Below, piece by piece: positions 1 through 64,000 of a stretch of 64,000 nucleotides of DNA (positions within the stretch are counted from its first letter, which is position 1; every line of letters starts with the position of its first letter). The notes beneath the pieces are model-generated. The model was not told the DNA's origin and searched no databases. It saw nothing but the letters and a program-made list of their open reading frames with translations. The position numbers and the translations under genes were made by a program. Source of the DNA: Alkalihalobacterium alkalinitrilicum (lineage in GTDB: Bacteria > Bacillota > Bacilli > Bacillales > Bacillaceae_F). Location of the stretch: assembly GCF_002019605.1 (NCBI RefSeq), contig NZ_KV917368.1, positions 527,809 to 591,808 on the forward strand, read 5' to 3'.

Positions 1-776
1 AAATCAAAGGAAAAACTCTTGGTGTTATTGGATTAGGTGCAATCGGTGCGCTTGTAGCAAACGATGCCCTTGATTTAGATATGGATGTTATCGGATTTGA
101 CCCGTTCATCTCTGTTGACACAGCTTGGAACTTATCTCGTAACGTTCAGCGTGCAATGAGCATTGAACAGTTGTTCGCAAACTCAGATTATATTACAGTA
201 CATGTTCCGTTAACGGATGATACAAGAGGAATGTTTAACGAAAAAACATTTGGTATTATGAAGCCTGGCGTGCATATTTTAAACTTCTCACGCGGTGAGC
301 TTGTAAATGAAACAGAAATGGCAGCTGCTCTTGAGAGCGGAGTCGTTGGTAAGTATATTACAGATTTCCCGAATGAAAATGTTTTGAAAATGAAAAATAC
401 AGTTCCTATTCCTCACCTTGGTGCTTCTACGAAAGAGTCAGAAGAAAATTGTGCAATTATGGCATCTCGTCAAGTGAAGGAATTCTTAGAAACAGGAAAC
501 ATTAAGCATTCTGTGAACTTTCCAAACGCTTCACTTCCTTATACAGGAAAGAAACGTCTAGCAGCTTTCCACCAAAATGTTCCGAATATGGTGGGACAAT
601 TGACAATGGCTGTTTCAAGCTATAACTTAAATATCGCTGACATGGTGAACCGTAGCCGAGGGGATTACGCGTATACAATGATTGATATTGATACTGAAGT
701 AAACGGCGATGTTATTCCTGGTCTAGAAGCAAAAATTAAAGGGATCGAAGGAATCGTTACAGCACGTATTATTTAA
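1..776 (+). CDS. serA: D-3-phosphoglycerate dehydrogenase, 5'-truncated by the window edge
   Basis: The reading frame is open from base 3, so the gene starts outside the window. The first visible residues carry the Rossmann dinucleotide-binding motif GLGAIG. They are followed by the D-isomer 2-hydroxyacid dehydrogenase core: a NFSRGELVN segment with the substrate arginine, and IPHLGASTKES with the catalytic histidine. The last ~80 residues look like a C-terminal ACT domain with the IEGIVTARII ending typical of short SerA enzymes. The enzyme oxidises 3-phosphoglycerate with NAD+ in the first step of serine synthesis. The missing N-terminal part would be roughly the first third. A terminator hairpin follows the stop codon at about 35 bp. 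Whether serC lies upstream cannot be seen. Another NAD-dependent 2-hydroxyacid dehydrogenase is the only serious alternative. Confidence 0.85.
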   Translation, partial: IKGKTLGVIGLGAIGALVANDALDLDMDVIGFDPFISVDTAWNLSRNVQRAMSIEQLFANSDYITVHVPLTDDTRGMFNEKTFGIMKPGVHILNFSRGELVNETEMAAALESGVVGKYITDFPNENVLKMKNTVPIPHLGASTKESEENCAIMASRQVKEFLETGNIKHSVNFPNASLPYTGKKRLAAFHQNVPNMVGQLTMAVSSYNLNIADMVNRSRGDYAYTMIDIDTEVNGDVIPGLEAKIKGIEGIVTARII

Positions 777-810
777 TAAGGACAAAATTGTTCAGATATA
801 AGTTATGTAA

Positions 811-842
811 AAAGGTTGCTGTTTTCAAACAGCAGCCTTTTC
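811..842 (+). terminator. Rho-independent terminator after serA
   Basis: The stem AAAGGTTGCTGTTT pairs with AACAGCAGCCTTT with one G-U pair, and is followed by TTTT. Confidence 0.8.
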
Positions 843-950
843 GTATAAATGTTGAGCGGTATCATGGTAAAGTAGTAAATTATAATATAACGGATTTGTT
901 GTCCTACTAAAAATAAACTTCCAATGGAACCACACGAGTTTCGTAAGCAA

Positions 951-990
951 GAAAACTGGCCCAGGGAATTGTTCTCTTTGCCAGTTTTTC
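951..990. terminator. Hairpin, possible terminator, in the 843-1144 gap
   Basis: GAAAACTGGC pairs with GCCAGTTTTTC around a 19-nt loop. It is T-rich on the plus strand and A-rich before the stem, so it could act in either direction. The rest of the 843-1144 gap shows no convincing gene. Confidence 0.45.
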
Positions 991-1144
991 TTATGAAGAC
1001 ACTTCGAATTTCAGTGGGGAAAGCTTCTTTGTCATTTTAGTTCCATGGAGCTCTTTTAGCAACGCAAGCATATAAGTTTGTTTCTCGGATTCTTCCTGAT
1101 ACTATGAAATTGAAGGATATTCCCTCAAGAAAGGACAAATTTAC

Positions 1145-2146
1145 ATGTCAAATATACAAATACCGTTATCGGTCTTGAATTTAGCACCTATTCGTGAAGG
1201 ACAGGAAGCAAAAGAAGCAATAGATGCAATGGTCGATTTGGCGCAAGCAACTGAGAAGATGGGCTATACTCGATATTGGATTGCTGAACACCATAACACG
1301 CCAACACTAGTCAGTTCAGCTACTTCGATTTTAATTAAACATACGTTAGAACATACAGAACATATTCGTGTTGGTTCTGGCGGAATTATGTTACCGAATC
1401 ATTCGCCATTAGTTGTAGCCGAACAATTCGGTACAATGACAACCATCTATCCTAATCGCCTGGATTTAGGACTTGGCCGGGCGCCAGGGACAGATATGAT
1501 GACAGCAAGTGCATTAAGACGATCGAAAAATGATTCTGTCTATACATTTCCTAATGATATTAATGATTTACTTACGTATTTTGGACCAAAGGAAAATCAA
1601 GGGTATGTAAAAGCTCATCCTGGTGTTGGTACGAACATCCCAATTTACATTCTCGGGTCTTCAACGGAATCAGCTGTTTTAGCTGCGAAATTAGGGTTGC
1701 CATACGCATTTGCTTCACATTTTGCACCACGATATATGGACGAAGCGATCTCGATTTATCGAAGTCAATTTCAACCATCGGAATACTTGGATTCACCTTA
1801 TATGATCGTTTGTCTTAACGTCATTGCAGCCGAAAGTGATGAAGAAGCAAAAGTGGAATTGACCACGATGCAACAATTTTTCTTAAATGTTGTACGCGGT
1901 ACAAAAACATTGTTACAGCCTCCTGTTGAAAATATGGATCACATTTGGAGCTTACCTGAAAAACAAATGGCTACATCGATGTCGAGTGTGACTCTGTTAG
2001 GCGGAAAAGATTCGATACGAAAACAATTGATGAGTTTTCAAGAAAAGTACAACGTAGATGAACTTATGGGGGTTTCGTATATTTACGATCCTGACAAACA
2101 AAAACGCTCGTATGAAATTTTAAAGGAAGTCGTGGACGGAAACTAA
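1145..2146 (+). CDS. LLM-class flavin-dependent oxidoreductase
   Basis: This 333-residue protein is a bacterial luciferase-like (alkanal monooxygenase alpha-chain type) TIM barrel. The family signatures are YWIAEHHN near residue 45, [16 protein letters not shown] near 80-95, [12 protein letters not shown] near 107, and [25 protein letters not shown] near 170-195. Members use reduced FMN and O2 to oxidise small organic substrates, and many in Bacillus have no known substrate. An AAAGGA Shine-Dalgarno sequence precedes the ATG by about 8 nt. The gene is monocistronic, with a clear terminator just downstream. Closest Bacillus subtilis-type relatives would be the YwcH/YvbT group. I cannot assign the substrate. 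Confidence 0.85.
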
Positions 2147-2163
2147 AAATGTAATGAAACAAG

Positions 2164-2203
2164 AAGCAAACTTTGTCGATAGGATAAAGTTTGCTTTTTT
2201 TCT
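2164..2203 (+). terminator. Rho-independent terminator
   Basis: AAGCAAACTTT and AAAGTTTGCTT form a perfect 11-bp stem followed by a run of T. Confidence 0.85.
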
Positions 2204-2333
2204 ATACAGTACATGAATTATGGCTACATTAAACATATTAACAGAAAGAGATAGATGGCCGTTTTTTTATACATATTAGGTCTAAGGTGAAGCTTGTCAT
2301 TAAGTAAAAGTGGTAATAAAAGAGGTGATATTT

Positions 2334-3053
2334 GTGTTAAGCGAGATTGATTTAAAGAAGAAGGCTGTCGGTGAAAAAGCGGTTGAATATATTGAAGACG
2401 GAATGACTATTGGATTAGGGTCTGGTTCAACAGTATTTTGGATGATGAAAAAGTTAGGTGAGTTGATTGAAAAAGGTCTTCAAGTTAGAGGAGTCCCTTC
2501 TTCTTTGAGAACAGAAGGATGGGCCAAAGATTTTGGAATTCCATTGGTTTATTTTTCAGAAGTAGCTCAATTGGATTTAGCCATTGATGGAGCCGATGAA
2601 GTAGATGGAAATTTCCAACTTTCAAAAGGTGGCGGTGGTTCTTTATTAAGAGAAAAGGTAGTCGATGGTGCAGCAGATCAGCTCATTATCGTAGTGGACG
2701 ATAGTAAGCTCGTTCAAAACTTGGGAAGTTTTCCTTTGCCAGTAGAAGTCGTTCCTTTCGGATGGGAGCTTACCGCACAAAAAATAGCGTCATTAGGTTG
2801 TACTCCGAAGTTAAGAAGCATAAACGATGAAATTTACGTCACAAATAACGGAAACTACATATTAGATTGTAAATTCCAGACGATACCAGACCCTGAGCAA
2901 CTCCACGAAAAATTAAAGCTTCTTCTAGGCGTTGTGGAAACAGGACTATTTATCAATATGACGGATATTGTAATCGTTGGTGAGGAAAGTGGCATTAGTA
3001 TTTTAAATGTTCAAGATAACTTAGGAAAAGAAAAGCGTAAAGGTTGGTCATAA
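2334..3053 (+). CDS. rpiA: Ribose-5-phosphate isomerase A
   Basis: This protein of about 239 residues interconverts ribose-5-phosphate and ribulose-5-phosphate. It shows the RpiA hallmarks: the phosphate-binding loop GLGSGST near residues 27-33, DGADEVD near 83-89 with the catalytic acid, KGGGGSLLREK near 97, and the C-terminal ETGLFINMTDIVIVG. I choose the GTG at 2334 because AGAGGTG lies 7 nt upstream; an in-frame GTG at 2310 has no good ribosome site. The stop codon overlaps the start of the sugar kinase (TAATG), so the two are translationally coupled. Its place in an operon with a PfkB kinase and a 2-hydroxyacid dehydrogenase suggests a catabolic copy rather than the sole housekeeping enzyme. 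Confidence 0.88.
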   Translation: MLSEIDLKKKAVGEKAVEYIEDGMTIGLGSGSTVFWMMKKLGELIEKGLQVRGVPSSLRTEGWAKDFGIPLVYFSEVAQLDLAIDGADEVDGNFQLSKGGGGSLLREKVVDGAADQLIIVVDDSKLVQNLGSFPLPVEVVPFGWELTAQKIASLGCTPKLRSINDEIYVTNNGNYILDCKFQTIPDPEQLHEKLKLLLGVVETGLFINMTDIVIVGEESGISILNVQDNLGKEKRKGWS

Positions 3054-4018
3054 TGAAAAAACTAGATGTTGTTACGTTTGGAGAAACAATGGTGCTTTTT
3101 CAACCAGAACAAATGCAACCGTTAGAATATGTATACGAATTCCCAAAACGAATTGGTGGCGCTGAATCGAATGTCGCAATAGGGTTATCGAGACTTGGTC
3201 ATACTGTCGGTTGGTTCAGTAAACTAGGCGACGATCCTTTTGGAAGATACATTCTTAAATCGATCCGAGGAGAAGGAGTAGAAACATCGTCCTGTCTTTT
3301 TACTAAAGAAGCACCTACAGGGTTAATTTTTAAAGAGAGATTATCACCAGAAGATGTGAATGTTTACTATTATCGAAAAGGATCTGCGGCAAGTTTGCTA
3401 GAAACAACCGACTTAGATGAAGAATACATTGCGAATGCAAAAATTCTCCACCTAACAGGAATAACACCTGCGTTAAGTGATACGTGCTATCAAGCGGTGA
3501 TGAAATCGATAGAAATTGCGAAAAAAAACAAGATGAAAATTGTGTTTGATCCGAATTTACGGTTAAAGCTTTGGTCTTTAGAAAAAGCGAAACAAGTGTT
3601 AAATGAAATCGCTAGTCACTCAGATGTGATCTTACCAGGTCTTGATGAAGGTCAATTTATGACAGGTAAGACCGAAATAGAAGAGGTTGCCGAGGCTTTA
3701 ATGGGTGGAGAAGATAAAACTATTATTATGAAGCTGGGAAGTAAAGGAGCTTATTTGCATACAAAGGATGAACAAGAGACGATTGAAGGGTATCCCGTAA
3801 CACAGATCGTTGATCCAGTTGGAGCAGGTGATGGCTTCGCGGCAGGCATATTAAGTGGACTTCTTCGAGAAGAACCATTACCGATAGTTGTGAAGAGAGC
3901 TAATGCGATCGGTGCAATGGTCGTCGGAATGACTGGAGATATTGAAGGCTTACCAACTTTAGCCGCTGTTGAACAATTTATGCAACCAAATACAGGTGCA
4001 AGAGATGTAAATCGGTAA
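3053..4018 (+). CDS. PfkB-family sugar kinase (2-dehydro-3-deoxygluconokinase-like)
   Basis: This 321-residue ribokinase-fold kinase has the N-terminal PfkB signature GGAESNVAIGLSRLGH and the C-terminal DPVGAGDGFAAG, which carries the anion hole and catalytic aspartate. The start VVTFGETMVLFQP and the fold resemble KDG kinase (KdgK), which phosphorylates 2-keto-3-deoxygluconate. Its ATG overlaps the rpiA stop by one base, with a weak AGGTTGG upstream, so it depends on coupling. No KDPG aldolase or uronate isomerase gene is visible next to it, so the substrate could be another sugar or sugar acid. Annotation as kdgK is by resemblance only. Confidence 0.8.
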   Translation: MKKLDVVTFGETMVLFQPEQMQPLEYVYEFPKRIGGAESNVAIGLSRLGHTVGWFSKLGDDPFGRYILKSIRGEGVETSSCLFTKEAPTGLIFKERLSPEDVNVYYYRKGSAASLLETTDLDEEYIANAKILHLTGITPALSDTCYQAVMKSIEIAKKNKMKIVFDPNLRLKLWSLEKAKQVLNEIASHSDVILPGLDEGQFMTGKTEIEEVAEALMGGEDKTIIMKLGSKGAYLHTKDEQETIEGYPVTQIVDPVGAGDGFAAGILSGLLREEPLPIVVKRANAIGAMVVGMTGDIEGLPTLAAVEQFMQPNTGARDVNR

Positions 4019-4056
4019 AACTCGCAAAAAAAGTGAAGGACTAAAGGAGTGCAATT

Positions 4057-5052
4057 ATGAGTGAATTTAAAGTCGTTGTAACGGATTATGAATACGATTC
4101 GTTTGTACCAGAAGAAACAGTTTTAAATAAAATTGGAATCGAGCTAACGTTTGCACAATGTAAAACAGAAGATGAAGTCATTGCTGCATGTAAAGACGCA
4201 GATGGTTTAATCAATCAATACGCTCCGATATCTCGCAAAGTCATTGAAAACCTTGAAAATTGTAAGGTTATCTCTCGGTACGGTGTTGGCTTTAATACAG
4301 TTGATATCGAAGCGGCGACCGAGAAAGGAATTATTGTTGGAAACGTGACGGATTATTGTTTAGATGAGGTATCAGATCATGCGATGGCTCTTCTTCTTAC
4401 TTGTGCGCGAAAAGTAACAACATTAAATAATGAAGTGAAAAGTGGGACATGGGATTTCAAAGTAGCTATTCCGATTTTCCGTATTAGAGGACGTACGTTA
4501 GGGCTTGCTGGATTCGGAAACATTCCCCAGACACTAGCAAGGAAGGCACAAGCTTTTGGTCTTAATGTCATTGCTTATGACCCATTTATTCCCGAAGCAG
4601 TTGCTAAAGATATGAATGTTGGACTTGTTACACTAGACGAGCTATGTCAACAATCGGATTATATTTCCGTTCACCTTCCCTTAAATAAACAAACCGAAGG
4701 AATTTTTAGTGATAATGAGTTCAACCAAATGAAACAAGAAACGTTTATCATTAATACAGCCCGCGGTCCTGTTATTGATGAAAAGGCATTGATTAAAGCT
4801 TTAGAAGAAAAGAAAATAGCAGGTGCAGGGCTAGATGTGCTAGAAGTGGAGCCTGTGGACCCGCAAAATCCATTACTGAAAATGGATAACGTCCTGATCA
4901 ATCCACACTCCGCGTTTTATTCCGTTGAAGCAGAACAAGAATTAAAACGAAAAACAGCTGAAAATGTAGCAGACGTTCTCTCAGGGTACTATCCAACGTA
5001 TTTAGTGAACAAAGATGTTAAGCAAAAATTACATTTAAAAGATAAAGGGTAG
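4057..5052 (+). CDS. D-isomer 2-hydroxyacid dehydrogenase, C-terminal binding protein type
   Basis: This 331-residue NAD(P)-dependent reductase has an N-terminal substrate domain and a Rossmann core with LGLAGFGNIPQTLARKA near 147-163. Catalytic segments are NTARGPVID (Arg), VLEVEPVD (Glu) and NPHSAFYS (His). The HSAFYS ending of the His loop is typical of the CtBP-type subgroup. It is preceded by AAAGGAG and lies 38 bp after the kinase, followed by a terminator, so it closes the three-gene operon. It probably interconverts a 2-keto acid and a D-2-hydroxy acid in the same sugar-acid route. Glyoxylate or hydroxypyruvate reductase activity is possible. Confidence 0.82.
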   Translation: MSEFKVVVTDYEYDSFVPEETVLNKIGIELTFAQCKTEDEVIAACKDADGLINQYAPISRKVIENLENCKVISRYGVGFNTVDIEAATEKGIIVGNVTDYCLDEVSDHAMALLLTCARKVTTLNNEVKSGTWDFKVAIPIFRIRGRTLGLAGFGNIPQTLARKAQAFGLNVIAYDPFIPEAVAKDMNVGLVTLDELCQQSDYISVHLPLNKQTEGIFSDNEFNQMKQETFIINTARGPVIDEKALIKALEEKKIAGAGLDVLEVEPVDPQNPLLKMDNVLINPHSAFYSVEAEQELKRKTAENVADVLSGYYPTYLVNKDVKQKLHLKDKG

Positions 5053-5103
5053 TTAGTTGGTGGTTTAACCAATCAAAATCTAACCCGTAAAGAAAAATCA
5101 TGT

Positions 5104-5140
5104 GGAGTATGAATTGTACACTAATTCGTACTCCTTTTTT
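5104..5140 (+). terminator. Terminator of the rpiA-kinase-dehydrogenase operon
   Basis: GGAGTATGAATT pairs with AATTCGTACTCC (one G-U), followed by six T. Confidence 0.85.
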
Positions 5141-5190
5141 ATCTGATGATGAATGTAGACTAGGGGACAATGTATCTAATTAGTGCGAAG

Positions 5191-5239
5191 TATACCTCAT
5201 ATATAGGTATATTGTATTAGGTGATGGTAAACCTATAAT
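5191..5239 (+). promoter_or_regulatory. Sigma-A-like promoter with overlapping palindrome
   Basis: TTGTAT (5212-5217), a 16-nt spacer and TATAAT (5234-5239) lie 30 bp before the DUF3231 gene. The inverted repeat TATACCT/AGGTATA (5191-5211) abuts the -35 box and could bind a repressor or activator. This is inferred from sequence only. Confidence 0.45.
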
Positions 5240-5268
5240 AAAATATTGAAATTTGGAGTGGGTAATTC

Positions 5269-6267
5269 ATGAGTTCTCCAGAAAGTGTAAAACTTACATC
5301 GTCAGAAATGGCTTCCTTGTGGACGGAATATATCACTCATACTCATAATAGTTGTGTATTAGAATACTTTTTAGCCAAAGTAGAAGATCTTGAAGTGTTA
5401 GATGTTTTGAAAAAGACAAAATTATTTATTGAAAATTCGCTGAGTAAAACGAAACAGTTGCTCGAGTCAGCTGGCGTACCTTTACCAACGGGATTTGATA
5501 GTAGCGATGTAGATACGAATGCCCCTCGACTTTTTTCGGACTCCTTTTTTCTACTGTATACAAAAAATTTATCAAGAGTGATGGTAGCATCATGTAGCTT
5601 AATGTTTACAATGTCTACTCGGAAAGATATTAGAGGGCATTTTAAAGAATGCTTATTAGGTGCAACAACTGTCTTTGATAATATAAGTGATGTATTACTG
5701 GATAAAGGTTTATACACAAGGCCTCCATTTATCGAATCACCTCAAAGGTCCGACTTTATTGAAGATAAGGAATATTTAAAAGGGAATAACTTGCTAGGAG
5801 AACAAAGACCTTTAAATGCAGTTGAAATTTCTCATGTATTTGGAAATGTTGAGGCTAATGTAATTGGCAGTGCGTTAACGAAAGGATTTCAACAAACCGC
5901 GGATTTAAAAGAAGTTCGTGAATTTATGGAAGATGCAAATCAGCTATCAAAAAAAATTGTCAATTTACTCACTGACTTTTTAACGGGAAGTCAGTTACCG
6001 ACTCCTATGCCATCTGAAACACAAGTTTTTAGTTCGACTCACCCTCCATTTTCAGATCGATTAATGATGTATCAAATTTCTATTTTAACAGCAGCAGGGC
6101 TTTCTGATTATGCAACGTCATTAGCTACAAGTCAGAGGAATGATTTGAAAAAACAGTATTCGGATTTGTTAGCATCTACTGCAAAATTAGCGAAAGAAGT
6201 TGAGAACTTAATGATTGAAAATAGCTGGAAAGAACAACCACCTCAACAAGATAAAGTAAAATCATAA
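5269..6267 (+). CDS. DUF3231 family protein, two tandem domains
   Basis: This all-alpha protein of 332 residues has two homologous halves, about residues 5-160 and 175-325. Each begins with a segment of the type SEMASLWTEYITHTHNSC or AVEISHVFGNVEANVIGSA. DUF3231 proteins are common in spore-forming Bacillaceae and have a ferritin-like four-helix architecture, but no established function. TTGGAGTGGG lies 7-10 nt before the ATG. The gene has its own promoter-like region and a convergent terminator, so it is monocistronic. No metal ligand pattern is obvious enough to claim a ferritin-like metal site. Confidence 0.8.
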   Translation: MSSPESVKLTSSEMASLWTEYITHTHNSCVLEYFLAKVEDLEVLDVLKKTKLFIENSLSKTKQLLESAGVPLPTGFDSSDVDTNAPRLFSDSFFLLYTKNLSRVMVASCSLMFTMSTRKDIRGHFKECLLGATTVFDNISDVLLDKGLYTRPPFIESPQRSDFIEDKEYLKGNNLLGEQRPLNAVEISHVFGNVEANVIGSALTKGFQQTADLKEVREFMEDANQLSKKIVNLLTDFLTGSQLPTPMPSETQVFSSTHPPFSDRLMMYQISILTAAGLSDYATSLATSQRNDLKKQYSDLLASTAKLAKEVENLMIENSWKEQPPQQDKVKS

Positions 6268-6332
6268 AGCACTTTTTTTTGTTCAGGTGCAAAATGGTAT
6301 AGGACAAACGAACAACAGTGAAAAGTACAATA

Positions 6333-6362
6333 AAGGCATAGAGTATTTTCTCTATGCCTTGT
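6333..6362. terminator. Bidirectional terminator between DUF3231 and the GGDEF gene
   Basis: AAGGCATAGAG and CTCTATGCCTT form a perfect 11-bp stem with a 6-nt loop between convergent genes. Confidence 0.8.
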
Positions 6363-6394
6363 TAGTAGTTATGCGCCACTTCAAAACATCAATC

Positions 6395-7309
6395 TTATCT
6401 ATCGAAACTGTGATAATGGCAATAAGTACTTTTACCGTTCACTTTTGCTTTGTACATCGCAGTATCCGCTTTCTTCATGAGGGTACGAAGTTCGTTGCCG
6501 TCTTGTGGAAACTGGACAATCCCAATACTTGCTGAAACTTGAATGGGATATTCAAAGTTTTGCCATTCAGAGAGTTGTTTTACAAGGTTCTCGCCCAAGT
6601 TTTCAATCAAGTGAAGATTACTTTGATTAGGGAAGAGAAGAACAAATTCATCACCGCCTAAACGAACTGCCAAATCACGAGAACTGATCATTTGTTTGAT
6701 TCGATTACTGATTTCTATTAAGACAAGGTCACCTACATCGTGTCCAAAGTTGTCGTTCACTTGTTTAAATCCGTCTAAATCGAGAAGCATCAGTGTGCCG
6801 TGGTCAGCAATAAATTCAAAATTATCATGTAGATAACTTCGATTGTATAAATTTGTTAATGAATCTATTTTCATTTGTTTCTCTAGTTCGATGACATATG
6901 TGAAAATATTAGAGAACTTCACTAGCGTTTCTACATCTTTCTGCGTATACGTGGAAGTATTACAGTCTAATGCACATAGAGTGCCGAACATCTCCCCGTC
7001 TTTATAAAAAATGGGAACCCCAATGTATGATTGAATATTTAAATCATTCGTAATGGATAACATACTCGTAAACGGATGGTTTCGTGCATCATTAATAATA
7101 AGCGGTTCACGATTACCCAAAAATATTTGTTGACAGTACGATTCGGTTAACTTTAACGTTTGACCTTCAAATAGGTTAATACCTGTGTTATTGTCTAATG
7201 TTTTAATAATTGAAAACGTATCATTTGTTGTTCGTCCTAAGAACAACATCTTCCCTTCAATGACTGAATTCACTAACTCAAGTAAGTCTTTAGCCGCCTT
7301 GTGCGTCAT
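6395..7309 (-). CDS. GAF-GGDEF protein, probable diguanylate cyclase
   Basis: The protein has 304 residues. An N-terminal GAF sensor domain (about 10-140) contains VPIFYKDGEMFGTLCALD. The GGDEF domain (about 145-300) has the opening DSLTNLYNRSYL, the nucleotide-binding LDLDGFKQVNDNFGH and an intact RLGGDEF active site at 218-222. It is predicted to make cyclic di-GMP from GTP under control of a small ligand or redox signal bound by the GAF domain. The allosteric I-site RxxD expected just before the active site is missing: the segment reads SSRDLAVRLGGDEF, with Ser where Arg should be. Product feedback may therefore be weak. There is no EAL domain and no membrane segment, so it is cytosolic. 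Confidence 0.88.
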   Translation of the reverse strand: MTHKAAKDLLELVNSVIEGKMLFLGRTTNDTFSIIKTLDNNTGINLFEGQTLKLTESYCQQIFLGNREPLIINDARNHPFTSMLSITNDLNIQSYIGVPIFYKDGEMFGTLCALDCNTSTYTQKDVETLVKFSNIFTYVIELEKQMKIDSLTNLYNRSYLHDNFEFIADHGTLMLLDLDGFKQVNDNFGHDVGDLVLIEISNRIKQMISSRDLAVRLGGDEFVLLFPNQSNLHLIENLGENLVKQLSEWQNFEYPIQVSASIGIVQFPQDGNELRTLMKKADTAMYKAKVNGKSTYCHYHSFDR

Positions 7310-7403
7310 AACATCCCTCTTTATATAAAAATTCTCTGTATGAATATTGTAATTAAAGCTGTGTTTATTATAGATATCAGTATTTCATAAAAAATTATAA
7401 CAA

Positions 7404-7710
7404 ATGTCGAATGCACTGTCGTCCTATTTTCCTATAAAGCAGGTTATTATATTAATTTGTAGAATAATAATCTATGCGAGTAACGATCTTTTGGAAAAAT
7501 CAAAAAATCTTGATGTTATAGAATATAATCTCCGTAAAATTGGAAAGCCAGCTATGCGATCAATCGCGTCTGCTGGATTTGTGCAACTTGAAAAGTTTGC
7601 GAAAGTAAGTGAGGCAGAACTTTTTATGCACATGTCGTCAACCCGAAAGCGATAAAACTAATACACCAGACCCTAGCTGACAATGGACTTGCGCTTGCTG
7701 ATGAATCGCG
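7404..7710 (+). pseudogene. Helix-hairpin-helix DNA-binding protein, frameshifted
   Basis: The first frame encodes a HhH segment of the kind LRKIGKPAMRSIASAGF...LEKFAKVSEAEL. It then runs into a premature stop after TRKR. From about base 7630 the next frame continues the expected family sequence as HVVNPKAIKLIHQTLADNGLALADE, so one base has been lost near ATGCACATG. The family comprises small HhH proteins related to the RNA polymerase alpha C-terminal fold, found in many bacilli. The 5' part (7404-7490) is not family-like and the true start is uncertain. The 3' end overlaps the convergent staygreen gene. Confidence 0.6.
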
Positions 7711-8194
7711 ACTTCCTGATCAAGAGAATCGTAGATTTGAGTTAAATAGAGCCGTGGTGTACCATAAAAAACAACCTGTCGATATTGCGGATAACTGGAT
7801 TCAAAGTAAATAAAAATAGAGGCATCGAGTAGGACAGGATAGTTATTGTAAAATGGAAGGTCACCAAAGGTGATTCTTTTTAGCGCAAGCGCCATTTCTT
7901 TTTTGAAGATGTTAAACCGAGTGTGTGCAACCTCTTGGCTGAATTCACCACTATCTACATAAGCTTTTCCTACTAAATGTAAACGACCTTCCTGATTTTT
8001 TTCCATTCTGCGAGTATTTCATCGCGCATTTGACAATCGATTGCGGCATAGTTGTACACATAGCCAATATCTAAAAATAATTCACCTGTATCGTCAGAAT
8101 GCGTAAGGGTATATTTTCGTGTTTCAACTGGTTGAACGGTGGAAGCAGGTGGGTTGAAATTTACGGATAATTTTTGTGGGTCAAAACTAGACAT
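7638..8194 (-). pseudogene. Staygreen family protein, frameshifted in a poly-A tract
   Basis: The start at 8194 has AGGAGG 6 nt upstream. The first part encodes MSSFDPQKLSV...KYTLTHSDDTGELFLDIG...ILAEWK. The frame then breaks in a run of seven A (7 T on the plus strand near 7998-8004). The next frame carries the rest of the family: KNQEGRLHLVGKAYVDSG, FNIFKKEMALAL, DASIFIYFESSYPQYRQVVFYGTPRLYL. Adding one A restores a single protein of about 185 residues. Staygreen proteins are linked to chlorophyll Mg-dechelation in plants, and their bacterial role is unclear. This could be true decay, slippage, or a homopolymer error in the assembly. Confidence 0.75.
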
Positions 8195-8726
8195 ATATGT
8201 CCTCCTGTAAATAAAATGAAATATGATCATTCCTTGTTGTGAAGTCTATTAATATGAAACGGATGAATAGGACTGGGCAATTAAAGAAGTTGTATTACTA
8301 TATGTAGGTGAATGACAGCAGGACTAGATATATACCTAGGAGGAAGGAATTAATTACCATTCATCATTTTATTGCAGCGAGCACACCGATATTTAAAACT
8401 GCATCTTCTTGGCTTTCAAGACAATCTTAAAGATTCAGCTTTTTTTGTTTATATTTATTTCGCTTCGTCTTTTTCACCCTTAACCTTTGATAGGTCTATC
8501 TGCAAGACCTTTTATCGAAACTATTTTTGCCTGAGCAAAAAACGCCCCCGTTGGAAGTTCACGGGACAGTTATAAGGAGGTAAGGGATCAATTTTTAGGG
8601 GAATTTAAGTTAAATGAAAAGCGACTTTTGGAGGAACTTAGTGAGCGTTTTTTCTTTAGGAAAGGCAAATGTTTTAGTAACCGAAGTAACCATATTTCTA
8701 ACTAGAGTCAATTTAGGAGGCAATCA
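8195..8726. other. Gap between staygreen and VOC genes
   Basis: A short open frame at 8372-8575 has no ribosome site and no recognisable domain. The rest is AT-rich with no clear promoter or hairpin. I see no gene here. Confidence 0.5.
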
Positions 8727-9176
8727 ATGAACCGCATAAACATCATCACACTTGGGACAAAGAATATCGTAAGGTCACACGCCTTTTTCAAATCATTAGG
8801 ATTCGATACGTCCATAAGGGGAACAGAAGCCAATCCTGATATTATATTCTTTAAAAATGAAGGAACAAGAATTGCGCTTTATCCAATAGAAGAATTAGCT
8901 AAAGATGTCAATCAAGATCATCCTCCCGAAATAGCAAATGGCTTTTCAGGAATCACGTTAGCTTATAATGCCAAATCAAAAGAAGAAGTAGATCAAATCA
9001 TTAAAAGGGCAGAATTAGCAGGAGCAGTCATTCAAAAGCATCCTCAAGCAACTGATTGGGGCGGTTACGGAGGTTACTTTACAGACTTAGATGGCTACTA
9101 TTGGGAAATTGCCTACGGTGAACTCTGGGAATTTGATCATAACAATATGTTGGTAATTGAAGATGAGGATTATTAA
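8727..9176 (+). CDS. VOC family protein (glyoxalase/bleomycin-resistance fold)
   Basis: This 149-residue single-subunit vicinal-oxygen-chelate protein opens with INIITLGTKNIVRSHAFFKSLGF. It ends its fold with the typical GYGGYFTDLDGYYWEIAYG, where Asp and Glu frame the metal edge. Two beta-alpha-beta-beta-beta modules fit the length. AGGAGG lies 7 nt before the ATG. The first position that is usually a metal ligand is not clearly His or Glu, so it may be a non-glyoxalase member. Substrate unknown. No operon partner is visible. Confidence 0.8.
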   Translation: MNRINIITLGTKNIVRSHAFFKSLGFDTSIRGTEANPDIIFFKNEGTRIALYPIEELAKDVNQDHPPEIANGFSGITLAYNAKSKEEVDQIIKRAELAGAVIQKHPQATDWGGYGGYFTDLDGYYWEIAYGELWEFDHNNMLVIEDEDY

Positions 9177-9298
9177 TCTTTATTTTGTTTGTAGCCATTG
9201 TTGTCACAAGCAGTAGAATTAAATAATATTTTTGAAAAATACACCAAATTGGCAAATAAAGTATTATAATCAATTTAGGTAGACAAGGAAGAGGATTC

Positions 9299-9610
9299 AT
9301 GAATATTATGCTATTGACAGTTGATATAATTACACTTTTAGCAGTGCTTAAAAAGATAATAACAATCGAAAACATAAATGCTAATTCAATGAGCAAAGAA
9401 ATAAAGAAAAACACGCTGATTATGTTATGGGGACTTTTACTTGCCTCTTGCATTCTTGTTTTTCCTTATCTATTATGGAGATTAACAGGAAGTTCAAATG
9501 ATTGGAATGGAGTTTATATTATAGGAGCATCAGTGATAGGGATAGTAATAATATGTTTCACATTCTATTCTAAATTTAAGAAAAAGAACAACACTAGCAT
9601 AACGAATTAA
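9299..9610 (+). CDS. Small membrane protein of unknown function
   Basis: This 103-residue protein has hydrophobic segments at about residues 3-20, 42-62 and 74-93. It has a Lys/Glu-rich cytosolic linker between the first two and a basic C-terminal tail (KFKKKNN). AAGGAAGAGG precedes the ATG by about 6 nt. I do not recognise a family. A weak terminator hairpin follows directly. It lies about 120 bp after the VOC gene and could share its transcript, but nothing in the sequence links their functions. Confidence 0.55.
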   Translation: MNIMLLTVDIITLLAVLKKIITIENINANSMSKEIKKNTLIMLWGLLLASCILVFPYLLWRLTGSSNDWNGVYIIGASVIGIVIICFTFYSKFKKKNNTSITN

Positions 9611-9614
9611 CGGT

Positions 9615-9646
9615 GCGATGCTTGAATAAATAGAGCATCGCTTTCT
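9615..9646 (+). terminator. Probable terminator
   Basis: GCGATGCT and AGCATCGC form a perfect 8-bp stem followed by a short TTTCT. Confidence 0.5.
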
Positions 9647-9702
9647 GTGTTCTTCAACTATTTATTGTTATGGATATAATATTTATTAAACTATCGGATA
9701 TT

Positions 9703-9731
9703 TAAGAGTTGCTACGGCAGCTCTTTTTTTC
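9703..9731 (+). terminator. Terminator-like hairpin
   Basis: AGAGTTGC pairs with GCAGCTCT (one G-U) and is followed by seven T. It lies in the 9611-10129 gap, which otherwise holds only two short hairpins (CCCAC/GTGGG near 9885 and CCCAAC/GGGTGG near 9930) and no gene. Confidence 0.5.
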
Positions 9732-10129
9732 TTGCTCGGCAAATCAATCAGGATAGAAAAACGTTACAACTATAATTATCTCTAGCACTAATGGGAAAGG
9801 TATACAATGTACACTTATGAAGAAGTTTCCAATATCGAAATTAAAACACGGGGTTAAAAAGACAGATAGATCAAAATTGCCCACGATAAGAAAGTGGGTG
9901 TAATCCAAAGTTTAAACATGTCAGCCCAACTTTATTGGGTGGTAATTTTATTTAACTGACCTAATTTTCGATAGGATAGGAAATAATATTTATAATGTGA
10001 GCGCTGAATAAAAGCTGCAACAACTAACTAGAGCACCAATAGTACCAGAGAAGATTAATCCTAATAACCTCTTACCTTTTTTGGTTAAAATAACAACAAC
10101 AACTAGGATGAGTTATCATGCTTTTCCTG

Positions 10130-10266
10130 CAACAACTAAATGAACACAGACTAGATACAGGCGCCACGTCCTATGGCAACGTCTTTGAGACCTACATTGT
10201 GTGGGCCTCAACTAATTATCAGTACGGGAAGAGGAAAACTCTCACTGATGGAAGTTTCACTTTAGT
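10130..10266 (+). repeat. Dispersed structured repeat, copy 1
   Basis: It contains the family blocks AACTAAATGAACACAGACTA, GCGCCACGTCCTATGGCAAC, GTGTGGGCCTCAACTAA, GGGAAGAGGAAAACTCTCAC and GATGGAAGTTTCACTTTA in the same order as the other copies. Some stem positions have changed. It ends 30 bp before the lipoprotein gene, so it may lie in that operon's leader. Confidence 0.8.
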
Positions 10267-10296
10267 TATCCGTATAACCTTCAAAGAGGTGTTAAC

Positions 10297-10752
10297 ATGA
10301 AGAAACCAAGAACCGAAAAGCTTTTGAAAGGGTTGCTTAGTTCAAGTGTGGCATTAATGGGACTGACGGCTTGTGCGCCTGCGCTACCAGATGAATTGTT
10401 TTCCACACCAGCAGAGCCAGAGCCGAATGTCGAGCCTGACCCGAATTTACTGCCTTCGCCAGAAGAGGCGGATTGTGATACGTGGACGTGGGATGAGGAA
10501 GCCGAGGGCTATCAATGTGTAGAAGAGGGCAATGAAAACTATGGCCATTATTACTATGGCGGTATGTGGTTCCCGACCATGGCTGCGTTCTTGGTGGGGA
10601 GAGCCTCGGCTGGTGGGGGTACGCGCACGAGACAGCCTGCGGTCACGCCACCGCGAACAGATGGAAATGTTAGTCAACCGAATCAACCAAGAAATCCACA
10701 AGTGACCAATCCTCGCTCAGGTATGGGTGAAGGAGGACGCTTTGGTGGATAA
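10297..10752 (+). CDS. Predicted lipoprotein at the head of the ATP-grasp operon
   Basis: This 151-residue protein has a basic start (MKKPRTEKLLKG), a hydrophobic stretch, and the lipobox LTAC with the lipidated cysteine at 26. The mature part is acidic and Pro/Glu-rich, then carries CDTWTWDEEAEGYQCVEEG with a Cys pair, a Tyr/Gly segment (YGHYYYGGMWFP) and a Gly/Arg/Pro-rich tail ending in GGRFGG. It probably sits on the outer face of the membrane. It occupies the position held by a DUF1190-type lipoprotein (YjfM/YgiB) next to YjfC/YgiC in enterobacteria. I infer an equivalent role but see no strong sequence identity. Its stop overlaps the start of the next gene. Confidence 0.75.
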   Translation: MKKPRTEKLLKGLLSSSVALMGLTACAPALPDELFSTPAEPEPNVEPDPNLLPSPEEADCDTWTWDEEAEGYQCVEEGNENYGHYYYGGMWFPTMAAFLVGRASAGGGTRTRQPAVTPPRTDGNVSQPNQPRNPQVTNPRSGMGEGGRFGG

Positions 10753-11983
10753 GCGAGACGCCTTTTATTCAACCATTCCGTCGTTTTGGGATCGTTTGTA
10801 CGGGGAGGAGTACGCTTTGTACGATTGTTTCCCGATTGAGCCGAAAGAAGTCTGTTCAATTCGAAAAGCAACCAACGAGGTTTATCGAATTTATAAAAAA
10901 TTTACTCAAATGCTAAGGCATGCTCCTGATGAGACGTTCATCGATCTCGGTTTTCCCGAAAAAGCACTGCCGTTTCTCAAGCTGTCGCTTCTTCCGTATG
11001 AAACCGTGATCGGGCGATTTGATTTTGTTCAAACAGAAGAAGGCTTAAAAATGATTGAGTTTAACTCAGATACGCCAACCTTTATCCGCGAGCTTTTTGA
11101 GGTGAATGGACTTGTTGCTGAGCAGTTTGGCATGGACGACCCGAATGATGAGGAAGCGAAGTATTTAGGCAAAGCACTACGGAACAGTATTTTTCATTGT
11201 GCGAAACAAATTGGGGTAACGGGCCACCCGTATGTAGTATTTACGGCCCATGAAGAGGATATCGAAGATCGCGAAACAATGAAGTTTTTGATGAAAACGG
11301 CGCAGATTAAAGGAGCAGCCTTTGTTCCGCTGCATCAACTCAAAGTAGATGCAGGAAGAGGTGTGTATGACGGAGCAGGAAATCAAATTGATATTCTCTA
11401 CCGCCACACCTATCCATTAGAAGCGTTATTGGAGGATGTGGCTATTGACCATTTTCCGATTGGAATCGAGTGCATGAATTTGGTGAACGAGAGAAAAGTG
11501 GGAATGTTAAACCCTGCATCGGCGTTTTTAATGCAGAGTAAGGCGGTTATGGCAGGGATTTGGGGATTGCATGAGCAGGAGCACCTTTTTTTTACAGCAG
11601 ACGAACATGAGACGATTGATCGTTATTTTCTGCCGACATATTTAGATGAAGAACCTTTTATTGAAAAGAACCAACGCTATGTCGAAAAGCCCGCTTTTGG
11701 CCGCGAAGGTGATACGATCGTCGTGAGAGAAAACGGCAAGACCCTTCATTCTTCCAAGCAAACGACCTACAATCACTATATAAAAATCTATCAAAAGTAC
11801 GCCTGTCTTCCGAAGACCTTGATTGCAACAGAAGCTGGCAAAAAAGAAGCTCACCTCTTAATTGGAAGTTTTATTATTAATGAAAAAGCAAGTGCATTTG
11901 GCTACCGAGCGGGTGCGCAAATTACGGACAACCTATCCTATTTCTTACCTTGCGGGGTGAAAGGAGAACGCGAATGGATCTAA
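10745..11983 (+). CDS. Glutathionylspermidine synthase-like ATP-grasp protein (YjfC/YgiC type), copy 1
   Basis: About 412 residues make up a single C-terminal-type synthetase domain of the GSP synthase family, without the amidase half of the E. coli Gss enzyme. Landmarks are MIEFNSDTPTFIREL near residue 100, the ATP-grasp lysine loop YVEKPAFGREGDTI near 315, and SFIINEKASAFGYRAG near 380. These supply ATP and Mg2+ contacts for forming an amide bond via an acyl-phosphate. The substrate is unknown. I choose the GTG at 10745 because AGGAGG at 10731-10736 is 8 nt upstream; a GTG at 10727 would precede the ribosome site. It overlaps the lipoprotein stop by 8 bp and the DUF350 gene by 10 bp. Confidence 0.85.
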   Translation: MDKRDAFYSTIPSFWDRLYGEEYALYDCFPIEPKEVCSIRKATNEVYRIYKKFTQMLRHAPDETFIDLGFPEKALPFLKLSLLPYETVIGRFDFVQTEEGLKMIEFNSDTPTFIRELFEVNGLVAEQFGMDDPNDEEAKYLGKALRNSIFHCAKQIGVTGHPYVVFTAHEEDIEDRETMKFLMKTAQIKGAAFVPLHQLKVDAGRGVYDGAGNQIDILYRHTYPLEALLEDVAIDHFPIGIECMNLVNERKVGMLNPASAFLMQSKAVMAGIWGLHEQEHLFFTADEHETIDRYFLPTYLDEEPFIEKNQRYVEKPAFGREGDTIVVRENGKTLHSSKQTTYNHYIKIYQKYACLPKTLIATEAGKKEAHLLIGSFIINEKASAFGYRAGAQITDNLSYFLPCGVKGEREWI

Positions 11984-12390
11984 CCTATTATCTACAAACC
12001 TTGGATCATTTTTTGATTTACTTAGCGGTATCTCTCGTGTTATTTGTCATAGGAACTTATATTTTTAAAATGATCACACCATACTCGGAACGGGATCAAA
12101 TTCGGAGCGGTAATGCGGCAGTGGCCTTAAAGCTGTTAGGGAAAATGGCAGGGCTCGTCGTCGTGTTGCAATCAGCTGTTATTCACTCGATCAACTTGGT
12201 TGATTTAGTGATTTGGGCTTTTATTGCGATTATTGTTCAAATTGTATTACATATCGTCATCGAATGTGTGTTTACGCGAAATACAAGTTTAGCGAAAGAA
12301 GTGGAAAATGGCAATGTGGCTGTAGGTCTGTTTCTAGGCGGTGTTTCGGTGTTAGTCGGCCTGATTGTCGCTGCCAATATTAGCTTTTAA
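11974..12390 (+). CDS. DUF350 membrane protein (YjfL-like)
   Basis: This 138-residue protein has four hydrophobic helices (about 10-30, 50-72, 77-100, 115-137), fitting two DUF350 repeats. The repeated motif is IRSGNAAVALKLLGK near 42 and VENGNVAVGLFLGG near 108, each starting a helix after a polar Gly-Asn-Ala/Val turn. The ATG at 11974 has AAGGAG 7 nt upstream, inside the end of the previous gene. DUF350 proteins such as YjfL are integral membrane proteins of unknown activity that recur beside GSP-synthase-like ATP-grasp genes. I infer that it is the membrane partner of the two enzymes. Confidence 0.85.
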   Translation: MDLTYYLQTLDHFLIYLAVSLVLFVIGTYIFKMITPYSERDQIRSGNAAVALKLLGKMAGLVVVLQSAVIHSINLVDLVIWAFIAIIVQIVLHIVIECVFTRNTSLAKEVENGNVAVGLFLGGVSVLVGLIVAANISF

Positions 12391-12404
12391 AAAGGAGGAT
12401 CTAG

Positions 12405-13646
12405 ATGCTTCCATACAAATCATTAACCGAACCATTTGAACCTAGTGCTTACTTAAAAAGGTGGGAAGAGCTCGAGCGGAAAGTAGCGGCGAAAGGCTTT
12501 ACTTGGGCTAGTCTATATGAAAACTATGAGGATAACCAGTACATGAGTGATTCATTACTCATTGTTCCACCATCACTTGTTCGCGAGTTAGAGAACGCAT
12601 CAAGAGCCGTCCATGATATTTTTCGAAAAACCTACGAACAGATGTCAAAGGACCGTTCGATTGTTCATAAAACAGGTATCTCTGTTTTTCTTTGGGATCT
12701 TTTATTTAAAGGGGGAAAATCGGCGTTTTCTTATTTTACAAGATATGATTTCATTGCTTCCGCAGGTGGCTTAAAGGTCATAGAGGGCAACACCGATACC
12801 CCCGTCGGGATCGTGGAAGCAGCGATTGCACAGGACATCATTTGTAAGGAGCACAAAAGTGTAAATCCGAATGAACGAATTGCAGCTAACATCAAAAATG
12901 CCTGGGATCAAATCATTCGCGATTATAACATCGCCAGCTCGGATACCCTTTATTTCACCTGCGCAGACTGGCACGATGAGGATAAAGCGACCGCTCACTA
13001 TTTAATGAGTCTCTACCCACAACAAGCAGAGTACATACCACTTGAGAAAATAGTCGTTGAAAAAGAAGACGTCCGAACACCAAGGGGAGAACGAATTGAC
13101 TTTTTGTACCGCCTATATCCTCTTGAATATTTTCTAGAAGAGGAAGGACCAACAGGAGAACAAATTGGCGAGCAGCTCCTTGTCCACATCATGAACGATA
13201 AAATCAAAGTGATTAATCCCCCATCCAGTTTACTGATGCAGTCAAAAGCGATCCTTGCTTTCATAACGGAAAAGAAAAAAGAGTGGTATACAAGTTCCGA
13301 ACAAGCGGTGATTGAGAAATACTTTTTACCAACTTACGAGACAGCCCATTCGATGCAATCTTATGTGAAAAAACCAGTGCTTGGCCGTGAAGGCGGCGGC
13401 ATCCAGATTGTCTCTGAAGGTCAAGTGCTAGACGAGGACGTCGAGTATTACCAAGATCAGCGCGTCGTCTTTCAACAATACTTCCCAATGCCCAACCAAA
13501 CCATTGATACATGGGACGGACCTTACAGTGGAAAATTATTAATCGGCTCCCATGTGATTAACGGCGAACCGAGCGGCCTTTTTTTCCGAGTCGGCGGCTT
13601 GATTACGGGAAACCTCTCCATGTTTGTTGCGTATACAACTGGCTGA
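12405..13646 (+). CDS. Glutathionylspermidine synthase-like ATP-grasp protein, copy 2
   Basis: This 413-residue paralogue of the protein two genes upstream has the same order of motifs: KVIEGNTDTPVGIVEA near 123, the conserved VINPPSSLLMQSKA near 275, YVKKPVLGREGGGIQ near 325 and SHVINGEPSGLFFRVGG near 380. AAAGGAGG lies 8 nt before the ATG and the gap from DUF350 is 14 bp. The two copies differ in the active-site Glu-Phe-Asn / Glu-Gly-Asn turn and in the loop after GREG. They may therefore use different acceptors, or act as a heteromer or in sequence. A strong terminator follows and ends the operon. Confidence 0.85.
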   Translation: MLPYKSLTEPFEPSAYLKRWEELERKVAAKGFTWASLYENYEDNQYMSDSLLIVPPSLVRELENASRAVHDIFRKTYEQMSKDRSIVHKTGISVFLWDLLFKGGKSAFSYFTRYDFIASAGGLKVIEGNTDTPVGIVEAAIAQDIICKEHKSVNPNERIAANIKNAWDQIIRDYNIASSDTLYFTCADWHDEDKATAHYLMSLYPQQAEYIPLEKIVVEKEDVRTPRGERIDFLYRLYPLEYFLEEEGPTGEQIGEQLLVHIMNDKIKVINPPSSLLMQSKAILAFITEKKKEWYTSSEQAVIEKYFLPTYETAHSMQSYVKKPVLGREGGGIQIVSEGQVLDEDVEYYQDQRVVFQQYFPMPNQTIDTWDGPYSGKLLIGSHVINGEPSGLFFRVGGLITGNLSMFVAYTTG

Positions 13647-13684
13647 GGAGGGGAAGAGACAGCAACTATATGAACTATAATGGG

Positions 13685-13734
13685 AAACCGCTTATATCTA
13701 AGAAAGTAAAACTCTAAGATATAAGCGGTTTTTA
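13685..13734 (+). terminator. Terminator of the ATP-grasp operon
   Basis: AACCGCTTATATCT and AGATATAAGCGGTT form a perfect 14-bp stem followed by five T. Confidence 0.9.
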
Positions 13735-13903
13735 AATAGGTTAAGCTGATTTATTATACCTTCTAACAATCTAGAGCTAGGATACATACTTAATATTTTC
13801 CCATGAGAGTGGCAGTCTTACGTATAATATGCTAATCCCCACCCTAACATTTCTAAAAGTTATATCAACTCTAGGTTTTCTGGATGGATATTAGGTTAAA
13901 CGT

Positions 13904-14131
13904 TTAATCAGGATATCGGTCTTCGCTAGAAGAAGTAGATTTTGTCGCGCGGTGATTTTTCTCATCTTTTACCTTTTCATTTAATTCTTCTACTGGGATT
14001 GGATCAACCGTTTGCATTTTTTCATCAGCATCGAAAATACTTTCCTTTTCCGTAGCTATTAAATCAGGATTGTCGAGTCTACGGCCTTTTAAATCTTTTC
14101 GTTTTTTTTTCTCGGATTGTTTCTTTGTCAT
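13904..14131 (-). CDS. Small, highly charged protein of unknown function
   Basis: It has 75 residues, with a very basic start (TKKQSEKKKRKDLKGRR) and an acidic, Ser-rich remainder. There is no hydrophobic segment, so it is cytosolic and probably disordered. I choose the ATG at 14131 because AGGGAG lies 8 nt upstream; an in-frame GTG at 14140 sits on the ribosome site. It resembles the short polar proteins common in Bacillaceae, but I recognise no family. Confidence 0.55.
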   Translation of the reverse strand: MTKKQSEKKKRKDLKGRRLDNPDLIATEKESIFDADEKMQTVDPIPVEELNEKVKDEKNHRATKSTSSSEDRYPD

Positions 14132-14362
14132 AATGATCACTCCCTTTAATTTATGTTAGTTACTATTTATCCTTTTTTATCGATGTTAAACATAATAGTT
14201 ATTTTAAAGAGAAATTGACTTCATATTAACATGGTGGTACTCATCCATTGAAGGGGTTTCTAATCTTAATTCAAACCATCAAATATACTTATAAAAATTT
14301 TAGTTCCTCTCGTTAATAAAAACCATATATATAGGGTAAAAGTCTAACAGGAGTAGATATCA

Positions 14363-15616
14363 TTGGACAGACAAAACACCCGATTTCGATGGATTGTATT
14401 TGCTTCTGTATTGTTTACTTATTTATTAATGTCGAGCCAACGAACTGCACCAGGTTTGATTACCGACCAAATTATGTTCGATTTTAATGTGACAGCAACA
14501 ACCATTGGGTTACTGACAAGCATTCAATTTTTTGTGTACACTGGGCTGCAAATTCCGATGGGATTTTTGGCAGATCGTTATGGACCTAATTTTTTTTTAA
14601 TTATGGGTGCCATGCTGACTGGTATAGGCACCATTATTTATAGTCTTGGTACGCATGAATATATCCTATTTATTGCCAGAATTTTAATAGGCGTTGGGGA
14701 TGCAACCATCTGGGTCAATATGGTGTTAATATTGAGCCATTGGTTTAATGCGAAGGAATTCACAAGGTTAATTGGGGTTACAGCTATGACAGGAAGTCTA
14801 GGCTTTCTTTTAGCAACAGTTCCATTCGCATTTTGGATTGACTTACTTGGTTGGCGGCCTGCATTCTTTTCTGCGGGGCTTCTACTCTGCTTATGTGGCA
14901 TTCTACTTTATTTTGTACTCATAAAAAAACCAAAACAAGCGGTATTTATAAAAAAAGAAAGACAACGGGAAAAAACGTGGGTGCTACTACGGAGAATATT
15001 TTCAAATCGTCAGGCATGGGCCTTGTTCTTATGTCACTTTGGAATTGTCGGAACGTATGTTGGATTTATCAGTTCGTGGGGAGTTCCTTTTGGAATGAAT
15101 GTGTACGGAATGACACTACAGGATGCCAGTCAGCTTATGATGATTGGTCTAATCGGAGCGTTGATTGGTGCTCCATTAGCTGGATGGATTTCTAGTCGGT
15201 TAAACGCTATCAAAAGGCCATATATTGTTGTACACCTCATTCTAGTATTGAGCTGGTCGATTTTTCTTTTCTTTCACGGGAATCCGCCATCTGTCTTGTT
15301 AACAGCCCTGTTCTTTACGATTGGCCTTGCATATGGGGCAAATGCATTAACATTTGCTGCCGTTCGTCAATCTTTTCCAATAAAAGAATCAGGCATTGTC
15401 TCTGGGTTTGCGAATACAGGTGGGTTTTTAAGTGCTGTATTGCTGCCGAGTATTTTTGGAAAAGTATTGGATCATTTTCAGGCGATTTCGGGTAGTGTCA
15501 TTGATGGATATTACTACGGTTTCATCACTCCAGTTGTTTTTTCTATGATAGGTTTGATCGGTGTAATTTTAATTAAGGAAAAAATCAGTTACAGAAGTAA
15601 AGTGAATGAGGAATAG
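14363..15616 (+). CDS. MFS transporter
   Basis: This 417-residue protein has about 12 membrane helices. The MFS loop 2-3 signature is MGFLADRYGPN near 75, and there is a long charged central loop (KKPKQAVFIKKERQREK) between helices 6 and 7. Start is TTG at 14363, with AACAGGAG about 8 nt upstream. The pattern RTAPGLITDQIMFDFNV near 27 is typical of anion or organic-acid MFS carriers, but the substrate is not clear. No regulator or enzyme gene is adjacent. The 265-bp gap to the next gene shows no obvious gene. Confidence 0.8.
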   Translation: MDRQNTRFRWIVFASVLFTYLLMSSQRTAPGLITDQIMFDFNVTATTIGLLTSIQFFVYTGLQIPMGFLADRYGPNFFLIMGAMLTGIGTIIYSLGTHEYILFIARILIGVGDATIWVNMVLILSHWFNAKEFTRLIGVTAMTGSLGFLLATVPFAFWIDLLGWRPAFFSAGLLLCLCGILLYFVLIKKPKQAVFIKKERQREKTWVLLRRIFSNRQAWALFLCHFGIVGTYVGFISSWGVPFGMNVYGMTLQDASQLMMIGLIGALIGAPLAGWISSRLNAIKRPYIVVHLILVLSWSIFLFFHGNPPSVLLTALFFTIGLAYGANALTFAAVRQSFPIKESGIVSGFANTGGFLSAVLLPSIFGKVLDHFQAISGSVIDGYYYGFITPVVFSMIGLIGVILIKEKISYRSKVNEE

Positions 15617-15923
15617 TGTGCACAAATGTCTGAAGTGGTTCTTCAAAGTTGTTCTAGAAGAACATCAAGATAAAAAAAACTTTCACAATTTTAAGTATCG
15701 ATGAACTAAAGGTGAATAGTGAAGTGAACGAAGCTATGGTGGATAAACAATATTACTACTATCTCATTGGTTATCAAGAGAGCAATTTCAAGGGATGTTG
15801 AGACTTTTACGACTATTAGGTAATTTTTTCAAAAATAGGGCGTTTACCACATGAGATTGGAGCAATTGTACCATAATAACTGTGTTCAAAAGGTATCAAA
15901 ATGAAGAAGAGGGGTTATTACTC

Positions 15924-16643
15924 ATGGTACAATCCATTAAAGGAAAAACAGCATTGATTACTGGGAGCGGTAAAGGAATTGGCAAAGCAGTTGCTATCGC
16001 CCTTGCTAAAGAAGGGGTGAATGTCGGTCTTTTTGCTCGAACAGAGGCTGACTTAAAAAGGGTTGCAGCAGAAATGGAGGGGCTAGGAGTAAAAGTGGCT
16101 TACGCGACTGGAGATGTTGCTTCATTAGAGGAAGTGGAAAGAGCAGTTGAAGCCCTCGCGAGTGAACTGGGTTCTTTTGATATATTGATTAACAATGCAG
16201 GAACAGGAAAGTTCGGAGGCTTTCTCGATCTTTCCCCAGATGAATGGAAAAATATGATAGATGTTAACTTAATGGGCGCTTACTACGTTACGAGGACGGT
16301 TCTTCCGCAGCTTATTGAAAAAAATGGCGGAGATATTATTAATATCGCTTCCACTGCTGGTCAAAAAGGGGCACCTGTAACAAGTGCATACAGCGCCTCA
16401 AAATTCGGGCTTCTTGGCTTAACGGAGTCACTAGCACTCGAAATTCGTAAACATAATATCCGCGTTTCTGCTTTAACACCTAGTACAGTTGCAACAGAGC
16501 TTGCTTTTAAAGAGAACTTAACGGACGGTAACCCTGAAAAAGTGATGCAACCCGAGGACTTAGCTGAATTTATCGTTGCTCAGTTGAAGCTCCATCCACG
16601 TGTATTCATTAAATCAGCTGGATTGTGGTCGACCAATCCATAA
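15924..16643 (+). CDS. yoxD: Short-chain dehydrogenase, YoxD-like 3-ketoacyl reductase
   Basis: This 239-residue classical SDR has the cofactor loop [10 protein letters not shown] near 13, NNAG near 89, the catalytic Ser of IASTAGQKG near 141, and the YSASK catalytic Tyr/Lys near 154-158. The C-terminus GLWSTNP and the segment [17 protein letters not shown] match the B. subtilis YoxD group as I remember it. I choose the ATG at 15924 because AGAAGAGGGG precedes it; the upstream in-frame ATG at 15882 lacks a site. It probably reduces a 3-oxoacyl or related carbonyl with NADPH; the physiological substrate is not established. A terminator follows. Confidence 0.85.
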
Positions 16644-16670
16644 CAATTAATAAATCAATCGATAAAAACA

Positions 16671-16711
16671 AAGGGGGTCTAGGGAAAATCCTAGGATCAC
16701 CCTTTTATTTT
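16671..16711 (+). terminator. Terminator after yoxD
   Basis: AAGGGGGTCTAGG pairs with CCTAGGATCACCCTT with a small bulge, followed by TTATTTT. From here to 17031 (about 320 bp) I see no further gene or hairpin. Confidence 0.65.
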
Positions 16712-17031
16712 GTTATTAAAAAGGGTTTAAGAACTTCAGAGTCCTAAGCTTGATGCCTCCTTGTTAGAGCTTTTAACTTATAAAGCAGGAAAAATTCGCA
16801 TAAAAAAGGAAGTAGTATTTTAGGTACCTTTATAATAATAAACAAAATATTGTGCTTGAAAAATCATTCCTGTTAATCTTGCTACCAAGTTGGACACTTT
16901 CAAGTAATAATTAAAGGAAAACCAATAGAAAAAATAGGCTTTGATTATTAGATCATCACTCCATTTCACCATATTCGTACAAACTACTTGTGGGTGAAAG
17001 TAATATTTTTCTTCGAGGAGGGTATAAACAA

Positions 17032-18789
17032 ATGAGTGAAAAGGTGTTTGTTTGTTCGGAAAAAGAGTTGAAAGATCAAGGCGTAAAGGTGGTAAAAGGG
17101 GGAAAGCATGGGATTGCCGTTATCTATCATGATAACAGTATATACGCAGTAGATAACCGTTGTCCGCACCTCGGATTTCCATTACATATGGGGAGCAGCT
17201 GTGATGGGATTCTCACGTGCCATTGGCATCACGCACGTTTTGACTTAAAAAGCGGGGGAACGTTAGACCCTTGGGCGGACGATGTTCCTACTTATCCCGT
17301 TGAAATAAAAGAGGGGGACGTATGGATCACTCCTGAACCTATAAACAAGCAAACGATAGTCAAACTGAAGAAGAGACTTAAAGATGGTTTAGAGCAAAAT
17401 ATTCGCCTTGTGATTGCAAAAGCTGTGGTCGGTTTAGTAGAAGCTGGAGTAGACCCTAAAGAAATAGCAAAAATCGGAGTTGAATTTGGTACAAAACACC
17501 GTTGGAATGGCTGGGGATCAGGTCTTACGATTTTAACGGCGATGATCAATATTCTACCGTACCTCGATAAGACAGGAAAAATCCTTGCCTTATATCAAGG
17601 GCTAGTGCATGTAGCGAGAGAAAGTACAGGGATGGGGACACGATTTTTATTAGGCCCGTTACCTTTAAACGAAGATAACGAACTTCCAAAAATGTCTCAG
17701 TTAGCCACATGGTATAGAAATAATATTGAGGTTCGTGATATCCAAGGGGCGGAAAGGGTCTTGTTAACAGCTATAAAGTTAGGGGCAACGACAGAACAGC
17801 TATCCGACATGATGATGACGGCTATTACTGATCATTTTTATATGAATGTTGGTCACACCTTAGATTTCCATAACAAAGCCTTCGAAATGCTGTCGCAGTT
17901 GCAAGACGAGAAACAAGAATATATTCTCACTTCCTTATTACCAGAATTAAGGAATGCTAGTCGAAGTGAGGAATTTCATAGCTGGCAGGCCCCGGTTAAT
18001 TTGGTGAAACCGTTACAGAAAGCGTTCAAGGCGTTAGAAAATCTAGAAATAAATGCACATGATCAATCAGGCTTTGAGAATGAGGAACAAATCCTAGAAC
18101 AGTTATTGAGCGATGATCCTGTAAGAACAGTAGAGATGTTAATGGATGTATTACAAAAAGGGATATCACCTGTTCGTCTTGCCCGATTAGTAACGCTAGC
18201 AGCGGCGGAAAGGGTGGCCCGCTTTCATGTTCAAAACGAATTCAGAGATTGGGACACGGTGCTTCATACGTTTACGCATGCGCATGCTGTTCACCAAGCA
18301 TTAAGGAGGTCAACAACAACTGAACTCACCCGCGCTATTTTTCACGGGGCGATGAGTATCTATTTAGATCGTTTTCTTAATATTCCATCGGCACGAATAC
18401 CTGCAGCGGATCCATCATCGGGGAAAAAGGAAGACCCTAATGTATTTCTAGACCTCTTAGATCAACAACAACAAACAGATGAGGCCGCGAAATGGGTCGT
18501 GAATTTCTTAAACAATGGTGGAGATGTGAAGGATTTCTTTAACATCCTCGGCCATGCCTTATTAAGGGAAAATGCGGAATTCCATACGTTCCAAATGTAT
18601 GAAGGGGCAGTAGTAGAGCACCGTCTTTGGGAAGAGGAAGACTCTGTGATTTCAAAGCGGGCACAGCAAACATTGATCATTGCCGCAACTCGTTATTTAG
18701 CAGCTCACGCACCAACATCGCGGGATACGTCCCATACAGCGAAAATTGCGATCAGGCTTCACCGTGGAGAAAAATTGTTTGAAGAATAA
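17032..18789 (+). CDS. Rieske [2Fe-2S] protein with a long helical C-terminal domain
   Basis: It has 585 residues. Residues 1-100 form a Rieske ferredoxin domain: Cys44-Pro-His46 and Cys63-His-Trp-His66 provide the two Cys and two His ligands of the cluster. The remaining ~480 residues are alpha-helical, rich in Leu/Glu, with clusters of His (for example THAHAVHQALRR and TRDTSHTAKIAIRLHRG). I do not recognise them as a ring-hydroxylase catalytic domain; the usual 2-His-1-carboxylate pattern is not evident. I choose the ATG at 17032 with GAGGAGGG about 9 nt upstream. It stands alone with a terminator. It could be an oxidase or oxygenase with an unrecognised active site. Confidence 0.75.
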   Translation: MSEKVFVCSEKELKDQGVKVVKGGKHGIAVIYHDNSIYAVDNRCPHLGFPLHMGSSCDGILTCHWHHARFDLKSGGTLDPWADDVPTYPVEIKEGDVWITPEPINKQTIVKLKKRLKDGLEQNIRLVIAKAVVGLVEAGVDPKEIAKIGVEFGTKHRWNGWGSGLTILTAMINILPYLDKTGKILALYQGLVHVARESTGMGTRFLLGPLPLNEDNELPKMSQLATWYRNNIEVRDIQGAERVLLTAIKLGATTEQLSDMMMTAITDHFYMNVGHTLDFHNKAFEMLSQLQDEKQEYILTSLLPELRNASRSEEFHSWQAPVNLVKPLQKAFKALENLEINAHDQSGFENEEQILEQLLSDDPVRTVEMLMDVLQKGISPVRLARLVTLAAAERVARFHVQNEFRDWDTVLHTFTHAHAVHQALRRSTTTELTRAIFHGAMSIYLDRFLNIPSARIPAADPSSGKKEDPNVFLDLLDQQQQTDEAAKWVVNFLNNGGDVKDFFNILGHALLRENAEFHTFQMYEGAVVEHRLWEEEDSVISKRAQQTLIIAATRYLAAHAPTSRDTSHTAKIAIRLHRGEKLFEE

Positions 18790-18867
18790 TTGATATAGAA
18801 ATACAGTCTTAAGCTGATCCACATGTTTATTACTAAAGAAATGAAGAGAAATGGTTTTTTAAAAGTA

Positions 18868-18902
18868 GAAAAGGGCCATCTTTTTTAGAATGGCTCTTTT
18901 AT
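18868..18902. terminator. Bidirectional terminator
   Basis: AAGGGCCAT pairs with ATGGCTCTT, flanked by A and T runs, between convergent genes. Confidence 0.7.
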
Positions 18903-18936
18903 CAGTTGGGATGAGGGAACTATCCAAAATTGATTA

Positions 18937-19710
18937 TTAATCAAATTCTAGGAAAATACCATCTTTTGAAGGAGGACAGAGCTTTTTGTTTTTGTGACAA
19001 ACATCGATACAGACGGTTTTAAACATGTTACATAATCTTTTAAAGTAAAATTCAATTTCATGATTTCTTCGAATGCTAAATGTTTGAAAATGAATAGGAA
19101 ATCTTTTGTCGACATGACGGTACGAGATATTAAGGAGTGGGATAGTTGTAGGTGGAAAATGAGGAACTATATCGTTGGTGTTTACGACTCGAATACTATG
19201 ATCAATGACTTGATTATAAGCCTTAACAAATTCAGGATTTCCCACTCTAGGTGATGCATAAGTGTAAACAAGAGGTTGTGTAAAAGGTGTATTAGAGGCA
19301 ATATCTAATGCAGCAAGTGTAGCAATGGCACCGCCTAGGCTATGTCCTGTAATATATAATCTTTTATCTGAAGATAAGTTTCTCAGCGTTTTGATCACAT
19401 CTTTTCGTATGCTTTGATAGTTTCTCGTGAACCCCCGTTCCGTCATCCCAGCCTTGTCAACGAACGGGTACGGAACTCGAATCCAATCTAAATCAGCGAT
19501 CACATCAATCGGTTCTTCTGTTCCTCTAAAAGCAACAATAATCTCATGAGGCGATTCTATAATAAACCCTGCTAAAGGATACTCATCACTAGCTAATGAA
19601 GACACTTCATGAAAACCATGAGGAGTTGTATATTTACCGCGACGGTGAATTCTCATATTAGCTTGGTAGGAAACCGCAGCCAGTAAAATTAAATTCCTTT
19701 CTAGATTCAT
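18937..19710 (-). CDS. Class 3 lipase family protein
   Basis: This 257-residue alpha/beta hydrolase has the nucleophile elbow GHSLGG with Ser124, the acid Asp180 in NTNDIVPHFPP and a likely catalytic His217 in RNHEIEFYF. VAFRGTEEPIDVIADLDW near 59-76 is the typical lid and oxyanion region of class 3 lipases. The tail has four Cys (CNMFKTVCIDVCHKNKKLC), which could form disulfides or bind a metal. No signal peptide is seen, so it is probably cytosolic or non-classically exported. AAGGAAGGG precedes the ATG. It likely hydrolyses acylglycerols or other esters. Confidence 0.85.
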   Translation of the reverse strand: MNLERNLILLAAVSYQANMRIHRRGKYTTPHGFHEVSSLASDEYPLAGFIIESPHEIIVAFRGTEEPIDVIADLDWIRVPYPFVDKAGMTERGFTRNYQSIRKDVIKTLRNLSSDKRLYITGHSLGGAIATLAALDIASNTPFTQPLVYTYASPRVGNPEFVKAYNQVIDHSIRVVNTNDIVPHFPPTTIPLLNISYRHVDKRFPIHFQTFSIRRNHEIEFYFKRLCNMFKTVCIDVCHKNKKLCPPSKDGIFLEFD

Positions 19711-20163
19711 TTTTTTCCCTTCCTTTAGTCTAATTTTTTGCTTGTTTTCTACTAGTATTCTATGAAGACAAACTATAAATGGTTCTAGGAAACGTTTCAG
19801 CGGTAAAGTGATCCAAGTTATAATGGTAACTAAAAATTTAGAAATGGAAGAGGTATCGCACAGATGAGATCCACAAAAAATTAGATAGACAGTCTCCTCT
19901 AAGTAGGGAAAGTGAATGGTCCTTTAGAGGAGATTGCTAGGGATTTGGAGAAAAGAAAGGAGGGCGTATTCTGTACAGAAAAAAAATACGAGTAGGTGCT
20001 AACGGCCTCATTGACTTAGCGGTGAAAGAACATATTAAAAAAACTATAATTACTAAAATCAACTAAACTAATATAAAGTTAATGTTATTTTACTTAATCT
20101 CATATTATTCAATAGATTAAAGATGGTTTTTCATAAAATGGCGGGCGGGGATGAGATTTATAT
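19711..20163. other. Gap with one inverted repeat and no gene
   Basis: TCTCCTCTAA (19893-19902) and TTAGAGGAGA (19924-19933) form a perfect 10-bp stem. A short stretch near 19985-20065 could be coding remnant (RVGANGLIDLAVKEHIKK), but it has no start or ribosome site. Nothing else is supported. Confidence 0.4.
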
Positions 20164-20679
20164 ATGAAGAAAAATATTTTTATATTGTTTATTGTCGTCA
20201 TACTAGCGATTAGTTTTGTATGGATTTTTGAGTATGTAAGTCATGAAGGAGAGTTTACAAAGTGGAGTCATACTACCTTAGGAAAAAATCATTTTATAGA
20301 AGGTAAAACATTTTACCTTGATTATCTTATTAGATGGGAAGGTATTGGTAATCCGACACTTGAAAAGATAGAATTTATTAAAGAAGATGGAACAATTGTT
20401 GCGAAAGAAGATGACCAATTACGAATTGAACCATTTATAAATTTAGGAGGCTATGGACAAGTTGATGAAGAATTTGCTATTAAAGAAGGGATCATTGAGG
20501 AACTAATTCCTGTTAAAGGGTTTAAAGTTATTGATGATTTTTATTTAGTTTTACGAGTGGAGTTAACAGATAGTAATTTTGATAAAGATATTAGCGAAGT
20601 AAGAATGACTTATAAAAAGTTTGGTAGAACACAATTTCAATACATTTCATTCGAAGATGGATTAATTACGGAGGAATAA
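20164..20679 (+). CDS. Membrane-anchored protein of unknown function
   Basis: It has 171 residues: a short basic start (MKKN), one hydrophobic helix (about 5-24), then a polar beta-rich domain probably outside the cell. There is no cysteine, so it is not a lipoprotein. GGGGATGAG lies about 8 nt before the ATG. The extracytoplasmic part has alternating hydrophobic strands (FYLDYLIRW, KIEFIKEDG, FYLVLRVELT) like an Ig-like or YtkA-type sandwich, but I recognise no family. Confidence 0.6.
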   Translation: MKKNIFILFIVVILAISFVWIFEYVSHEGEFTKWSHTTLGKNHFIEGKTFYLDYLIRWEGIGNPTLEKIEFIKEDGTIVAKEDDQLRIEPFINLGGYGQVDEEFAIKEGIIEELIPVKGFKVIDDFYLVLRVELTDSNFDKDISEVRMTYKKFGRTQFQYISFEDGLITEE

Positions 20680-20727
20680 TTGTTTTATTGGTACAATAGT
20701 ATAGCACGAATTTCAACTTTTTACTGA

Positions 20728-20766
20728 ATCAAAAAAGATGTGTCTATGAAACACATCTTTTTGATT
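20728..20766. terminator. Bidirectional terminator
   Basis: TCAAAAAAGATGTGT and ACACATCTTTTTGA form a near-perfect stem with a 7-nt loop between convergent genes. Confidence 0.9.
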
Positions 20767-20773
20767 TATGCTA

Positions 20774-22231
20774 TTAGGATGTTTTGCTCCTACGAACAAA
20801 TAGGGCAAGGATAACTGTCGCTAACGCCATGTAAAAACCAGTCGCAAAACTTTGCTGGGAGCCAAAGGTGAGTGCAGCAATCGCCTCTTCTGCAGTTGGG
20901 TTAATAATCCCATTGTTATTAAAATAACTTTGTTGACCAGTTTCCATGACGGAAATAAACAACGCAGCTCCAATCGCACCAGACACTTGCATTAAAGTAT
21001 TAAAAATAGCAGTGCCATGTGGATATAGTTTTGGAGGAAGCTGGTTCAATCCATTTGTATTCGCAGGCATCATAATCATTGCAACTGCAACCATAAGGAT
21101 GGCTTGTTGGATAACAACTACCCATACTGGAATTCCAGGTACAGTATAGCGGTACGTAAAAACAATTGCGGCAAGGATGATGGTTCCAGGGATCAATAGC
21201 GGGCGGGGCCCAAATTTATCAAATAGCCGTCCCATTATTGGTGACATCGCACCGTTCAATAATCCACCTGGCAATAATACGAGCCCTGCTGTTACAGCAC
21301 TGAATAATAGAGCTCCTTGCATATAAATTGGCATGACCAGCATCATGGCAAACATCGTCATCATGATGAGCATGACCATCAAGACACCAATTAAAAACAT
21401 CGGATAACGGAACACTCGAATGTCCAATAAGGGTGTTTCCACCTTTAATTGGCGCCAACAAAATAAACCAAGTGAAACAAAACCAACTAGTAAAAATGAA
21501 AATACTAGCGGATCGGCAAAACTTGCGTCCCCTTTTCCAGCGGCGCTAAAGCCGTAAACGATACCGCCAAAACCGAGCGTTGATAAGAGAAAGGAAAGCA
21601 CATCAAGTTTCGGTTTAGATGTCTCAGTAATATTCGTCAACACTTTCATTCCAAATAATAAGGAAGCAAGCGAAATAGGAAGAATAAAATAAAATAGCCA
21701 ACGCCAAGTAAAGTTTTCTACAATTAGACCAGACACTGTCGGACCAATCGCTGGGGCAAACATGATCACAAGCCCAACCATCCCCATTGCTGCCCCGCGG
21801 CGTTCGATAGGTATAACGGCGAGAATAGTGTTAATCAATAGTGGAATCATAATTGCGGTACCGACTGCCTGTGTTAAACGACCAACTAAAAGTATCGCAA
21901 ATATCGGGCTAACCCCCGAGATCAGCGTTCCTAATGTAAATAATGACATCGCTGTAATAAACAGTTGGCGCGTCGTAAAGCGTTGCATAAAATAAGCCGA
22001 AATCGGAATTAATGTACCAATTACAAGCATATATCCAGTGACCAGCCATTGTGCGGTACTTGATGCCACGCCAAAATCAGCCATAATGGCATTCAAGGCA
22101 ACATTTAAAATTGTTTCGCTTAAAATGGCGACAAATGCGCCTGAAAGAAGCACAGCAACGATTGGAATCGGGTTTACCTCGGGTTTCTTCGTTTCTGTAG
22201 CTTCTACGTTATCTTGGGCTGTAATAGCCAT
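20774..22231 (-). CDS. DHA2-type (EmrB/QacA) multidrug efflux MFS transporter
   Basis: About 485 residues with 14 predicted helices. The family motifs are LNVALNAIMADFGV in helix 1 (a form of the LDxTVxNVALP motif), STAQWLVTGYMLVIGTLIPISAYFMQRFTTRQLF, and the antiporter motif GPTVSGLIVENFTWRWLF near helix 5. It probably exports drugs or toxic lipophilic ions using the proton gradient. I choose the ATG at 22231 because TTGGAGG lies 8 nt upstream, shortening the longest frame by 8 codons. It is divergent from a TetR gene with an operator-like palindrome between them, so it is very likely repressed by that TetR. Confidence 0.87.
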   Translation of the reverse strand: MAITAQDNVEATETKKPEVNPIPIVAVLLSGAFVAILSETILNVALNAIMADFGVASSTAQWLVTGYMLVIGTLIPISAYFMQRFTTRQLFITAMSLFTLGTLISGVSPIFAILLVGRLTQAVGTAIMIPLLINTILAVIPIERRGAAMGMVGLVIMFAPAIGPTVSGLIVENFTWRWLFYFILPISLASLLFGMKVLTNITETSKPKLDVLSFLLSTLGFGGIVYGFSAAGKGDASFADPLVFSFLLVGFVSLGLFCWRQLKVETPLLDIRVFRYPMFLIGVLMVMLIMMTMFAMMLVMPIYMQGALLFSAVTAGLVLLPGGLLNGAMSPIMGRLFDKFGPRPLLIPGTIILAAIVFTYRYTVPGIPVWVVVIQQAILMVAVAMIMMPANTNGLNQLPPKLYPHGTAIFNTLMQVSGAIGAALFISVMETGQQSYFNNNGIINPTAEEAIAALTFGSQQSFATGFYMALATVILALFVRRSKTS

Positions 22232-22256
22232 ACCGTTATCCTCCAATCTAGCCATA

Positions 22257-22350
22257 TATACGAAACGCGATCGTTCCGCTAAATAATAGTACCATCATCA
22301 AATACGAAACGCAACAGTATCGTATTTGAATTCATACTGAAAACGATGCT
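22257..22350. promoter_or_regulatory. Divergent operator region for the TetR/efflux pair
   Basis: AAATACGA (22300-22307) and TCGTATTT (22320-22327) form a 28-bp palindrome. A second site near 22260-22280 repeats TACGAAACGC and has CGAAACG/CGTTCCG arms with one mismatch. A promoter for tetR fits TTGAAT (22326), an 18-nt spacer and TAAAAT (about 22350), so a repressor bound to the palindrome would overlap its -35 box. Confidence 0.6.
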
Positions 22351-22405
22351 AAAATAAACAATAAGGATGAAAGCGATTTAACGGGATGAAAGGTAGTGTG
22401 CCCCT

Positions 22406-23056
22406 ATGTCGATACAGAATGAGGAACAAGAAGAGAGCAAGCGCGGGAGACCACTGGATTTGTCCCGCAGTAAAGTGATTTTAACAGCCACTCTGGAATT
22501 GTTGGCGGATAATGGTTATGATTCGTTAACTATTGACGCTGTAGCAGCAAAGGCAAAAGTGGGAAAGGCAACGATATATCGACGTTGGGCATCGAAAACC
22601 GAACTAGTCTTGGATGCGGCTAGATCAATAAGTCCATTTGAAAAGCTGGAAGAGAAGCTGAACAAAGACCAAGGATTGCGTGGTCAATTGGTGGATATGC
22701 TTTCTTTCATTTTTCAATGTGACAATAATAAATACCAAAAGGCTATGACAGCCATTCACTCCGCTGCTTCTTCTCATGAGAAGTTAGAAAAAACACTTAA
22801 AAAAGATTTCTACAGGCGCCACCGAAATGCTATCGAATCGGTTGTAAAGCCTTTTTTAAGGAAAAATTACACCCTCAAAGAATGTGAACTAGACCTTTTG
22901 GCTGACATCGGGCCAGCATTAATCACGTATCGAAATTTGTTGATTGGAAAACCATTTAACCGTGCTTATGTAGAGCAAATCGTTGATACGTTAATGATGC
23001 CAATGATGAAAACAGCGTTAATGGACGATGAAAGCCACCTTAAGGAAAACAAATAA
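22406..23056 (+). CDS. TetR/AcrR family transcriptional regulator
   Basis: This 216-residue protein has an N-terminal TetR helix-turn-helix (about 20-66): ILTATLELLADNGYDSLTIDAVAAKAKVGKATIYRRWASKTEL, shown here as one continuous domain. A helical ligand-binding domain with a TetR_C-type core follows. Start is the ATG at 22406. It is divergently placed to the DHA2 pump with palindromes in between, so it probably represses both genes until a pump substrate binds. A short acidic and basic N-terminal extension (EEQEESKRGRP) is usual for the family. Confidence 0.87.
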   Translation: MSIQNEEQEESKRGRPLDLSRSKVILTATLELLADNGYDSLTIDAVAAKAKVGKATIYRRWASKTELVLDAARSISPFEKLEEKLNKDQGLRGQLVDMLSFIFQCDNNKYQKAMTAIHSAASSHEKLEKTLKKDFYRRHRNAIESVVKPFLRKNYTLKECELDLLADIGPALITYRNLLIGKPFNRAYVEQIVDTLMMPMMKTALMDDESHLKENK

Positions 23057-23088
23057 AAGGTAAGGGGAGGGAAGATTTGTAAGAGGTA

Positions 23089-23325
23089 TTGGGCTTGTTG
23101 TTGGGAACTTTAGGTTTGTTTTATCCTTTGCTTATCGCTTCGGTCATTCTTTTTGTATGTGCCCTTATCATGCGTTCTTGGATTTGGATGTTGGTCAGTG
23201 CCATTTTACTTTATCCCGAGGTATGGTTTTTGAGTAAGCATCCTCCATTCCCTTGGGCAATCTACGTACCATTAATCCTAGCAATATTTTCGATATTCTT
23301 GTATTTTATGAAAGAAGAAAGGTGA
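23089..23325 (+). CDS. Small hydrophobic membrane protein
   Basis: It has 78 residues and three hydrophobic helices (about 3-25, 27-46, 54-74). The motif SKHPPFPWAIYVPL lies between the last two. Start is probably the TTG at 23089, with AAGAGG unusually close; other in-frame TTG codons at 23095 and 23098 are possible. It lies 32 bp after tetR on the same strand, so it may be co-transcribed. No family recognised. Confidence 0.5.
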   Translation: MGLLLGTLGLFYPLLIASVILFVCALIMRSWIWMLVSAILLYPEVWFLSKHPPFPWAIYVPLILAIFSIFLYFMKEER

Positions 23326-23474
23326 AAGTAACTTAATTTTATGGGATCAAGGTCCCCATATATATACCTCTAAACGATCGCCTATTTATTTAGGGACAAG
23401 ATGTTTTGGGTATTTACCAGCATAGGATGATATTGACCTATATGATAAATACCTAATTAGAGGGAGGCTTTCAT

Positions 23475-23960
23475 TTGAATCAATATAATTATCACCAAGA
23501 TTGTTCATGTGGAATAAGCGGATATGAAAATGTTTCATATCCAACTTATGGTGAACAGTGGCAAGATCACAACATGACTGAGGATTTTGATCAACAAAGA
23601 CAGTTTCAAATATGGGGACCCTTTGTAGGAGGAGTTACTGGACTTTTTGGCCCCCCTGGACGACCGCCAGGACCGCCTTTCACGCCGCCAGGACCCCCAG
23701 GACTAGGAGGACCACCAACTGCACCACCACCAGCATATACTCCAGCCGCACCAGAAATTGGTTTGTTTGCAGTCGATCCAGGTGCTATACGTGGGTGCTT
23801 GTTCCGCTTCACCTATGTATGGTTAACTAATAGACAACAGTTTTGGTTTTACCCAGTCTTTGTAGGACGAACGTCTGTTTCAGGTTGGCGTTGGACTGGA
23901 TTTAATTGGGTATATTTCGGTATTGATCTTAGACGAATTTCTTCATTCCAATGTTTTTAA
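23475..23960 (+). CDS. Pro/Gly-rich surface or spore-associated protein
   Basis: It has 161 residues. A polar Tyr/Gln/Cys-rich head (NYHQDCSCG) comes first, then at about 48-90 a Pro-Pro-Gly rich stretch with collagen-like spacing (GPPGRPPGPPFTPPGPPG). The aromatic C-terminal domain contains GCLFRFTYVWL, FWFYPVFVGRTSVSGWRW and ends SSFQCF. The C-terminal domain resembles a family I remember from Bacillus genomes without known function. TTG start at 23475 with AGGGAGG 7 nt upstream. A spore-coat or surface role is inferred from composition only. Confidence 0.65.
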   Translation: MNQYNYHQDCSCGISGYENVSYPTYGEQWQDHNMTEDFDQQRQFQIWGPFVGGVTGLFGPPGRPPGPPFTPPGPPGLGGPPTAPPPAYTPAAPEIGLFAVDPGAIRGCLFRFTYVWLTNRQQFWFYPVFVGRTSVSGWRWTGFNWVYFGIDLRRISSFQCF

Positions 23961-23995
23961 ACACATTTGTTAAGTCATAGAAATAGATTAACCTA

Positions 23996-24040
23996 TAAAA
24001 GGGTGCCTGTTATGTGATACCAGGAACCCTTTTATTTTTC
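23996..24040 (+). terminator. Terminator
   Basis: AAAAGGGTGCCTG pairs with CAGGAACCCTTTT, followed by ATTTTT. Confidence 0.85.
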
Positions 24041-24290
24041 CAATTATTAAATAACAAAGAAATGGGATGAAATGATGCGTAATCGTCAGTATTACAGATA
24101 TTTTTCTTTACTAGAGGGGGGTAGGATTGTATTAATAACTGTACTTTAAGTGACTAGCAGGTTAATAAAAAAAGGTTGTAGTTTATCAGGAGATAACTAC
24201 ATGTATTTACTTAGGTGGTGTAAGGCAATGAAAATAAAAACAACGATTCTATTAATTTTATAAATAGAGTCAGTGTTTCTTTGTTTTTAA

Positions 24291-24644
24291 TTATTTTTTC
24301 CGCAAAATCTTCTCCATCGCTTTTCCTTTTGCTAACTCATCGATAAGCTTATCTAAATAGCGAATTTCTTGCATAGTTGGTTCTTCGATGTCTTCTACTC
24401 GGACACCGCAGACCACACCTTTAATCAAAGCCCTCGAAGGATTCAGTTGGGGAGATTCCGCAAAGAAGGTCTCAAAGTCTGTCTGCTTTTCCAATTGCGC
24501 TTCTAACTCTTCCTGGCTATATCCTGTCAACCAACGGATGATTTCATCGACTTCTGGTTTTGTACGTCCTTTTTTCTCCGCCTTCGTAACATAATGTGGA
24601 TAGACACTTGCGAAACTCATTGTATAGATACGATGTTTGGTCAT
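24291..24644 (-). CDS. DUF2200 domain protein
   Basis: This 117-residue cytosolic protein has the family opening [32 protein letters not shown] split across residues 5-36, then IRWLTGY near 40 and [30 protein letters not shown] near 75-105. DUF2200 proteins are about this length, so it is full-length. The function is unknown. AAGGAAGGG precedes the ATG. The convergent gap 24041-24290 has no gene. Confidence 0.85.
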
Positions 24645-24940
24645 GATACACCCTTCCTTATATGGTTTTCTTTATTATAGTACGAAAAATAGTCGGGTTC
24701 AAACGAAGTAACGGTCAGTGTCTCCGTCATGTTTCGTTTGCATAAATGAACTTATTGCTTATCAACAATTACAAGGTGTATCAGCTGGAACAATTGATCC
24801 TGTAGGAAAGCTTATATTTAGGGTGAGAAACGAACTGTGGGAAGGATGGCAATCTTGGGTGAACGATAAGTCCCTTTGGCCACAAAAAACAGGAATTTTT
24901 AAAGTTCCTATATCTGGTTTTTACTCTTCTCAAATCTATA

Positions 24941-24981
24941 AAACAGGGACCAACCCTATGGATCGGTTCCTGTTTTATTAC
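24941..24981 (-). terminator. Probable terminator of the thioredoxin-like gene
   Basis: AAAACAGGGACC pairs with GGTTCCTGTTTT (G-U allowed). It lies about 60 bp beyond the stop of the minus-strand gene. Confidence 0.6.
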
Positions 24982-25042
24982 TATAATGATAATCAACATA
25001 TGTACCTATTTGAAGTGGAATGCCACAGAAGTAGATGTCGGA

Positions 25043-25615
25043 TTAAATCGATTTAGAGGGCTTAAGGATAGCCAAGATCGTCTCTTTAAAACTTTCATAA
25101 ACATACAACCAAAGAGTGGGATCTTCTACATATCTTTTTGTTAACGAAGCAAAAATTTCTTTTTGTTTTGTGGCAAAAGAAGGATCGTCTTTAGGTGGTA
25201 GTGACGCTCGAACTTCATCAACGATTTGTTGCGCTTGGGGAGCACGAGGGCCCCACTTTCCGATTAATTGTCCTTCATCATTTAAAATTAAAATGATCGG
25301 TATGGCACGACCGCCATTGGTTAAGTGACGATCAATCAGATCGGTGTCTGCATCTCGTAACGCAACTCGCATATCAATTGATGCCGCCTCCGCCACTTTC
25401 CGAAGGACAGGGTTAATCATCATTGCATCGCCACACCAGTCCTCGGTAATTATTAAGAAATGAAGTTGATGCTGCTGAAGTTCTTCAACGAATCCATCAG
25501 CAGGGAGATGGAATTGCTGATATACAGTCAAACTCTCATCTTTTAACTTACTCATTTCATCCATATATTGTTGAATCGATGTTCCTTCTACAAAGTATTG
25601 TTCTTCAGATTTCAT
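25043..25615 (-). CDS. Thioredoxin-family protein with a single active-site cysteine
   Basis: This 190-residue thioredoxin fold (about 35-145) is flanked by helices. The active-site loop reads TEDWCGDAMM: Cys61 is followed by Gly-Asp-Ala, so the second Cys of CxxC is missing. The cis-proline region is GGRAIPIILILND. Similar proteins in Bacillus are called thioredoxin family proteins. A one-Cys site suits a thiol-disulfide exchange or bacillithiol-linked role rather than classical dithiol reduction. The ATG at 25615 has GAGGTG upstream. No operon partner. Confidence 0.8.
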   Translation of the reverse strand: MKSEEQYFVEGTSIQQYMDEMSKLKDESLTVYQQFHLPADGFVEELQQHQLHFLIITEDWCGDAMMINPVLRKVAEAASIDMRVALRDADTDLIDRHLTNGGRAIPIILILNDEGQLIGKWGPRAPQAQQIVDEVRASLPPKDDPSFATKQKEIFASLTKRYVEDPTLWLYVYESFKETILAILKPSKSI

Positions 25616-25706
25616 CTCAACACCTCTTTCTTCTTTCTTATTATCTTAATACTCCTTGAGAACGAAAAGCAAAAAGTAAGCTTGTTAAATTTGAATTGTA
25701 CTCAAA

Positions 25707-25762
25707 GTACTTTCAGTGGGAAGAGGAAAACATTACTGATGGAAGTTTTACTTTATTTTTAA
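25707..25762 (+). repeat. Dispersed structured repeat, 3' hairpin only (partial copy)
   Basis: TTCAGTGGGAAGAGGAAAAC...ACTGATGGAAGTTTTACTTT matches the last hairpin and tail of the 10.1, 39.1, 41.9 and 42.5 kb repeats. The upstream modules are absent. It lies about 95 bp before the purC-like gene. Confidence 0.65.
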
Positions 25763-25855
25763 CAAAATATTTTCTGACATCTTATTGGTTTATATGACAA
25801 TTTACTTCATAATAGTTATTGAAAGAAGTTTACTACTAGAAAGGATGAAGGATGG

Positions 25856-26542
25856 ATGAAACTTACATATACTGGTAAGACGAAAGATGTTTATAGCTTA
25901 GAGGATGGCAATTATTTATTAAAATTTAAAGATGATGTAACAGGTGAAAACGGGGTATTTGACCCTGGTGCTAACACAGTTGGACTTTCAATCGAAGGTG
26001 CAGGGAAAGCGGGTCTTCGATTAACAGCTTTCTTTTTTGAAGCATTAAAAGAAAAAGGAATTCCAACACACTATATTGATGCAAACATTGAAGAAGGAAC
26101 AATGACAGTAAAACCAGCTGAGGTGTTTGGTAAAGGGCTTGAAGTTATTTGTCGTTATCGAGCAGTGGGAAGCTTCTTGCGTCGCTTCAGTATGTATGCT
26201 GAGGAAGGACAAGAATTAGATGCATTTGTAGAAGTGACGTTAAAAGACGACGAGCGTCAAGACCCACCGATTTCGGAAGATGCTCTTCATATGTTAGGTA
26301 TTCTTTCAAAAGATGAATACAAGGTGTTAAAAGACTTAACACAGCAAATTGGAAATGTCGTAAAGGAAGAATTAGCGAAAAAAGAAATAGAATTATATGA
26401 TATAAAATTCGAATTTGGCCGTGTTGGGGACAGTAGAGAAATTGTTTTGATCGATGAAATCTCAGGTGGTAATATGAGAGCTTATAAAGCAGGAAAATAT
26501 ATTGAGCCGTTACAACTAGAAAAATTAATGTTAGAAAATTAA
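25856..26542 (+). CDS. SAICAR synthetase (PurC)-like enzyme, divergent and outside a pur operon
   Basis: It has 228 residues. The opening YTGKTKDVYSLEDGNYLLKF resembles the ATP-binding start of PurC (yeGKaK). ICRYRAVGSFLRRF near 100 corresponds to the conserved R..a.GSl..R region, and DDERQDPPISED near 140 to kdDe.gDP.i. The C-terminal acid loop is present as LIDEISGG, but the usual DEISPDTCRLWD is replaced by GGNMRAYKAG. PurC makes SAICAR from CAIR and aspartate. The changed loop and the solitary location suggest a paralogue, perhaps with another carboxylate or amine substrate. The ATG at 25856 follows AAAGGATGAAGGATGG. Confidence 0.75.
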   Translation: MKLTYTGKTKDVYSLEDGNYLLKFKDDVTGENGVFDPGANTVGLSIEGAGKAGLRLTAFFFEALKEKGIPTHYIDANIEEGTMTVKPAEVFGKGLEVICRYRAVGSFLRRFSMYAEEGQELDAFVEVTLKDDERQDPPISEDALHMLGILSKDEYKVLKDLTQQIGNVVKEELAKKEIELYDIKFEFGRVGDSREIVLIDEISGGNMRAYKAGKYIEPLQLEKLMLEN

Positions 26543-26733
26543 TTGAGAAAAATTTAAATGGGTAAAGCCGTTCATATGAACGTTGGGGCATTATGTGATG
26601 AAGCTCTAAGCCAAGATGTAGTCAGGGAGATTGATTTTAGACATAGGTTTTTAAAGGTTTTGGAATGTAAAAGTCTTGTCTTGCGATTGGGATAAGAAAT
26701 GATAAAATCCAGTAGCTTTTACGCTTCTGGATT

Positions 26734-27042
26734 TCAGCTTTTTGAAGAAAAGTGATTGTTTCTACTAGGTGTAGGAAAGTTGGTTAGTGATTCGTTGTTG
26801 TTCCACTGATTATCATTAGTATATAAATTTTGGAAGTCAGACCATTTCATTTTTCTCTTCAGATAGTCACGAAAGGAAAAGCAGCTTGTTGTTTGTGGTT
26901 GATTGTACAATGGAGTAATAAACATCTGTAAACGAGCTTGAATCATGAAATAATAGCGATGACTGCGTCCAACGACAGGAATATCAACAACTTTAACCTT
27001 CTGGCCCACGACATTTTGGAACTCTACTGTTTTATACAACAA
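26734..27042 (-). CDS. Small protein of unknown function
   Basis: It has 102 residues with a TTG start and AAAGAGG about 9 nt upstream. The N-terminal part (YKTVEFQNVVGQKVKVVDIPVV, RYYFMIQARLQMFI) looks like a compact beta-alpha fold. The C-terminal third is polar and Asn/Ser-rich. A hairpin (AATCCAG/CTGGATT near 26704-26733) just beyond the stop could terminate it. I recognise no family. Confidence 0.5.
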   Translation of the reverse strand: MLYKTVEFQNVVGQKVKVVDIPVVGRSHRYYFMIQARLQMFITPLYNQPQTTSCFSFRDYLKRKMKWSDFQNLYTNDNQWNNNESLTNFPTPSRNNHFSSKS

Positions 27043-27083
27043 ACGATCAGCCTCTTTTTATACGTTTGCTCTATTATACCATA

Positions 27084-27114
27084 AAAAACCAGATTCTGTT
27101 TAGAATCTGGTTTT
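27084..27114 (-). terminator. Terminator of the nspC operon
   Basis: AAACCAGATTCT and AGAATCTGGTTT form a perfect 12-bp stem followed by T on the minus strand. Confidence 0.85.
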
Positions 27115-27158
27115 ATCTTGCTTTGTATATACTTCCTTTTGACGAATTAATGAATCTC

Positions 27159-28286
27159 TTAAGCGAGTCTCATTTTAAAATCTTGGTAGCCAAATTCACG
27201 TACAACTCTACAATCGTCATTTTTACCTTTTACCGCAATTGCTGGTAATGGCATGCCGTTAAACGTCGTCGTTTTAACCATCGTATAAATGGCCATATCG
27301 CCAAATACTAAGCGATCGCCGCTTTTCAAAGGTTGATCGAACGAGTAATCGCCGATGACGTCACCTGCTAAACATGTTTGCCCACCAAGTCTGTATGTAA
27401 ATGGCTTTTCACCAGCTTCTCCGGAACCGAATAGGGGAGGGCGGTATGGCATTTCCAATACATCTGGCATATGGCAAGTTGCGGACGTGTCAAGAATTGC
27501 AATGTCCATTCCGTTTTGATGGGTATCAAGTACGGATGTAATGAAGTAGCCTGCATTTAAGGCAACGGCTTCTCCTGGCTCTAAATATACTTTTAAGCCA
27601 TAGTTTTCTTGCATTCTTTTAATACTAGCTTCGAGTAATGGAATGTCATAGTCTTCTCTCGTGATATGGTGGCCACCACCGAAGTTAATCCATTCCATTT
27701 GCGGAAGCCATTCAGCGAATTTTTCCTCTACAGCTCGAAGCGTTGTATCTAAATCGTCCGAGTTTTGCTGACAAAGAGTGTGGAAGTGTAACCCAGTCAC
27801 ACCTTCTAGTAAGTCAGGACGAAACTGCTCTGTTGAAGCACCGAACCTTGAACCAGGAGAACAAGGGTCATAAATCGCATGGCCAACTTGAGTAGAACAT
27901 TGCGGGTTAATGCGTAAGCCGACTTTTTTTCCTGCTTCAAGTGCTTTATGCTTGAATTTTTCAAGCTGTGAGAAAGAATTGAAGATAATATGATCGCAAA
28001 GCGAAACAATTTCATCGATTTCATCGTCACGGTAGGCAGGGGCAAAGACATGATTTTCTTTGCCCATTTCTTCGTGCCCTAGACGCGCTTCGTATAGGCC
28101 GCTAGCTGTCGTACCACTTAAATACTCTCCAATGAGAGGGTAGAAGTGAGACATGGAAAATGCTTTTTGTGCTAAAACAATTTTACATCCTGTGCGTTGC
28201 ATGACCCCATTTAAGATTTGTAAATTTCTTTCAAGAAGTGCTTCATCTACTACATAGCATGGTGTCGGTAGTTCTTCAAATTTCAT
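27159..28286 (-). CDS. nspC: Carboxynorspermidine decarboxylase
   Basis: This 375-residue PLP enzyme has the alanine racemase / group IV decarboxylase fold. Lys41 in LAQKAFSM is the Schiff-base lysine. GVTGLHFHTLCQQ near 165, NFGGGHHITREDYD near 205 (Gly-rich phosphate loop), LEPGEAVALNAG near 240 and the C-terminal CLAGDVIGDYSF (active-site Cys and Asp) match NspC. It decarboxylates carboxynorspermidine or carboxyspermidine to norspermidine or spermidine, the alternative spermidine route. It starts one base after the stop of the upstream dehydrogenase, so the two form an operon. Confidence 0.92.
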   Translation of the reverse strand: MKFEELPTPCYVVDEALLERNLQILNGVMQRTGCKIVLAQKAFSMSHFYPLIGEYLSGTTASGLYEARLGHEEMGKENHVFAPAYRDDEIDEIVSLCDHIIFNSFSQLEKFKHKALEAGKKVGLRINPQCSTQVGHAIYDPCSPGSRFGASTEQFRPDLLEGVTGLHFHTLCQQNSDDLDTTLRAVEEKFAEWLPQMEWINFGGGHHITREDYDIPLLEASIKRMQENYGLKVYLEPGEAVALNAGYFITSVLDTHQNGMDIAILDTSATCHMPDVLEMPYRPPLFGSGEAGEKPFTYRLGGQTCLAGDVIGDYSFDQPLKSGDRLVFGDMAIYTMVKTTTFNGMPLPAIAVKGKNDDCRVVREFGYQDFKMRLA

Positions 28287-29525
28287 CTAACGAACAAACT
28301 CCAGCTCTTTTTGTTTTGCAGGCTTCCCATCTACTAGCTCAGGATCAAAGCTTTCTTTCCATGGAAGTCCCCATTTGTTTAATGCTTCCATAAATGGATC
28401 TGGATCAAATTCTTCAATGTTGTATACGCCTGGTTTGTTCCATTTACCTGTCATTAGCATCATCGCACCAATCATGGCAGGTACGCCAGTTGTATAAGAA
28501 ACCGCTTGTGAGCCGACTTCTTTAAAGCACGCTTCGTGGTCACAAACATTATATACATAATAAGTTTTGTCCTTACCATCCTTTTTCCCTTGGAATATAC
28601 AACCGATGTTTGTTTTTCCTTTTGTACGTGGCCCAAGAGTAGCTGGATCTGGTAACAACGCTTTTAAGAACTGAAGCGGTACGATTTGTTTGCCTTCGTA
28701 TTCAATTGGCTCGATGGACGTTAAACCGACATTTTCAAGGCATTTTAAGTGAGTTAAATAGCTTTCACCAAATGTCATGAAAAAGCGGATACGTTTTAAG
28801 CCAGGAATGTTTTCTACAAGAGATTCAAGTTCTTCATGATACAATAAGTACATATCTTTCTCGCCAACTTCAGGGAAGTTGTAGACACGCTTGATTTCCA
28901 TCGGTTTCGTTTCTACCCATTCACCATTTTCCCAATAACGACCATTCGCAGAAACTTCACGAATGTTGATTTCTGGATTGAAGTTAGTAGCAAACGGATA
29001 CCCATGGTCTCCAGCATTACAGTCAAGAATATCGATATATTCGATTTCGTCAAAATAATGTTTGAGAGCATAAGCAGAGAAGACTCCAGTTACACCAGGG
29101 TCAAATCCACTTCCTAATAGGGCAGTAATCCCAGCTTTTTCAAAACGCTCACGGTATTCCCATTGCCATTTATATTCAAATTTCGCCGTATCTTCTGGCT
29201 CGTAATTTGCTGTATCTAAGTAGTTTGTTTTCGTTGCAAGACAAGCATCCATAATCGTTAAGTCTTGATATGGTAGTGCTAAGTTCATTACGACATCGGG
29301 TTTAACTTCTTCAATTAAAGCAATAAGCTCATCAACATTATCTGCATCAACTTGTGCAGTAGTAATCTTTGTTTTTCCACCATCTAATTTCGCTTTAAGG
29401 TCGTCACATTTTGATTTTGTACGACTTGCGATACAAATTTCTTCAAATACTTCACTGTTTTGTACACATTTGTGGATCGCTACTGATGCTACGCCACCAC
29501 AACCAATAATAAGTGCTTTTCCCAT
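28287..29525 (-). CDS. Carboxy(nor)spermidine dehydrogenase, saccharopine dehydrogenase family
   Basis: This 412-residue protein begins with the Rossmann motif GCGGVASVAIHKC near residue 8. It carries the saccharopine-dehydrogenase-type segments VMNLALPYQDLTIMDACL near 98 and ALLGSGFDPGVTGVF near 155. It is predicted to reduce the imine formed between aspartate-beta-semialdehyde and a diamine, giving carboxynorspermidine or carboxyspermidine for NspC. The gene pair is the known operon structure for this route. No aspartate kinase or diamine synthesis gene is next to it. Confidence 0.9.
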   Translation of the reverse strand: MGKALIIGCGGVASVAIHKCVQNSEVFEEICIASRTKSKCDDLKAKLDGGKTKITTAQVDADNVDELIALIEEVKPDVVMNLALPYQDLTIMDACLATKTNYLDTANYEPEDTAKFEYKWQWEYRERFEKAGITALLGSGFDPGVTGVFSAYALKHYFDEIEYIDILDCNAGDHGYPFATNFNPEINIREVSANGRYWENGEWVETKPMEIKRVYNFPEVGEKDMYLLYHEELESLVENIPGLKRIRFFMTFGESYLTHLKCLENVGLTSIEPIEYEGKQIVPLQFLKALLPDPATLGPRTKGKTNIGCIFQGKKDGKDKTYYVYNVCDHEACFKEVGSQAVSYTTGVPAMIGAMMLMTGKWNKPGVYNIEEFDPDPFMEALNKWGLPWKESFDPELVDGKPAKQKELEFVR

Positions 29526-30644
29526 TCTACAAAACTCCTTACTAAACGAATTTTCAAATTAAAGAGGGGATGTCACAACACACAAGAGTGTATGACTACT
29601 TGAGACGTACCCCTAAAGTAACTTTTTGAAACAAAAAAACAAGTGTAACACGCAACACTTGCGCACAACACTTGCTTAAGACATTATCAATCATATTAAA
29701 AAGCATAAGTATACTATGATATAGACATATGTATACATCTATCATAAAAGTCCAAAAACAGTATAATAGAAAGCTCTTAATATTCAAAATATATCATAAT
29801 AGGCTCAGAGTCTATATAGCAAATAATTACTTTTAGCACTCTTATTGACCGTTTCACAAGTTGTTGTGCAAATGCACTGGTTATAAAGTAACCAACTTAT
29901 AAAATTTGAGCTTTTAACTCAATCAATAAGGCAACTAAGTTGCCAGTCGGCATTAGACCCGGCTGTCCGTATGGCCTTGACTTCCAAATGGAAGTGGTCA
30001 GTATTATCTGCATGGAAAGAAGTGATATATGGAATATTTTGCTTTCCAATAATGCTTTTATAGAGTAACAACTAATTTTATAAATTTCAATAGGTAAAAT
30101 AAAAAAATTTAAAAAAATTTAATGATGGAAAAATTTTTCAGTTTTCACCTTTACTTGTTTTGATGGAGTGAAGAAATTTCTGAATATTTTCATTGTTTTT
30201 TGGGTCTGAGTGTTTATTTCTGTCGATGGTTAGCTACTCACTTCTACGTAAGAGTTTTTACAAAACCTGATTAAGTTGTCCCTTTAACACTCCATTTCCG
30301 CTATAGTATAGCCAGTTAATTCTTGAATGTCAATGAAAGAAAATCTTTTTAAAATCATCTGTTTTGCTACTTTTCAATCCCTATGTAAAGCCTTTTCCCT
30401 CCATGAAGTCATTAGTTTCACAATATGACTCACTCCATCTTTTAGAATGCGTTAAATATACTTATTTAACAGGAGTTTTTTTAGCTGTTTGTGAAAGTTT
30501 GAAATGATAATATTGGAGAGAAATACCAATTAATTGTTTGGGAATAACTAAAGAAGTAACCCAAAACGTTTTTACACTTGCAGAAGAATTGCATGTAATT
30601 TAACATTATTTTTGAATGATTTCTTATGAGGGGGCGATGGGAAG
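29526..30644. other. 1.1-kb AT-rich intergenic region
   Basis: It is divergent between the polyamine operon and the DnaA-domain gene. It holds the structured segment listed separately at 29926-30020 and a small inverted repeat (CAAGTGT/ACACTTG near 29640). Short open frames on the minus strand (29596-29787, 30481-30678) have no ribosome site or domain. I see no gene. Confidence 0.5.
29926..30020. ncRNA. Possible structured RNA upstream of the polyamine operon
   Basis: Three short stems occur in tandem: GGCAAC/GTTGCC around TAA, a GC-rich segment TCGGCATTAGACCCGGC, and ACTTCC/GGAAGT inside a weaker TTGAC/GGTCAG pairing. GC content is clearly higher than the flanks. I do not recognise a known riboswitch consensus, and the strand is uncertain. 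Confidence 0.25.
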
Positions 30645-31307
30645 ATGAACGATGAGATTGATAAGGAAAGAATGCCAATGGGTGAACAAAAAGTTATCGT
30701 TCAACCAGAGTTTGAATCACAAAAAAATACACCTGAATTAGAGTTGAAGTTAGAGCCACAGCTTGTCGATTACGATACCGTAAAATGTTTTCTCCCTGAA
30801 AAGTGGGAAATGCCAAGAAAGGGGAAACTTCTTTATCATGATGAGGAGGTACAAAGTGTATTGAAGTTGCTCACCTTTCAATTAGGTGTTGAAAAGTCAC
30901 TTGACCAAATTCCTCGCTCTCTTATCGAAGAATATTTATCGCAAAGTAAATCTAATGCGAACAATCAACTGTCTCAAGTTGTTGCTTCACTATCAATTCC
31001 AGAAAATGAAGTGATTAATAGTAATTTGAATGAAGAAGATACACCTGATCTCCTTAATGAAGTGTTAACTATTGCGCAAGCGAAGATGTCGAAACCTAGC
31101 TTTGAAACATGGTTGGCTAACCTTAAGGGATACAAAGAAATGGATAAAGATACATTAATAATATTAGCAGACAACGAGTTCCAACGTGATTGGGTAGAAA
31201 CTAGATACAGCAATTTTATTAAAGATATACTTGAAGGAATTACAGGACGAAGATTTACTCTTACGGTTGATGTGAAATCAGCAAATGGTGTGGGTGTATT
31301 TAAGTAG
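30645..31307 (+). CDS. Protein with an isolated DnaA domain I-like module
   Basis: It has 220 residues. The C-terminal part (about 140-215) reads LLNEVLTIAQAKMSKPSFETWL, then DTLIILADNEFQRDWVETRY and FIKDILEGITGRRF. This follows the N-terminal domain of DnaA (LW..vL...k.skpsfetWl ... a.nefardwle.rY...i...l.eitg). No AAA+ or DNA-binding domain follows. The N-terminal 60 residues are acidic and probably disordered; about 60-110 forms a small helical domain with LPEKWEMPRKGKLLYHD. AGGGGG and GGGAAG precede the ATG. It may bind DnaA partners (helicase loader, SirA-like or DnaD-type factors) through the domain I surface. Confidence 0.75.
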   Translation: MNDEIDKERMPMGEQKVIVQPEFESQKNTPELELKLEPQLVDYDTVKCFLPEKWEMPRKGKLLYHDEEVQSVLKLLTFQLGVEKSLDQIPRSLIEEYLSQSKSNANNQLSQVVASLSIPENEVINSNLNEEDTPDLLNEVLTIAQAKMSKPSFETWLANLKGYKEMDKDTLIILADNEFQRDWVETRYSNFIKDILEGITGRRFTLTVDVKSANGVGVFK

Positions 31308-31369
31308 GAAAAACATCATAATAATACGTGGATGAGGGGGCTATTCCTACAGTTAGGGACAGGCCCCAA

Positions 31370-31720
31370 TTAGCTCCGAATTTGTTTTTTTATTCGTTCA
31401 ATATCCATGTCATGTCGACTCGATTGTTCGCGCAAATAATCAATATCATATGAAACATTTGTTATTTTTTTGTCAACTACTTTTAACATCCCAAACACTT
31501 CTTGTTGCTGTGCTTCTTCAATACGATCGAGTTGACCTTTCATAGCACTAATATCATTCTTCATGTCTTTAATGTCTTGATTTACATTATTAATATCCTG
31601 TTTTAGTTCCTGATGTACATTATTAATATCATGTTTCAGTTCTTGATGTACATTATTAATATCGTGCTTTAGTTCTTTAATCTGTTCCATGAATAAACGA
31701 AACATTTCTTCAGTTTTCAT
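31370..31720 (-). CDS. Coiled-coil protein with tandem 11-residue repeats
   Basis: This 116-residue, entirely helical and charged protein has tandem 11-residue units of the form ELKHDINNVHQ at about 16-49: two nearly identical, then ELKQDINNVNQ and DIKDMKNDISA. The DNA shows the matching 33-bp repeats. The remainder keeps heptad- or hendecad-like spacing (MKGQLDRIEE, YDIDYLREQ). No membrane segment or domain. GGAGGTGATTT precedes the ATG. It is probably an oligomeric cytosolic rod; the function is unknown. Confidence 0.7.
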   Translation of the reverse strand: MKTEEMFRLFMEQIKELKHDINNVHQELKHDINNVHQELKQDINNVNQDIKDMKNDISAMKGQLDRIEEAQQQEVFGMLKVVDKKITNVSYDIDYLREQSSRHDMDIERIKKQIRS

Positions 31721-31936
31721 TTAAATCACCTCCTCACTTATTATAGCATATTCCTTTTCTGTAACCTCACAAGACTATTAATTTTTACAACATTAGCGCA
31801 AGAAAGCCCTTTAATTTATTGATGGTGATGAATTGCGCCCTCTATGAATATACTAAAAAAACATTAAACTGTAGTAATTCATTAGATAATAAACTAATGA
31901 TATGGTATAATTAGGTATAGTTTAATAGAGGTGATT

Positions 31937-32335
31937 ATGTTGAGTGGATATATTCATAAAGATGGTATCGTTTATAAAAATCAGTATCATATCGTATTTT
32001 GTCCTAAGTATAGACGTAAGGTTTTGACAGAAGAAATTGCCTTCGAGTTGAAGAAAGTGTTATACGAAGTAGCGAAAGAAAAAGATGTAACCATTAAATA
32101 CATAGAAGTTATGCCAGACCATATTCATCTTTTTATCGAATTTGACCCTAGACTATTGCTTCATAAGATCATTAAAGATTTTAAAGGTAGAAGTAGCCGA
32201 GTTTTAAGAGAAAAGTTCCCCAAACTAAAGAGCCGACTTCCTTCTCTTTGGACAAGAAGTTATTTCTGTTGTACCGTTGGTCCTATTTCAGAGGACACGA
32301 TAGAACGTTATATTGAAAATCAGAAAAATGTGTAA
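31937..32335 (+). CDS. tnpA: IS200/IS605 family Y1 transposase TnpA
   Basis: This 132-residue HUH endonuclease has the His pair His62-Ile-His64 in MPDHIHLF and the catalytic Tyr125 in ERYIENQ. FCPKYRRKVLTEE near 21 is the family opening. It cleaves and joins single-stranded ends via a 5'-phosphotyrosine. I choose the ATG at 31937 with AGAGGTG just upstream; TTG at 31940 is an alternative. It ends 14 bp before the tnpB start. All catalytic residues are present. Confidence 0.9.
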   Translation: MLSGYIHKDGIVYKNQYHIVFCPKYRRKVLTEEIAFELKKVLYEVAKEKDVTIKYIEVMPDHIHLFIEFDPRLLLHKIIKDFKGRSSRVLREKFPKLKSRLPSLWTRSYFCCTVGPISEDTIERYIENQKNV

Positions 32336-32348
32336 AGGTGGTGATTGT

Positions 32349-33797
32349 ATGGCTAAACAATCGTATATTTTAAACCTTCCACTAAAAACGGAAGCATGGC
32401 AAGAACATAGGTTGTTTAAACGATTAGAGATGGCTCGAAATATCTATAATGGATGTTTAGGCGAAGTCTTGAAACGTTATAAACGATTAAAACAAGACAA
32501 AGGCTTTAAGTATTGGATAAAACAAACGAAGTCAAAAGAACGTACTCAGGCACTTAAACAGTTAAATAAGGGGTACGAATTAAGTGAGTACTCCCTTCAT
32601 GCGTTTGTGAAGCCGATGCAACATCACTTTAAGAAAAATATAGATGCTCATACTTCTCAAAAAATTGCGACTAGAGCTTGGAAAACATTTGAGAAGTTCA
32701 TGTATGACAAAAATGCTAAGAAGGTTCATTTTAAACGAAAAGGTGAGCTAGAGTCGGTTGAAGGAAAAACGAACAAAAGTGGTATCCGTTATATGGATGA
32801 ACATATCCATTGGAATGGTTTAATCATTCCTGTTGTTATTAAAGATCATGATGAATACGCCCATATTGCACTACTTGATAAAATCAAATATTGCCGAATG
32901 GTCCGTAAAGTCATCCGTGGAAAAGATCGTTATTTTGTTCAGTTCGTCCTTGATGGTGTTCCGCCTAAGAAAATGGATAAAGCGACGGGTCCATTCAAAC
33001 AACCACATAACGAAGGGAAAGTTGGGCTAGACATAGGCACTCAAACCATAGCTGTCGTTAGTAAAGATGAAGCCAAACTCCTTGAACTCGCTCCGAATAT
33101 CAATAACATTGAACGTGAAAAGCGTATTCTTCTCCGAAAATTAGACCGACAACGACGAGCGAATAACCCTCATAAATACAATCCTGATGGAACCATCAAG
33201 AGAACGAAGGAAAAATGGATGATCAGTAACAACTACCTCAATACGAAACGTCAGTTAGCAGAACGACAACGTAAAATCGCTGATATTCGTAAGCAAGACC
33301 ATAACCGTATGGCAAATTGGATATTGTCTTTAGGTGACGATATTAAGGTTGAGACCATGAACTACAAAGGACTTCAAGCAAGGGCAAAACAAACCACCGT
33401 AAATAAAAAAACAGGTCGTATCCATCGTAAAAAGCGTTTCGGAAAGTCATTAGCGAATAAGGCTCCTAGTATGTTGTTGACCATTCTTGATAACAAATTA
33501 AAGTACGAAGGAAAAGAGCTTCAAGAGATTGACACGTACAAAGTAAAAGCAAGTCAATATAACCATTTTGATCATTCGTATGTGAAAAAGCCTGTGAGCA
33601 AGCGTTGGAATGAATTTGAGTGTGGGAAAGTTCAAAGAGATTTGTATAGTGGGTACCTCATTATGAACGTGAAGGACAATTTGAAAGAGATTGATCGAGA
33701 GCGATGTGTGGAGTATTGGGCGATATTCAAGGAATTGCACAATAAAGAAATCGAACGCTTAAAGCAAACGAAAACCCTAGCAAGCATGGGCTTGTAG
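32349..33797 (+). CDS. tnpB: TnpB-type RNA-guided nuclease lacking the zinc ribbon
   Basis: This 482-residue protein belongs to the IS605/IS1341 TnpB superfamily. The RuvC-like acidic triad is kept: Asp228 in KVGLDIGTQT, Glu335 in IKVETMNYKG and Asp431 in VQRDLYSGYL. The four-Cys zinc ribbon that normally lies between the second and third acids is degenerate: ASQYNHFDHSYVKKPVSKRW, then NEFECGKVQ, leaving one Cys (425). AAGGTGGTG precedes the ATG at 32349. It may still act as a guide-RNA nuclease with a Zn-free fold, as in some TnpB subfamilies. It is longer than element 2's TnpB by over 100 residues. Confidence 0.85.
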   Translation: MAKQSYILNLPLKTEAWQEHRLFKRLEMARNIYNGCLGEVLKRYKRLKQDKGFKYWIKQTKSKERTQALKQLNKGYELSEYSLHAFVKPMQHHFKKNIDAHTSQKIATRAWKTFEKFMYDKNAKKVHFKRKGELESVEGKTNKSGIRYMDEHIHWNGLIIPVVIKDHDEYAHIALLDKIKYCRMVRKVIRGKDRYFVQFVLDGVPPKKMDKATGPFKQPHNEGKVGLDIGTQTIAVVSKDEAKLLELAPNINNIEREKRILLRKLDRQRRANNPHKYNPDGTIKRTKEKWMISNNYLNTKRQLAERQRKIADIRKQDHNRMANWILSLGDDIKVETMNYKGLQARAKQTTVNKKTGRIHRKKRFGKSLANKAPSMLLTILDNKLKYEGKELQEIDTYKVKASQYNHFDHSYVKKPVSKRWNEFECGKVQRDLYSGYLIMNVKDNLKEIDRERCVEYWAIFKELHNKEIERLKQTKTLASMGL

Positions 33798-34136
33798 GGC
33801 ATTCAGTTCAAATAAACGGTTTTGAAACGAGCCGACAGGACGTTAAGGTAGTTCATTAGAACAAGCCTTGTCCATGAAAGTCTAAGGGAACGGAATGAGT
33901 ATCTATATCAAGCTTTCATAGGTATAGAAGAAGTACCTCAAGTACCTAGAACCCACCGAATTTATTCGTGTGGAGTTTCAGATAAACATTACATTCGTTG
34001 TATACCTTATCATGACAAATGAAAATGATAACACAAAAGGTGATACGCTTTTACCTTTTCCTGACAGGTGCTTTCTTCTCATTTATGCTAAAATAATGAA
34101 GTCTAATCATCATTTAAGAAATAAAGGAGTACGAAA
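33798..34136 (+). other. Right end of IS element 1 and SEC-C upstream region
   Basis: After the tnpB stop there is GC-richer non-coding sequence to about 33995 that could be guide-RNA scaffold and right end. An AT-rich promoter region for the next gene follows. No coding sequence seen. Confidence 0.4.
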
Positions 34137-35942
34137 ATGAGTGTAAGTCGTAATGAACCATGTCCATGTGGTAGTGGAAAAAAGTATAAAAAGTGCTGTA
34201 TGAACAATCAAAATGTCATTCAAATGCATGAAGTGGTGGAAGAACGCTTTAGGCAACAAAAACACAATCTAGTGAAAAAATTAGAAGCATTTGTTGATAA
34301 AAACATACCCTATCAAGAGCTGGTTCGTTTGGAATCAGAGTTTAATAAACGTAGTAACTATCAAATCGATCCGAAGGTTAAGCATTCAACTTTTCGATTC
34401 TGGTTGTATTTCTTCCATAGATGTGAAAATGGACTGCGGACAATTGAGTGGTTTTCCAATGAAAGTACAACAGCTGATTCCCAAATGGCCAAAACTTGGG
34501 TAGAGTTGCAACCGAAGTTACTTCAAGCGGTGGAGTGGAAAGAGAACGTTGTTATGTTTGAAGATATGTTAACGAAGGAACAATACCCAGTTTCTGCGCA
34601 TTCTGAAAATATTTCAACACCAATACCGTGGTACGGTACATTCGGATTACTTGAATTATTTAATCATACATATTATTTCAACGGAGTGAAAATATTCGTT
34701 GGCCCACGACAGGTAAGTCAAGTGGCGACGAAAATACAAGAACTTTCCAAGCAAACAAATCTCTCGCCTCAAGAAGTGATGATGTCGTATTATCCTGAAC
34801 TGCTAGGTGAATTGCTCTCAGCTCAAAACCAAACAGGCGAGATGCAGGAAAAAGAACTCACTGAATATAAGGTCCTTTATCAAATTGAAAGTACGGCAGA
34901 CGAAGTCATTTCGTATTTATCGAAACACTTTGAGTTAGATCATCATAAACAAAATGAATATCAATTTAGTTGGATTGGGGAATGGCAACTTTACGAAGAT
35001 AGTGAATTAGCTATGCCCCTTCGTCTTGGAAAGGTCTACGGAATGATCTCAGTGAAAAATAGAAAGTTACGCTTCGAAAGTATATTAGGAGACCGAGTTT
35101 CTGAATTTCAAACGTTACTTGAGAAGAAAGTAGCCGTCAAGCTTTTGAAAGTGGAGGAAAACAAGATAAAGATACCGTTCCATGCCGAAGTTTTAAACAT
35201 GGTCGTATCGATGGACAAAAGTATTCCACGCTACTTCTCACTGTATGCACAAAATCGGGTGTTGTTAGATGTTAATGCACCAATTCCAATGTATGATCAT
35301 CATTCTCTACGGTCTTTGATGAAAACAGGTCAGGAAGATGTAGCTGATGTTTGGTTAAAGCAATCAGAATATGATTTGTATAAAAATGTGTACCGCCAGA
35401 TAGGTGAGGTAGAAGTAACAGCTGATTTTAATACGGTTAGAAAAGAACTCAATTTACCTTTATCACCATTTGTGACGGGGGGCGCTAGCAGAAGCTCAGC
35501 CCTTAAAAACGTTAATAACCTTGTTCGAGAAGAAGACATTCCATTTTTAGAAGAGCTTGGTTTCACGCCAACTAGCGTAAACAGCTTTTTTGCCAACGAC
35601 TTTCTCGAGTTTTATAAAGAAAAAACGGTAGGTAAAAGTGAAGCGACGGTGCGAAAATATCGAGGTAGCTTATTTGATTTACAGTATTTATTAGAACAAT
35701 CGTCTGTCACGAGCTGGAAAGAATGTAGTCCTACTTTTTGGGAGCATATGATATCCGTACAGTATGTGGACTTATATGAAACGATGAGTAAAACCCAAGT
35801 AAAAGATCTATTTAGCTCGTTAAAAGCATTCGCGAAATGGTTAAATGAGCGTTATGAATTCCATCCAGGACAAAATATCTTGAAAGCTATTCAAAGCAAA
35901 GAACCAGAGGATCTGTTAGCTGTCGGAGCTAGTCGCTCCTAA
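34137..35942 (+). CDS. Large SEC-C motif protein with a possible integrase-type SAM-like domain
   Basis: It has 601 residues. The N-terminus is a textbook SEC-C zinc motif (RNEPCPCGSGKKYKKCC, Cys at 9, 11, 20 and 21). The middle ~430 residues are mixed alpha/beta without a domain I recognise. Near 490-580 the pattern FLEFYKEKTVGKSEATVRKYRGSL..., WEHMISVQYV..., KDLFSSLKAFAKWLNERY resembles the N-terminal core-binding (SAM-like) domain of tyrosine recombinases, without any catalytic domain. AAAGGAG precedes the ATG. It sits between two IS elements. Confidence 0.65.
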   Translation: MSVSRNEPCPCGSGKKYKKCCMNNQNVIQMHEVVEERFRQQKHNLVKKLEAFVDKNIPYQELVRLESEFNKRSNYQIDPKVKHSTFRFWLYFFHRCENGLRTIEWFSNESTTADSQMAKTWVELQPKLLQAVEWKENVVMFEDMLTKEQYPVSAHSENISTPIPWYGTFGLLELFNHTYYFNGVKIFVGPRQVSQVATKIQELSKQTNLSPQEVMMSYYPELLGELLSAQNQTGEMQEKELTEYKVLYQIESTADEVISYLSKHFELDHHKQNEYQFSWIGEWQLYEDSELAMPLRLGKVYGMISVKNRKLRFESILGDRVSEFQTLLEKKVAVKLLKVEENKIKIPFHAEVLNMVVSMDKSIPRYFSLYAQNRVLLDVNAPIPMYDHHSLRSLMKTGQEDVADVWLKQSEYDLYKNVYRQIGEVEVTADFNTVRKELNLPLSPFVTGGASRSSALKNVNNLVREEDIPFLEELGFTPTSVNSFFANDFLEFYKEKTVGKSEATVRKYRGSLFDLQYLLEQSSVTSWKECSPTFWEHMISVQYVDLYETMSKTQVKDLFSSLKAFAKWLNERYEFHPGQNILKAIQSKEPEDLLAVGASRS

Positions 35943-36101
35943 TAATAGGGACGGTTCCCGATGAATAAAGAGTCGTGGCACCGAAGCTGTCTTTTTTTTC
36001 GACCAACGCCCGAATGAGTTAAGACAAGACAAAGACACGATAAGGAACGTAAATTAATAGCATTTTTTACAGCGATACTTAAAATGAAGCATAAAAAGAA
36101 A

Positions 36102-36260
36102 GAGGCTGGGACATAACCAAAAAGCTCAATTTAAAAGCGAATAATAGCAGGTTAAAGAAGCCTATAAATACAAAAATCCGAACTAATTCAAATTCTAACC
36201 GAAGAATTTCGAATCGTAGTTCGGATTTTTCTTTGACTAAAGCACTTTTATCCTAGCCTC
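36102..36260. repeat. GAGGCTGGGACATAA-type dispersed element with nested terminator
   Basis: It opens with GAGGCTGGGACATAA and closes with TTTATCCTAGCCTC, an imperfect inverted copy. Inside, AAAAATCCGAACTA and TAGTTCGGATTTTT form a 14-bp stem (36172-36230) enclosing a second AAATTC/GAATTT pairing. The GAGGCTGGGACA block is a dispersed repeat I recall from several Firmicutes. The remaining sequence between 35943 and 36394 shows no gene. Confidence 0.6.
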
Positions 36261-36528
36261 ATTCTCATCCTTTAGTAAGAATAATCGGGGAAAAAGAAAG
36301 GAAAGATGATCAAGCAACAATGTTAAATATCTCTTTTTCCTTAATCCAGATTTCTCCACCTTTATTCTAATACTTTAACGTCTTTCCGAAAGAAGTCTCC
36401 CTCTTCAAGCGTGTGAAGGGCGTAGCCCAACGGTAAGGGGGAGATGAATTTCGGTTGGGCTTTTTTCTTTTGTCTTTTTTCTCGTTATGTTATAATCAGT
36501 CTTATAAAGAATAAGGATTGATATAACA

Positions 36529-36927
36529 ATGAAGTTAGATAGTAATAACCATTCAGTATTCTTGATGTATTATCACCTTGTATTAGTTGTGAAGTATCGA
36601 AGAAAGGTCATTGATGATACTATTTCAAACTATGCAAGAGATAAATTCGTGTCGTTGAGTGAGAAATACAATATTACATTAGTCGAGTGGAACCATGATA
36701 TTGACCATGTACATATTCTTTTCAAAGCACAACCTAATAGTGAATTGTCCAAATTTATCAACGCCTACAAAAGTGCAAGTTCAAGACTCATCAAGAAGGA
36801 TTTTCCTCATGTTCGTAAAAAGTTGTGGAAAGAAATGTTTTGGTCAAGAAGCTTTTGTTTATTGACTACTGGTGGTTCGCCTATTGAAATGGTGAAAAAT
36901 TATATTGAAAATCAAGGAATGAAGTGA
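36529..36927 (+). CDS. tnpA: IS200/IS605 family Y1 transposase TnpA
   Basis: This 132-residue HUH enzyme has His60-Val-His62 in DHVHILF and Tyr125 in VKNYIENQG. The opening YYHLVLVVKYRRKVI and the SKFINAYKSASSRLIKKDFP segment are typical. It differs widely from the element 1 TnpA, so the two elements arrived separately. It ends 11 bp before tnpB. The start has no strong ribosome site, as is common for IS200 transposases whose translation is restrained. Confidence 0.9.
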   Translation: MKLDSNNHSVFLMYYHLVLVVKYRRKVIDDTISNYARDKFVSLSEKYNITLVEWNHDIDHVHILFKAQPNSELSKFINAYKSASSRLIKKDFPHVRKKLWKEMFWSRSFCLLTTGGSPIEMVKNYIENQGMK

Positions 36928-36938
36928 GGTGATTTGAT

Positions 36939-38054
36939 ATGGCTAAACAAAACAAGGCTTATAAGTTTCGACTGTATCCAACAGATGAACAGGCTTTGAT
37001 GATACGCAAAACTTTTGGTTGCGTTCGTTTTGTCTACAATAAAATGTTAGCCGAACGAAAAGAAACGTACGAAAACCTGAAAGATGATAAAGAAGCATTG
37101 GAAAAGGTGAAGCATCCGACTCCTGCTAAATATAAAAAGGAGTTTGCATGGTTAAAAGAAGTAGACTCATTAGCCCTAGCAAATGCACAACTAAACTTGA
37201 ATAAGGCATACAAAGCATTCTTCAAAGGTAATGCAAAGTTTCCAAAATTCAAAAGTAAGCGACATAACCAAAGCTACACAACGAATGTCGTAAATGGGAA
37301 TATTCAGTTGTTGGATGGTCATATCAAATTACCGAAACTAAAAATGGTGAAAATCAAACAACATCGAAACATTCCTTCTGACCATACAATCAAATCTTGT
37401 ACAGTTTCTATGACTTCATCAGGAAAATACTATATTTCCATTCTCACAGAGTACGAAAAAGAGATTAAGAGTAAGGACATTGAAAATGTTGTAGGTTTAG
37501 ATTTTGAGATGAATGGGTTATTTGTTGATAGTGAAACAGGTAAGAAAGCCAATTACCCACGTTTCTATCGACAAATGATTGATAAATTAGCAATTGAACA
37601 ACGTAAACTTTCTCGCAAAAAGAAGGGGTCTTCAAATTGGAACAAACAACGTATTCGAGTGGCTAAAATCCAAGAAAAAGTCGCCAATCAACGAAAAAAC
37701 TACTTACATCATCAATCGAAAGCATTAGTTATATCTTATGATGCGGTTATTATCGAGGACTTGGATATGAAAGGGATGTCACAAGCTCTAAAATTCGGGA
37801 AAAGTGTCGCTGATAACGGTTGGGGAATGTTCACTTCTTTCTTACACTACAAGCTAAAAGAACAAGGGAAACAACTTGTCAAAATAGATAAATGGTTCCC
37901 ATCTACTAAAACTTGTTCGAGTTGTGGTTCGATAAGAGAAATACGATTATCGGAACGTACCTATCAGTGCGATTGTGGGCTAAATCTTGATAGAGATTAC
38001 AATTCGGCGCTAAATATCAAAAAAGAAGGCATACGCTTATTAGCAACTGCCTAA
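36939..38054 (+). CDS. tnpB: TnpB RNA-guided nuclease
   Basis: This 371-residue canonical TnpB starts KAYKFRLYPTDEQALMIRKTFGC. The RuvC-like triad is Asp188 (VVGLDFEMN), Glu273 (VIIEDLDM) and Asp353 (LDRDYNSALNI). The zinc ribbon is Cys326/Cys329 and Cys344/Cys346. TnpB proteins cut DNA next to a motif matching the left end of their element, guided by an RNA from the right end. Preceded by GAGGTGATTTG. All key residues are intact, so it is probably active. Confidence 0.92.
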   Translation: MAKQNKAYKFRLYPTDEQALMIRKTFGCVRFVYNKMLAERKETYENLKDDKEALEKVKHPTPAKYKKEFAWLKEVDSLALANAQLNLNKAYKAFFKGNAKFPKFKSKRHNQSYTTNVVNGNIQLLDGHIKLPKLKMVKIKQHRNIPSDHTIKSCTVSMTSSGKYYISILTEYEKEIKSKDIENVVGLDFEMNGLFVDSETGKKANYPRFYRQMIDKLAIEQRKLSRKKKGSSNWNKQRIRVAKIQEKVANQRKNYLHHQSKALVISYDAVIIEDLDMKGMSQALKFGKSVADNGWGMFTSFLHYKLKEQGKQLVKIDKWFPSTKTCSSCGSIREIRLSERTYQCDCGLNLDRDYNSALNIKKEGIRLLATA

Positions 38055-38178
38055 TGCAAATATAAACTCTTGGAACAAGAGGGTTAGCTTGGTCAAATTC
38101 GTCAGCTACCAAAAGTGGCGATTACCCAAGAAGCCCCCACTTCAAACAACCCGTAAGGGTGGTAAGTGGTGGGTAGTT
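38000..38178 (+). ncRNA. Predicted TnpB guide (omega) RNA and right end
   Basis: By analogy with other TnpB elements, the guide RNA should span the 3' end of tnpB and the non-coding right end, with its guide just beyond 38178. The segment has the stems CCCCCACTT/AAGTGGTGGG and ACCC/GGGT. The boundaries are inferred. Confidence 0.45.
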
Positions 38179-38230
38179 CACTATCACATAAGAGCACACA
38201 AAACATAAACTGTACAGAAGGGGGGGATTT

Positions 38231-38581
38231 ATGTTGTTCGGAAGATACGGAAATAATGAAAAACTATATCAACAATCTCCAAATTCTGAACCTTCATACT
38301 CTAAAAATCCACCTATTACAGAATGTTCGATCCAGGATTTGTTCAAAGGGAAAAACTTAGATCTAATCGCAGCTGCTTTACTATTAACGGGTAAACTAAA
38401 GGTCGATTCGGTTGAGCTATTTCGCGGCTCGCCAGTTGTAGTTGTAACTTTACTTGGAAAATACTTAACGACTGGAAATGATAAATCTAATGCTTTAGCT
38501 GATTTTCTCGAAGAAAATGGAGATATGACACTTGATGATGTATTTGATGCTTTTCAGAAGAGAATGGAAAAAGGGAGATAA
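38231..38581 (+). CDS. Small protein of unknown function
   Basis: It has 116 residues. A polar Asn/Ser/Pro-rich N-terminal third comes first, then a hydrophobic stretch (LDLIAAALLLTGKLKVDSVELF), then SPVVVVTLLGKYL and an acidic helical end. GAAGGGGGGG lies close before the ATG. It starts about 50 bp after the IS end, so the insertion is just upstream of its promoter. A tiny frameshifted membrane-protein frame follows by 3 bp, suggesting an operon. I recognise no family. Confidence 0.5.
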   Translation: MLFGRYGNNEKLYQQSPNSEPSYSKNPPITECSIQDLFKGKNLDLIAAALLLTGKLKVDSVELFRGSPVVVVTLLGKYLTTGNDKSNALADFLEENGDMTLDDVFDAFQKRMEKGR

Positions 38582-38584
38582 ATA

Positions 38585-38739
38585 ATGAGCAGAAAAAAAT
38601 AAATGATTATGGTAATGAATATAAGGGAAAAGGTTTTGACGGAATAGGTTTAACAGGTGGAATCTTTCTCGCAATTTTTCTCTTTTTATTAGTTTTTGGC
38701 TCCACTGACATAGATGATTTAACAGATGCCCCTGGTTAA
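38585..38739 (+). pseudogene. Tiny membrane protein frame broken in a poly-A tract
   Basis: ATG at 38585 reads MSRKK and stops at TAA right after seven A (38593-38599). One extra A would give MSRKKINDYGNEYKGKGFDG followed by a hydrophobic helix (LTGGIFLAIFLFLLVFG) and DIDDLTDAPG, 51 residues. It could be a true frameshift, transcriptional slippage on the A run, or a sequencing error. Confidence 0.5.
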
Positions 38740-39132
38740 AGGAGCTTTTACCTGAGTATTATAAATGAGGCGTGTATACTTACGTCAACTTATGCATGTT
38801 CGTAGAGGGTGAAGGGTATTTTCTTCCTTTTACTAGACTAAACAATTAGTGCTTACCTTGACTTGGTAAGCACCGTATTCATGTACACTTATCTTTCAAT
38901 TTCTAGCTTCGTACCATTGTCAAATTTTACTTGTAGCTCAATTTCTTGTTTGCATCGAGGCATTGTCAGTTGTTGTTCGTAGATTAGCGGTAGGAACAGT
39001 TGAACGTTCTTCTGTTTGAACAACAGTTTAATTAGATTATTTACCACAATAAATTTGCACAAAAAAATATTTATTTAGGGCATCTCTTTTCATTTGAGGT
39101 GTCTTTTATTTTATCGGGTAACAACTGCCAGT
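38740..39132. other. Gap with a perfect hairpin and a weak minus-strand frame
   Basis: GTGCTTACC and GGTAAGCAC (about 38850-38875) form a perfect 9-bp stem and may be a terminator. A 52-codon minus-strand frame at 38889-39047, ending KQEIELQVKFDNGTKLEIER, has plausible composition but no ribosome site. I do not call it as a gene. Confidence 0.35.
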
Positions 39133-39265
39133 AACAACTAAATGAACACAGACTAAAGGCGCCACATTCTGTGGCAACGTATGTGTGACCCACATCTTGT
39201 AGGCCTCAACTAACCATCAGTGGGGGAAGAGGAAAACCCACTCACTGATGGATGTTTCACTTTAT
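39133..39265 (+). repeat. Dispersed structured repeat, copy 2
   Basis: It carries all core blocks: AACTAAATGAACACAGACTA, GCGCCACATTCTGTGGC, GGCCTCAACTAACCATCAG, GGGGGAAGAGGAAAACCC and CACTGATGG. GCCAC/GTGGC and CATCAGTG/CACTGATG pair perfectly. The loop of the GCCAC stem differs from the other copies. It is about 175 bp upstream of the CDF gene. Confidence 0.85.
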
Positions 39266-39439
39266 TCGATTAATTTTGACTTAAGGCAAAAAAATATAAT
39301 GAATGAAAGTTATTTTACTCGTGTTATATAACTTGTCACCCCGCAAAAACGTTGCTGTAGACCCACTCGATATTGGTCTGATAGTATAAAAAAGCATAAA
39401 AAGAGGAATAGTTCATTAATTTTGTGGTGGTGTATATAG

Positions 39440-40369
39440 ATGGATGATCGTTTTAAACAAGCAGAGGTTGCAACATGGATAGGAATAGTTGTAAATGGAG
39501 TTTTAGCAATAATGAAAGGGTTTATCGGTTGGTTGTCGGGAAGTCGAGCTTTAATAGCAGATGCCGCTCATTCAGCTTCTGATGTAGTAGGCTCAATTGC
39601 CGTTCTTGCAGGATTACGTACGGCTAAAAAGCCTCCAGATAAAGATCATCCGTATGGGCATGGAAAAGCCGAAAATATTGCGACGATCATTGTCGCTATT
39701 CTATTAATCGTTATTGGTGTAGAAATAGCGATATCTTCATTAAAAATAATTTTTGGTGAAATACCTCCTGCTCCCAAAGGGATAGCATTAGGCGCTATTA
39801 TTATTTCGATACTCGTAAAGGAAGTGCTGTTTCAATATAAGTATCGTCTTGCAAAAAAAATTAACAGTTCAGCGTTACTAGCAGAGGCATGGCACCACCG
39901 TTCAGATGCATTATCATCAATTGCAGCTTTTGTAGGTGTACTGGGTGCCATCTTAGGTCAACAGTATAACTATCCTATATTCATTTATTTAGATCCATTA
40001 GCAGGATTGGTCGTATCCATCTTGGTTATTAAAGTAGGATTCTCACTGGCAAAGGAATCAAGCCTCATTATGATGGAGCAAGTTCTTGGTCCTGAAAAAA
40101 CGAAACCTTACATTAAGACGGTAACTAATATCGAAGGTGTGAAAAGAGTTGACGAGTTGTTGGCTAGAACACATGGACACTACATTGTCATCGATATTAA
40201 AGTGAGTGTAGATCCTCATATAAGTGTAGAGGAGGGGCATTTTATTTCAAAGAAAGTCAAACAGGGTCTATTAGCTAACCATAGGGATATAAAAAAAGTA
40301 TTTGTTCACATTAACCCGTATCGGATAGAAAGTAACTATAACAATGTACGTAATACAGTTAAAGTATAG
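39440..40369 (+). CDS. Cation diffusion facilitator (CDF) metal exporter
   Basis: This 309-residue protein has six membrane helices and a C-terminal cytosolic domain. Metal-site motifs are His44-x3-Asp48 in ADAAHSASD (helix 2) and His152-x3-Asp156 in AWHHRSD (helix 5). The HPYGHGKAE loop near 70 is diagnostic. The His at position 44 in place of Asp suggests zinc, iron or manganese preference cannot be set by eye. It exports divalent cations by proton exchange. GGTGGTG precedes the ATG. It probably has its own promoter. Confidence 0.9.
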   Translation: MDDRFKQAEVATWIGIVVNGVLAIMKGFIGWLSGSRALIADAAHSASDVVGSIAVLAGLRTAKKPPDKDHPYGHGKAENIATIIVAILLIVIGVEIAISSLKIIFGEIPPAPKGIALGAIIISILVKEVLFQYKYRLAKKINSSALLAEAWHHRSDALSSIAAFVGVLGAILGQQYNYPIFIYLDPLAGLVVSILVIKVGFSLAKESSLIMMEQVLGPEKTKPYIKTVTNIEGVKRVDELLARTHGHYIVIDIKVSVDPHISVEEGHFISKKVKQGLLANHRDIKKVFVHINPYRIESNYNNVRNTVKV

Positions 40370-40407
40370 GGAGTAAGATATCGAAAATAAACTAGGGGGT
40401 CATACAT

Positions 40408-40482
40408 ATGAAATTAGATGGAAAAGTAGCTATTGCAGGAGCAGCATTTGGTGCATCTAAGCATGCGGTGGTTGATTGCTGA
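40408..40482 (+). pseudogene. SDR oxidoreductase remnant with internal deletion
   Basis: The 24-codon frame MKLDGKVAI...AGAAFGASKHAVVDC joins a typical SDR N-terminus directly to the catalytic YxASKHAV region (Phe for Tyr). The central ~140 residues are missing. AGGGGGT precedes the ATG, so the original gene start survives. Confidence 0.65.
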
Positions 40483-40617
40483 AAATAAATAATACAAGAT
40501 AGTTGAACAAATTTGACTTGTATTTAGTATGGTTTTAGTGATTTAATATATGATTCATAAATCTGGGTGGTACCGCGGTCCAATCGTCCCTTTTTAGAGG
40601 CGATTGGATTTTTTTAT
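40483..40617 (+). promoter_or_regulatory. T-box riboswitch remnant (antiterminator and terminator only)
   Basis: GGGTGGTACCGCGG (40565-40578) is the diagnostic T-box sequence, followed by the terminator CCAATCG...CGATTGG and a run of T. AATACAAG/CTTGTATT upstream could be stem III. Only about 80 nt precede the T-box and then comes the SDR remnant, so the specifier stem I with its codon is missing. The next gene is an EamA transporter 240 bp downstream. Confidence 0.7.
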
Positions 40618-40856
40618 AGTAGTATAGCAGTCATTTTCTCAGTAAGTGCCCGATTGGTTCAAACTAACAATTAATAAGTACAAATAAGAGGAATTATTGA
40701 CTTAATTATCGAAAGGGAAGATATACTTTAACACCATGTAAGAGAAGTCTGTTGAATAAGCCACTTTTCTGAACGCTTTAGGTGTAATTTAACTACAGTG
40801 TACAAACAAAAGTAATTCCAAATAATGGATATATTTTATTTGTACAGGGAGGAAAC

Positions 40857-41822
40857 ATGAAAATGAATAAACTTGTAAATTTCAATAAGGCAAAAAGCTT
40901 TCTTCAAACGGATCAATCTAATAAATTACTACTTCTATCAGTAATTCTTATATGGGGGTATGCATGGGTAACAATGAAAATGTCATTGGAATATACAGGC
41001 CCATTTACCTTCTCAGCTTTTCGGTTTCTTATAGGTGCTCTAACGTTACTGCTCATCCTATTTTGGAAAAGAGTACCTAGGCCGAAAAAAAAACTTTGGG
41101 GACCGCTTATTTTACTTGGAATATTTCAAACTACCTTAGTTTATATTTTTGTAATGACAGGAATGAGATTTGTAGATGCAGGAAAATCATCAGTTATTCT
41201 ATATTCTATGCCACTTTGGAGTGCCATTCTTGCTAGCAAGTTTTTAAACGAAAAAGTTTCATGGATAAGAGGTGTCGGAGTAGGGTTAGGTGTAGTGGGG
41301 CTTTCTTTTGTTATTGGTATAGACGTTTGGAAAAATCAAAATATGATGGTTCTAATGGGTGAAGGATTCATTGTATTAGCAGCAGTCATTTGGGCTGCCG
41401 CTAACATCTACCATAAAAAGGTTTTTGCTGGTGAAAATCAGTTAACAGTTACAACGTATCAAATGTTGTTTGGTATGGTCGGGTTATTTTTGGCAGCTTT
41501 ATTAATGGAAAGAAATGAACCAATTATTGTGAATGTAACAAGCATATCCTTACTTCTTTTTACTGGGATATTAGCTTCAGCATTTTGTTTTTCCGTTTGG
41601 TTTTATTTGTTAGAAAAGCTAGATACAAATACATTAACGAATGCTTCCTTGCTTGTTCCGATTGCCGGTATAGTTGCTAGCTATTTTTCTCTCCAAGAAC
41701 CAGTTACATTAGAGATGTTCTTTGGAGCTATGTTGATACTTATTGGGATCATGGTAAATAAAAATGATCAACTAATTTATAAAAAATTAAAGTTAAAAAC
41801 GGGACACAATGAGAATATATGA
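40857..41822 (+). CDS. EamA-family transporter (DMT superfamily)
   Basis: This 321-residue protein has ten hydrophobic helices and two EamA repeats (about 25-155 and 170-305). Signatures are ILIWGYAWVTMKMSLEYTGPFTFSAFRFLIGALTL, shown here in part, with repeat 2 opening EGFIVLAAVIWAAANIYHKK. Such carriers often export amino acids or metabolites. GGGAGG lies 5 nt before the ATG at 40857. A T-box remnant upstream hints that the original regulation responded to an uncharged tRNA. Confidence 0.85.
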   Translation: MKMNKLVNFNKAKSFLQTDQSNKLLLLSVILIWGYAWVTMKMSLEYTGPFTFSAFRFLIGALTLLLILFWKRVPRPKKKLWGPLILLGIFQTTLVYIFVMTGMRFVDAGKSSVILYSMPLWSAILASKFLNEKVSWIRGVGVGLGVVGLSFVIGIDVWKNQNMMVLMGEGFIVLAAVIWAAANIYHKKVFAGENQLTVTTYQMLFGMVGLFLAALLMERNEPIIVNVTSISLLLFTGILASAFCFSVWFYLLEKLDTNTLTNASLLVPIAGIVASYFSLQEPVTLEMFFGAMLILIGIMVNKNDQLIYKKLKLKTGHNENI

Positions 41823-41867
41823 TGACTACATAATAAACGACACTTTTTTTTATCATTAGCAAAAATT

Positions 41868-42084
41868 TTATCCCGCAACAACTGGCAGTAATACAACCAC
41901 TTCAAGACTTTGAGGAATCAAAGGAGGATTAGTGGGGGATAAACTGCCAGTACAAGCTTAATGAACACAGACTAAGTGCGCCAGGTCCTGTGGCAACGTC
42001 TGTGTGAGCCACATCGTGTGGGCCTCAACTAACCAACAGTGGGGGAAGAGGCAAACCCTCACCGATGGAAGTTTCACTTGATTA
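41868..42084 (+). repeat. Dispersed structured repeat, copy 3 (long form)
   Basis: The extra 5' module has ACTGGCAGT pairing with ACTGCCAGT (9 bp, perfect) and internal CTTTGA/TCAAAG and CCACT/AGTGG stems. Then comes the core: ACACAGAC pairs with GTCTGTGT, followed by CCACATCGTGTGG and the 3' hairpin. It lies between the EamA gene and the small acidic gene. Confidence 0.85.
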
Positions 42085-42227
42085 TAACAATTGCCAGGGA
42101 AGGTATTTCTAAAGGACCAAGGATAAGACGGTTAACACATCATGAGGTTTTCCGGATGAAGAGAAGCGTTAAAAAAATGGTATAAGAAACCCTTCAATTT
42201 CTAAAAATGAAAATGGAGGTGTCCACT

Positions 42228-42485
42228 ATGACATACAACCATGATGTAGATTACGACCGAGACGGTGATCGTGAAGATCAAATTTCAAAAGATCAAAGAG
42301 AAGAGATCTTAAAGGAAAATCTTAAACAAGAGGAAGAAATGATGAAATCGTATCTCATTTTAGCTGAACGGACTCACGATGATGACGTATTAAAAAATCG
42401 CCTAATGAATTTTGCTGAAGGAAATGCCAAACGCTCAAGACAATTAGAGGATGAGATTAATCAAATTCCAGAAGACGCGCAGTAA
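42228..42485 (+). CDS. Small acidic helical protein between two repeat copies
   Basis: It has 85 residues, strongly acidic and helical, with an Asp/Arg-rich start (DVDYDRDGDREDQISKDQ). ATG at 42228 with GGAGGTG upstream; an in-frame ATG at 42207 is less likely. There is no membrane segment or known domain. The gene is bracketed by the repeat copies at 41868-42084 and 42496-42717. Its leader (CTAAAAATGAAAATGGAGG) is partly repeated near 42787 after the second copy, suggesting a local duplication. Confidence 0.65.
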   Translation: MTYNHDVDYDRDGDREDQISKDQREEILKENLKQEEEMMKSYLILAERTHDDDVLKNRLMNFAEGNAKRSRQLEDEINQIPEDAQ

Positions 42486-42495
42486 GGTTGAATTC

Positions 42496-42717
42496 ATTTT
42501 ATCCCGCAACAACTAGCTGTAATACCCCCACTTCAAGACTTCGAGGAATCAAAGAAGGATAAGTGGGGATAAACTGCCAGTACAAGCTTAATGAACACAG
42601 ACTAAATGCGCCACGTCCTGTGGCAACGTCTGTGTGACCGACAGACATCGTGTGGGCCTCAACTAACCATCAGTGGGGGAAGAGGAACCCCCTCACTGAT
42701 TGAAGTTTCACTTTATT
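42496..42717 (+). repeat. Dispersed structured repeat, copy 4 (long form)
   Basis: It has the same architecture as copy 3. The 5' module reads CCCCCACTTCAAGACTTCG, AATCAAAGAAGG and TAAGTGGGG; its CCCCCACTTCAA is identical over 12 nt to the right-end hairpin of IS element 2. The core has ACACAGAC/GTCTGTGT and a small insertion (GACAGA) near 42640. Confidence 0.85.
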
Positions 42718-42917
42718 ATGAAAAAAGTGTCATTGTATTAGGCGGTGTAAACAATAAAAAATCTGTATAAGAACAACTTTATTTTTCTAAAAAATGAAAA
42801 TGGAAGTGTCCAATATGGCATCCTCTTTTGGCGTAACAGTGTTTAGTTGATAAAAATCAACTCATTAAGGGGTAATCTTCCATCTAAGTATGTTAACGAA
42901 AACTGTTTTTTCTGTGC

Positions 42918-44090
42918 TCACGAAGTCTTTTTTAACTTCAATTGTTTCTTCTTTTCAAATACAGGGATGAGTCGAGAGGAGATCCATGCGACAATAGGAA
43001 TCGTTAAAATAATCGCAATACTCCCAGCAATTCCTTGAATAATCTCGATGCTTATAAGGTCCATGTTCATTAATTGATGGTAAGGTACATTTAAAGAATA
43101 AAGCACTAAGATTGAATTTAAAGATGTTCCTGTAAAGGCAAGGATCAACGTATTTGCACTCGTTCCCATCATATCTCGGCCCACATTCATTCCAGATTGA
43201 AACAGCATTTTATTAGTTATTTTGCGGTTGTTGGAATGAATTTCTTGAGCGGACGAGGCGATTGACATCGCAATATCCATGATCGCTCCTAAACTAGCAA
43301 TAAGTATTCCCGCAAATAGCAGCCCGCTAATTTGCATATTCGTTTCTCGCGCAACTAAGATTAACGTTTCTGCTTCGTAGGTGTTAAATCCTGTTACACG
43401 GGCAAAGTGTCCAGATAAAATAGAAATCACCCCAGCGATAATTACGCCAATCGTCGTCCCAACGATAGCTGATATTGTCTTTGCGCTCCATCCATTCAGT
43501 AGAAATAGCGTCACACAGGTGGCAAGGACTACAATTAATACGGATGAAAAGATCGGTGAATAGCCTTTATACAACATCGGTATAAATAAAAATATGATGA
43601 TCGCAACGGTAAAAATAATTCCCGCAATCGTTTTCAGTCCTTTTTGTCCGCCAACAATCCCCATAATGGTGATAAAAGCAAAAATTAAACCGTAAAGGAT
43701 AGGTGCTCGGTAATGATTATAAACTGAGACAATGTACAGCTGTGAGCTGGCGGTATCTACAGAGACGATAATACGAGAGCCCGGCTCAACATAAACATTA
43801 TACAGCGTACTGAGGTAATTTTTGATTGTATGGATTTCTCCTTTATATTCTCCTGTTAAAACTGCTACTTCAATTTCTTGCGATCCTAGATATAAGCCAC
43901 TAATCGTATCATCTTTAGTTATATCCTCACTAATAATATCGATGACCTTCGCTTTTTCAAAATGGACGTAAGCTGATCCACTTTGTTCATTAAAAATGAC
44001 TTTTTCTCCTGTATTAAACCAATACAATATGAGACCTAAAACGAGTAATGAACTTAATAATAAGAAATATTGTTTTACACATTTCAACAT
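42918..44090 (-). CDS. YibE/F-family membrane protein
   Basis: It has about 390 residues: an N-terminal membrane anchor (about 10-30), an extracytoplasmic beta-rich domain (about 40-130) and seven or so helices from about 135 on. ATLFLLNGWSAKTISAIVGTTIG, shown in part, and LGAIMDIAMSIASSAQEI near 270 are typical of YibE/F proteins. I choose the ATG at 44090 because AAAGGATAGG precedes it, not the longer frame from 44138. The function is unknown; a transport or channel role is inferred. No operon partner is seen. Confidence 0.85.
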   Translation of the reverse strand: MLKCVKQYFLLLSSLLVLGLILYWFNTGEKVIFNEQSGSAYVHFEKAKVIDIISEDITKDDTISGLYLGSQEIEVAVLTGEYKGEIHTIKNYLSTLYNVYVEPGSRIIVSVDTASSQLYIVSVYNHYRAPILYGLIFAFITIMGIVGGQKGLKTIAGIIFTVAIIIFLFIPMLYKGYSPIFSSVLIVVLATCVTLFLLNGWSAKTISAIVGTTIGVIIAGVISILSGHFARVTGFNTYEAETLILVARETNMQISGLLFAGILIASLGAIMDIAMSIASSAQEIHSNNRKITNKMLFQSGMNVGRDMMGTSANTLILAFTGTSLNSILVLYSLNVPYHQLMNMDLISIEIIQGIAGSIAIILTIPIVAWISSRLIPVFEKKKQLKLKKTS

Positions 44091-44559
44091 GCATCCTATC
44101 CTTTCCGAGTCTAGCACGATTATTAAGTTATTGTACAAGCAGACTGTTAAGGAGCACTAATTGTTGTGTAAATTTTTACTAAAGTTCCTGTAAATAAACG
44201 TTTTTGTCCTTTCAGGAGTATTGAACTAGCCTTTTCGTCTATAATGAATTCAAAAGGCTTAAAAGGTAAAGGGGTAAAAGTGAAAAAAGATATATTTTTT
44301 CTATAAGTCTACTAAAGTGATGCTAGTTATATTGTGATAGATTCGGGCTAGAAACCTTATCGTTAAGCTAGTTCTTCGTCGATTTGAAAATGTAAAATTT
44401 TTAATTTATTAATTTACACACTATTCATTAAATTTACATTCTTTCATACAAAATTTACTGAAACTCTATTATTTATCGAATGGAATTGCCGTAGTATTAC
44501 AGATGTGCATGTATTATACCGCGGTAATAGATGCCACAATATAAGAGGAGGGAAGTAAT
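44091..44559. other. AT-rich leader region of the phosphoesterase gene
   Basis: It contains no gene. The AT-rich stretch near 44390-44460 and TATACCGCGGTAATAG near 44515 could include promoter and operator elements. I cannot define them. Confidence 0.4.
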
Positions 44560-47500
44560 ATGATGCAAAATAAGAGTTCAGTCGCTTTCTTTTTATCTTT
44601 CATCATGATCTTTTCATTAATGTTTAGTAGTTTTGGTGTTGCTTTTGCTAATGAGATGGTAAGTGTGGATCAGGAACAAATGGAGAAACAAGATGTATTG
44701 ATTCAAAGTACAGATGTTGTAAATGCATCTACTTATTCTATTTCAGGTATTGCGATCAACCCTGGTAGAAATGAATCAGAGCTTTATTTTGCTTGGTACT
44801 CACCCCGAGGACCTACAGGAACCGTTGTTCAATTTGCGGAAAAATCGGACATGGTAGGAAATGAATTCCCAATTGAGCAAGCAACGACATTTGAAGGTAC
44901 AGCTACTAACGCTGTGACAGGTTTCTCTTCTAATAAAGTCGTTGTAACAGGCCTTGTGCCAAGGAACGAATATGTTTACCGACTAGGTGACGGAAATGAT
45001 GCGCATTGGAGTCCTGTATATGAATTCAAGACGCAAGCAACTGATGAATATAGTTTTTTAATGTATGGTGATCCACAAATCGGAGTAGGGGGTAATGTTA
45101 CTTCGAATGCACAAGGGTGGGTCAATACGGTTAATAATTCGTTAAACCAATTTCCAGATGTAAACTTTTTAGTTTCTGTTGGTGATCAAGTTGAAACCGC
45201 AACAAGTGAGGCGCATTATGATGGCTATTTCGCTCCAGAACAATTAAAAAACTTTGCTATGAGTACAGTTCAAGGAAATCATGATAATCAAATCAACTAT
45301 CAATATCACTTCAATACCCCGAATCATTCGCCAGAATATATTTCAACCAATGCAGGTGGTAATCACTACTATACGTATGGCAACACACTTTTTATGGTGT
45401 TAAATACGAATGCTCGAAGTGGTGCAGGTCATAAGGCATTTATGCAAGAAGCAATTGCTAACCATCCTGATGTTGAATGGAAAGTTGTCATTAACCACCA
45501 ATCTCTTTATAGTTCGGCTAATCATTCAACAAGTAGTACAACGGCAGATTTAAGAGCCAACCTTTTTCCTGTCTTCGATGAGCTTGAAATCGATGTTGTT
45601 TTAGCTGGGCATGACCATTCTTATACAAGATCTTATCATATGCTAGGAGATCAACCTCAACTTCAACAAACCGTGGATCCATATGGTAGAGTCGTAAATC
45701 CAACAGGAACATTGTATATTACGAACAACTCAGCTAGTGGAAGTAAATACTATAATTTAAGAGCTCCAGCTCCACATGAAGCTGTAGTTTCACAACCGAG
45801 AGTCCCAACGTTTTCACATGTAGAAGTCACAGATAATAGTTTTACGATTACTGCTTATATTACTGATACGATGGAGATTGTTGATACGTATACGATCGTA
45901 AAAGATCCTTCCATCGCACCACCAGAACTGTCTGAACTAATGCTTTCAACTGAAGAACAAACACTCGCTACAACGCCGTCTACTGTTGTGCCGAATGAAA
46001 TTACATTAAGCTTGCGAGGCGTAAGCGAGAACGGCTTCAACGTACCTGTTTCTTCAGAAAGCTTACAATACAAGACGAGTCCAGAAGACGTCCTAAACAT
46101 TAACTCTGATGGCTTAGTTACGATCGCAAATCGAGCTTATAATGGACAAGTAGAAGTTTGGGCTGAAGTGACACAAGATGGACAGGCTGTTACGAGTAAC
46201 AAAGTCATTTTAAAAGTACAGCATATTAAGGATACTATTCTATTAAAACGTGGTAGTGAATGGAAATATCTTGATAACGGTTCAGATCAAGGCATCGCTT
46301 GGAGAACTGCAGATTTTGGAGATAGTGCTTGGTCTACTGGGGCGGCCCCTCTAGGATACCCAATTAGTGAATCTCGTCCGACGTTTGGAAGTGTAAACAC
46401 ACTTATTGATTTCGGACCCAATTCCAGTAGTAAATACGCGACCTATTATTTTAGAACTGAATTTACTATTGATGATTTATCGAAAATTGGCGATCGTGGA
46501 ATGGTGGGGTTTGGCATTGATGATGGTGTCGTTCTTTACTTAAATGGTCAAGAAATTGGTCGATTTAATCATCCAGAAGGTGAAGTACCTTACAATAAGT
46601 ACTTACAAGATTTCAGCGGTTTTGGAGTCGCTAATGAAAATCAGTTTGAAACTTTTGTGTTAGATGAGACGCATATGGCTTATTTAGTAGAAGGTGTGAA
46701 CATATTAGCTGCTGAAGTTAGACAAGATCGACCAAACAGCTCCGATATTTATTGGGATATGGAGTTTACTGCGGCACAAACATTTACCCCAGACATGTCT
46801 GAATTAGCTAACTTAGAGGTCGAAGGTGGAGAGTTAACGAGCGCATTTCAACACAATAGCTATGAATATTTTGTGAAAAGAAGTAAAGAAGAGCCGTTAA
46901 AACTCATTCCAACGGTATTTACTGAAGACACAACGATTACAGTAAACGGGGAAGTTGTCGCCAATCGCAAACCATCCAATGAAATTCCTTTGAATAATGG
47001 CAAGGCGGTTATTAAAGTAGCAGATTCTAACGGAAATGAAACGACTTACACCTTAACAATTTTTACAGAAGAGGCATTTGTAGCAAAAGGAAGTGAATGG
47101 AAGTATTTGGATGACGGTTCAAATCAATATACGTCGCTTGATCAAATGACTGACTGGAGACATCCTGATTATGACGATCGTCAATGGAAGTCAGGTCCAG
47201 CCTTACTTGGTTACGGTGGATATAATGGGGAAAAGACAACTGTCGGATTCGGCCCTAGCTCTAGTAATAAATACCCTACAACATATTTTAGAAAGACAAT
47301 TGAAATCGAAAATCCTGACGCGGTGTTTGATTTAAACTTAAGCATTTTGAGGGATGATGGGGCTGTTGTTTATTTAAATGGGGTCGAAGTATTTAGAAAT
47401 AATATGCCTGAGGGTGAAATTGGTTACTTAACATTAGCAGCTAGCACAATAGGAAAAGATTATAACTACTATTCAACGGAAGTAGTTCCTACTCTTTTAA

Positions 47501-48318
47501 GAAAAGGTGAAAATGTACTGGCGGTTTCAATTCACCAAGATCGAAGAAGTAGTTCAGACATTGTATTTGATCTGGAAATGGTGGGGAAAACTTCAGCGAA
47601 ACAGCAACCGATTGAGGCTGTAAATCTAGAAATAGTAACAGCACCAAACTTAGTGACGTATATTGAAGGTGAAGACTTAGAGGTAGATGGTGCTGTCGTG
47701 AGAGTAACGTTTAGTGACGGAAGCACGAAAGATGTGGAAGTAACAGCTGAAATGGTTAGTGGATATGACAAATCAACTTTAGGCACTCAAACGATAACAG
47801 TCTCAGTAGAAGGCGTTGCTACTGAATTTCAGGTGACAGTTATTGCCAAACAGGTTACTAGTATAGCCTTTATTTCAGATCCAAAAATCTTCGTTTATGA
47901 AAAAGGCGCAGAAGAACTATCAATTGAAGGAGTGACTATACTAGCAACGTACAATGATGGTACAGAAGAGACGGTAGCTATCACTCAAGAAATGATTAGT
48001 GGTTTTGACAGCAGTGCACTGGGCGAGCAAGAGATAACTATAACCTATGAAAACGATGTGTTAACATTCGTCATCCTCATTGTAGAAAACATTAAGGAAA
48101 GTCCTGCTGCACCAGCAGTTGCTACTAGTATTTTAAAAGAAAACAACTTACCTAATGTGATAGGCACTGGAAAATCACGCGTTAATATCGTATCAGAAGT
48201 GGCGCAACAAATGGGAAAAGGTGCAGATTTTAACGGTATCAGCAAAGAGGATAGATGGAACTATTATCTAGAAGTAAAGAAATACCTAAAGGACACTTAT
48301 GATTTAAACTTAAAGTAA
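44560..48318 (+). CDS. Large secreted multidomain metallophosphoesterase
   Basis: It has 1252 residues: a signal peptide (1-30, ending FGVAFA) and a purple-acid-phosphatase-type Fn3 domain (about 55-160). The metallophosphoesterase domain spans about 165-390, with Asp171 (MYGDPQIG), Asp209 (VGDQ), Asn240-His241 (GNHD), His313 and Gly-His351-Asp-His353. The first metal motif has Gln173 where DxH is usual. An Ig-like domain (about 455-550), two related jelly-roll domains each opening GSEWKYLD (about 565-750 and 850-1025), a cadherin-like sandwich between them (about 755-840) and two Big_3-type Ig repeats (about 1030-1175) follow. No LPXTG is seen, so it is probably secreted. A terminator follows. 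Confidence 0.85.
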   Translation: MMQNKSSVAFFLSFIMIFSLMFSSFGVAFANEMVSVDQEQMEKQDVLIQSTDVVNASTYSISGIAINPGRNESELYFAWYSPRGPTGTVVQFAEKSDMVGNEFPIEQATTFEGTATNAVTGFSSNKVVVTGLVPRNEYVYRLGDGNDAHWSPVYEFKTQATDEYSFLMYGDPQIGVGGNVTSNAQGWVNTVNNSLNQFPDVNFLVSVGDQVETATSEAHYDGYFAPEQLKNFAMSTVQGNHDNQINYQYHFNTPNHSPEYISTNAGGNHYYTYGNTLFMVLNTNARSGAGHKAFMQEAIANHPDVEWKVVINHQSLYSSANHSTSSTTADLRANLFPVFDELEIDVVLAGHDHSYTRSYHMLGDQPQLQQTVDPYGRVVNPTGTLYITNNSASGSKYYNLRAPAPHEAVVSQPRVPTFSHVEVTDNSFTITAYITDTMEIVDTYTIVKDPSIAPPELSELMLSTEEQTLATTPSTVVPNEITLSLRGVSENGFNVPVSSESLQYKTSPEDVLNINSDGLVTIANRAYNGQVEVWAEVTQDGQAVTSNKVILKVQHIKDTILLKRGSEWKYLDNGSDQGIAWRTADFGDSAWSTGAAPLGYPISESRPTFGSVNTLIDFGPNSSSKYATYYFRTEFTIDDLSKIGDRGMVGFGIDDGVVLYLNGQEIGRFNHPEGEVPYNKYLQDFSGFGVANENQFETFVLDETHMAYLVEGVNILAAEVRQDRPNSSDIYWDMEFTAAQTFTPDMSELANLEVEGGELTSAFQHNSYEYFVKRSKEEPLKLIPTVFTEDTTITVNGEVVANRKPSNEIPLNNGKAVIKVADSNGNETTYTLTIFTEEAFVAKGSEWKYLDDGSNQYTSLDQMTDWRHPDYDDRQWKSGPALLGYGGYNGEKTTVGFGPSSSNKYPTTYFRKTIEIENPDAVFDLNLSILRDDGAVVYLNGVEVFRNNMPEGEIGYLTLAASTIGKDYNYYSTEVVPTLLRKGENVLAVSIHQDRRSSSDIVFDLEMVGKTSAKQQPIEAVNLEIVTAPNLVTYIEGEDLEVDGAVVRVTFSDGSTKDVEVTAEMVSGYDKSTLGTQTITVSVEGVATEFQVTVIAKQVTSIAFISDPKIFVYEKGAEELSIEGVTILATYNDGTEETVAITQEMISGFDSSALGEQEITITYENDVLTFVILIVENIKESPAAPAVATSILKENNLPNVIGTGKSRVNIVSEVAQQMGKGADFNGISKEDRWNYYLEVKKYLKDTYDLNLK

Positions 48319-48346
48319 CAGTAGAAATAACATGTAATTAACTAAC

Positions 48347-48381
48347 AAAACGCTCAGAGATGAATGCTCTGAGCGTTTTAT
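48347..48381. terminator. Terminator after the phosphoesterase gene
   Basis: AAAACGCTCAGAG and CTCTGAGCGTTTT form a perfect 13-bp stem. Confidence 0.92.
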
Positions 48382-48425
48382 TAATGCGTCTATTCAATTG
48401 AAGTATCCGTAAGCTTACTAAAGAT

Positions 48426-48992
48426 TTATTGCTTCTCTTTTTCTTGTAACCATTCTTTGTATTCAGGTAGAGTGTATTCGTCAGTTTTTACAACCGTCCA
48501 TTGACTATCAATCTGTTTTAAGAATATTTTTAATAAATATTCACCGCCCGATTCTTCAAAATCATTTCTTAAATAACCAATGCTTCCGTGAACAAAAACA
48601 ATTACTTCATCCTCATTGATTGATTTCACTTTGATTCGATCGTAACTTTCAATATTGTAATTAGCATCTAGCAAATCAAATCCTTCATTTAAGGGTTTCA
48701 GTTCATACTTCTCTATATTGACTCCTTGCTCAAGGTCTATATTATGTTTTAACTCTGGATACTTTTGCCATAGAATTTGAATATCATTATTTATTACAGC
48801 TTGAGTTCTATGATACATATATTCTCTAATAGGCTTAATATAATCTACCCAGTTTGATGGTTCTGGTTCGACAAAACCTCGTATTATCTCCTTTTGTGTA
48901 TTAAAATCATCTGATGAAGTTGAGTTATGGTGACATCCTAATAAAGATAATAAAAAAACAACTATTATACTTCCTAAAAGAAAATTCTTCAT
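48426..48992 (-). CDS. Lipoprotein of unknown function
   Basis: It has 188 residues, starting MKNFLLGSIIVVFLLSLLGC; the lipobox Cys is near 20. The mature part (about 60-180) has strand/helix character like the NTF2-like or YjcZ-type domains of Bacillus lipoproteins. I choose ATG at 48992 with AAGGGG 8 nt upstream. No known family recognised. Confidence 0.7.
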   Translation of the reverse strand: MKNFLLGSIIVVFLLSLLGCHHNSTSSDDFNTQKEIIRGFVEPEPSNWVDYIKPIREYMYHRTQAVINNDIQILWQKYPELKHNIDLEQGVNIEKYELKPLNEGFDLLDANYNIESYDRIKVKSINEDEVIVFVHGSIGYLRNDFEESGGEYLLKIFLKQIDSQWTVVKTDEYTLPEYKEWLQEKEKQ

Positions 48993-49133
48993 AGTCAATA
49001 CCCCTTATTATGTATGACAAATATTTTTTTGAAATTTTGTATTAAGACTAACTTTCATGACATTTCGTTACTATATCGGTTTGCAAACGTGTATTTAAAT
49101 CTCTTAATCAATCACCTTCGTAACATGGATGTC

Positions 49134-49511
49134 TTATTTTTTTCTGAAAAACATTAAATCAGAAAAAGTTAACCCAATAGATAAACCGAAAGGAGTAGCA
49201 AAATTCCAAATAGTCAATTCTGATGGTTTGAAAAAATAATAATAAAGAAAGTATACAACGCTTAAAATTGTGAACAAAATAATAAACTTAAACACTCTTT
49301 TTCTAATTTGAATCCAAGTCAAATTTCTAATATTTATAAGGGCTTGAACAATTAAATGCAAACTATATAAAAGAAGAAAGATTGCGTATCCAATAATAAA
49401 TTTAGTAGCAAGTGGTGAATGAATATCTTTATAGATTATAAATATCGTGATTATCGTTCCTGCTAAAAATACAATAAATAAAATTAGGTTTAAGTAAATT
49501 CCCTTCTTCAT
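49134..49511 (-). CDS. Small multipass membrane protein
   Basis: It has 125 residues and four hydrophobic helices (about 6-27, 36-60, 73-93, 102-120). AAGGATGGGAAG precedes the ATG. No family recognised. It lies 140 bp upstream of the lipoprotein gene on the same strand and may be co-transcribed with it. Confidence 0.55.
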   Translation of the reverse strand: MKKGIYLNLILFIVFLAGTIITIFIIYKDIHSPLATKFIIGYAIFLLLYSLHLIVQALINIRNLTWIQIRKRVFKFIILFTILSVVYFLYYYFFKPSELTIWNFATPFGLSIGLTFSDLMFFRKK

Positions 49512-49838
49512 CTTCCCATCCTTACATCAACTCTTTTTGTGTAACAAGCCAAGTTTCGTTACCTTGTTAGTTGCTAGTATAAGAACATCACTTCACAAAC
49601 TTCTTCTTCATTTTAACATATAATTACAATTCACCTTATCTTTTGAAAAATAGTATTTCAAAAGATTTAGGATGTTATTTACGCGCGTCAACAATAACGA
49701 GTCTCGTTCAATTCACTTGAAAAGTAGTTGCTTTAATAGAGATTTCAGTTTAAATTAAAATAAAAACGATACTGGAGTTTTTTTCCTATATTCGGTTTGG
49801 TTAAAATAAAAATTCATCGAGCATAAAAGGGGAGTAAC
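49512..49838. other. Divergent intergenic region
   Basis: It is AT-rich, with no gene and no strong hairpin. It presumably holds the promoters of the membrane protein and the kinase gene. Confidence 0.4.
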
Positions 49839-51635
49839 ATGGGGAAAAGAATATTGTTGATGATCTTCATCATGTTGCTTCTTCCATTTTATACGGTGAC
49901 GGCAAGCAACATATCTAATTATTTACCTAGTAATATCTCTATCTATGATGGAGAAGGGACGATTGAACAAATCAGTAAAGAAGTGAATTGGAAGCCTTTA
50001 CGTACAAATCACCCCAACACTGATAACTTCATATGGTTAAAAGTTGACGCTCCGACAGATAGCCATAAAGATCCGTACTTATATTTGAATACCGCACCGG
50101 CATTTTTTGAAGTTTATCAAAATCAAAATCTTATTTATTCGTATGGTGAAAAAGAATCTGATCCAAGAATTCAAAATTACCGACGGTGGGATCTAATCTC
50201 AATTGATGAGAATGAACCCGTGTTTATACAACTAAAGGGGAATTTTCCAGAAACCGTATCAATTGGTGCAAAGCATCAGTTTTTAGAACAAATGCTTTAT
50301 GCGGATCTTATCCGGATTATTGGAAATATCGGGCTCATAGTAATGGCATTCTTTTCAATGATTTTTTATTTGTTTAATAGAAAACAAACGCTACCCCTTA
50401 TTTTTGCAGGTTTTGCCTTATCCTTAGCGATTGGTGGATTGTTAAGGTTAGAAACTAAACAAATTCTGTTGGATGAGGCACTTCTATTTTTTTATCTAAA
50501 TGCATTCATATCTATGATTGGCCCGATTTTTTTCTTTTTGTTTTTTTCAAAATTATTGGATATACGGTACAAAAAACTGGTAGCTTGGTCGTGGAAGCTT
50601 TATGGAGCCTTCTGTTTGTTCGCTCTTTTTGTTCTAACTTTATGGCCACAATTTCTTGTTGCGGTTATGGTCGGATTGAATGTTCTCCTAATGGTTAGTA
50701 TGCTTTCAATCTCAATATTCATGGTTTTGTCTTATGTGAAGACAAAAAGGAAAGTGCTTTTATATTCCATTCTGGGTGTCACTGGCTTTATCATGATATA
50801 TATCATCGGCCTTATTGGACAAATAGCCGAACTCAGAATTGAGGTTGGACTAATTGCAAACTATGTATTAGTAACAGCTTGTATTAGTATTTTTATCAGT
50901 CAATATGTAGAGCTTAACCGAAAGATCCAAAGATACTCAGAGGAACTAGAAATTAAAGTTGAGGAAAGAACGAATGAATTAAAGGAAACTCACCATCAGT
51001 TTGTAAAATCAATCCAAGAAAGTGCCACAGCGATGGCGGAAATTGCAGCGTTAGAGGAGCGGAACCGAATCACCCAAGAAATACATGATAATGTCGGTCA
51101 TACACTTACAGCAACGATTTTACAAATTGAAGCAAGCAAACGCTTAATGGATAAAGATCTAATGTTAGCGAAAGACAAAATGGATCTCGCTCAAACCCTT
51201 GTTCGTAAAGGCATTGATGATATTCGCAGTTCAGTACGAATGCTAAAGGCTAATGATTGGAGCTTTGATTTAAAAACATCGTTACAAGAACTGATCCAAG
51301 AAACGTGTAAATATACAGACGTCCACATTGATACGGAGTTGTCAGCCATTCCCAACCTGACGCATCAACAAAAAAGTACGCTTGTTTTAGCATTAAAAGA
51401 AGGATTGACGAATGGCATAAAACATGGAAAGTGTAAGAGGTTTCATTTTAGGTTAAGTGTTGAAAAGGATAAGGTTAGATTTCTCCTTAAAAATGATGGA
51501 CAACCGTTGGAGTTGCAGAAATATGGTTTTGGACTTTCGGCGATGAATGAGCGAATTCAACAATTAGGTGGAACTCTACACCTCTATCCTGAAAAAGAGT
51601 GGGGTTGTGTGTTACAAATATCCATCCCGATATAA
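49839..51635 (+). CDS. Sensor histidine kinase, 7TM type, NarL-class, orphan
   Basis: It has 598 residues: a signal peptide (1-22), an extracytoplasmic 7TMR-DISM-like domain (about 25-150), seven helices (about 155-355), a coiled-coil linker (EELEIKVEERTNELKET), a HisKA_3 dimerisation domain with His416 in NRITQEIHDNVGHTLTA, and a HATPase_c domain. Conserved motifs are KEGLTNGIKHGKC (N box) and NDGQPLELQKYGFGLSAMNERI (G box). AAAAGGGGAG precedes the ATG. No response regulator gene lies on either side; a NarL-family partner would be expected. Confidence 0.85.
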   Translation: MGKRILLMIFIMLLLPFYTVTASNISNYLPSNISIYDGEGTIEQISKEVNWKPLRTNHPNTDNFIWLKVDAPTDSHKDPYLYLNTAPAFFEVYQNQNLIYSYGEKESDPRIQNYRRWDLISIDENEPVFIQLKGNFPETVSIGAKHQFLEQMLYADLIRIIGNIGLIVMAFFSMIFYLFNRKQTLPLIFAGFALSLAIGGLLRLETKQILLDEALLFFYLNAFISMIGPIFFFLFFSKLLDIRYKKLVAWSWKLYGAFCLFALFVLTLWPQFLVAVMVGLNVLLMVSMLSISIFMVLSYVKTKRKVLLYSILGVTGFIMIYIIGLIGQIAELRIEVGLIANYVLVTACISIFISQYVELNRKIQRYSEELEIKVEERTNELKETHHQFVKSIQESATAMAEIAALEERNRITQEIHDNVGHTLTATILQIEASKRLMDKDLMLAKDKMDLAQTLVRKGIDDIRSSVRMLKANDWSFDLKTSLQELIQETCKYTDVHIDTELSAIPNLTHQQKSTLVLALKEGLTNGIKHGKCKRFHFRLSVEKDKVRFLLKNDGQPLELQKYGFGLSAMNERIQQLGGTLHLYPEKEWGCVLQISIPI

Positions 51636-51835
51636 ATGATAAGTAATTTTATGAGCTTAATAGAGTATGGAGAAATAGTAAAAAAAGCTGTCATTTTCGA
51701 TGGTCGCTTAATTTTTTCAATAATGTCGTTGAACCACGTCTTTTTAAGGAACTGAAGTAATTCAAGGCGAAAAAAAATTCTGCAATTCTAGTAAGTTGTC
51801 AGTGGATCAGGTATATACGGTATGGGCTCAATAAA

Positions 51836-51903
51836 CAATAAATATGGTTCTTCAATAATCAGGCTCTAACCTTATAGAGTTAGCTCCTATATTCTCATTA
51901 CCT
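51836..51903. repeat. Short hairpin repeat, copy A
   Basis: AAATATGGTTCTTCAATAAT, GGCTCTAACCTTATAGAGTT and AGCTCCTATATTCTCATTAC match copy B at 53780-53842. The CTAAC/GTTAG stem pairs. Confidence 0.6.
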
Positions 51904-51930
51904 TAAGGCCGATAAGTGGTGGGTAGTTCA
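51904..51930 (+). mobile_element. Orphan IS605-type right-end fragment
   Basis: TAAGTGGTGGGTAGTTCA is identical to the terminal 18 nt of IS element 2 at 38160-38178. No transposase or TnpB lies beside it. The oxidoreductase remnant begins right at its end, so it marks an old insertion or excision scar. Confidence 0.6.
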
Positions 51931-52071
51931 AGTGAAAAAACGCTGGCTTCCAACACTCGAGAAACGCGAGCAATGATTGATGCAGCTATCCAGAATAATG
52001 TATTATTAATGGAGGCGATGAAATCAACGCTTCACCCTAATTTCAAGAGGAAGAAGAAAACCTTGACATAA
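51931..52071 (+). pseudogene. Gfo/Idh/MocA-type oxidoreductase fragment
   Basis: The frame SEKTLASNTRETRAMIDA, then AIQNNVLLMEAMKSTLHPNF, matches the region after the EKP/LA motif of Gfo/Idh/MocA dehydrogenases. There is no Rossmann start and the frame stops after 46 codons. It abuts the IS605 right-end scar. Confidence 0.6.
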
Positions 52072-52260
52072 TTGGAAAAGTTCGCCGATATAATGCGAGC
52101 TATTGTACATATCCTCACGCTATTTAAAATGGGCCTTCTATCGTTAATTGTCTGTCATCATGACATTCGTGTCTGAGCGATTATGTGAGGAGTTTTAAAT
52201 ACGTATGGGTTGAAAAACTTATCTGTACGACCTAATTTTTAATTTTTAGGAGAGAACAAC

Positions 52261-52632
52261 ATGGAAGTTTTTACAGAATATTTAGCGAGTATTGATAACC
52301 CGCAACATCAGGCCCAAACGGAAGAAGTTTTGTTTTGGGTAACTAAGAAATTTCTTAGTTTAATGCCAAAAATTGCGTGGAACCAGCCCATGTTTACTGA
52401 TCACGGCACATATATTATTGGCTTTAGCGTAGCCAAACATCATTTGGCTGTTGCCCCTGAAAGGGTAGGGATTAATCATTTTTCAAATGAAATTGTACAG
52501 GCGGGCTATGGTCACACCAAGGAGTTGGTACGGATCAAGTGGAATAGTCCAGTTGATTTCTCATTACTAGAGAAAATGATCGAGTTTAATATTTTGGATA
52601 AGGCAGAGTGTTCAACTTTTTGGCGGAAATAG
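52261..52632 (+). CDS. DUF1801 / YdhG-like protein (iron chaperone-like)
   Basis: This 123-residue protein is of the DUF1801 family, often annotated as an iron chaperone (frataxin-like) or YdhG. Features are FTEYLASIDNPQHQAQ at 4-19, LMPKIAWNQPMFTDHGTYIIGFSV near 34-58, and HLAVAPERVGINHF near 61. AGGAGAG precedes the ATG. Such proteins are usually cytosolic and monomeric. The C-terminus (CSTFWRK) is short but complete. It is isolated. Confidence 0.8.
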   Translation: MEVFTEYLASIDNPQHQAQTEEVLFWVTKKFLSLMPKIAWNQPMFTDHGTYIIGFSVAKHHLAVAPERVGINHFSNEIVQAGYGHTKELVRIKWNSPVDFSLLEKMIEFNILDKAECSTFWRK

Positions 52633-52802
52633 AAAAAATAAGATATCCTTTAGAGGCTTTTACTTGCGTATTCAGACCTTTTGGGTTCGTTAAATGAAAA
52701 AGTGTTCTGTCGACGGTAAACCGAACTAGAAGCTCTTAGAAACCCTGTAACGGGTTTATTTCAGAGGTGAAAACACGCTATTACGAGGTTAATTGAAGAA
52801 TA

Positions 52803-52836
52803 AAGGGAACCCACTATAATGAGGTTCCCTAAAATT
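52803..52836. terminator. Terminator-like hairpin
   Basis: AGGGAACC and GGTTCCCT pair with A/T-rich flanks between convergent genes. Confidence 0.7.
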
Positions 52837-52871
52837 ATGCAATAAGATTAATATCTTTATTCTCTAAAGCT

Positions 52872-53675
52872 TTACATAAAATAGATTCTTAATTGGACAA
52901 GATCTATGATACTACCGTCTACTGCACTATGGGAATAAACCCATATTTCGCCACCGCGAGTGGTCGGTGGTTGGTCGAAGGGAACCGTTCCAGAAAAATA
53001 ACCGTATGCAGGTGGGCCATCCAATGCGGTTGTAAAACGTTCATTTGAAATAATCACATTGTTATCATCGCGAATTTGCATCAGCACGTTGGCTTCAAAT
53101 ACTCTTGCAAACCCTTCAATACGTACCCCGCTTTGAATAATATCCCCTGGTAAAGGACGAATAGTTACAATATTTTGAGAGGACGGAAGAGGAAGAAGGA
53201 GACGAAAACCAACGTAAATTAAATCAAGTGAGAAGCCAGGCCTTCCGTCGTTTGCCGCTATTAAATTGGCAACAGGGATTTGAAATCGTCTTGAAATGCT
53301 AGTTAATGTATCGCCTACTTCAATTTCGTAGACAAATGCTGGAACCCACAACGGTTGCCCTATAAAAATCAGGTTCTGATTTTGAAGGCGGTTAACTCCT
53401 GTGAGTAGATCGATATGAGTAGAAAATTGCTGGGCAATCCGATAAAGCGCATCTTGGGGCTTAACTATATAAATGGTCCGAAATGGGCGTTCGGCAGGGA
53501 CAGGTATTACGAGAGTCCAACCAGGATAAATTAAGTTTGAATCCGTTATCGGCGGAATTAGTTGATTGGCTCTTTGAATCCCTGAGACCGTACTGCCAAA
53601 CCGTGCAGCGATTGAAAATAACGTATCACCAGGCTGAATGGTATAAATAACATGTGTCTCTCTTACGACAGGCAT
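52872..53675 (-). CDS. LysM protein with a germination-type Ig (Gmad2) domain
   Basis: About 267 residues. Three LysM modules lie at about 8-55, 65-110 and 112-158, with YTIQPGDTLFSIAARF, YIVKPQDALYRIAQQF and YEIEVGDTLTSISRRF. A C-terminal Gmad2-like domain (about 165-265) starts VTIRPLPGDIIQSGVRIEG and contains GYFSGTVPFDQP. No signal peptide is seen, so it may be loaded onto forming spores, as LysM coat proteins are. I choose the ATG at 53675; the upstream in-frame ATG at 53696 overlaps the AAGGAG site. It binds glycan; a spore role is inferred. Confidence 0.82.
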   Translation of the reverse strand: MPVVRETHVIYTIQPGDTLFSIAARFGSTVSGIQRANQLIPPITDSNLIYPGWTLVIPVPAERPFRTIYIVKPQDALYRIAQQFSTHIDLLTGVNRLQNQNLIFIGQPLWVPAFVYEIEVGDTLTSISRRFQIPVANLIAANDGRPGFSLDLIYVGFRLLLPLPSSQNIVTIRPLPGDIIQSGVRIEGFARVFEANVLMQIRDDNNVIISNERFTTALDGPPAYGYFSGTVPFDQPPTTRGGEIWVYSHSAVDGSIIDLVQLRIYFM

Positions 53676-53779
53676 GGTAATATCACTCTCCTTCATGTTT
53701 TTTAATGAGTTGCCTAAATAGGGGATCTATAAAAGAAGAAACGTAAAAGATATTGAGGAAAAACACCAACACTAAAAAA

Positions 53780-53842
53780 ACAAAATGGTTTTTCAATATT
53801 TGGCGCTAACCTCATGGAGTTAGCGCCTGTATTTTTCATTAC
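53780..53842. repeat. Short hairpin repeat, copy B
   Basis: The perfect stem GGCGCTAAC/GTTAGCGCC (53802-53827) is flanked by TTTTTCAATATT and TGTATTTTTCATTAC. The flanks match copy A at 51836-51903. Confidence 0.65.
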
Positions 53843-54289
53843 GACCCGATTTGAAGAATATATTATGTATGACGGAGTGTTTTTAAAAAATGAAAAGAAA
53901 AGAGGAGCGTTCAATAAGTGGTAACCGTTAGATCACAGATTTCCATATAGGTCCAGCTGGTATTGCTTCAGCTTTTAATAATTATGATCCAAGCAGGTTG
54001 TACAAGAACATCTATGTGCTAAAAGCAGCAAACCATTTTATTGGGAGTGTAAGAGAAAAACAGAGTTCAATGAGCCAACTATAAGTAACATCGACCTTAC
54101 AGGGGGACTTAATGAAGACTCGGGGACTTAGCGGATATAAGCTATAAACCTGCCTTTCTTTTAGAATTGAGAAGGCTATTAGTATAAAAAAATCTGACGG
54201 TGAAGCGGCGGAATACCTATTTATCAAAGGCAGATGATTTTGATCTTTTGAACTTCACGGATTTGAGGTAAAAAGAAGAAAAACGAATT
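53843..54289. other. Decayed region
   Basis: It contains short stretches of plausible coding sequence near 53950-54050 (GPAGIASAFNNYDPSRLYKN) without a start or continuous frame, so I treat it as remnant. No intact gene. Confidence 0.4.
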
Positions 54290-54387
54290 AAACGTTTGAA
54301 TGAACAAGACTAAGGATTCCAAGCCTGTGGAACTCCTGTGTAACATCATCGTGTGGCCCGTAACTAATATACAGTGAGGGATGAAAA
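54290..54387 (+). repeat. Dispersed structured repeat, degenerate copy 5
   Basis: GAATGAACAAGACTAAGG, GCCTGTGGAACTCCTGTGTA, CATCGTGTGGCCCGTAACTA and ATATACAGTGAGGGATGAAA follow the order of the core of copies 2-4 with losses. It ends where the truncated synthetase homology begins. Confidence 0.6.
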
Positions 54388-55489
54388 ATGTATCTATAAA
54401 GGAGTAAAAACAAAACGTGATGATATGGCTTTCTTACCTTATACGTCTGGTACAACAGGTAACCCAAAAGCTGTGGTACACACTCATGGATGGGCATTTG
54501 CACATTTACAAACTGTTTCAAAGAATTGGTTAGGAGTTAAGGAAGGTGATAAGGTTTGGGCAACAGCAGCTCCTTGTTGGCAAAAGTGGATTTGGAGTCC
54601 TTTCCTTTCTACAATCGGTTTAGGGGCAACAGCTTTTGTATACCATGGAAATTTTGATCCTAACAAATACTTAAAATTATTACAAGACCACCAGATTTCA
54701 GTTTTATGCTGTACACCAACTGAATACCGCCTAATGGCAAAGGTGGACAATATTGAAAAATATTCATTAACCGCACTTCGAAGCTTAGTCTCTGCAGGTG
54801 AACCACTGAACCGTCAAGTTATAGAAACATTTAAAAAATATTTTAATATAGATATCCGTGATGGATATGGACAAACAGAAAATACACTCTTAGTCGGAAC
54901 AATGATGGGAATGGAGATTAAACCAGGATCAATGGGTAGACCGACTCCAGGTAACGAAGTAAATATTATCAACGAAGAGGGGAATCCTGTAAAACCTGGT
55001 GAGGTAGGGGATATTGCTGTCCATAGAAGTACACCTGCATTATTTGTAGAATATTACAAGGATCCAGAACGAACTGCAAAAGCATTTCGTGGAGATTGGT
55101 ATATTACAGGAGATCAAGCAACTAAAGATCAGGATGGTTACTTTTGGTTTGAAGGCCGAAGTGATGATATTATTATTAGTTCTGGCTATACAATCGGGCC
55201 TTTTGAGGTAGAAGATGCATTAACTAAGCATTCTGCAGTTCAAGAGTGTGCTGTAGTTGCAAGTCGAGATGAGATACGTGGTAGCGTGGTAAAAGCATTT
55301 GTTGTGTTACGAAATTCTGAAGATGCAAATAAAGAAAATATTATTGCAGAATTTCAAGAACATGTAAAAAAGCTAACTGCACCATACAAATACCCTAGAC
55401 GAATAGAATTTGTATCTGAATTACCCAAAACTACTTCAGGAAAAATCCGTCGGGCGGAATTACGACAGCAAGAAATTTATCGTAAATAG
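54374..55489 (+). pseudogene. Acyl-CoA synthetase (AMP-binding), 5'-truncated
   Basis: Homology starts near 54400 at TKRDDMAFLPYTSGTTGNPK (the P-loop). It runs through DGYGQTENTLLVG, the hinge YITGDQATKDQDGYFWFEGRSDD and the C-terminal lysine of KTTSGKIRR. The enzyme would activate a short- or medium-chain acid (ACSM or MbcS-like). The first ~160-170 residues of the usual ~530 are missing, and the decayed repeat occupies the break. The possible start at 54374 (GTG) has no good ribosome site, and the adenylation half is incomplete, so it is probably inactive. Confidence 0.8.
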
Positions 55490-55562
55490 AAAAATAAAAT
55501 TTATCTGAGGTAGTCTCTAGAACAATTGATCTTCAAAAAAGTTTGCCAAGGAGTTAATCGAA

Positions 55563-55745
55563 TTGAACACTACTCCAGATGCTCCCGAGGACGTGGTGAA
55601 ATTGTTTACTTCGTCCATTCCAATGGGTAGTTATGGAGCTCCAGAAGAAATTGCTAATGTGGCATCCTTCTGATTATCCGATGAATAGTCGTATGTAACG
55701 GCATAGATTTACATGATTGACAGCGGGGGATCATCAACAAAAACG
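55563..55745 (+). pseudogene. SDR oxidoreductase C-terminal remnant
   Basis: The frames reconstruct LFTSSIPMGSYGAPEEIANVASF followed by a stop, then YMIDSGGSSTKTG. This is the typical SDR ending (GR.G.PEEIA....FL.S...YvtG....vDGG). Several stops and a frame change mark it as decayed. The rest of the 55490-55937 gap has no gene. Confidence 0.65.
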
Positions 55746-55937
55746 GGACTTGGGGACATGTTCAGTATCCTGCCAAAGCTGGTGCATTGTCCGACTCAGC
55801 ATTAAGTATTGGTATTGCGGTTATTTTCAAGCTCATTTAGTTTGTTGTTGATTCATCGATTATGTTCTTGACTCAATGGGTCGGTGGCGAATACATTAGG
55901 AATTTCAAAAATTCAAAATAAGGGTGAGTGAGGAAAA

Positions 55938-56594
55938 ATGGAAACGAATGGTTTGTATCAAAAATCAAATATTCGCAGATTATCAGAATTATCAAAGCTT
56001 TCCCCAGAAACATTTAAAGCATTTTTTGAATTTGATAAGTTAGCTCTATCTGACGGGCTGATTCCGAGGAAAACGAAAGAGTTAATTGCTGTGGCGGTTG
56101 CACATGTTACAGGCTGTCCTTATTGTATTGATGCCCACGTAACTGCTGCAAAAAAGGTAGAAGCGTCAAAAGAAGAAATGGCTGAAGCGATTATGGTTGC
56201 GACCGCATTAAAAGCGGGTTCTGCCATCGCTCATGGGTTGAATGCATTACCAGCATTTGATGGCGACAATGAAGGCGATCTTTATCAAAAATCTAATATG
56301 TCCCGGTTCAAGGAATTTAATGAATTAAGTCCTGAAGCCTTTCGTGCGTTTAATAGATTTGATATGGAAGCAATGAAGCCAGGGCTCCTAAGCGAAAGAG
56401 AGAAGGAATTAATCGCGATTGCGATTGCCCATGTAACAGGTTGTCCGTATTGCATTGAAGTCCATACAAAAAGTGCAAAGAAATTAGGGGTTTCACGTGA
56501 AGAGCTGGCAGAGACTATTTTTGTAGCGACTGCCTTAAAAGCTGGCTCGGCTTTAGCACATAGTGTGAATGCATTAAATGCTTATGACTTTTAA
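55938..56594 (+). CDS. Tandem carboxymuconolactone decarboxylase/AhpD-like protein
   Basis: This 218-residue protein consists of two copies of a single CMD/AhpD domain. Each has LYQKSN..RF/L..LSPE.F.AF at its start and VAHVTGCPYC or IAHVTGCPYC followed by H. The redox Cys pairs are Cys60/Cys63 and Cys169/Cys172, with His67 and His176. AhpD-type proteins reduce peroxides via the Cys pair. The duplication is internal and in frame. GAGTGAGG precedes the ATG. No AhpC gene is beside it. Confidence 0.85.
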   Translation: METNGLYQKSNIRRLSELSKLSPETFKAFFEFDKLALSDGLIPRKTKELIAVAVAHVTGCPYCIDAHVTAAKKVEASKEEMAEAIMVATALKAGSAIAHGLNALPAFDGDNEGDLYQKSNMSRFKEFNELSPEAFRAFNRFDMEAMKPGLLSEREKELIAIAIAHVTGCPYCIEVHTKSAKKLGVSREELAETIFVATALKAGSALAHSVNALNAYDF

Positions 56595-56706
56595 GAGATA
56601 TGTAAACGTAATCTTAAGGGATCAGGACAAATTTCTGTTGACCCGTAAACAATGAAGTATTAAAGAAGATGTTGTCGCTTTTTCACTAATATACCGTGAT
56701 CCATGA

Positions 56707-56762
56707 AAGGATAAGCTGATGATTCCGCGTAAACAGGAGGAGTCGGTTTATCCTTTTTACTG
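56707..56762 (+). terminator. Probable terminator of the AhpD-like gene
   Basis: AAAGGATAAGC pairs with GGTTTATCCTTT across a loop and is followed by T. The 56595-56912 gap otherwise holds only the inverted repeat described next. Confidence 0.6.
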
Positions 56763-56805
56763 ATTAGGGATTCTTAGCTTTAATTTGAGAAAAATAGAGG
56801 AATAA

Positions 56806-56855
56806 TAGACATGCTTATTATCAATCTATTTAAAGATTAATAATGAGCATGTCTA
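56806..56855. repeat. Long inverted repeat
   Basis: AGACATGCTTATTAT and ATAATGAGCATGTCT (one mismatch), with AATC/GATT inside, give a stem of nearly 20 bp around TATTTAAA. It sits before the small frame at 56913 and could be an operator or part of a small mobile unit. Confidence 0.5.
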
Positions 56856-56912
56856 GTAAAGTACAAGCATGGAAATACTAACAGCAAGATTACTAAGAAG
56901 GAGAAGAGAAAA

Positions 56913-57188
56913 ATGAAACAAGAGAACAAACCATTAATCCATATCGTCCAAGAGGACCGTTTTGAATTAAAATTTTATCTGGCTCATTTGTCTAGCCATT
57001 ATAAAGCTTGTTTTAAAAATGAGAAAAGAAGAATAAATGGGTACGAAAAAATGAATATCGGGCAATCTTCTAGAAGACCTTACCATCTTTTGGAGATGGG
57101 TAGGGTCTTTTTTGTGTGGTGGGTACCTGACAATGAAAAACCGCCCAGCTCCGTAGGAGGTAAAAGGGTGACTTTCATAAATAAATAG
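56913..57188 (+). CDS. Short frame with a strong ribosome site and an internal terminator (doubtful)
   Basis: AAGGAGAAGAG precedes ATG at 56913, and the frame runs 91 codons. A terminator hairpin at 57077-57113 lies inside it, so a terminated transcript would have no stop codon. No domain recognised. It may be a decayed gene end, a leader, or a truncated gene. Confidence 0.35.
   Translation: MKQENKPLIHIVQEDRFELKFYLAHLSSHYKACFKNEKRRINGYEKMNIGQSSRRPYHLLEMGRVFFVWWVPDNEKPPSSVGGKRVTFINK
57077..57113 (+). terminator. Terminator inside the short frame
   Basis: GACCTTACCATCT pairs with AGATGGGTAGGGTC (one bulge), followed by TTTTTT. Confidence 0.8.
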
Positions 57189-57308
57189 ATGCATGGACAA
57201 CTACCACTCTTAAGGTAGCAGTTGCAGGGTGAAGTGTTACCAGTACTTCTCTTTTTAATAATAATCTACTTATACATACATGAAGTATACCTTTACCAAT
57301 TCACAATA

Positions 57309-57355
57309 ATCGCCAATGATAGAATTCCCGGGTAAGGTATTTTTGAATTGGCGAT
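57309..57355. repeat. Inverted repeat upstream of the short intergenic end
   Basis: ATCGCCAAT and ATTGGCGAT pair perfectly within an outer AATTC/GAATT. The 57189-57519 gap has no gene. Confidence 0.45.
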
Positions 57356-57519
57356 GAATTCAATATGAATCTCACTTGGTCTATAACAGAAAAGAGTATT
57401 TGTTACTGATGGGGTAATAATTTTTTCCATATGGCAAACGATTGGACATAAAGGTTATATTAACTAAGTTAATCCATGTTGCTCAACATACAGAAGCTTT
57501 TATTCGCAGAAGTTTACTA

Positions 57520-58482
57520 CTATACTTGAGCGCTGAATGTGTTCAAGGCGGTGGTGCGGTATTCAGTTGGAGTTACCTTGAAACGGCGCTTGAAAGTGCG
57601 ACTAAAGTGGGCAGCATCATTGAAGCCCCATTGAAAAGCAATATCTGTAACGGTACGTTGAATTTGTTTAGGGTCACCGAGGTCTCGGCGACATTTGTCC
57701 AAGCGTCGGTCACGGATAAAAGCGGCTACCGATTGTCCTTCAGGTTCGAATAACTTGTGAAGGTATCGGATAGAAATTCCTAGGCTGGAGGCTATCAAGG
57801 AAAGCGTGAGTTCTGGGTCGGCCAAGTGGGCAGAGATAAACGATCGGACACGCTCCCGATGAAAGTTGGTCATGGAGTAAACCTCGTTAAGCTTAACACT
57901 GGAGACAGTGCTAAATGCAGTCGCCAGTAAATCCATAGTACATTCTGCTACTCTTATCCTGGCGAGGGGGTCGAGATCAAGATAAGAGGTTGCCAAATTT
58001 CTTAAGAATGTCGATACCATGGAGTTAACTGGATGTTGTGTCCCAGGCATCTTTACTGATGTAACCAGCTTCGTTTGACCATAGCGGGCATGAAGCAACG
58101 AGCGAGGGAACTTGAGAATAAGTTGTTTATACGGTTGCTCACCATGAAATACATAAGGTCTGGTACAGTCAAACAGGATAAAATCACCTGGCTGAAGTCT
58201 GGCCATACGTTGATCCTGCTCGGTATAACTTATGCCTTCAGTTTGTAAAAGTATGAGAAAATTATCTTCCTCACACTGACGCTGCGAATGAACAGCATGG
58301 TATGGGGACGAAGTTAATTCAGAAATTTGTACATCTTCTATATATCCACTTTCAATTTGACCTGAAAACGTCTGAGAGGATAGTTGAAACATATCTTGCC
58401 TTACAATATTACCAACTATATCATGCCAATATTCGAAACGTTCCCGTTCCTCTACTTGTTTAGTAGTCAATATTGTTTTCAA
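57520..58482 (-). CDS. AraC-family transcriptional regulator
   Basis: This 320-residue protein has an N-terminal cupin-like AraC-binding domain (about 50-180) with LQPGDFILFDCTRPYVF. The C-terminal HTH_18 double helix-turn-helix (about 215-312) has FISAHLADPELTLSLIASSLGISIRYLHKLF, shown in part, and DIAFQWGFNDAAHFSRTFKRRFKVTPTEYR. This subgroup often activates nitrilase, nitrile hydratase or amidase genes. It lies divergently about 1.1 kb from the amidase/nitrile hydratase operon, which I infer to be its target. No ligand can be named from sequence. Confidence 0.85.
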   Translation of the reverse strand: MKTILTTKQVEERERFEYWHDIVGNIVRQDMFQLSSQTFSGQIESGYIEDVQISELTSSPYHAVHSQRQCEEDNFLILLQTEGISYTEQDQRMARLQPGDFILFDCTRPYVFHGEQPYKQLILKFPRSLLHARYGQTKLVTSVKMPGTQHPVNSMVSTFLRNLATSYLDLDPLARIRVAECTMDLLATAFSTVSSVKLNEVYSMTNFHRERVRSFISAHLADPELTLSLIASSLGISIRYLHKLFEPEGQSVAAFIRDRRLDKCRRDLGDPKQIQRTVTDIAFQWGFNDAAHFSRTFKRRFKVTPTEYRTTALNTFSAQV

Positions 58483-59526
58483 TCTAATCCCTCCAGTTAA
58501 GTTGTAAATTCTAAAGTTTAACTAGTGTATAATTTTAAGATGCATTATTATTTAGAAGAAGCAGTGTGTGATATTATCTCATGCAAAAAAATGTATTTGT
58601 AAGAAAAAGCCAGTGGAAACATAACAAAAGTGAGCCGCTTAAATTACCATATATACCAAATTATGAATCACTTGTGGTTGGGTTTCTTGTAACAGGGAGC
58701 GTAAGAATCCTAAGAAATTCCCACAATTATATTGGATTAATTGTTAGTGTAAGGATGTATGCTCCAGCAATATTAACAAAAGTCGAATTGTTAAATTCCC
58801 GAAAGCCTTGATTGTTTGGACCTGTTATCAGAAGACTCTATCTACACTTTGATGTTGTAATCCAACCGTTTATCTCCACCTCCTAACTTTCATGTTGTAA
58901 AACCCCGTCTTATTATTTTTGCTATTTAGTAATTACAATAATATATTTGAGTCCCAACGTCAAATAAATTTCAGAAAATTCAACCTTATCTGCTTTTGGG
59001 GGTTATTAGGAATATTATACTTTGTGAAAGGATGAGCAAGACAGAATATTATAGGATTCGCGAATTTATTTGAGCATGAGAGGTTGTATTGAGTTCCTAG
59101 TAAATTATCATCTTTTTTCTCTCTTCAGGTGATGGTTTGGTACCTTTCCATCGTAGGAGAGGATATAACAAAGTGAAATTATGCGGTGCATTTCATATGT
59201 GAGTACCCGCTTCGAAGGCTAATATCAAACATAAACAAAGTTCCATAGTTTGCAAAGGAAAGATACTCTCTCCGTTAAAGATTGTAAAAAAATGTAAGGT
59301 ATCTTATCGTCTTACGAGTAAGTGTGCACTAATGGACAAGTTGAAGTTCGCTTATGGTCAAGATACTGATACCAAGGTTTAATAAAATAATACCTAAGAT
59401 AATATAACTATTGAAAAGTCCATAAAGGTTATAAAAACTTCCTCGATTTTTATAGGGAATAGTAATCTTTATAAAAGGGTAACAAGAAGCTTTAAAAAAT
59501 AAGAAGTAGATTTGAGGAGGTGATGG
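58483..59526. other. 1.0-kb gap between the AraC gene and the nitrile operon
   Basis: It is AT-rich. A 76-codon frame at 58581-58811 has no ribosome site or domain. AAGATACT/AGGTATCTT near 59264-59305 could form a hairpin. I find no confident gene; the operon promoter should be near the 3' end. Confidence 0.4.
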
Positions 59527-59586
59527 ATGTTTAAAAACAGTTATTATCGGAGATCAACAACAATGATTGTCTATAGTAAAACTTAA
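59527..59586 (+). CDS. Possible 19-residue leader peptide before the amidase
   Basis: AGGAGG at 59515-59520 is 6 nt before ATG. The frame reads MFKNSYYRRSTTMIVYSKT and stops 32 bp before the amidase start. Position and ribosome site fit a leader or small-protein gene. Only the sequence supports it. Confidence 0.35.
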   Translation: MFKNSYYRRSTTMIVYSKT

Positions 59587-59618
59587 CAATCTACCTACTT
59601 GCTGAAGGAGGCTAATCA

Positions 59619-61145
59619 ATGGCTATTAAAAGACCAACTATTGAACAGTTAAAGAAAATTGCAGAAGGATTTAATCTTAACCTCACAAATGATGACTTAT
59701 CTTCATATCAAAAATTAATAGAGGGTACCCTTGAATCCTACAACCGTTTAAATCAAATCGTAGAACCTAATCTTCCAGTAAAATATCCACGAACTTCAGG
59801 ACATCGACCTAGTAGTGAAGAAAATCCATACAATGCATGGTATTGGAAAACTAGTGTAAAAGGGAACAGTACTGGAAAATTAGTAGGCAAAAAAATTGTT
59901 TTAAAAGATAATGTAAGTCTTGCAGGTGTACCTATGATGAATGGCTCAGCTATTTTAGAAGGTTTTGTTCCTGATGAGGATGCTACTATTGTCAGTAGAA
60001 TACTAGATGCAGGTGGAGAAATCGTTGGTAAAGCTGTTTGTGAAGATTTTTGCCTATCTGGCGCTAGTCACACTTCTGCCACGGGACCAGTCTTAAATCC
60101 ATACGATATAACAAGATCAACGGCAGGTTCTTCTAGTGGAAGTGCAGCATTGGTTGCTACGGGTGAAGTTGACATGGCAATAGGTGGTGACCAGGGAGGA
60201 TCTATTCGATTACCAAGCTCCTGGTGTGGTGTTTATGGTCTCAAACCTACATTTGGATTAGTTCCTTATACTGGAATTGCTCCTATTGAAATGACGATTG
60301 ATCATGCTGGTCCTATCGCTAGAACGGTTGAGGATGTGGCTTTGTTGCTTGAAGTGATAGCAGGTGATGATGGGTTAGATCCAAGGCAATCAGGCCTAGA
60401 AATAAAAACATATACAGATTCACTTATTGGTAATACAGAAAATATTAAAATTGGAATCGTCAAGGAAGGGTTTGGTTGGGACGGGCTTTCTGAAGAAGAT
60501 GTAGATCGTTTAGTAAGAGACGCTGCCTTTTCTTTAGAAAATACTGGGGCAATTGTACAAGATATATCTATCCCAATGCATAGGGACGGTGTTCATGTAT
60601 GGAATGGAATTGGTATAGAAGGTCTTACTTCCTTAATGGTAAAAGAAAATAGTATGGGGAACAATTGGAAGGGCCATTATAGCACTAAATATCTAGATGC
60701 TGTTGGTAAAGCACGTAAAACGAGAGCAGATGAATTTTCAGAAACAACTAAGATGACAATCTTGCTCGGACAATATATGCATGAACAATATAACGGAAAG
60801 TATTATGCTAAAGCACAAAATATAGCTAGAAAATTAAAACAAGCTTATGATGATGCTCTCAAAAATTATGATGTGCTAATCATGCCTACTGTACCGATGA
60901 AGGCAACAAAAATTCCTTCTTCAGATGCACCAAGAGAAGAGATTATTACCAAGGCATTAGAAATGATCAATAATACTGCACCATTTAATATTACGGGGCA
61001 TCCAGCAATGAATGTCCCTTGTGGAAAATCTGAGGGGTTACCTGTTGGGATGATGATTGTGGGAAGAGTTGGTGAAGATGACATAGTTTTACGTGTTGCC
61101 CATGCCTTTCAGACAATTAGCAAGCTCACTGCTACAAATGTGTAA
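59619..61145 (+). CDS. Amidase (amidase-signature family), nitrile pathway
   Basis: This 508-residue amidase-signature enzyme has catalytic Lys96 (IVLKDNVSL), the cis-Ser in GSSSGS (near 172) and nucleophile Ser195 in GGDQGGSIRLPS. The long helical N-terminal extension (about 1-85) is typical of nitrile-hydratase-linked amidases. It hydrolyses the amide made by nitrile hydratase to acid and ammonia. AAGGAGG precedes the ATG by 8 nt. It is followed 80 bp later by nitrile hydratase beta. Confidence 0.9.
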   Translation: MAIKRPTIEQLKKIAEGFNLNLTNDDLSSYQKLIEGTLESYNRLNQIVEPNLPVKYPRTSGHRPSSEENPYNAWYWKTSVKGNSTGKLVGKKIVLKDNVSLAGVPMMNGSAILEGFVPDEDATIVSRILDAGGEIVGKAVCEDFCLSGASHTSATGPVLNPYDITRSTAGSSSGSAALVATGEVDMAIGGDQGGSIRLPSSWCGVYGLKPTFGLVPYTGIAPIEMTIDHAGPIARTVEDVALLLEVIAGDDGLDPRQSGLEIKTYTDSLIGNTENIKIGIVKEGFGWDGLSEEDVDRLVRDAAFSLENTGAIVQDISIPMHRDGVHVWNGIGIEGLTSLMVKENSMGNNWKGHYSTKYLDAVGKARKTRADEFSETTKMTILLGQYMHEQYNGKYYAKAQNIARKLKQAYDDALKNYDVLIMPTVPMKATKIPSSDAPREEIITKALEMINNTAPFNITGHPAMNVPCGKSEGLPVGMMIVGRVGEDDIVLRVAHAFQTISKLTATNV

Positions 61146-61225
61146 CCTTGAGGCAAATTGATAATCCTAAAATTTTAGTTTGTTTCAATTAAAAATAAAC
61201 TTGGAATAATTTAGGGGGTATTTAA

Positions 61226-61903
61226 ATGGATGGTATCCATGATTTGGGTGGCAAGGACGGATTCGGAAAAGTTGTTCGTTTGGAAAATGAGCGTCTTTTC
61301 TATGAGGATTGGGAGAGGACTGCTTTTGGGCTTTTGTTTGTAACTGTAGGACAAGGAATGTATAACCTTGATGAATTTAGGCATGGTATTGAACGAATGA
61401 GACCGGTAGACTATCTGGCTTCAGGATATTATGGTCACTGGATTGCGACAATCGCAGAAAACTTAGTAGAAAAAGGAGTGCTGGATGCCGAAGAACTTGA
61501 ATCCCGGACACAAACTTTCCTCAATGATCCCGATACTAAAATACCAAGCAGAAATAATCCCGAATTAGTGAAGCTAGTGGAACAAGTGGCTTTACACGGA
61601 GGATCTTACGAACGTGAGGTAGCGCTTCCTGCTCGATTTAAAGTAGGAGACAGAGTAAAGACAAGAGACTTGCATACCTCTGGTCATACAAGATTGGCCG
61701 GTTATGTACGTAATAAGTATGGAGTAATCGATGAGGTATACGGAGCCCATGTTTTTCCGGATGATAGCGCTCATGGAAGAGGAGAAAATCCGCAATATCT
61801 CTATCGAGTACGTTTTGAGGCAGAAGAATTATGGGGTATAAAGGAAAAAAATGTGTGCAATATCGATCTTTGGGAAGGTTATTTAGAAGCTGCATCAAAC
61901 TAA
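61226..61903 (+). CDS. nthB: Nitrile hydratase subunit beta
   Basis: It has 225 residues. [29 protein letters not shown] near 63-77, [10 protein letters not shown] and [27 protein letters not shown] are hallmarks of the beta subunit. Arg residues that contact the alpha-subunit Cys claw should be present in this segment. It pairs with the alpha subunit encoded 25 bp downstream. Beta before alpha is the order found in Co-type operons. GGGGGT precedes the ATG. Confidence 0.93.
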
Positions 61904-61928
61904 TCATAGAAAATAGGAGGATTTTACT

Positions 61929-62555
61929 ATGGGTCATAATCATAATGGACATCACCATCCACATCCAGAGACGTTTTGGTCGGCGCGGGCAAAAGCTGTT
62001 GAATCACTACTATTAGAGAAAGGACTACTTTCCACTGATGCGATTAGTAGTGTAGTAGAGTACTATGAACATGGGCTTGGCCCAATGAATGGAGCGAAGG
62101 TAGTAGCTAAGGCTTGGACAGATCCTGTTTTCAAACAAAGATTAATGGAAGAACCAGAAACTGTATTGGGTGAACTTGGATACTTAGGGTTGCAGGGAGA
62201 ATATGTACGGGTAGTAGAGAACACAGATACTGTACACAATGTAGTAGTCTGCACACTATGTTCGTGCTATCCGTGGACCTTGCTTGGCTTACCTCCTGCA
62301 TGGTACAAAGAACCGGCTTATCGTTCTCGGATTGTAAAGGAGCCAAGGGAGGTCCTTAAAGAATTTGGACTAGAATTAGCGGATGATGTTGAAATTCGAA
62401 TATGGGACAGTAGTTCTGAAATGAGATTTTTAGTATTACCACAAAGACCTGAGGGAACGGAAGGCATGACGGAAGAAGAACTTGCAGAAATCGTTAATCG
62501 AGATTCTATGATTGGTGTTGCTTTAGTAGAGCCAACAAAATCCAAAGTGAGATAG
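61929..62555 (+). CDS. nthA: Nitrile hydratase subunit alpha, cobalt type
   Basis: It has 208 residues. The metal claw is VCTLCSC (Cys108, Cys111, Cys113, with Ser112). Threonine after the first Cys indicates the cobalt-type enzyme (Fe-type has CSLCSC). The His-rich N-terminus (MGHNHNGHHHPHP) could bind metal. ALVEPT and IVKEPREVLKEFGLEL complete the fold. AAATAGGAGG precedes the ATG. It hydrates nitriles to amides. Confidence 0.95.
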   Translation: MGHNHNGHHHPHPETFWSARAKAVESLLLEKGLLSTDAISSVVEYYEHGLGPMNGAKVVAKAWTDPVFKQRLMEEPETVLGELGYLGLQGEYVRVVENTDTVHNVVVCTLCSCYPWTLLGLPPAWYKEPAYRSRIVKEPREVLKEFGLELADDVEIRIWDSSSEMRFLVLPQRPEGTEGMTEEELAEIVNRDSMIGVALVEPTKSKVR

Positions 62556-62565
62556 GGTGATAATA

Positions 62566-62937
62566 ATGGAAAAAAAATGCGAAAATAATGGACCTGAGTC
62601 AGTAATTTCATCTATGTCCGAGGAAGTCGCACCACCTAGAAAAAACGGGGAATTACAGTTCCAAGAGCCTTGGGAAAACCGCTCGTTTGGTATGGCTATT
62701 GCCTTATACCAGGAAAAGCGTTATTCAACATGGGAGGATTTCCGAAGTCGATTAATTGAGGAGATCCAAGCGTGGGAGAAAAGTGAAAAGAAGGAAGATA
62801 CTGAGTGGAATTACTATGAACATTGGCTATCCGCTTTGGAGCGACTTGTGTTGGAAACTGGACTATTAAACAAGCATGATGTCGATACACGTACCAATGA
62901 ATTTCTTACTGGAAAAAGAGATGAGGTATTTTATTAA
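62566..62937 (+). CDS. Nitrile hydratase accessory (activator) protein
   Basis: It has 123 residues. The core FQEPWENRSFGMAIALYQEK...WEDFRSRLIEEIQAW...YYEHWLSALERLVLETGL, here given in parts, matches the beta-homologous chaperones (P14K/NhlE type). They deliver cobalt and assemble the Cys-oxidised alpha subunit. ATG at 62566 with AGGGTG upstream, 11 bp after the alpha stop codon. The acidic N-terminus (about 1-25) is variable. Confidence 0.88.
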   Translation: MEKKCENNGPESVISSMSEEVAPPRKNGELQFQEPWENRSFGMAIALYQEKRYSTWEDFRSRLIEEIQAWEKSEKKEDTEWNYYEHWLSALERLVLETGLLNKHDVDTRTNEFLTGKRDEVFY

Positions 62938-62948
62938 TCAATAAGGCT

Positions 62949-62985
62949 GTATAAATGGGACAACATTGAGTTGTCCCATTTATAC
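62949..62985 (+). terminator. Perfect hairpin ending the nitrile hydratase operon
   Basis: GTATAAATGGGACAAC and GTTGTCCCATTTATAC form a perfect 16-bp stem with a 5-nt loop. Confidence 0.85.
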
Positions 62986-63152
62986 AATAAAATATACTTT
63001 TTTCCTGAAAAGAAAAATCTAAATTAAAAACCTATTGTAATATAAAATATTTATAAGTTTAGTTTCGTTCTTTTACAACGACAACGATAACTTTGTTAGA
63101 ATGAGAACTTAGTTAGTAAGGGGAAGTTTATCATAAAAAAGGAGAGATACTC

Positions 63153-63512
63153 ATGGCAACTTGGAACTTTGAACATTTAAAACATCATATTCTTATTTGT
63201 AACGGTTCTACTTGTATGAGAAACGGAGCCGAGGAAATAACGCAAAGTATCCGAAAGGAAATTAGTCAAAGGGAACTTGATAATATGATCCATACAACGA
63301 GAACAAAGTGTAATGGTCGATGTCAAGATACCTGTGTCGTAGTGCAGTATCCAGAGGGGAGATGGTATAAACAATTTCAACCTGATGATGCTCCAGCTTT
63401 TGTAAAATCTTTGTATGAAGGAGTGTCATATGAACCAAAAGTTAGTCACTTTTATGGAACTGAAAAATTTGAAAGAACAAATAATACAGTGGAAGGAGTA
63501 TTAAAAAAATAA
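63153..63512 (+). CDS. Thioredoxin-like [2Fe-2S] ferredoxin
   Basis: It has 119 residues. HILICNGSTCMRNGAEEI at about 12-29 gives the first Cys pair, and TKCNGRCQDTCVVVQYPEG near 50-68 gives the second set. The fold is that of the ferredoxin-like NuoE/CbiW thioredoxin-type domain. It probably carries electrons or helps metal/corrin metabolism. AAAGGAG precedes the ATG. It has its own start region (possible TTTACA, 18-nt spacer, TTAGAA at 63072-63101), separated from the nitrile operon by a strong terminator. Confidence 0.8.
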   Translation: MATWNFEHLKHHILICNGSTCMRNGAEEITQSIRKEISQRELDNMIHTTRTKCNGRCQDTCVVVQYPEGRWYKQFQPDDAPAFVKSLYEGVSYEPKVSHFYGTEKFERTNNTVEGVLKK

Positions 63513-64000
63513 ACGATTTCTAATTATTCTTTGAGGAAAACTATCACTTTTTAGAAATATTTATGGCTCAATTCTATCATCGGTGTGTAAATAAAAATTT
63601 AGAGATTGGATTTTAAAATGAGGATATTATTTAATTTTAACTTTGGGAAACAAATCCTTATTCATGTTATATTAAGAAGTTAAGATTCTAGATTAAAATG
63701 GTTCTTTATTAATTAATTATTTAATTAATTATCCTGTCTTGCCTTTTGAATCTTTAGGGCTTTCTTAAATAACCCTTAACCCCTCAAATATGCTCCTTCT
63801 AAGATATAAAATTTTGAATTTTAAAAATGTACTTGCTAACGTATCTCATCCAGCTATCATTTTAGTTGATAATATCGTCAGTTACGAGAAAAAATTCAAT
63901 GGTTTAGTGAAGTCGGAATCGAGACCTCAATTTCATAATAAGATCCACGATAAGTTGCCAAGTATAGGTGCTATAGGTCTGTTCCTATACTTGGACTTGA
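63513..64000. other. AT-rich end of window
   Basis: I see no gene here. CCAAGTATAGG and CCTATACTTGG (63958-63994) form a perfect 11-bp inverted repeat and could be a terminator for a gene beyond the window. Confidence 0.4.

Follow-up and report, generated by a model that had tools for sequence, protein, structure and literature searches.

The structured repeats dispersed through the stretch of DNA analysed here, a 64-kb portion of the Alkalihalobacterium alkalinitrilicum genome (the window), probably represent a non-autonomous modular mobile element that is akin to the BOX and bcr1 repeats, is moved in trans at replication forks and carries the Bacillaceae-1 motif as an exchangeable part. Four good copies, all on the + strand and with their blocks in the order given by an earlier sequence-only reading, occupy positions 10121–10265, 39110–39265, 41867–42082 and 42498–42716. 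The first two are short forms, one lacking the 5' hairpin module (core, 10135–10205; right end, TTTAG) and one with a perfect CATCAGTG/CACTGATG hairpin (core at 39137–39203). The third, a long form, comprises TTTAT, the 5' hairpin ACTGGCAGT/ACTGCCAGT, a core at 41956–42022, the 3' hairpin and the right end TTGAT, and the fourth, also long, has its core at 42586–42656 and ends in TTTAT. The long form does carry the additional 9-bp stem ascribed to it. Two further stems had been called perfect, which overstates the general case: ACACAGAC/GTCTGTGT is perfect in two of the four copies (41867 and 42498) and CATCAGTG/CACTGATG in one (39110). Two partial copies, likewise on the + strand, had been recognized correctly. 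The copy at about 25710–25756 consists of the right-end hairpin and tail alone (GAAGTTTTACTTTAT) and belongs to the same direct-repeat family; that at about 54296–54388 retains a decayed core and the beginning of the right-end hairpin, without the right tail, and scores 59 in local alignment, where 2833 other windows reach 27 at most, although the core model alone gives just 11.9 bits (E 0.7). The statement that no copy encodes a protein needs one qualification, in that a 60-aa open reading frame (10118–10300) crosses the first copy, probably by chance.

The core, which the sequence-only reading could not match to a known family, is that of Bacillaceae-1. In particular, the Rfam covariance model RF01690 matches the central block of all four good copies at 44.4–65.2 bits (gathering score, 35), and 98 of the 102 matches in the host genome exceed that score; the window copies and the Bacillaceae-1 RNA share the same 67-nt core. 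Bacillaceae-1, reported in 2010 as a structured RNA (PMC2864571), is catalogued as an sRNA gene of unknown function, and its strand is unsure (PMC4333381). B. subtilis, used as a control, matches the model, and eight Bacillaceae-1 structures are counted there in PMC8208703. RF01690 is limited to the central part of the element and takes in neither the TTTAT carrier, with its hairpins and fork orientation, nor the core-less and inverted forms.

The family is indeed dispersed, as had been claimed, and is not confined to the window: on the host chromosome there are 134 right and 89 left ends, with at least 102 cores (reversed-pattern controls, 0 for either end), and among 299 genomes of the order 87 have right ends, the reversed control yielding 7 single hits over the whole set. 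By a single pattern, the host has 125 right ends and three congeneric species have 3, 3 and 10. A search with the window element matched three plasmid records, none named for the B. cereus group, and returned 0 matches among phage records. The 15-base right tail found 56 stretches in viral contigs, most of them probably by chance; longer right ends were present in two (L438 and L419) of the three viral stretches searched for them (L438, L399 and L419), and the core model found no match in six viral stretches. A literature search that did not extend to the Bhal-1 and Bhal-2 families (PMC2267715) turned up no description of the TTTAT carrier.

Read across the host copies, the unit runs from TTTAT through the 5' hairpin, an optional Bacillaceae-1 core and the 3' hairpin to AAGTTTCACTTTAT, over 53 to about 230 bp. 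Lengths fall into discrete classes, the smallest being ends-only copies of 53–68 bp. These make up five of 92 host elements by pattern, two host copies having been read in sequence, and also occur in one IMG/VR contig and in G243, a genome of a second genus; core-less elements are carried by a Pseudalkalibacillus plasmid. In the shortest ends-only copies, about 53 bp long, the whole sequence may form one hairpin. In an Rfam scan with a core-less element, all matches lay under the families' gathering scores and were mostly to miRNA hairpins.

Both limits of the element are sharp. When 102 core-defined copies were examined with a search pattern lacking TTTAT, this motif was found at 47 of 68 left ends and 56 of 85 right ends, the remaining copies having no recognized end; its bases are each 83–97% conserved, with A or T at 45% or less at the adjacent outer base. 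Eight elements are absent from the orthologous sites of relatives, two of these sites being resolved nearly to the base, and the best empty site holds a single TTTAT. A 5-bp TTTAT duplication is indistinguishable from one target TTTAT plus one borne by the element. Flanking TTTAT on both sides, sharp limits and an empty site with one TTTAT would also suit a miniature inverted-repeat element (MITE) of a DDE transposase that generates 5-bp TTTAT duplications, the orientation bias described below then arising from target choice or selection. We consider such a MITE unlikely. By eye, the left TTTATCCCGCAACAAC and the right AAGTTTCACTTTAT show no terminal inverted repeat, and neither does TTTATCCCGCAAC when set against the reverse-complemented right end.

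Duplex cut-and-paste, moreover, predicts no orientation relative to the fork, yet the leading-strand sequence of the host holds 92 of the 100 right ends listed (134 exist), together with 82 of 89 left ends and 90 of 102 cores, with zone boundaries that, here as in the second genus, were fixed after the strands were known. Leaving out the ends that fall in two skew gaps without samples gives 88 of 95 right and 79 of 84 left ends. Counted as distinct elements with the sequence read, and excluding two second right ends that share one left end, 81 of 92 follow the fork. So do 86 of 97 in G243 (85 of 97 by the sampled skew at 0.90 Mb, which disagrees there). Of the host open reading frames, 729 of 952 are on the leading strand; 52 of 56 elements flanked by leading-strand genes on both sides follow the fork, and 6 of only 7 flanked by two lagging-strand genes still do so, from which the fork, more than gene direction, seems to decide orientation. 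These six copies oppose their neighboring genes, contrary to what would be expected of terminators or mRNA 3' stabilizers that follow transcription. A T-rich tail after the 3' hairpin and an upstream open reading frame at a median distance of 99 bp would fit that explanation, and many left flanks are terminator-like; however, elements lie beside terminators no more often (10 of 93) than control TTTAT sites do (107 of 1002), and we regard both a role of this kind as highly improbable and a targeting of terminators as rejected. Nor is the core the oriented unit. Of the 45 usable cores in other carriers (from 51 loci in four genomes), 24 follow the fork, indicating that orientation belongs to the TTTAT ends. 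A chromosome-organizing motif under orientation selection, like other skewed motifs, would account for fork orientation in two genera, but copy number is erratic (125 right ends in the host, 3, 3 and 10 in its congeners, and none in 212 of the 299 genomes) and the copies decay; we judge this very unlikely.

We favor instead a mobile element whose termini would be the TTTAT target with the 5' hairpin on one side and the 3' hairpin followed by AAGTTTCACTTTAT on the other, everything between them being optional and the Bacillaceae-1 core being one exchangeable passenger module. Movement would take place at the replication fork, probably by way of single-stranded DNA folded into hairpins, on what we infer to be the lagging-strand template, with a transposase presumably supplied in trans. 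After insertion, resident copies would decay without visible constraint.

Perfect stems and variable loops had been taken as a sign of selection on structure, and among the copies of the host genome this is not borne out for right-end hairpins or for cores. Across 88 right-end hairpins, the stem arms have 0.14 and 0.165 changes per base, against 0.065 in the unpaired tail, whose conservation is favored by its having belonged to the search pattern; 25 pair cells are compensated and 155 otherwise changed. In 44 host cores, compensation is seen in 9 changed pair cells and is lacking in 87. Core stems do change less than unpaired positions (0.064 versus 0.099 per base), which leans towards the earlier claim, but more than half of the unpaired rate comes from variable positions 21–23, and it is about 0.05 without them. 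Between lineages, by contrast, the core structure covaries strongly. Taken together, these results suggest that structure mattered in the lineages that spread and not visibly for each resident copy.

The very strong covariation between lineages, the conserved unpaired caps TAA..AAC and ACRTCSTGT, and the probable location of some cores inside rRNA operons, where they would be transcribed, all speak for each copy being functional as a small RNA or as an RNA element, for example the CsrA sponge proposed for the reverse strand of Bacillaceae-1 (PMC4333381). Nevertheless, a functional RNA seems to us quite improbable as the general explanation. The copies decay within the genome, and their changes reveal no wobble tolerance on either strand (16 G-T versus 22 A-C among changed core cells, 36 versus 29 among right-end cells). 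As an indirect argument for the mobile-element reading, G-U occupies 20 of 1413 cells of the covarying core (loop-closing pair excluded) compared with 34 of 384 in two stems of 32 tRNAs. The GGA that CsrA requires is not generally kept in both reverse-strand loops of the host cores: hairpin C has it in 12 of 56 there, compared with 50 of 61 rows taken from other genomes (from 102 and 84 rows, respectively, after dropping those without both loop motifs). Finally, the core is present in both orientations and in unrelated carriers, and in L419 it is flanked by the same ends but inverted. Among 80 loci around tepA in other Bacillaceae and 8 further loci, the core model matched one (L307).

As described, the bcr1 repeat of the Bacillus cereus group is short and high in copy number, contains a TTTAT motif and shows features of mobility (PMC6542083), like the element here; the likeness is one of description. 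BOX repeats of streptococci are portrayed as modular parasites whose termini are fixed and whose inner modules can be exchanged, with one inner module common to different termini in S. suis (PMC3049150), much as Bacillaceae-1 is found in different carriers. BOX is said to have terminal inverted repeats like an insertion sequence, whereas the present element has none by eye and is fork-oriented. REP/RAYT palindromes are reported to have one end tagged by GTAG or CGTC (PMC3733652); by eye, neither end of seven aligned elements has such a tag, CGTC occurring solely inside the core. Elements of the IS200/IS605 type, and non-autonomous ones derived from them, are described as having hairpin ends and an orientation set by the lagging-strand template (PMC6006769), and some of the IS605 type use TTTAT as a target motif (PMC10640517, PMC12908284). 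As in PATEs, which are of this type, the subterminal hairpins, as DNA folds, differ between the two ends, terminal inverted repeats are lacking, insertion is 3' of a short fixed target (two of eight empty sites resolved) and orientation follows the lagging-strand template. The definition of PATEs also includes guide sequences that pair with cleavage sites, of which inspection by eye revealed none that was convincing. The 1997 genome paper of B. subtilis 168 reportedly mentions a structured 190-bp element in ten copies, oriented alike relative to the fork; in these respects it would resemble the host element, in far fewer copies.

A first guess for the mobilizing enzyme, tentative in itself and less secure than the reading as a whole, is an HUH/Y1 transposase of the IS200/IS605 or a related type. 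Here the likeness to IS200/IS605 elements stops short, in that no autonomous copy with the element's ends and tnpA was found in the host tnpA/tnpB loci or the other loci examined (the host Y1 matches at C1:4113071 and 4122467 fall outside these loci). The IS605 of the window (about 36374–38181) was rejected because its ends differ, the other host IS605 copies examined also have other ends, and a tnpA remnant near one right end (L188) adjoins a separate element. In G243, the best right-end-like match near the two Y1 genes (one within 1.5 kb of each) has 3 mismatches in 15 and is probably due to chance, and the RAYT-like genes of that genome were discarded on account of these mismatches. Among 40 chosen genomes, any Y1_Tnp match occurs in 18 of 20 rich in right ends and 15 of 20 without them, and thus shows no useful association with the repeat; two of the rich genomes have a weak fragment only, and two, G059 and G049, with 74 and 45 right ends, have no match. 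The latter pair would accord with a DDE transposase, and also raises the prospect that the mover is perhaps no recognized Y1. A reading built on this, which strikes us as doubtful, is that of a class of mini-transposons moving as single strands coupled to the fork, their smallest forms being ends-only and about 53 bp long, with Bacillaceae-1 as a DNA hairpin cassette. The cassette would then pass between unrelated carriers and not act as RNA.

Our preferred reading, of a modular element moved in trans, suggests that the catalogued 'small RNA' family Bacillaceae-1 is at least in part a module of mobile DNA, which would explain its erratic copy number. It points to DNA movement, rather than a regulon, as the thing to look for, and annotations that list these copies among sRNA genes would have to be revisited. 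The TTTAT carrier, whose right ends are present in 87 of the 299 genomes sampled from the order, would offer a natural record of which strand is accessible to insertions at the fork.

Four copies of the repeat that the sequence-only reading had called good were read directly in the window, all on the + strand (10121-10265, 39110-39265, 41867-42082 and 42498-42716), and each contains a match to Bacillaceae-1 (Rfam RF01690; 44.4-65.2 bits, gathering score 35), hereafter the core. The copy proposed to consist of the 3' hairpin only, near 25710-25756, is a member of the direct-repeat family that includes these four. The proposed decayed copy, near 54296-54388, was confirmed by a local alignment score of 59, the highest null score among 2833 windows being 27, even though the core model by itself gave it 11.9 bits. 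The perfect stems that had been described hold in part: the first stem is perfect in two of the four copies and the 3' hairpin in one. The decayed copy adjoins the start of an ORF (54374-55489) that looks truncated at the repeat and whose motif suggests an AMP-binding acyl-CoA synthetase of which the C-terminal portion is left. Also present are a right-end-like remnant (51901-51930), a match on the - strand to SpF59_sRNA (RF02440; 29947-30000, 73.9 bits), a family described from Streptococcus, and three tandem copies of a direct repeat with 33-nt spacing (31568-31675).

Copies elsewhere on the host chromosome revealed a modular unit larger than the core. In particular, the element runs from TTTATCCCGCAACAACTGGCAGTAATA through a hairpin with basal ACTGGCAGT/ACTGCCAGT, a middle consisting of either the core or a short stretch containing CCCGATTGGTTCAACTAA, and a hairpin CATCAGTG/CACTGATG to GAAGTTTCACTTTAT; a second subfamily starts with TTTATCCCGTTTAACTGGCGC. 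With up to three mismatches, the host genome contains 134 right ends (the 3' hairpin and tail) and 89 left ends (TTTAT and the 5' hairpin side), and reversed versions of both patterns, used as a control, had no matches there. Core matches number at least 102, a lower bound from scoring 150 of 544 candidates. The 92 distinct two-ended elements in a fifth of the host genome fall into length classes of 53-68 bp (n = 5), 70-125 bp (n = 8), 126-170 bp (n = 18) and 171-235 bp (n = 61). At locus L419 the core is inverted between the same ends as in the host element, a Pseudalkalibacillus plasmid carries two core-less elements whose long 5' hairpin is very stable, and ends-only copies occur both in G243, a genome from another genus and family, and on an IMG/VR contig whose genes look phage-like.

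To avoid circularity, the bases at the ends were scored on copies identified solely through their core. On the left, 47 of 68 such copies have TTTAT in front of the end; on the right, 56 of 85 have it after the tail. Each of its bases is conserved at 83-97%, with A or T reaching 45% or less at the adjoining outer base. Eight host elements are absent from the orthologous place in same-genus species, in a comparison that covered about 1.1 Mb of genome G002, with smaller segments from G001 and G003; the site next to tepA, which would have been the ninth, was excluded because a second right end confuses the comparison. The closest relatives of the host's TepA protein, at 92% identity, are from Alkalihalobacterium, which is probably the host's genus. 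Near C1:2373613 on the host contig, a single TTTAT stands in place of the element in both G001 and G002, and near C1:2221400 the flank alignments of G002 join without a gap; at the other six sites, divergence of the flanks makes it impossible to read the junction exactly.

The leading strand, assigned from GC skew in 61 host stretches, is - between 1.24 and 3.71 Mb and + from about 3.88 Mb across the contig end as far as 1.1 Mb. Along it run 92 of the 100 right ends listed individually among the 134, 82 of 89 left ends and 90 of 102 cores. Boundaries falling between two sampled stretches were set after the strands had been seen; without the ends in two unsampled skew gaps, the counts are 88/95 and 79/84 for right and left ends, respectively. 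Of the distinct elements in a fifth of the genome, 81 of 92 agree with the fork. Because 729 of 952 host ORFs are themselves leading, gene direction was separated from fork direction using the 86 elements that lie outside ORFs and have both neighbours: fork orientation was found in 52 of 56 elements flanked by two leading-strand genes and in 6 of 7, a small number, flanked by two lagging-strand genes. In G243, with skew sampled every 180 kb, 86 of 97 follow the fork, or 85 of 97 if the sample at 0.90 Mb, which contradicts the chosen boundary, is taken at face value. Fork coupling of the element is thus supported.

Between lineages, 91.5% of core pair cells in 84 distinct rows are standard pairs, 363 cells changed on both sides versus 111 in shuffles, and slid structures fall to 26-36% paired; these rows were aligned by fitting them to the model, and a 14-row alignment built without it, its rows hand-picked and its structure read from them, agrees. 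These findings strongly support the core structure between lineages. G-T cells are rare (38/1496, 18 of these at one loop-closing pair; 34/384 in the acceptor and T stems of 32 tRNAs), a scarcity expected of DNA hairpins and unusual for RNA, which is an indirect indication. Among copies in the host genome, decay prevails: changed pair cells in 44 cores comprise 9 compensated, 16 G-T, 22 A-C and 49 otherwise broken, with 0.064 changes per base in stems versus 0.099 in unpaired positions (three variable positions supply most of the latter), and 88 right-end hairpins show 25 compensated versus 155 other changed cells, their arms changing faster than the tail. PMC4333381 proposes that the reverse strand of Bacillaceae-1 is a CsrA sponge. 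GGA is retained in hairpin C in 12 of 56 host cores and, among 61 rows that other genomes contributed, in 50; the proposal fits those 50 rows and does not fit the host. In nine host cores (including C1:515379, 4264235, 4420243 and 4877054), the internal loop has given way to a perfectly palindromic sequence (ACAGACGTTGCCAC...GTGGCAACGTCTGT), the pattern that would result if replication had used one arm as the template for the other.

The repeat resembles Y1 transposition systems in its hairpin ends and lagging-strand template orientation, traits of such systems according to PMC6006769, and in TTTAT, which some IS605-type elements target (PMC10640517, PMC12908284). Among the host loci examined we found no autonomous copy with the repeat's ends, and 2 of 20 chosen right-end-rich genomes gave no Y1 match. 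Movement as single-stranded DNA is our inference, with a Y1 enzyme as one candidate for the mobilising activity. The window's own IS605-type element (36374-38181; tnpA and tnpB), near-identical copies of which lie elsewhere in the host genome, was rejected as a candidate, its ends being unlike the repeat's. G243 encodes two Y1 proteins, each single-copy and about 190-200 aa long (L460 and L461), that look RAYT-like; many of the 40 genomes searched contain comparable Y1 matches, long but weaker.

Eight host cores of identical score and sequence (C1:1856494, 3182898, 3358222, 3472624, 3512274, 3635858, 3642229 and 3707821, strand -) are followed by 5S-like sequence 295 nt downstream (165 nt in one case) and, read from the 5S side alone, are therefore probably inside rRNA operons; cores at C1:3046114 and 3364182 start 103 and 456 nt ahead of a 16S start.

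In four other Bacillales genomes (G012, G014, G037 and G038) the core lies within different palindromic repeats, each with its own ends, which argues that it moves between carriers. In other carriers its orientation is inconsistent by local skew (9/13, 5/16, 8/9 and 2/7, with 6 of 51 loci dropped for weak skew), and therefore the TTTAT ends, rather than the core, own the orientation. With moderate confidence, we consider a non-autonomous, modular, fork-coupled element with the core as passenger the best explanation. The core is already known, and modular parasitic repeats of this kind are known from bcr1 and BOX; the parts of published texts reached by our literature search held no description of the carrier, its fork orientation or the core's passenger status. 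In streptococcal BOX (PMC3049150), differing termini share inner modules, and the Bacillaceae-1 core is likewise common to carriers with different termini. The repeats in the four genomes are high-copy, with several hairpin modules (L119-L133 in G037, L139-L158 in G014, L159-L170 in G012 and L171-L178 in G038) and a core that occurs either way round and also as tandem copies, which suggests that Bacillales have a mosaic repeat system of broader extent.
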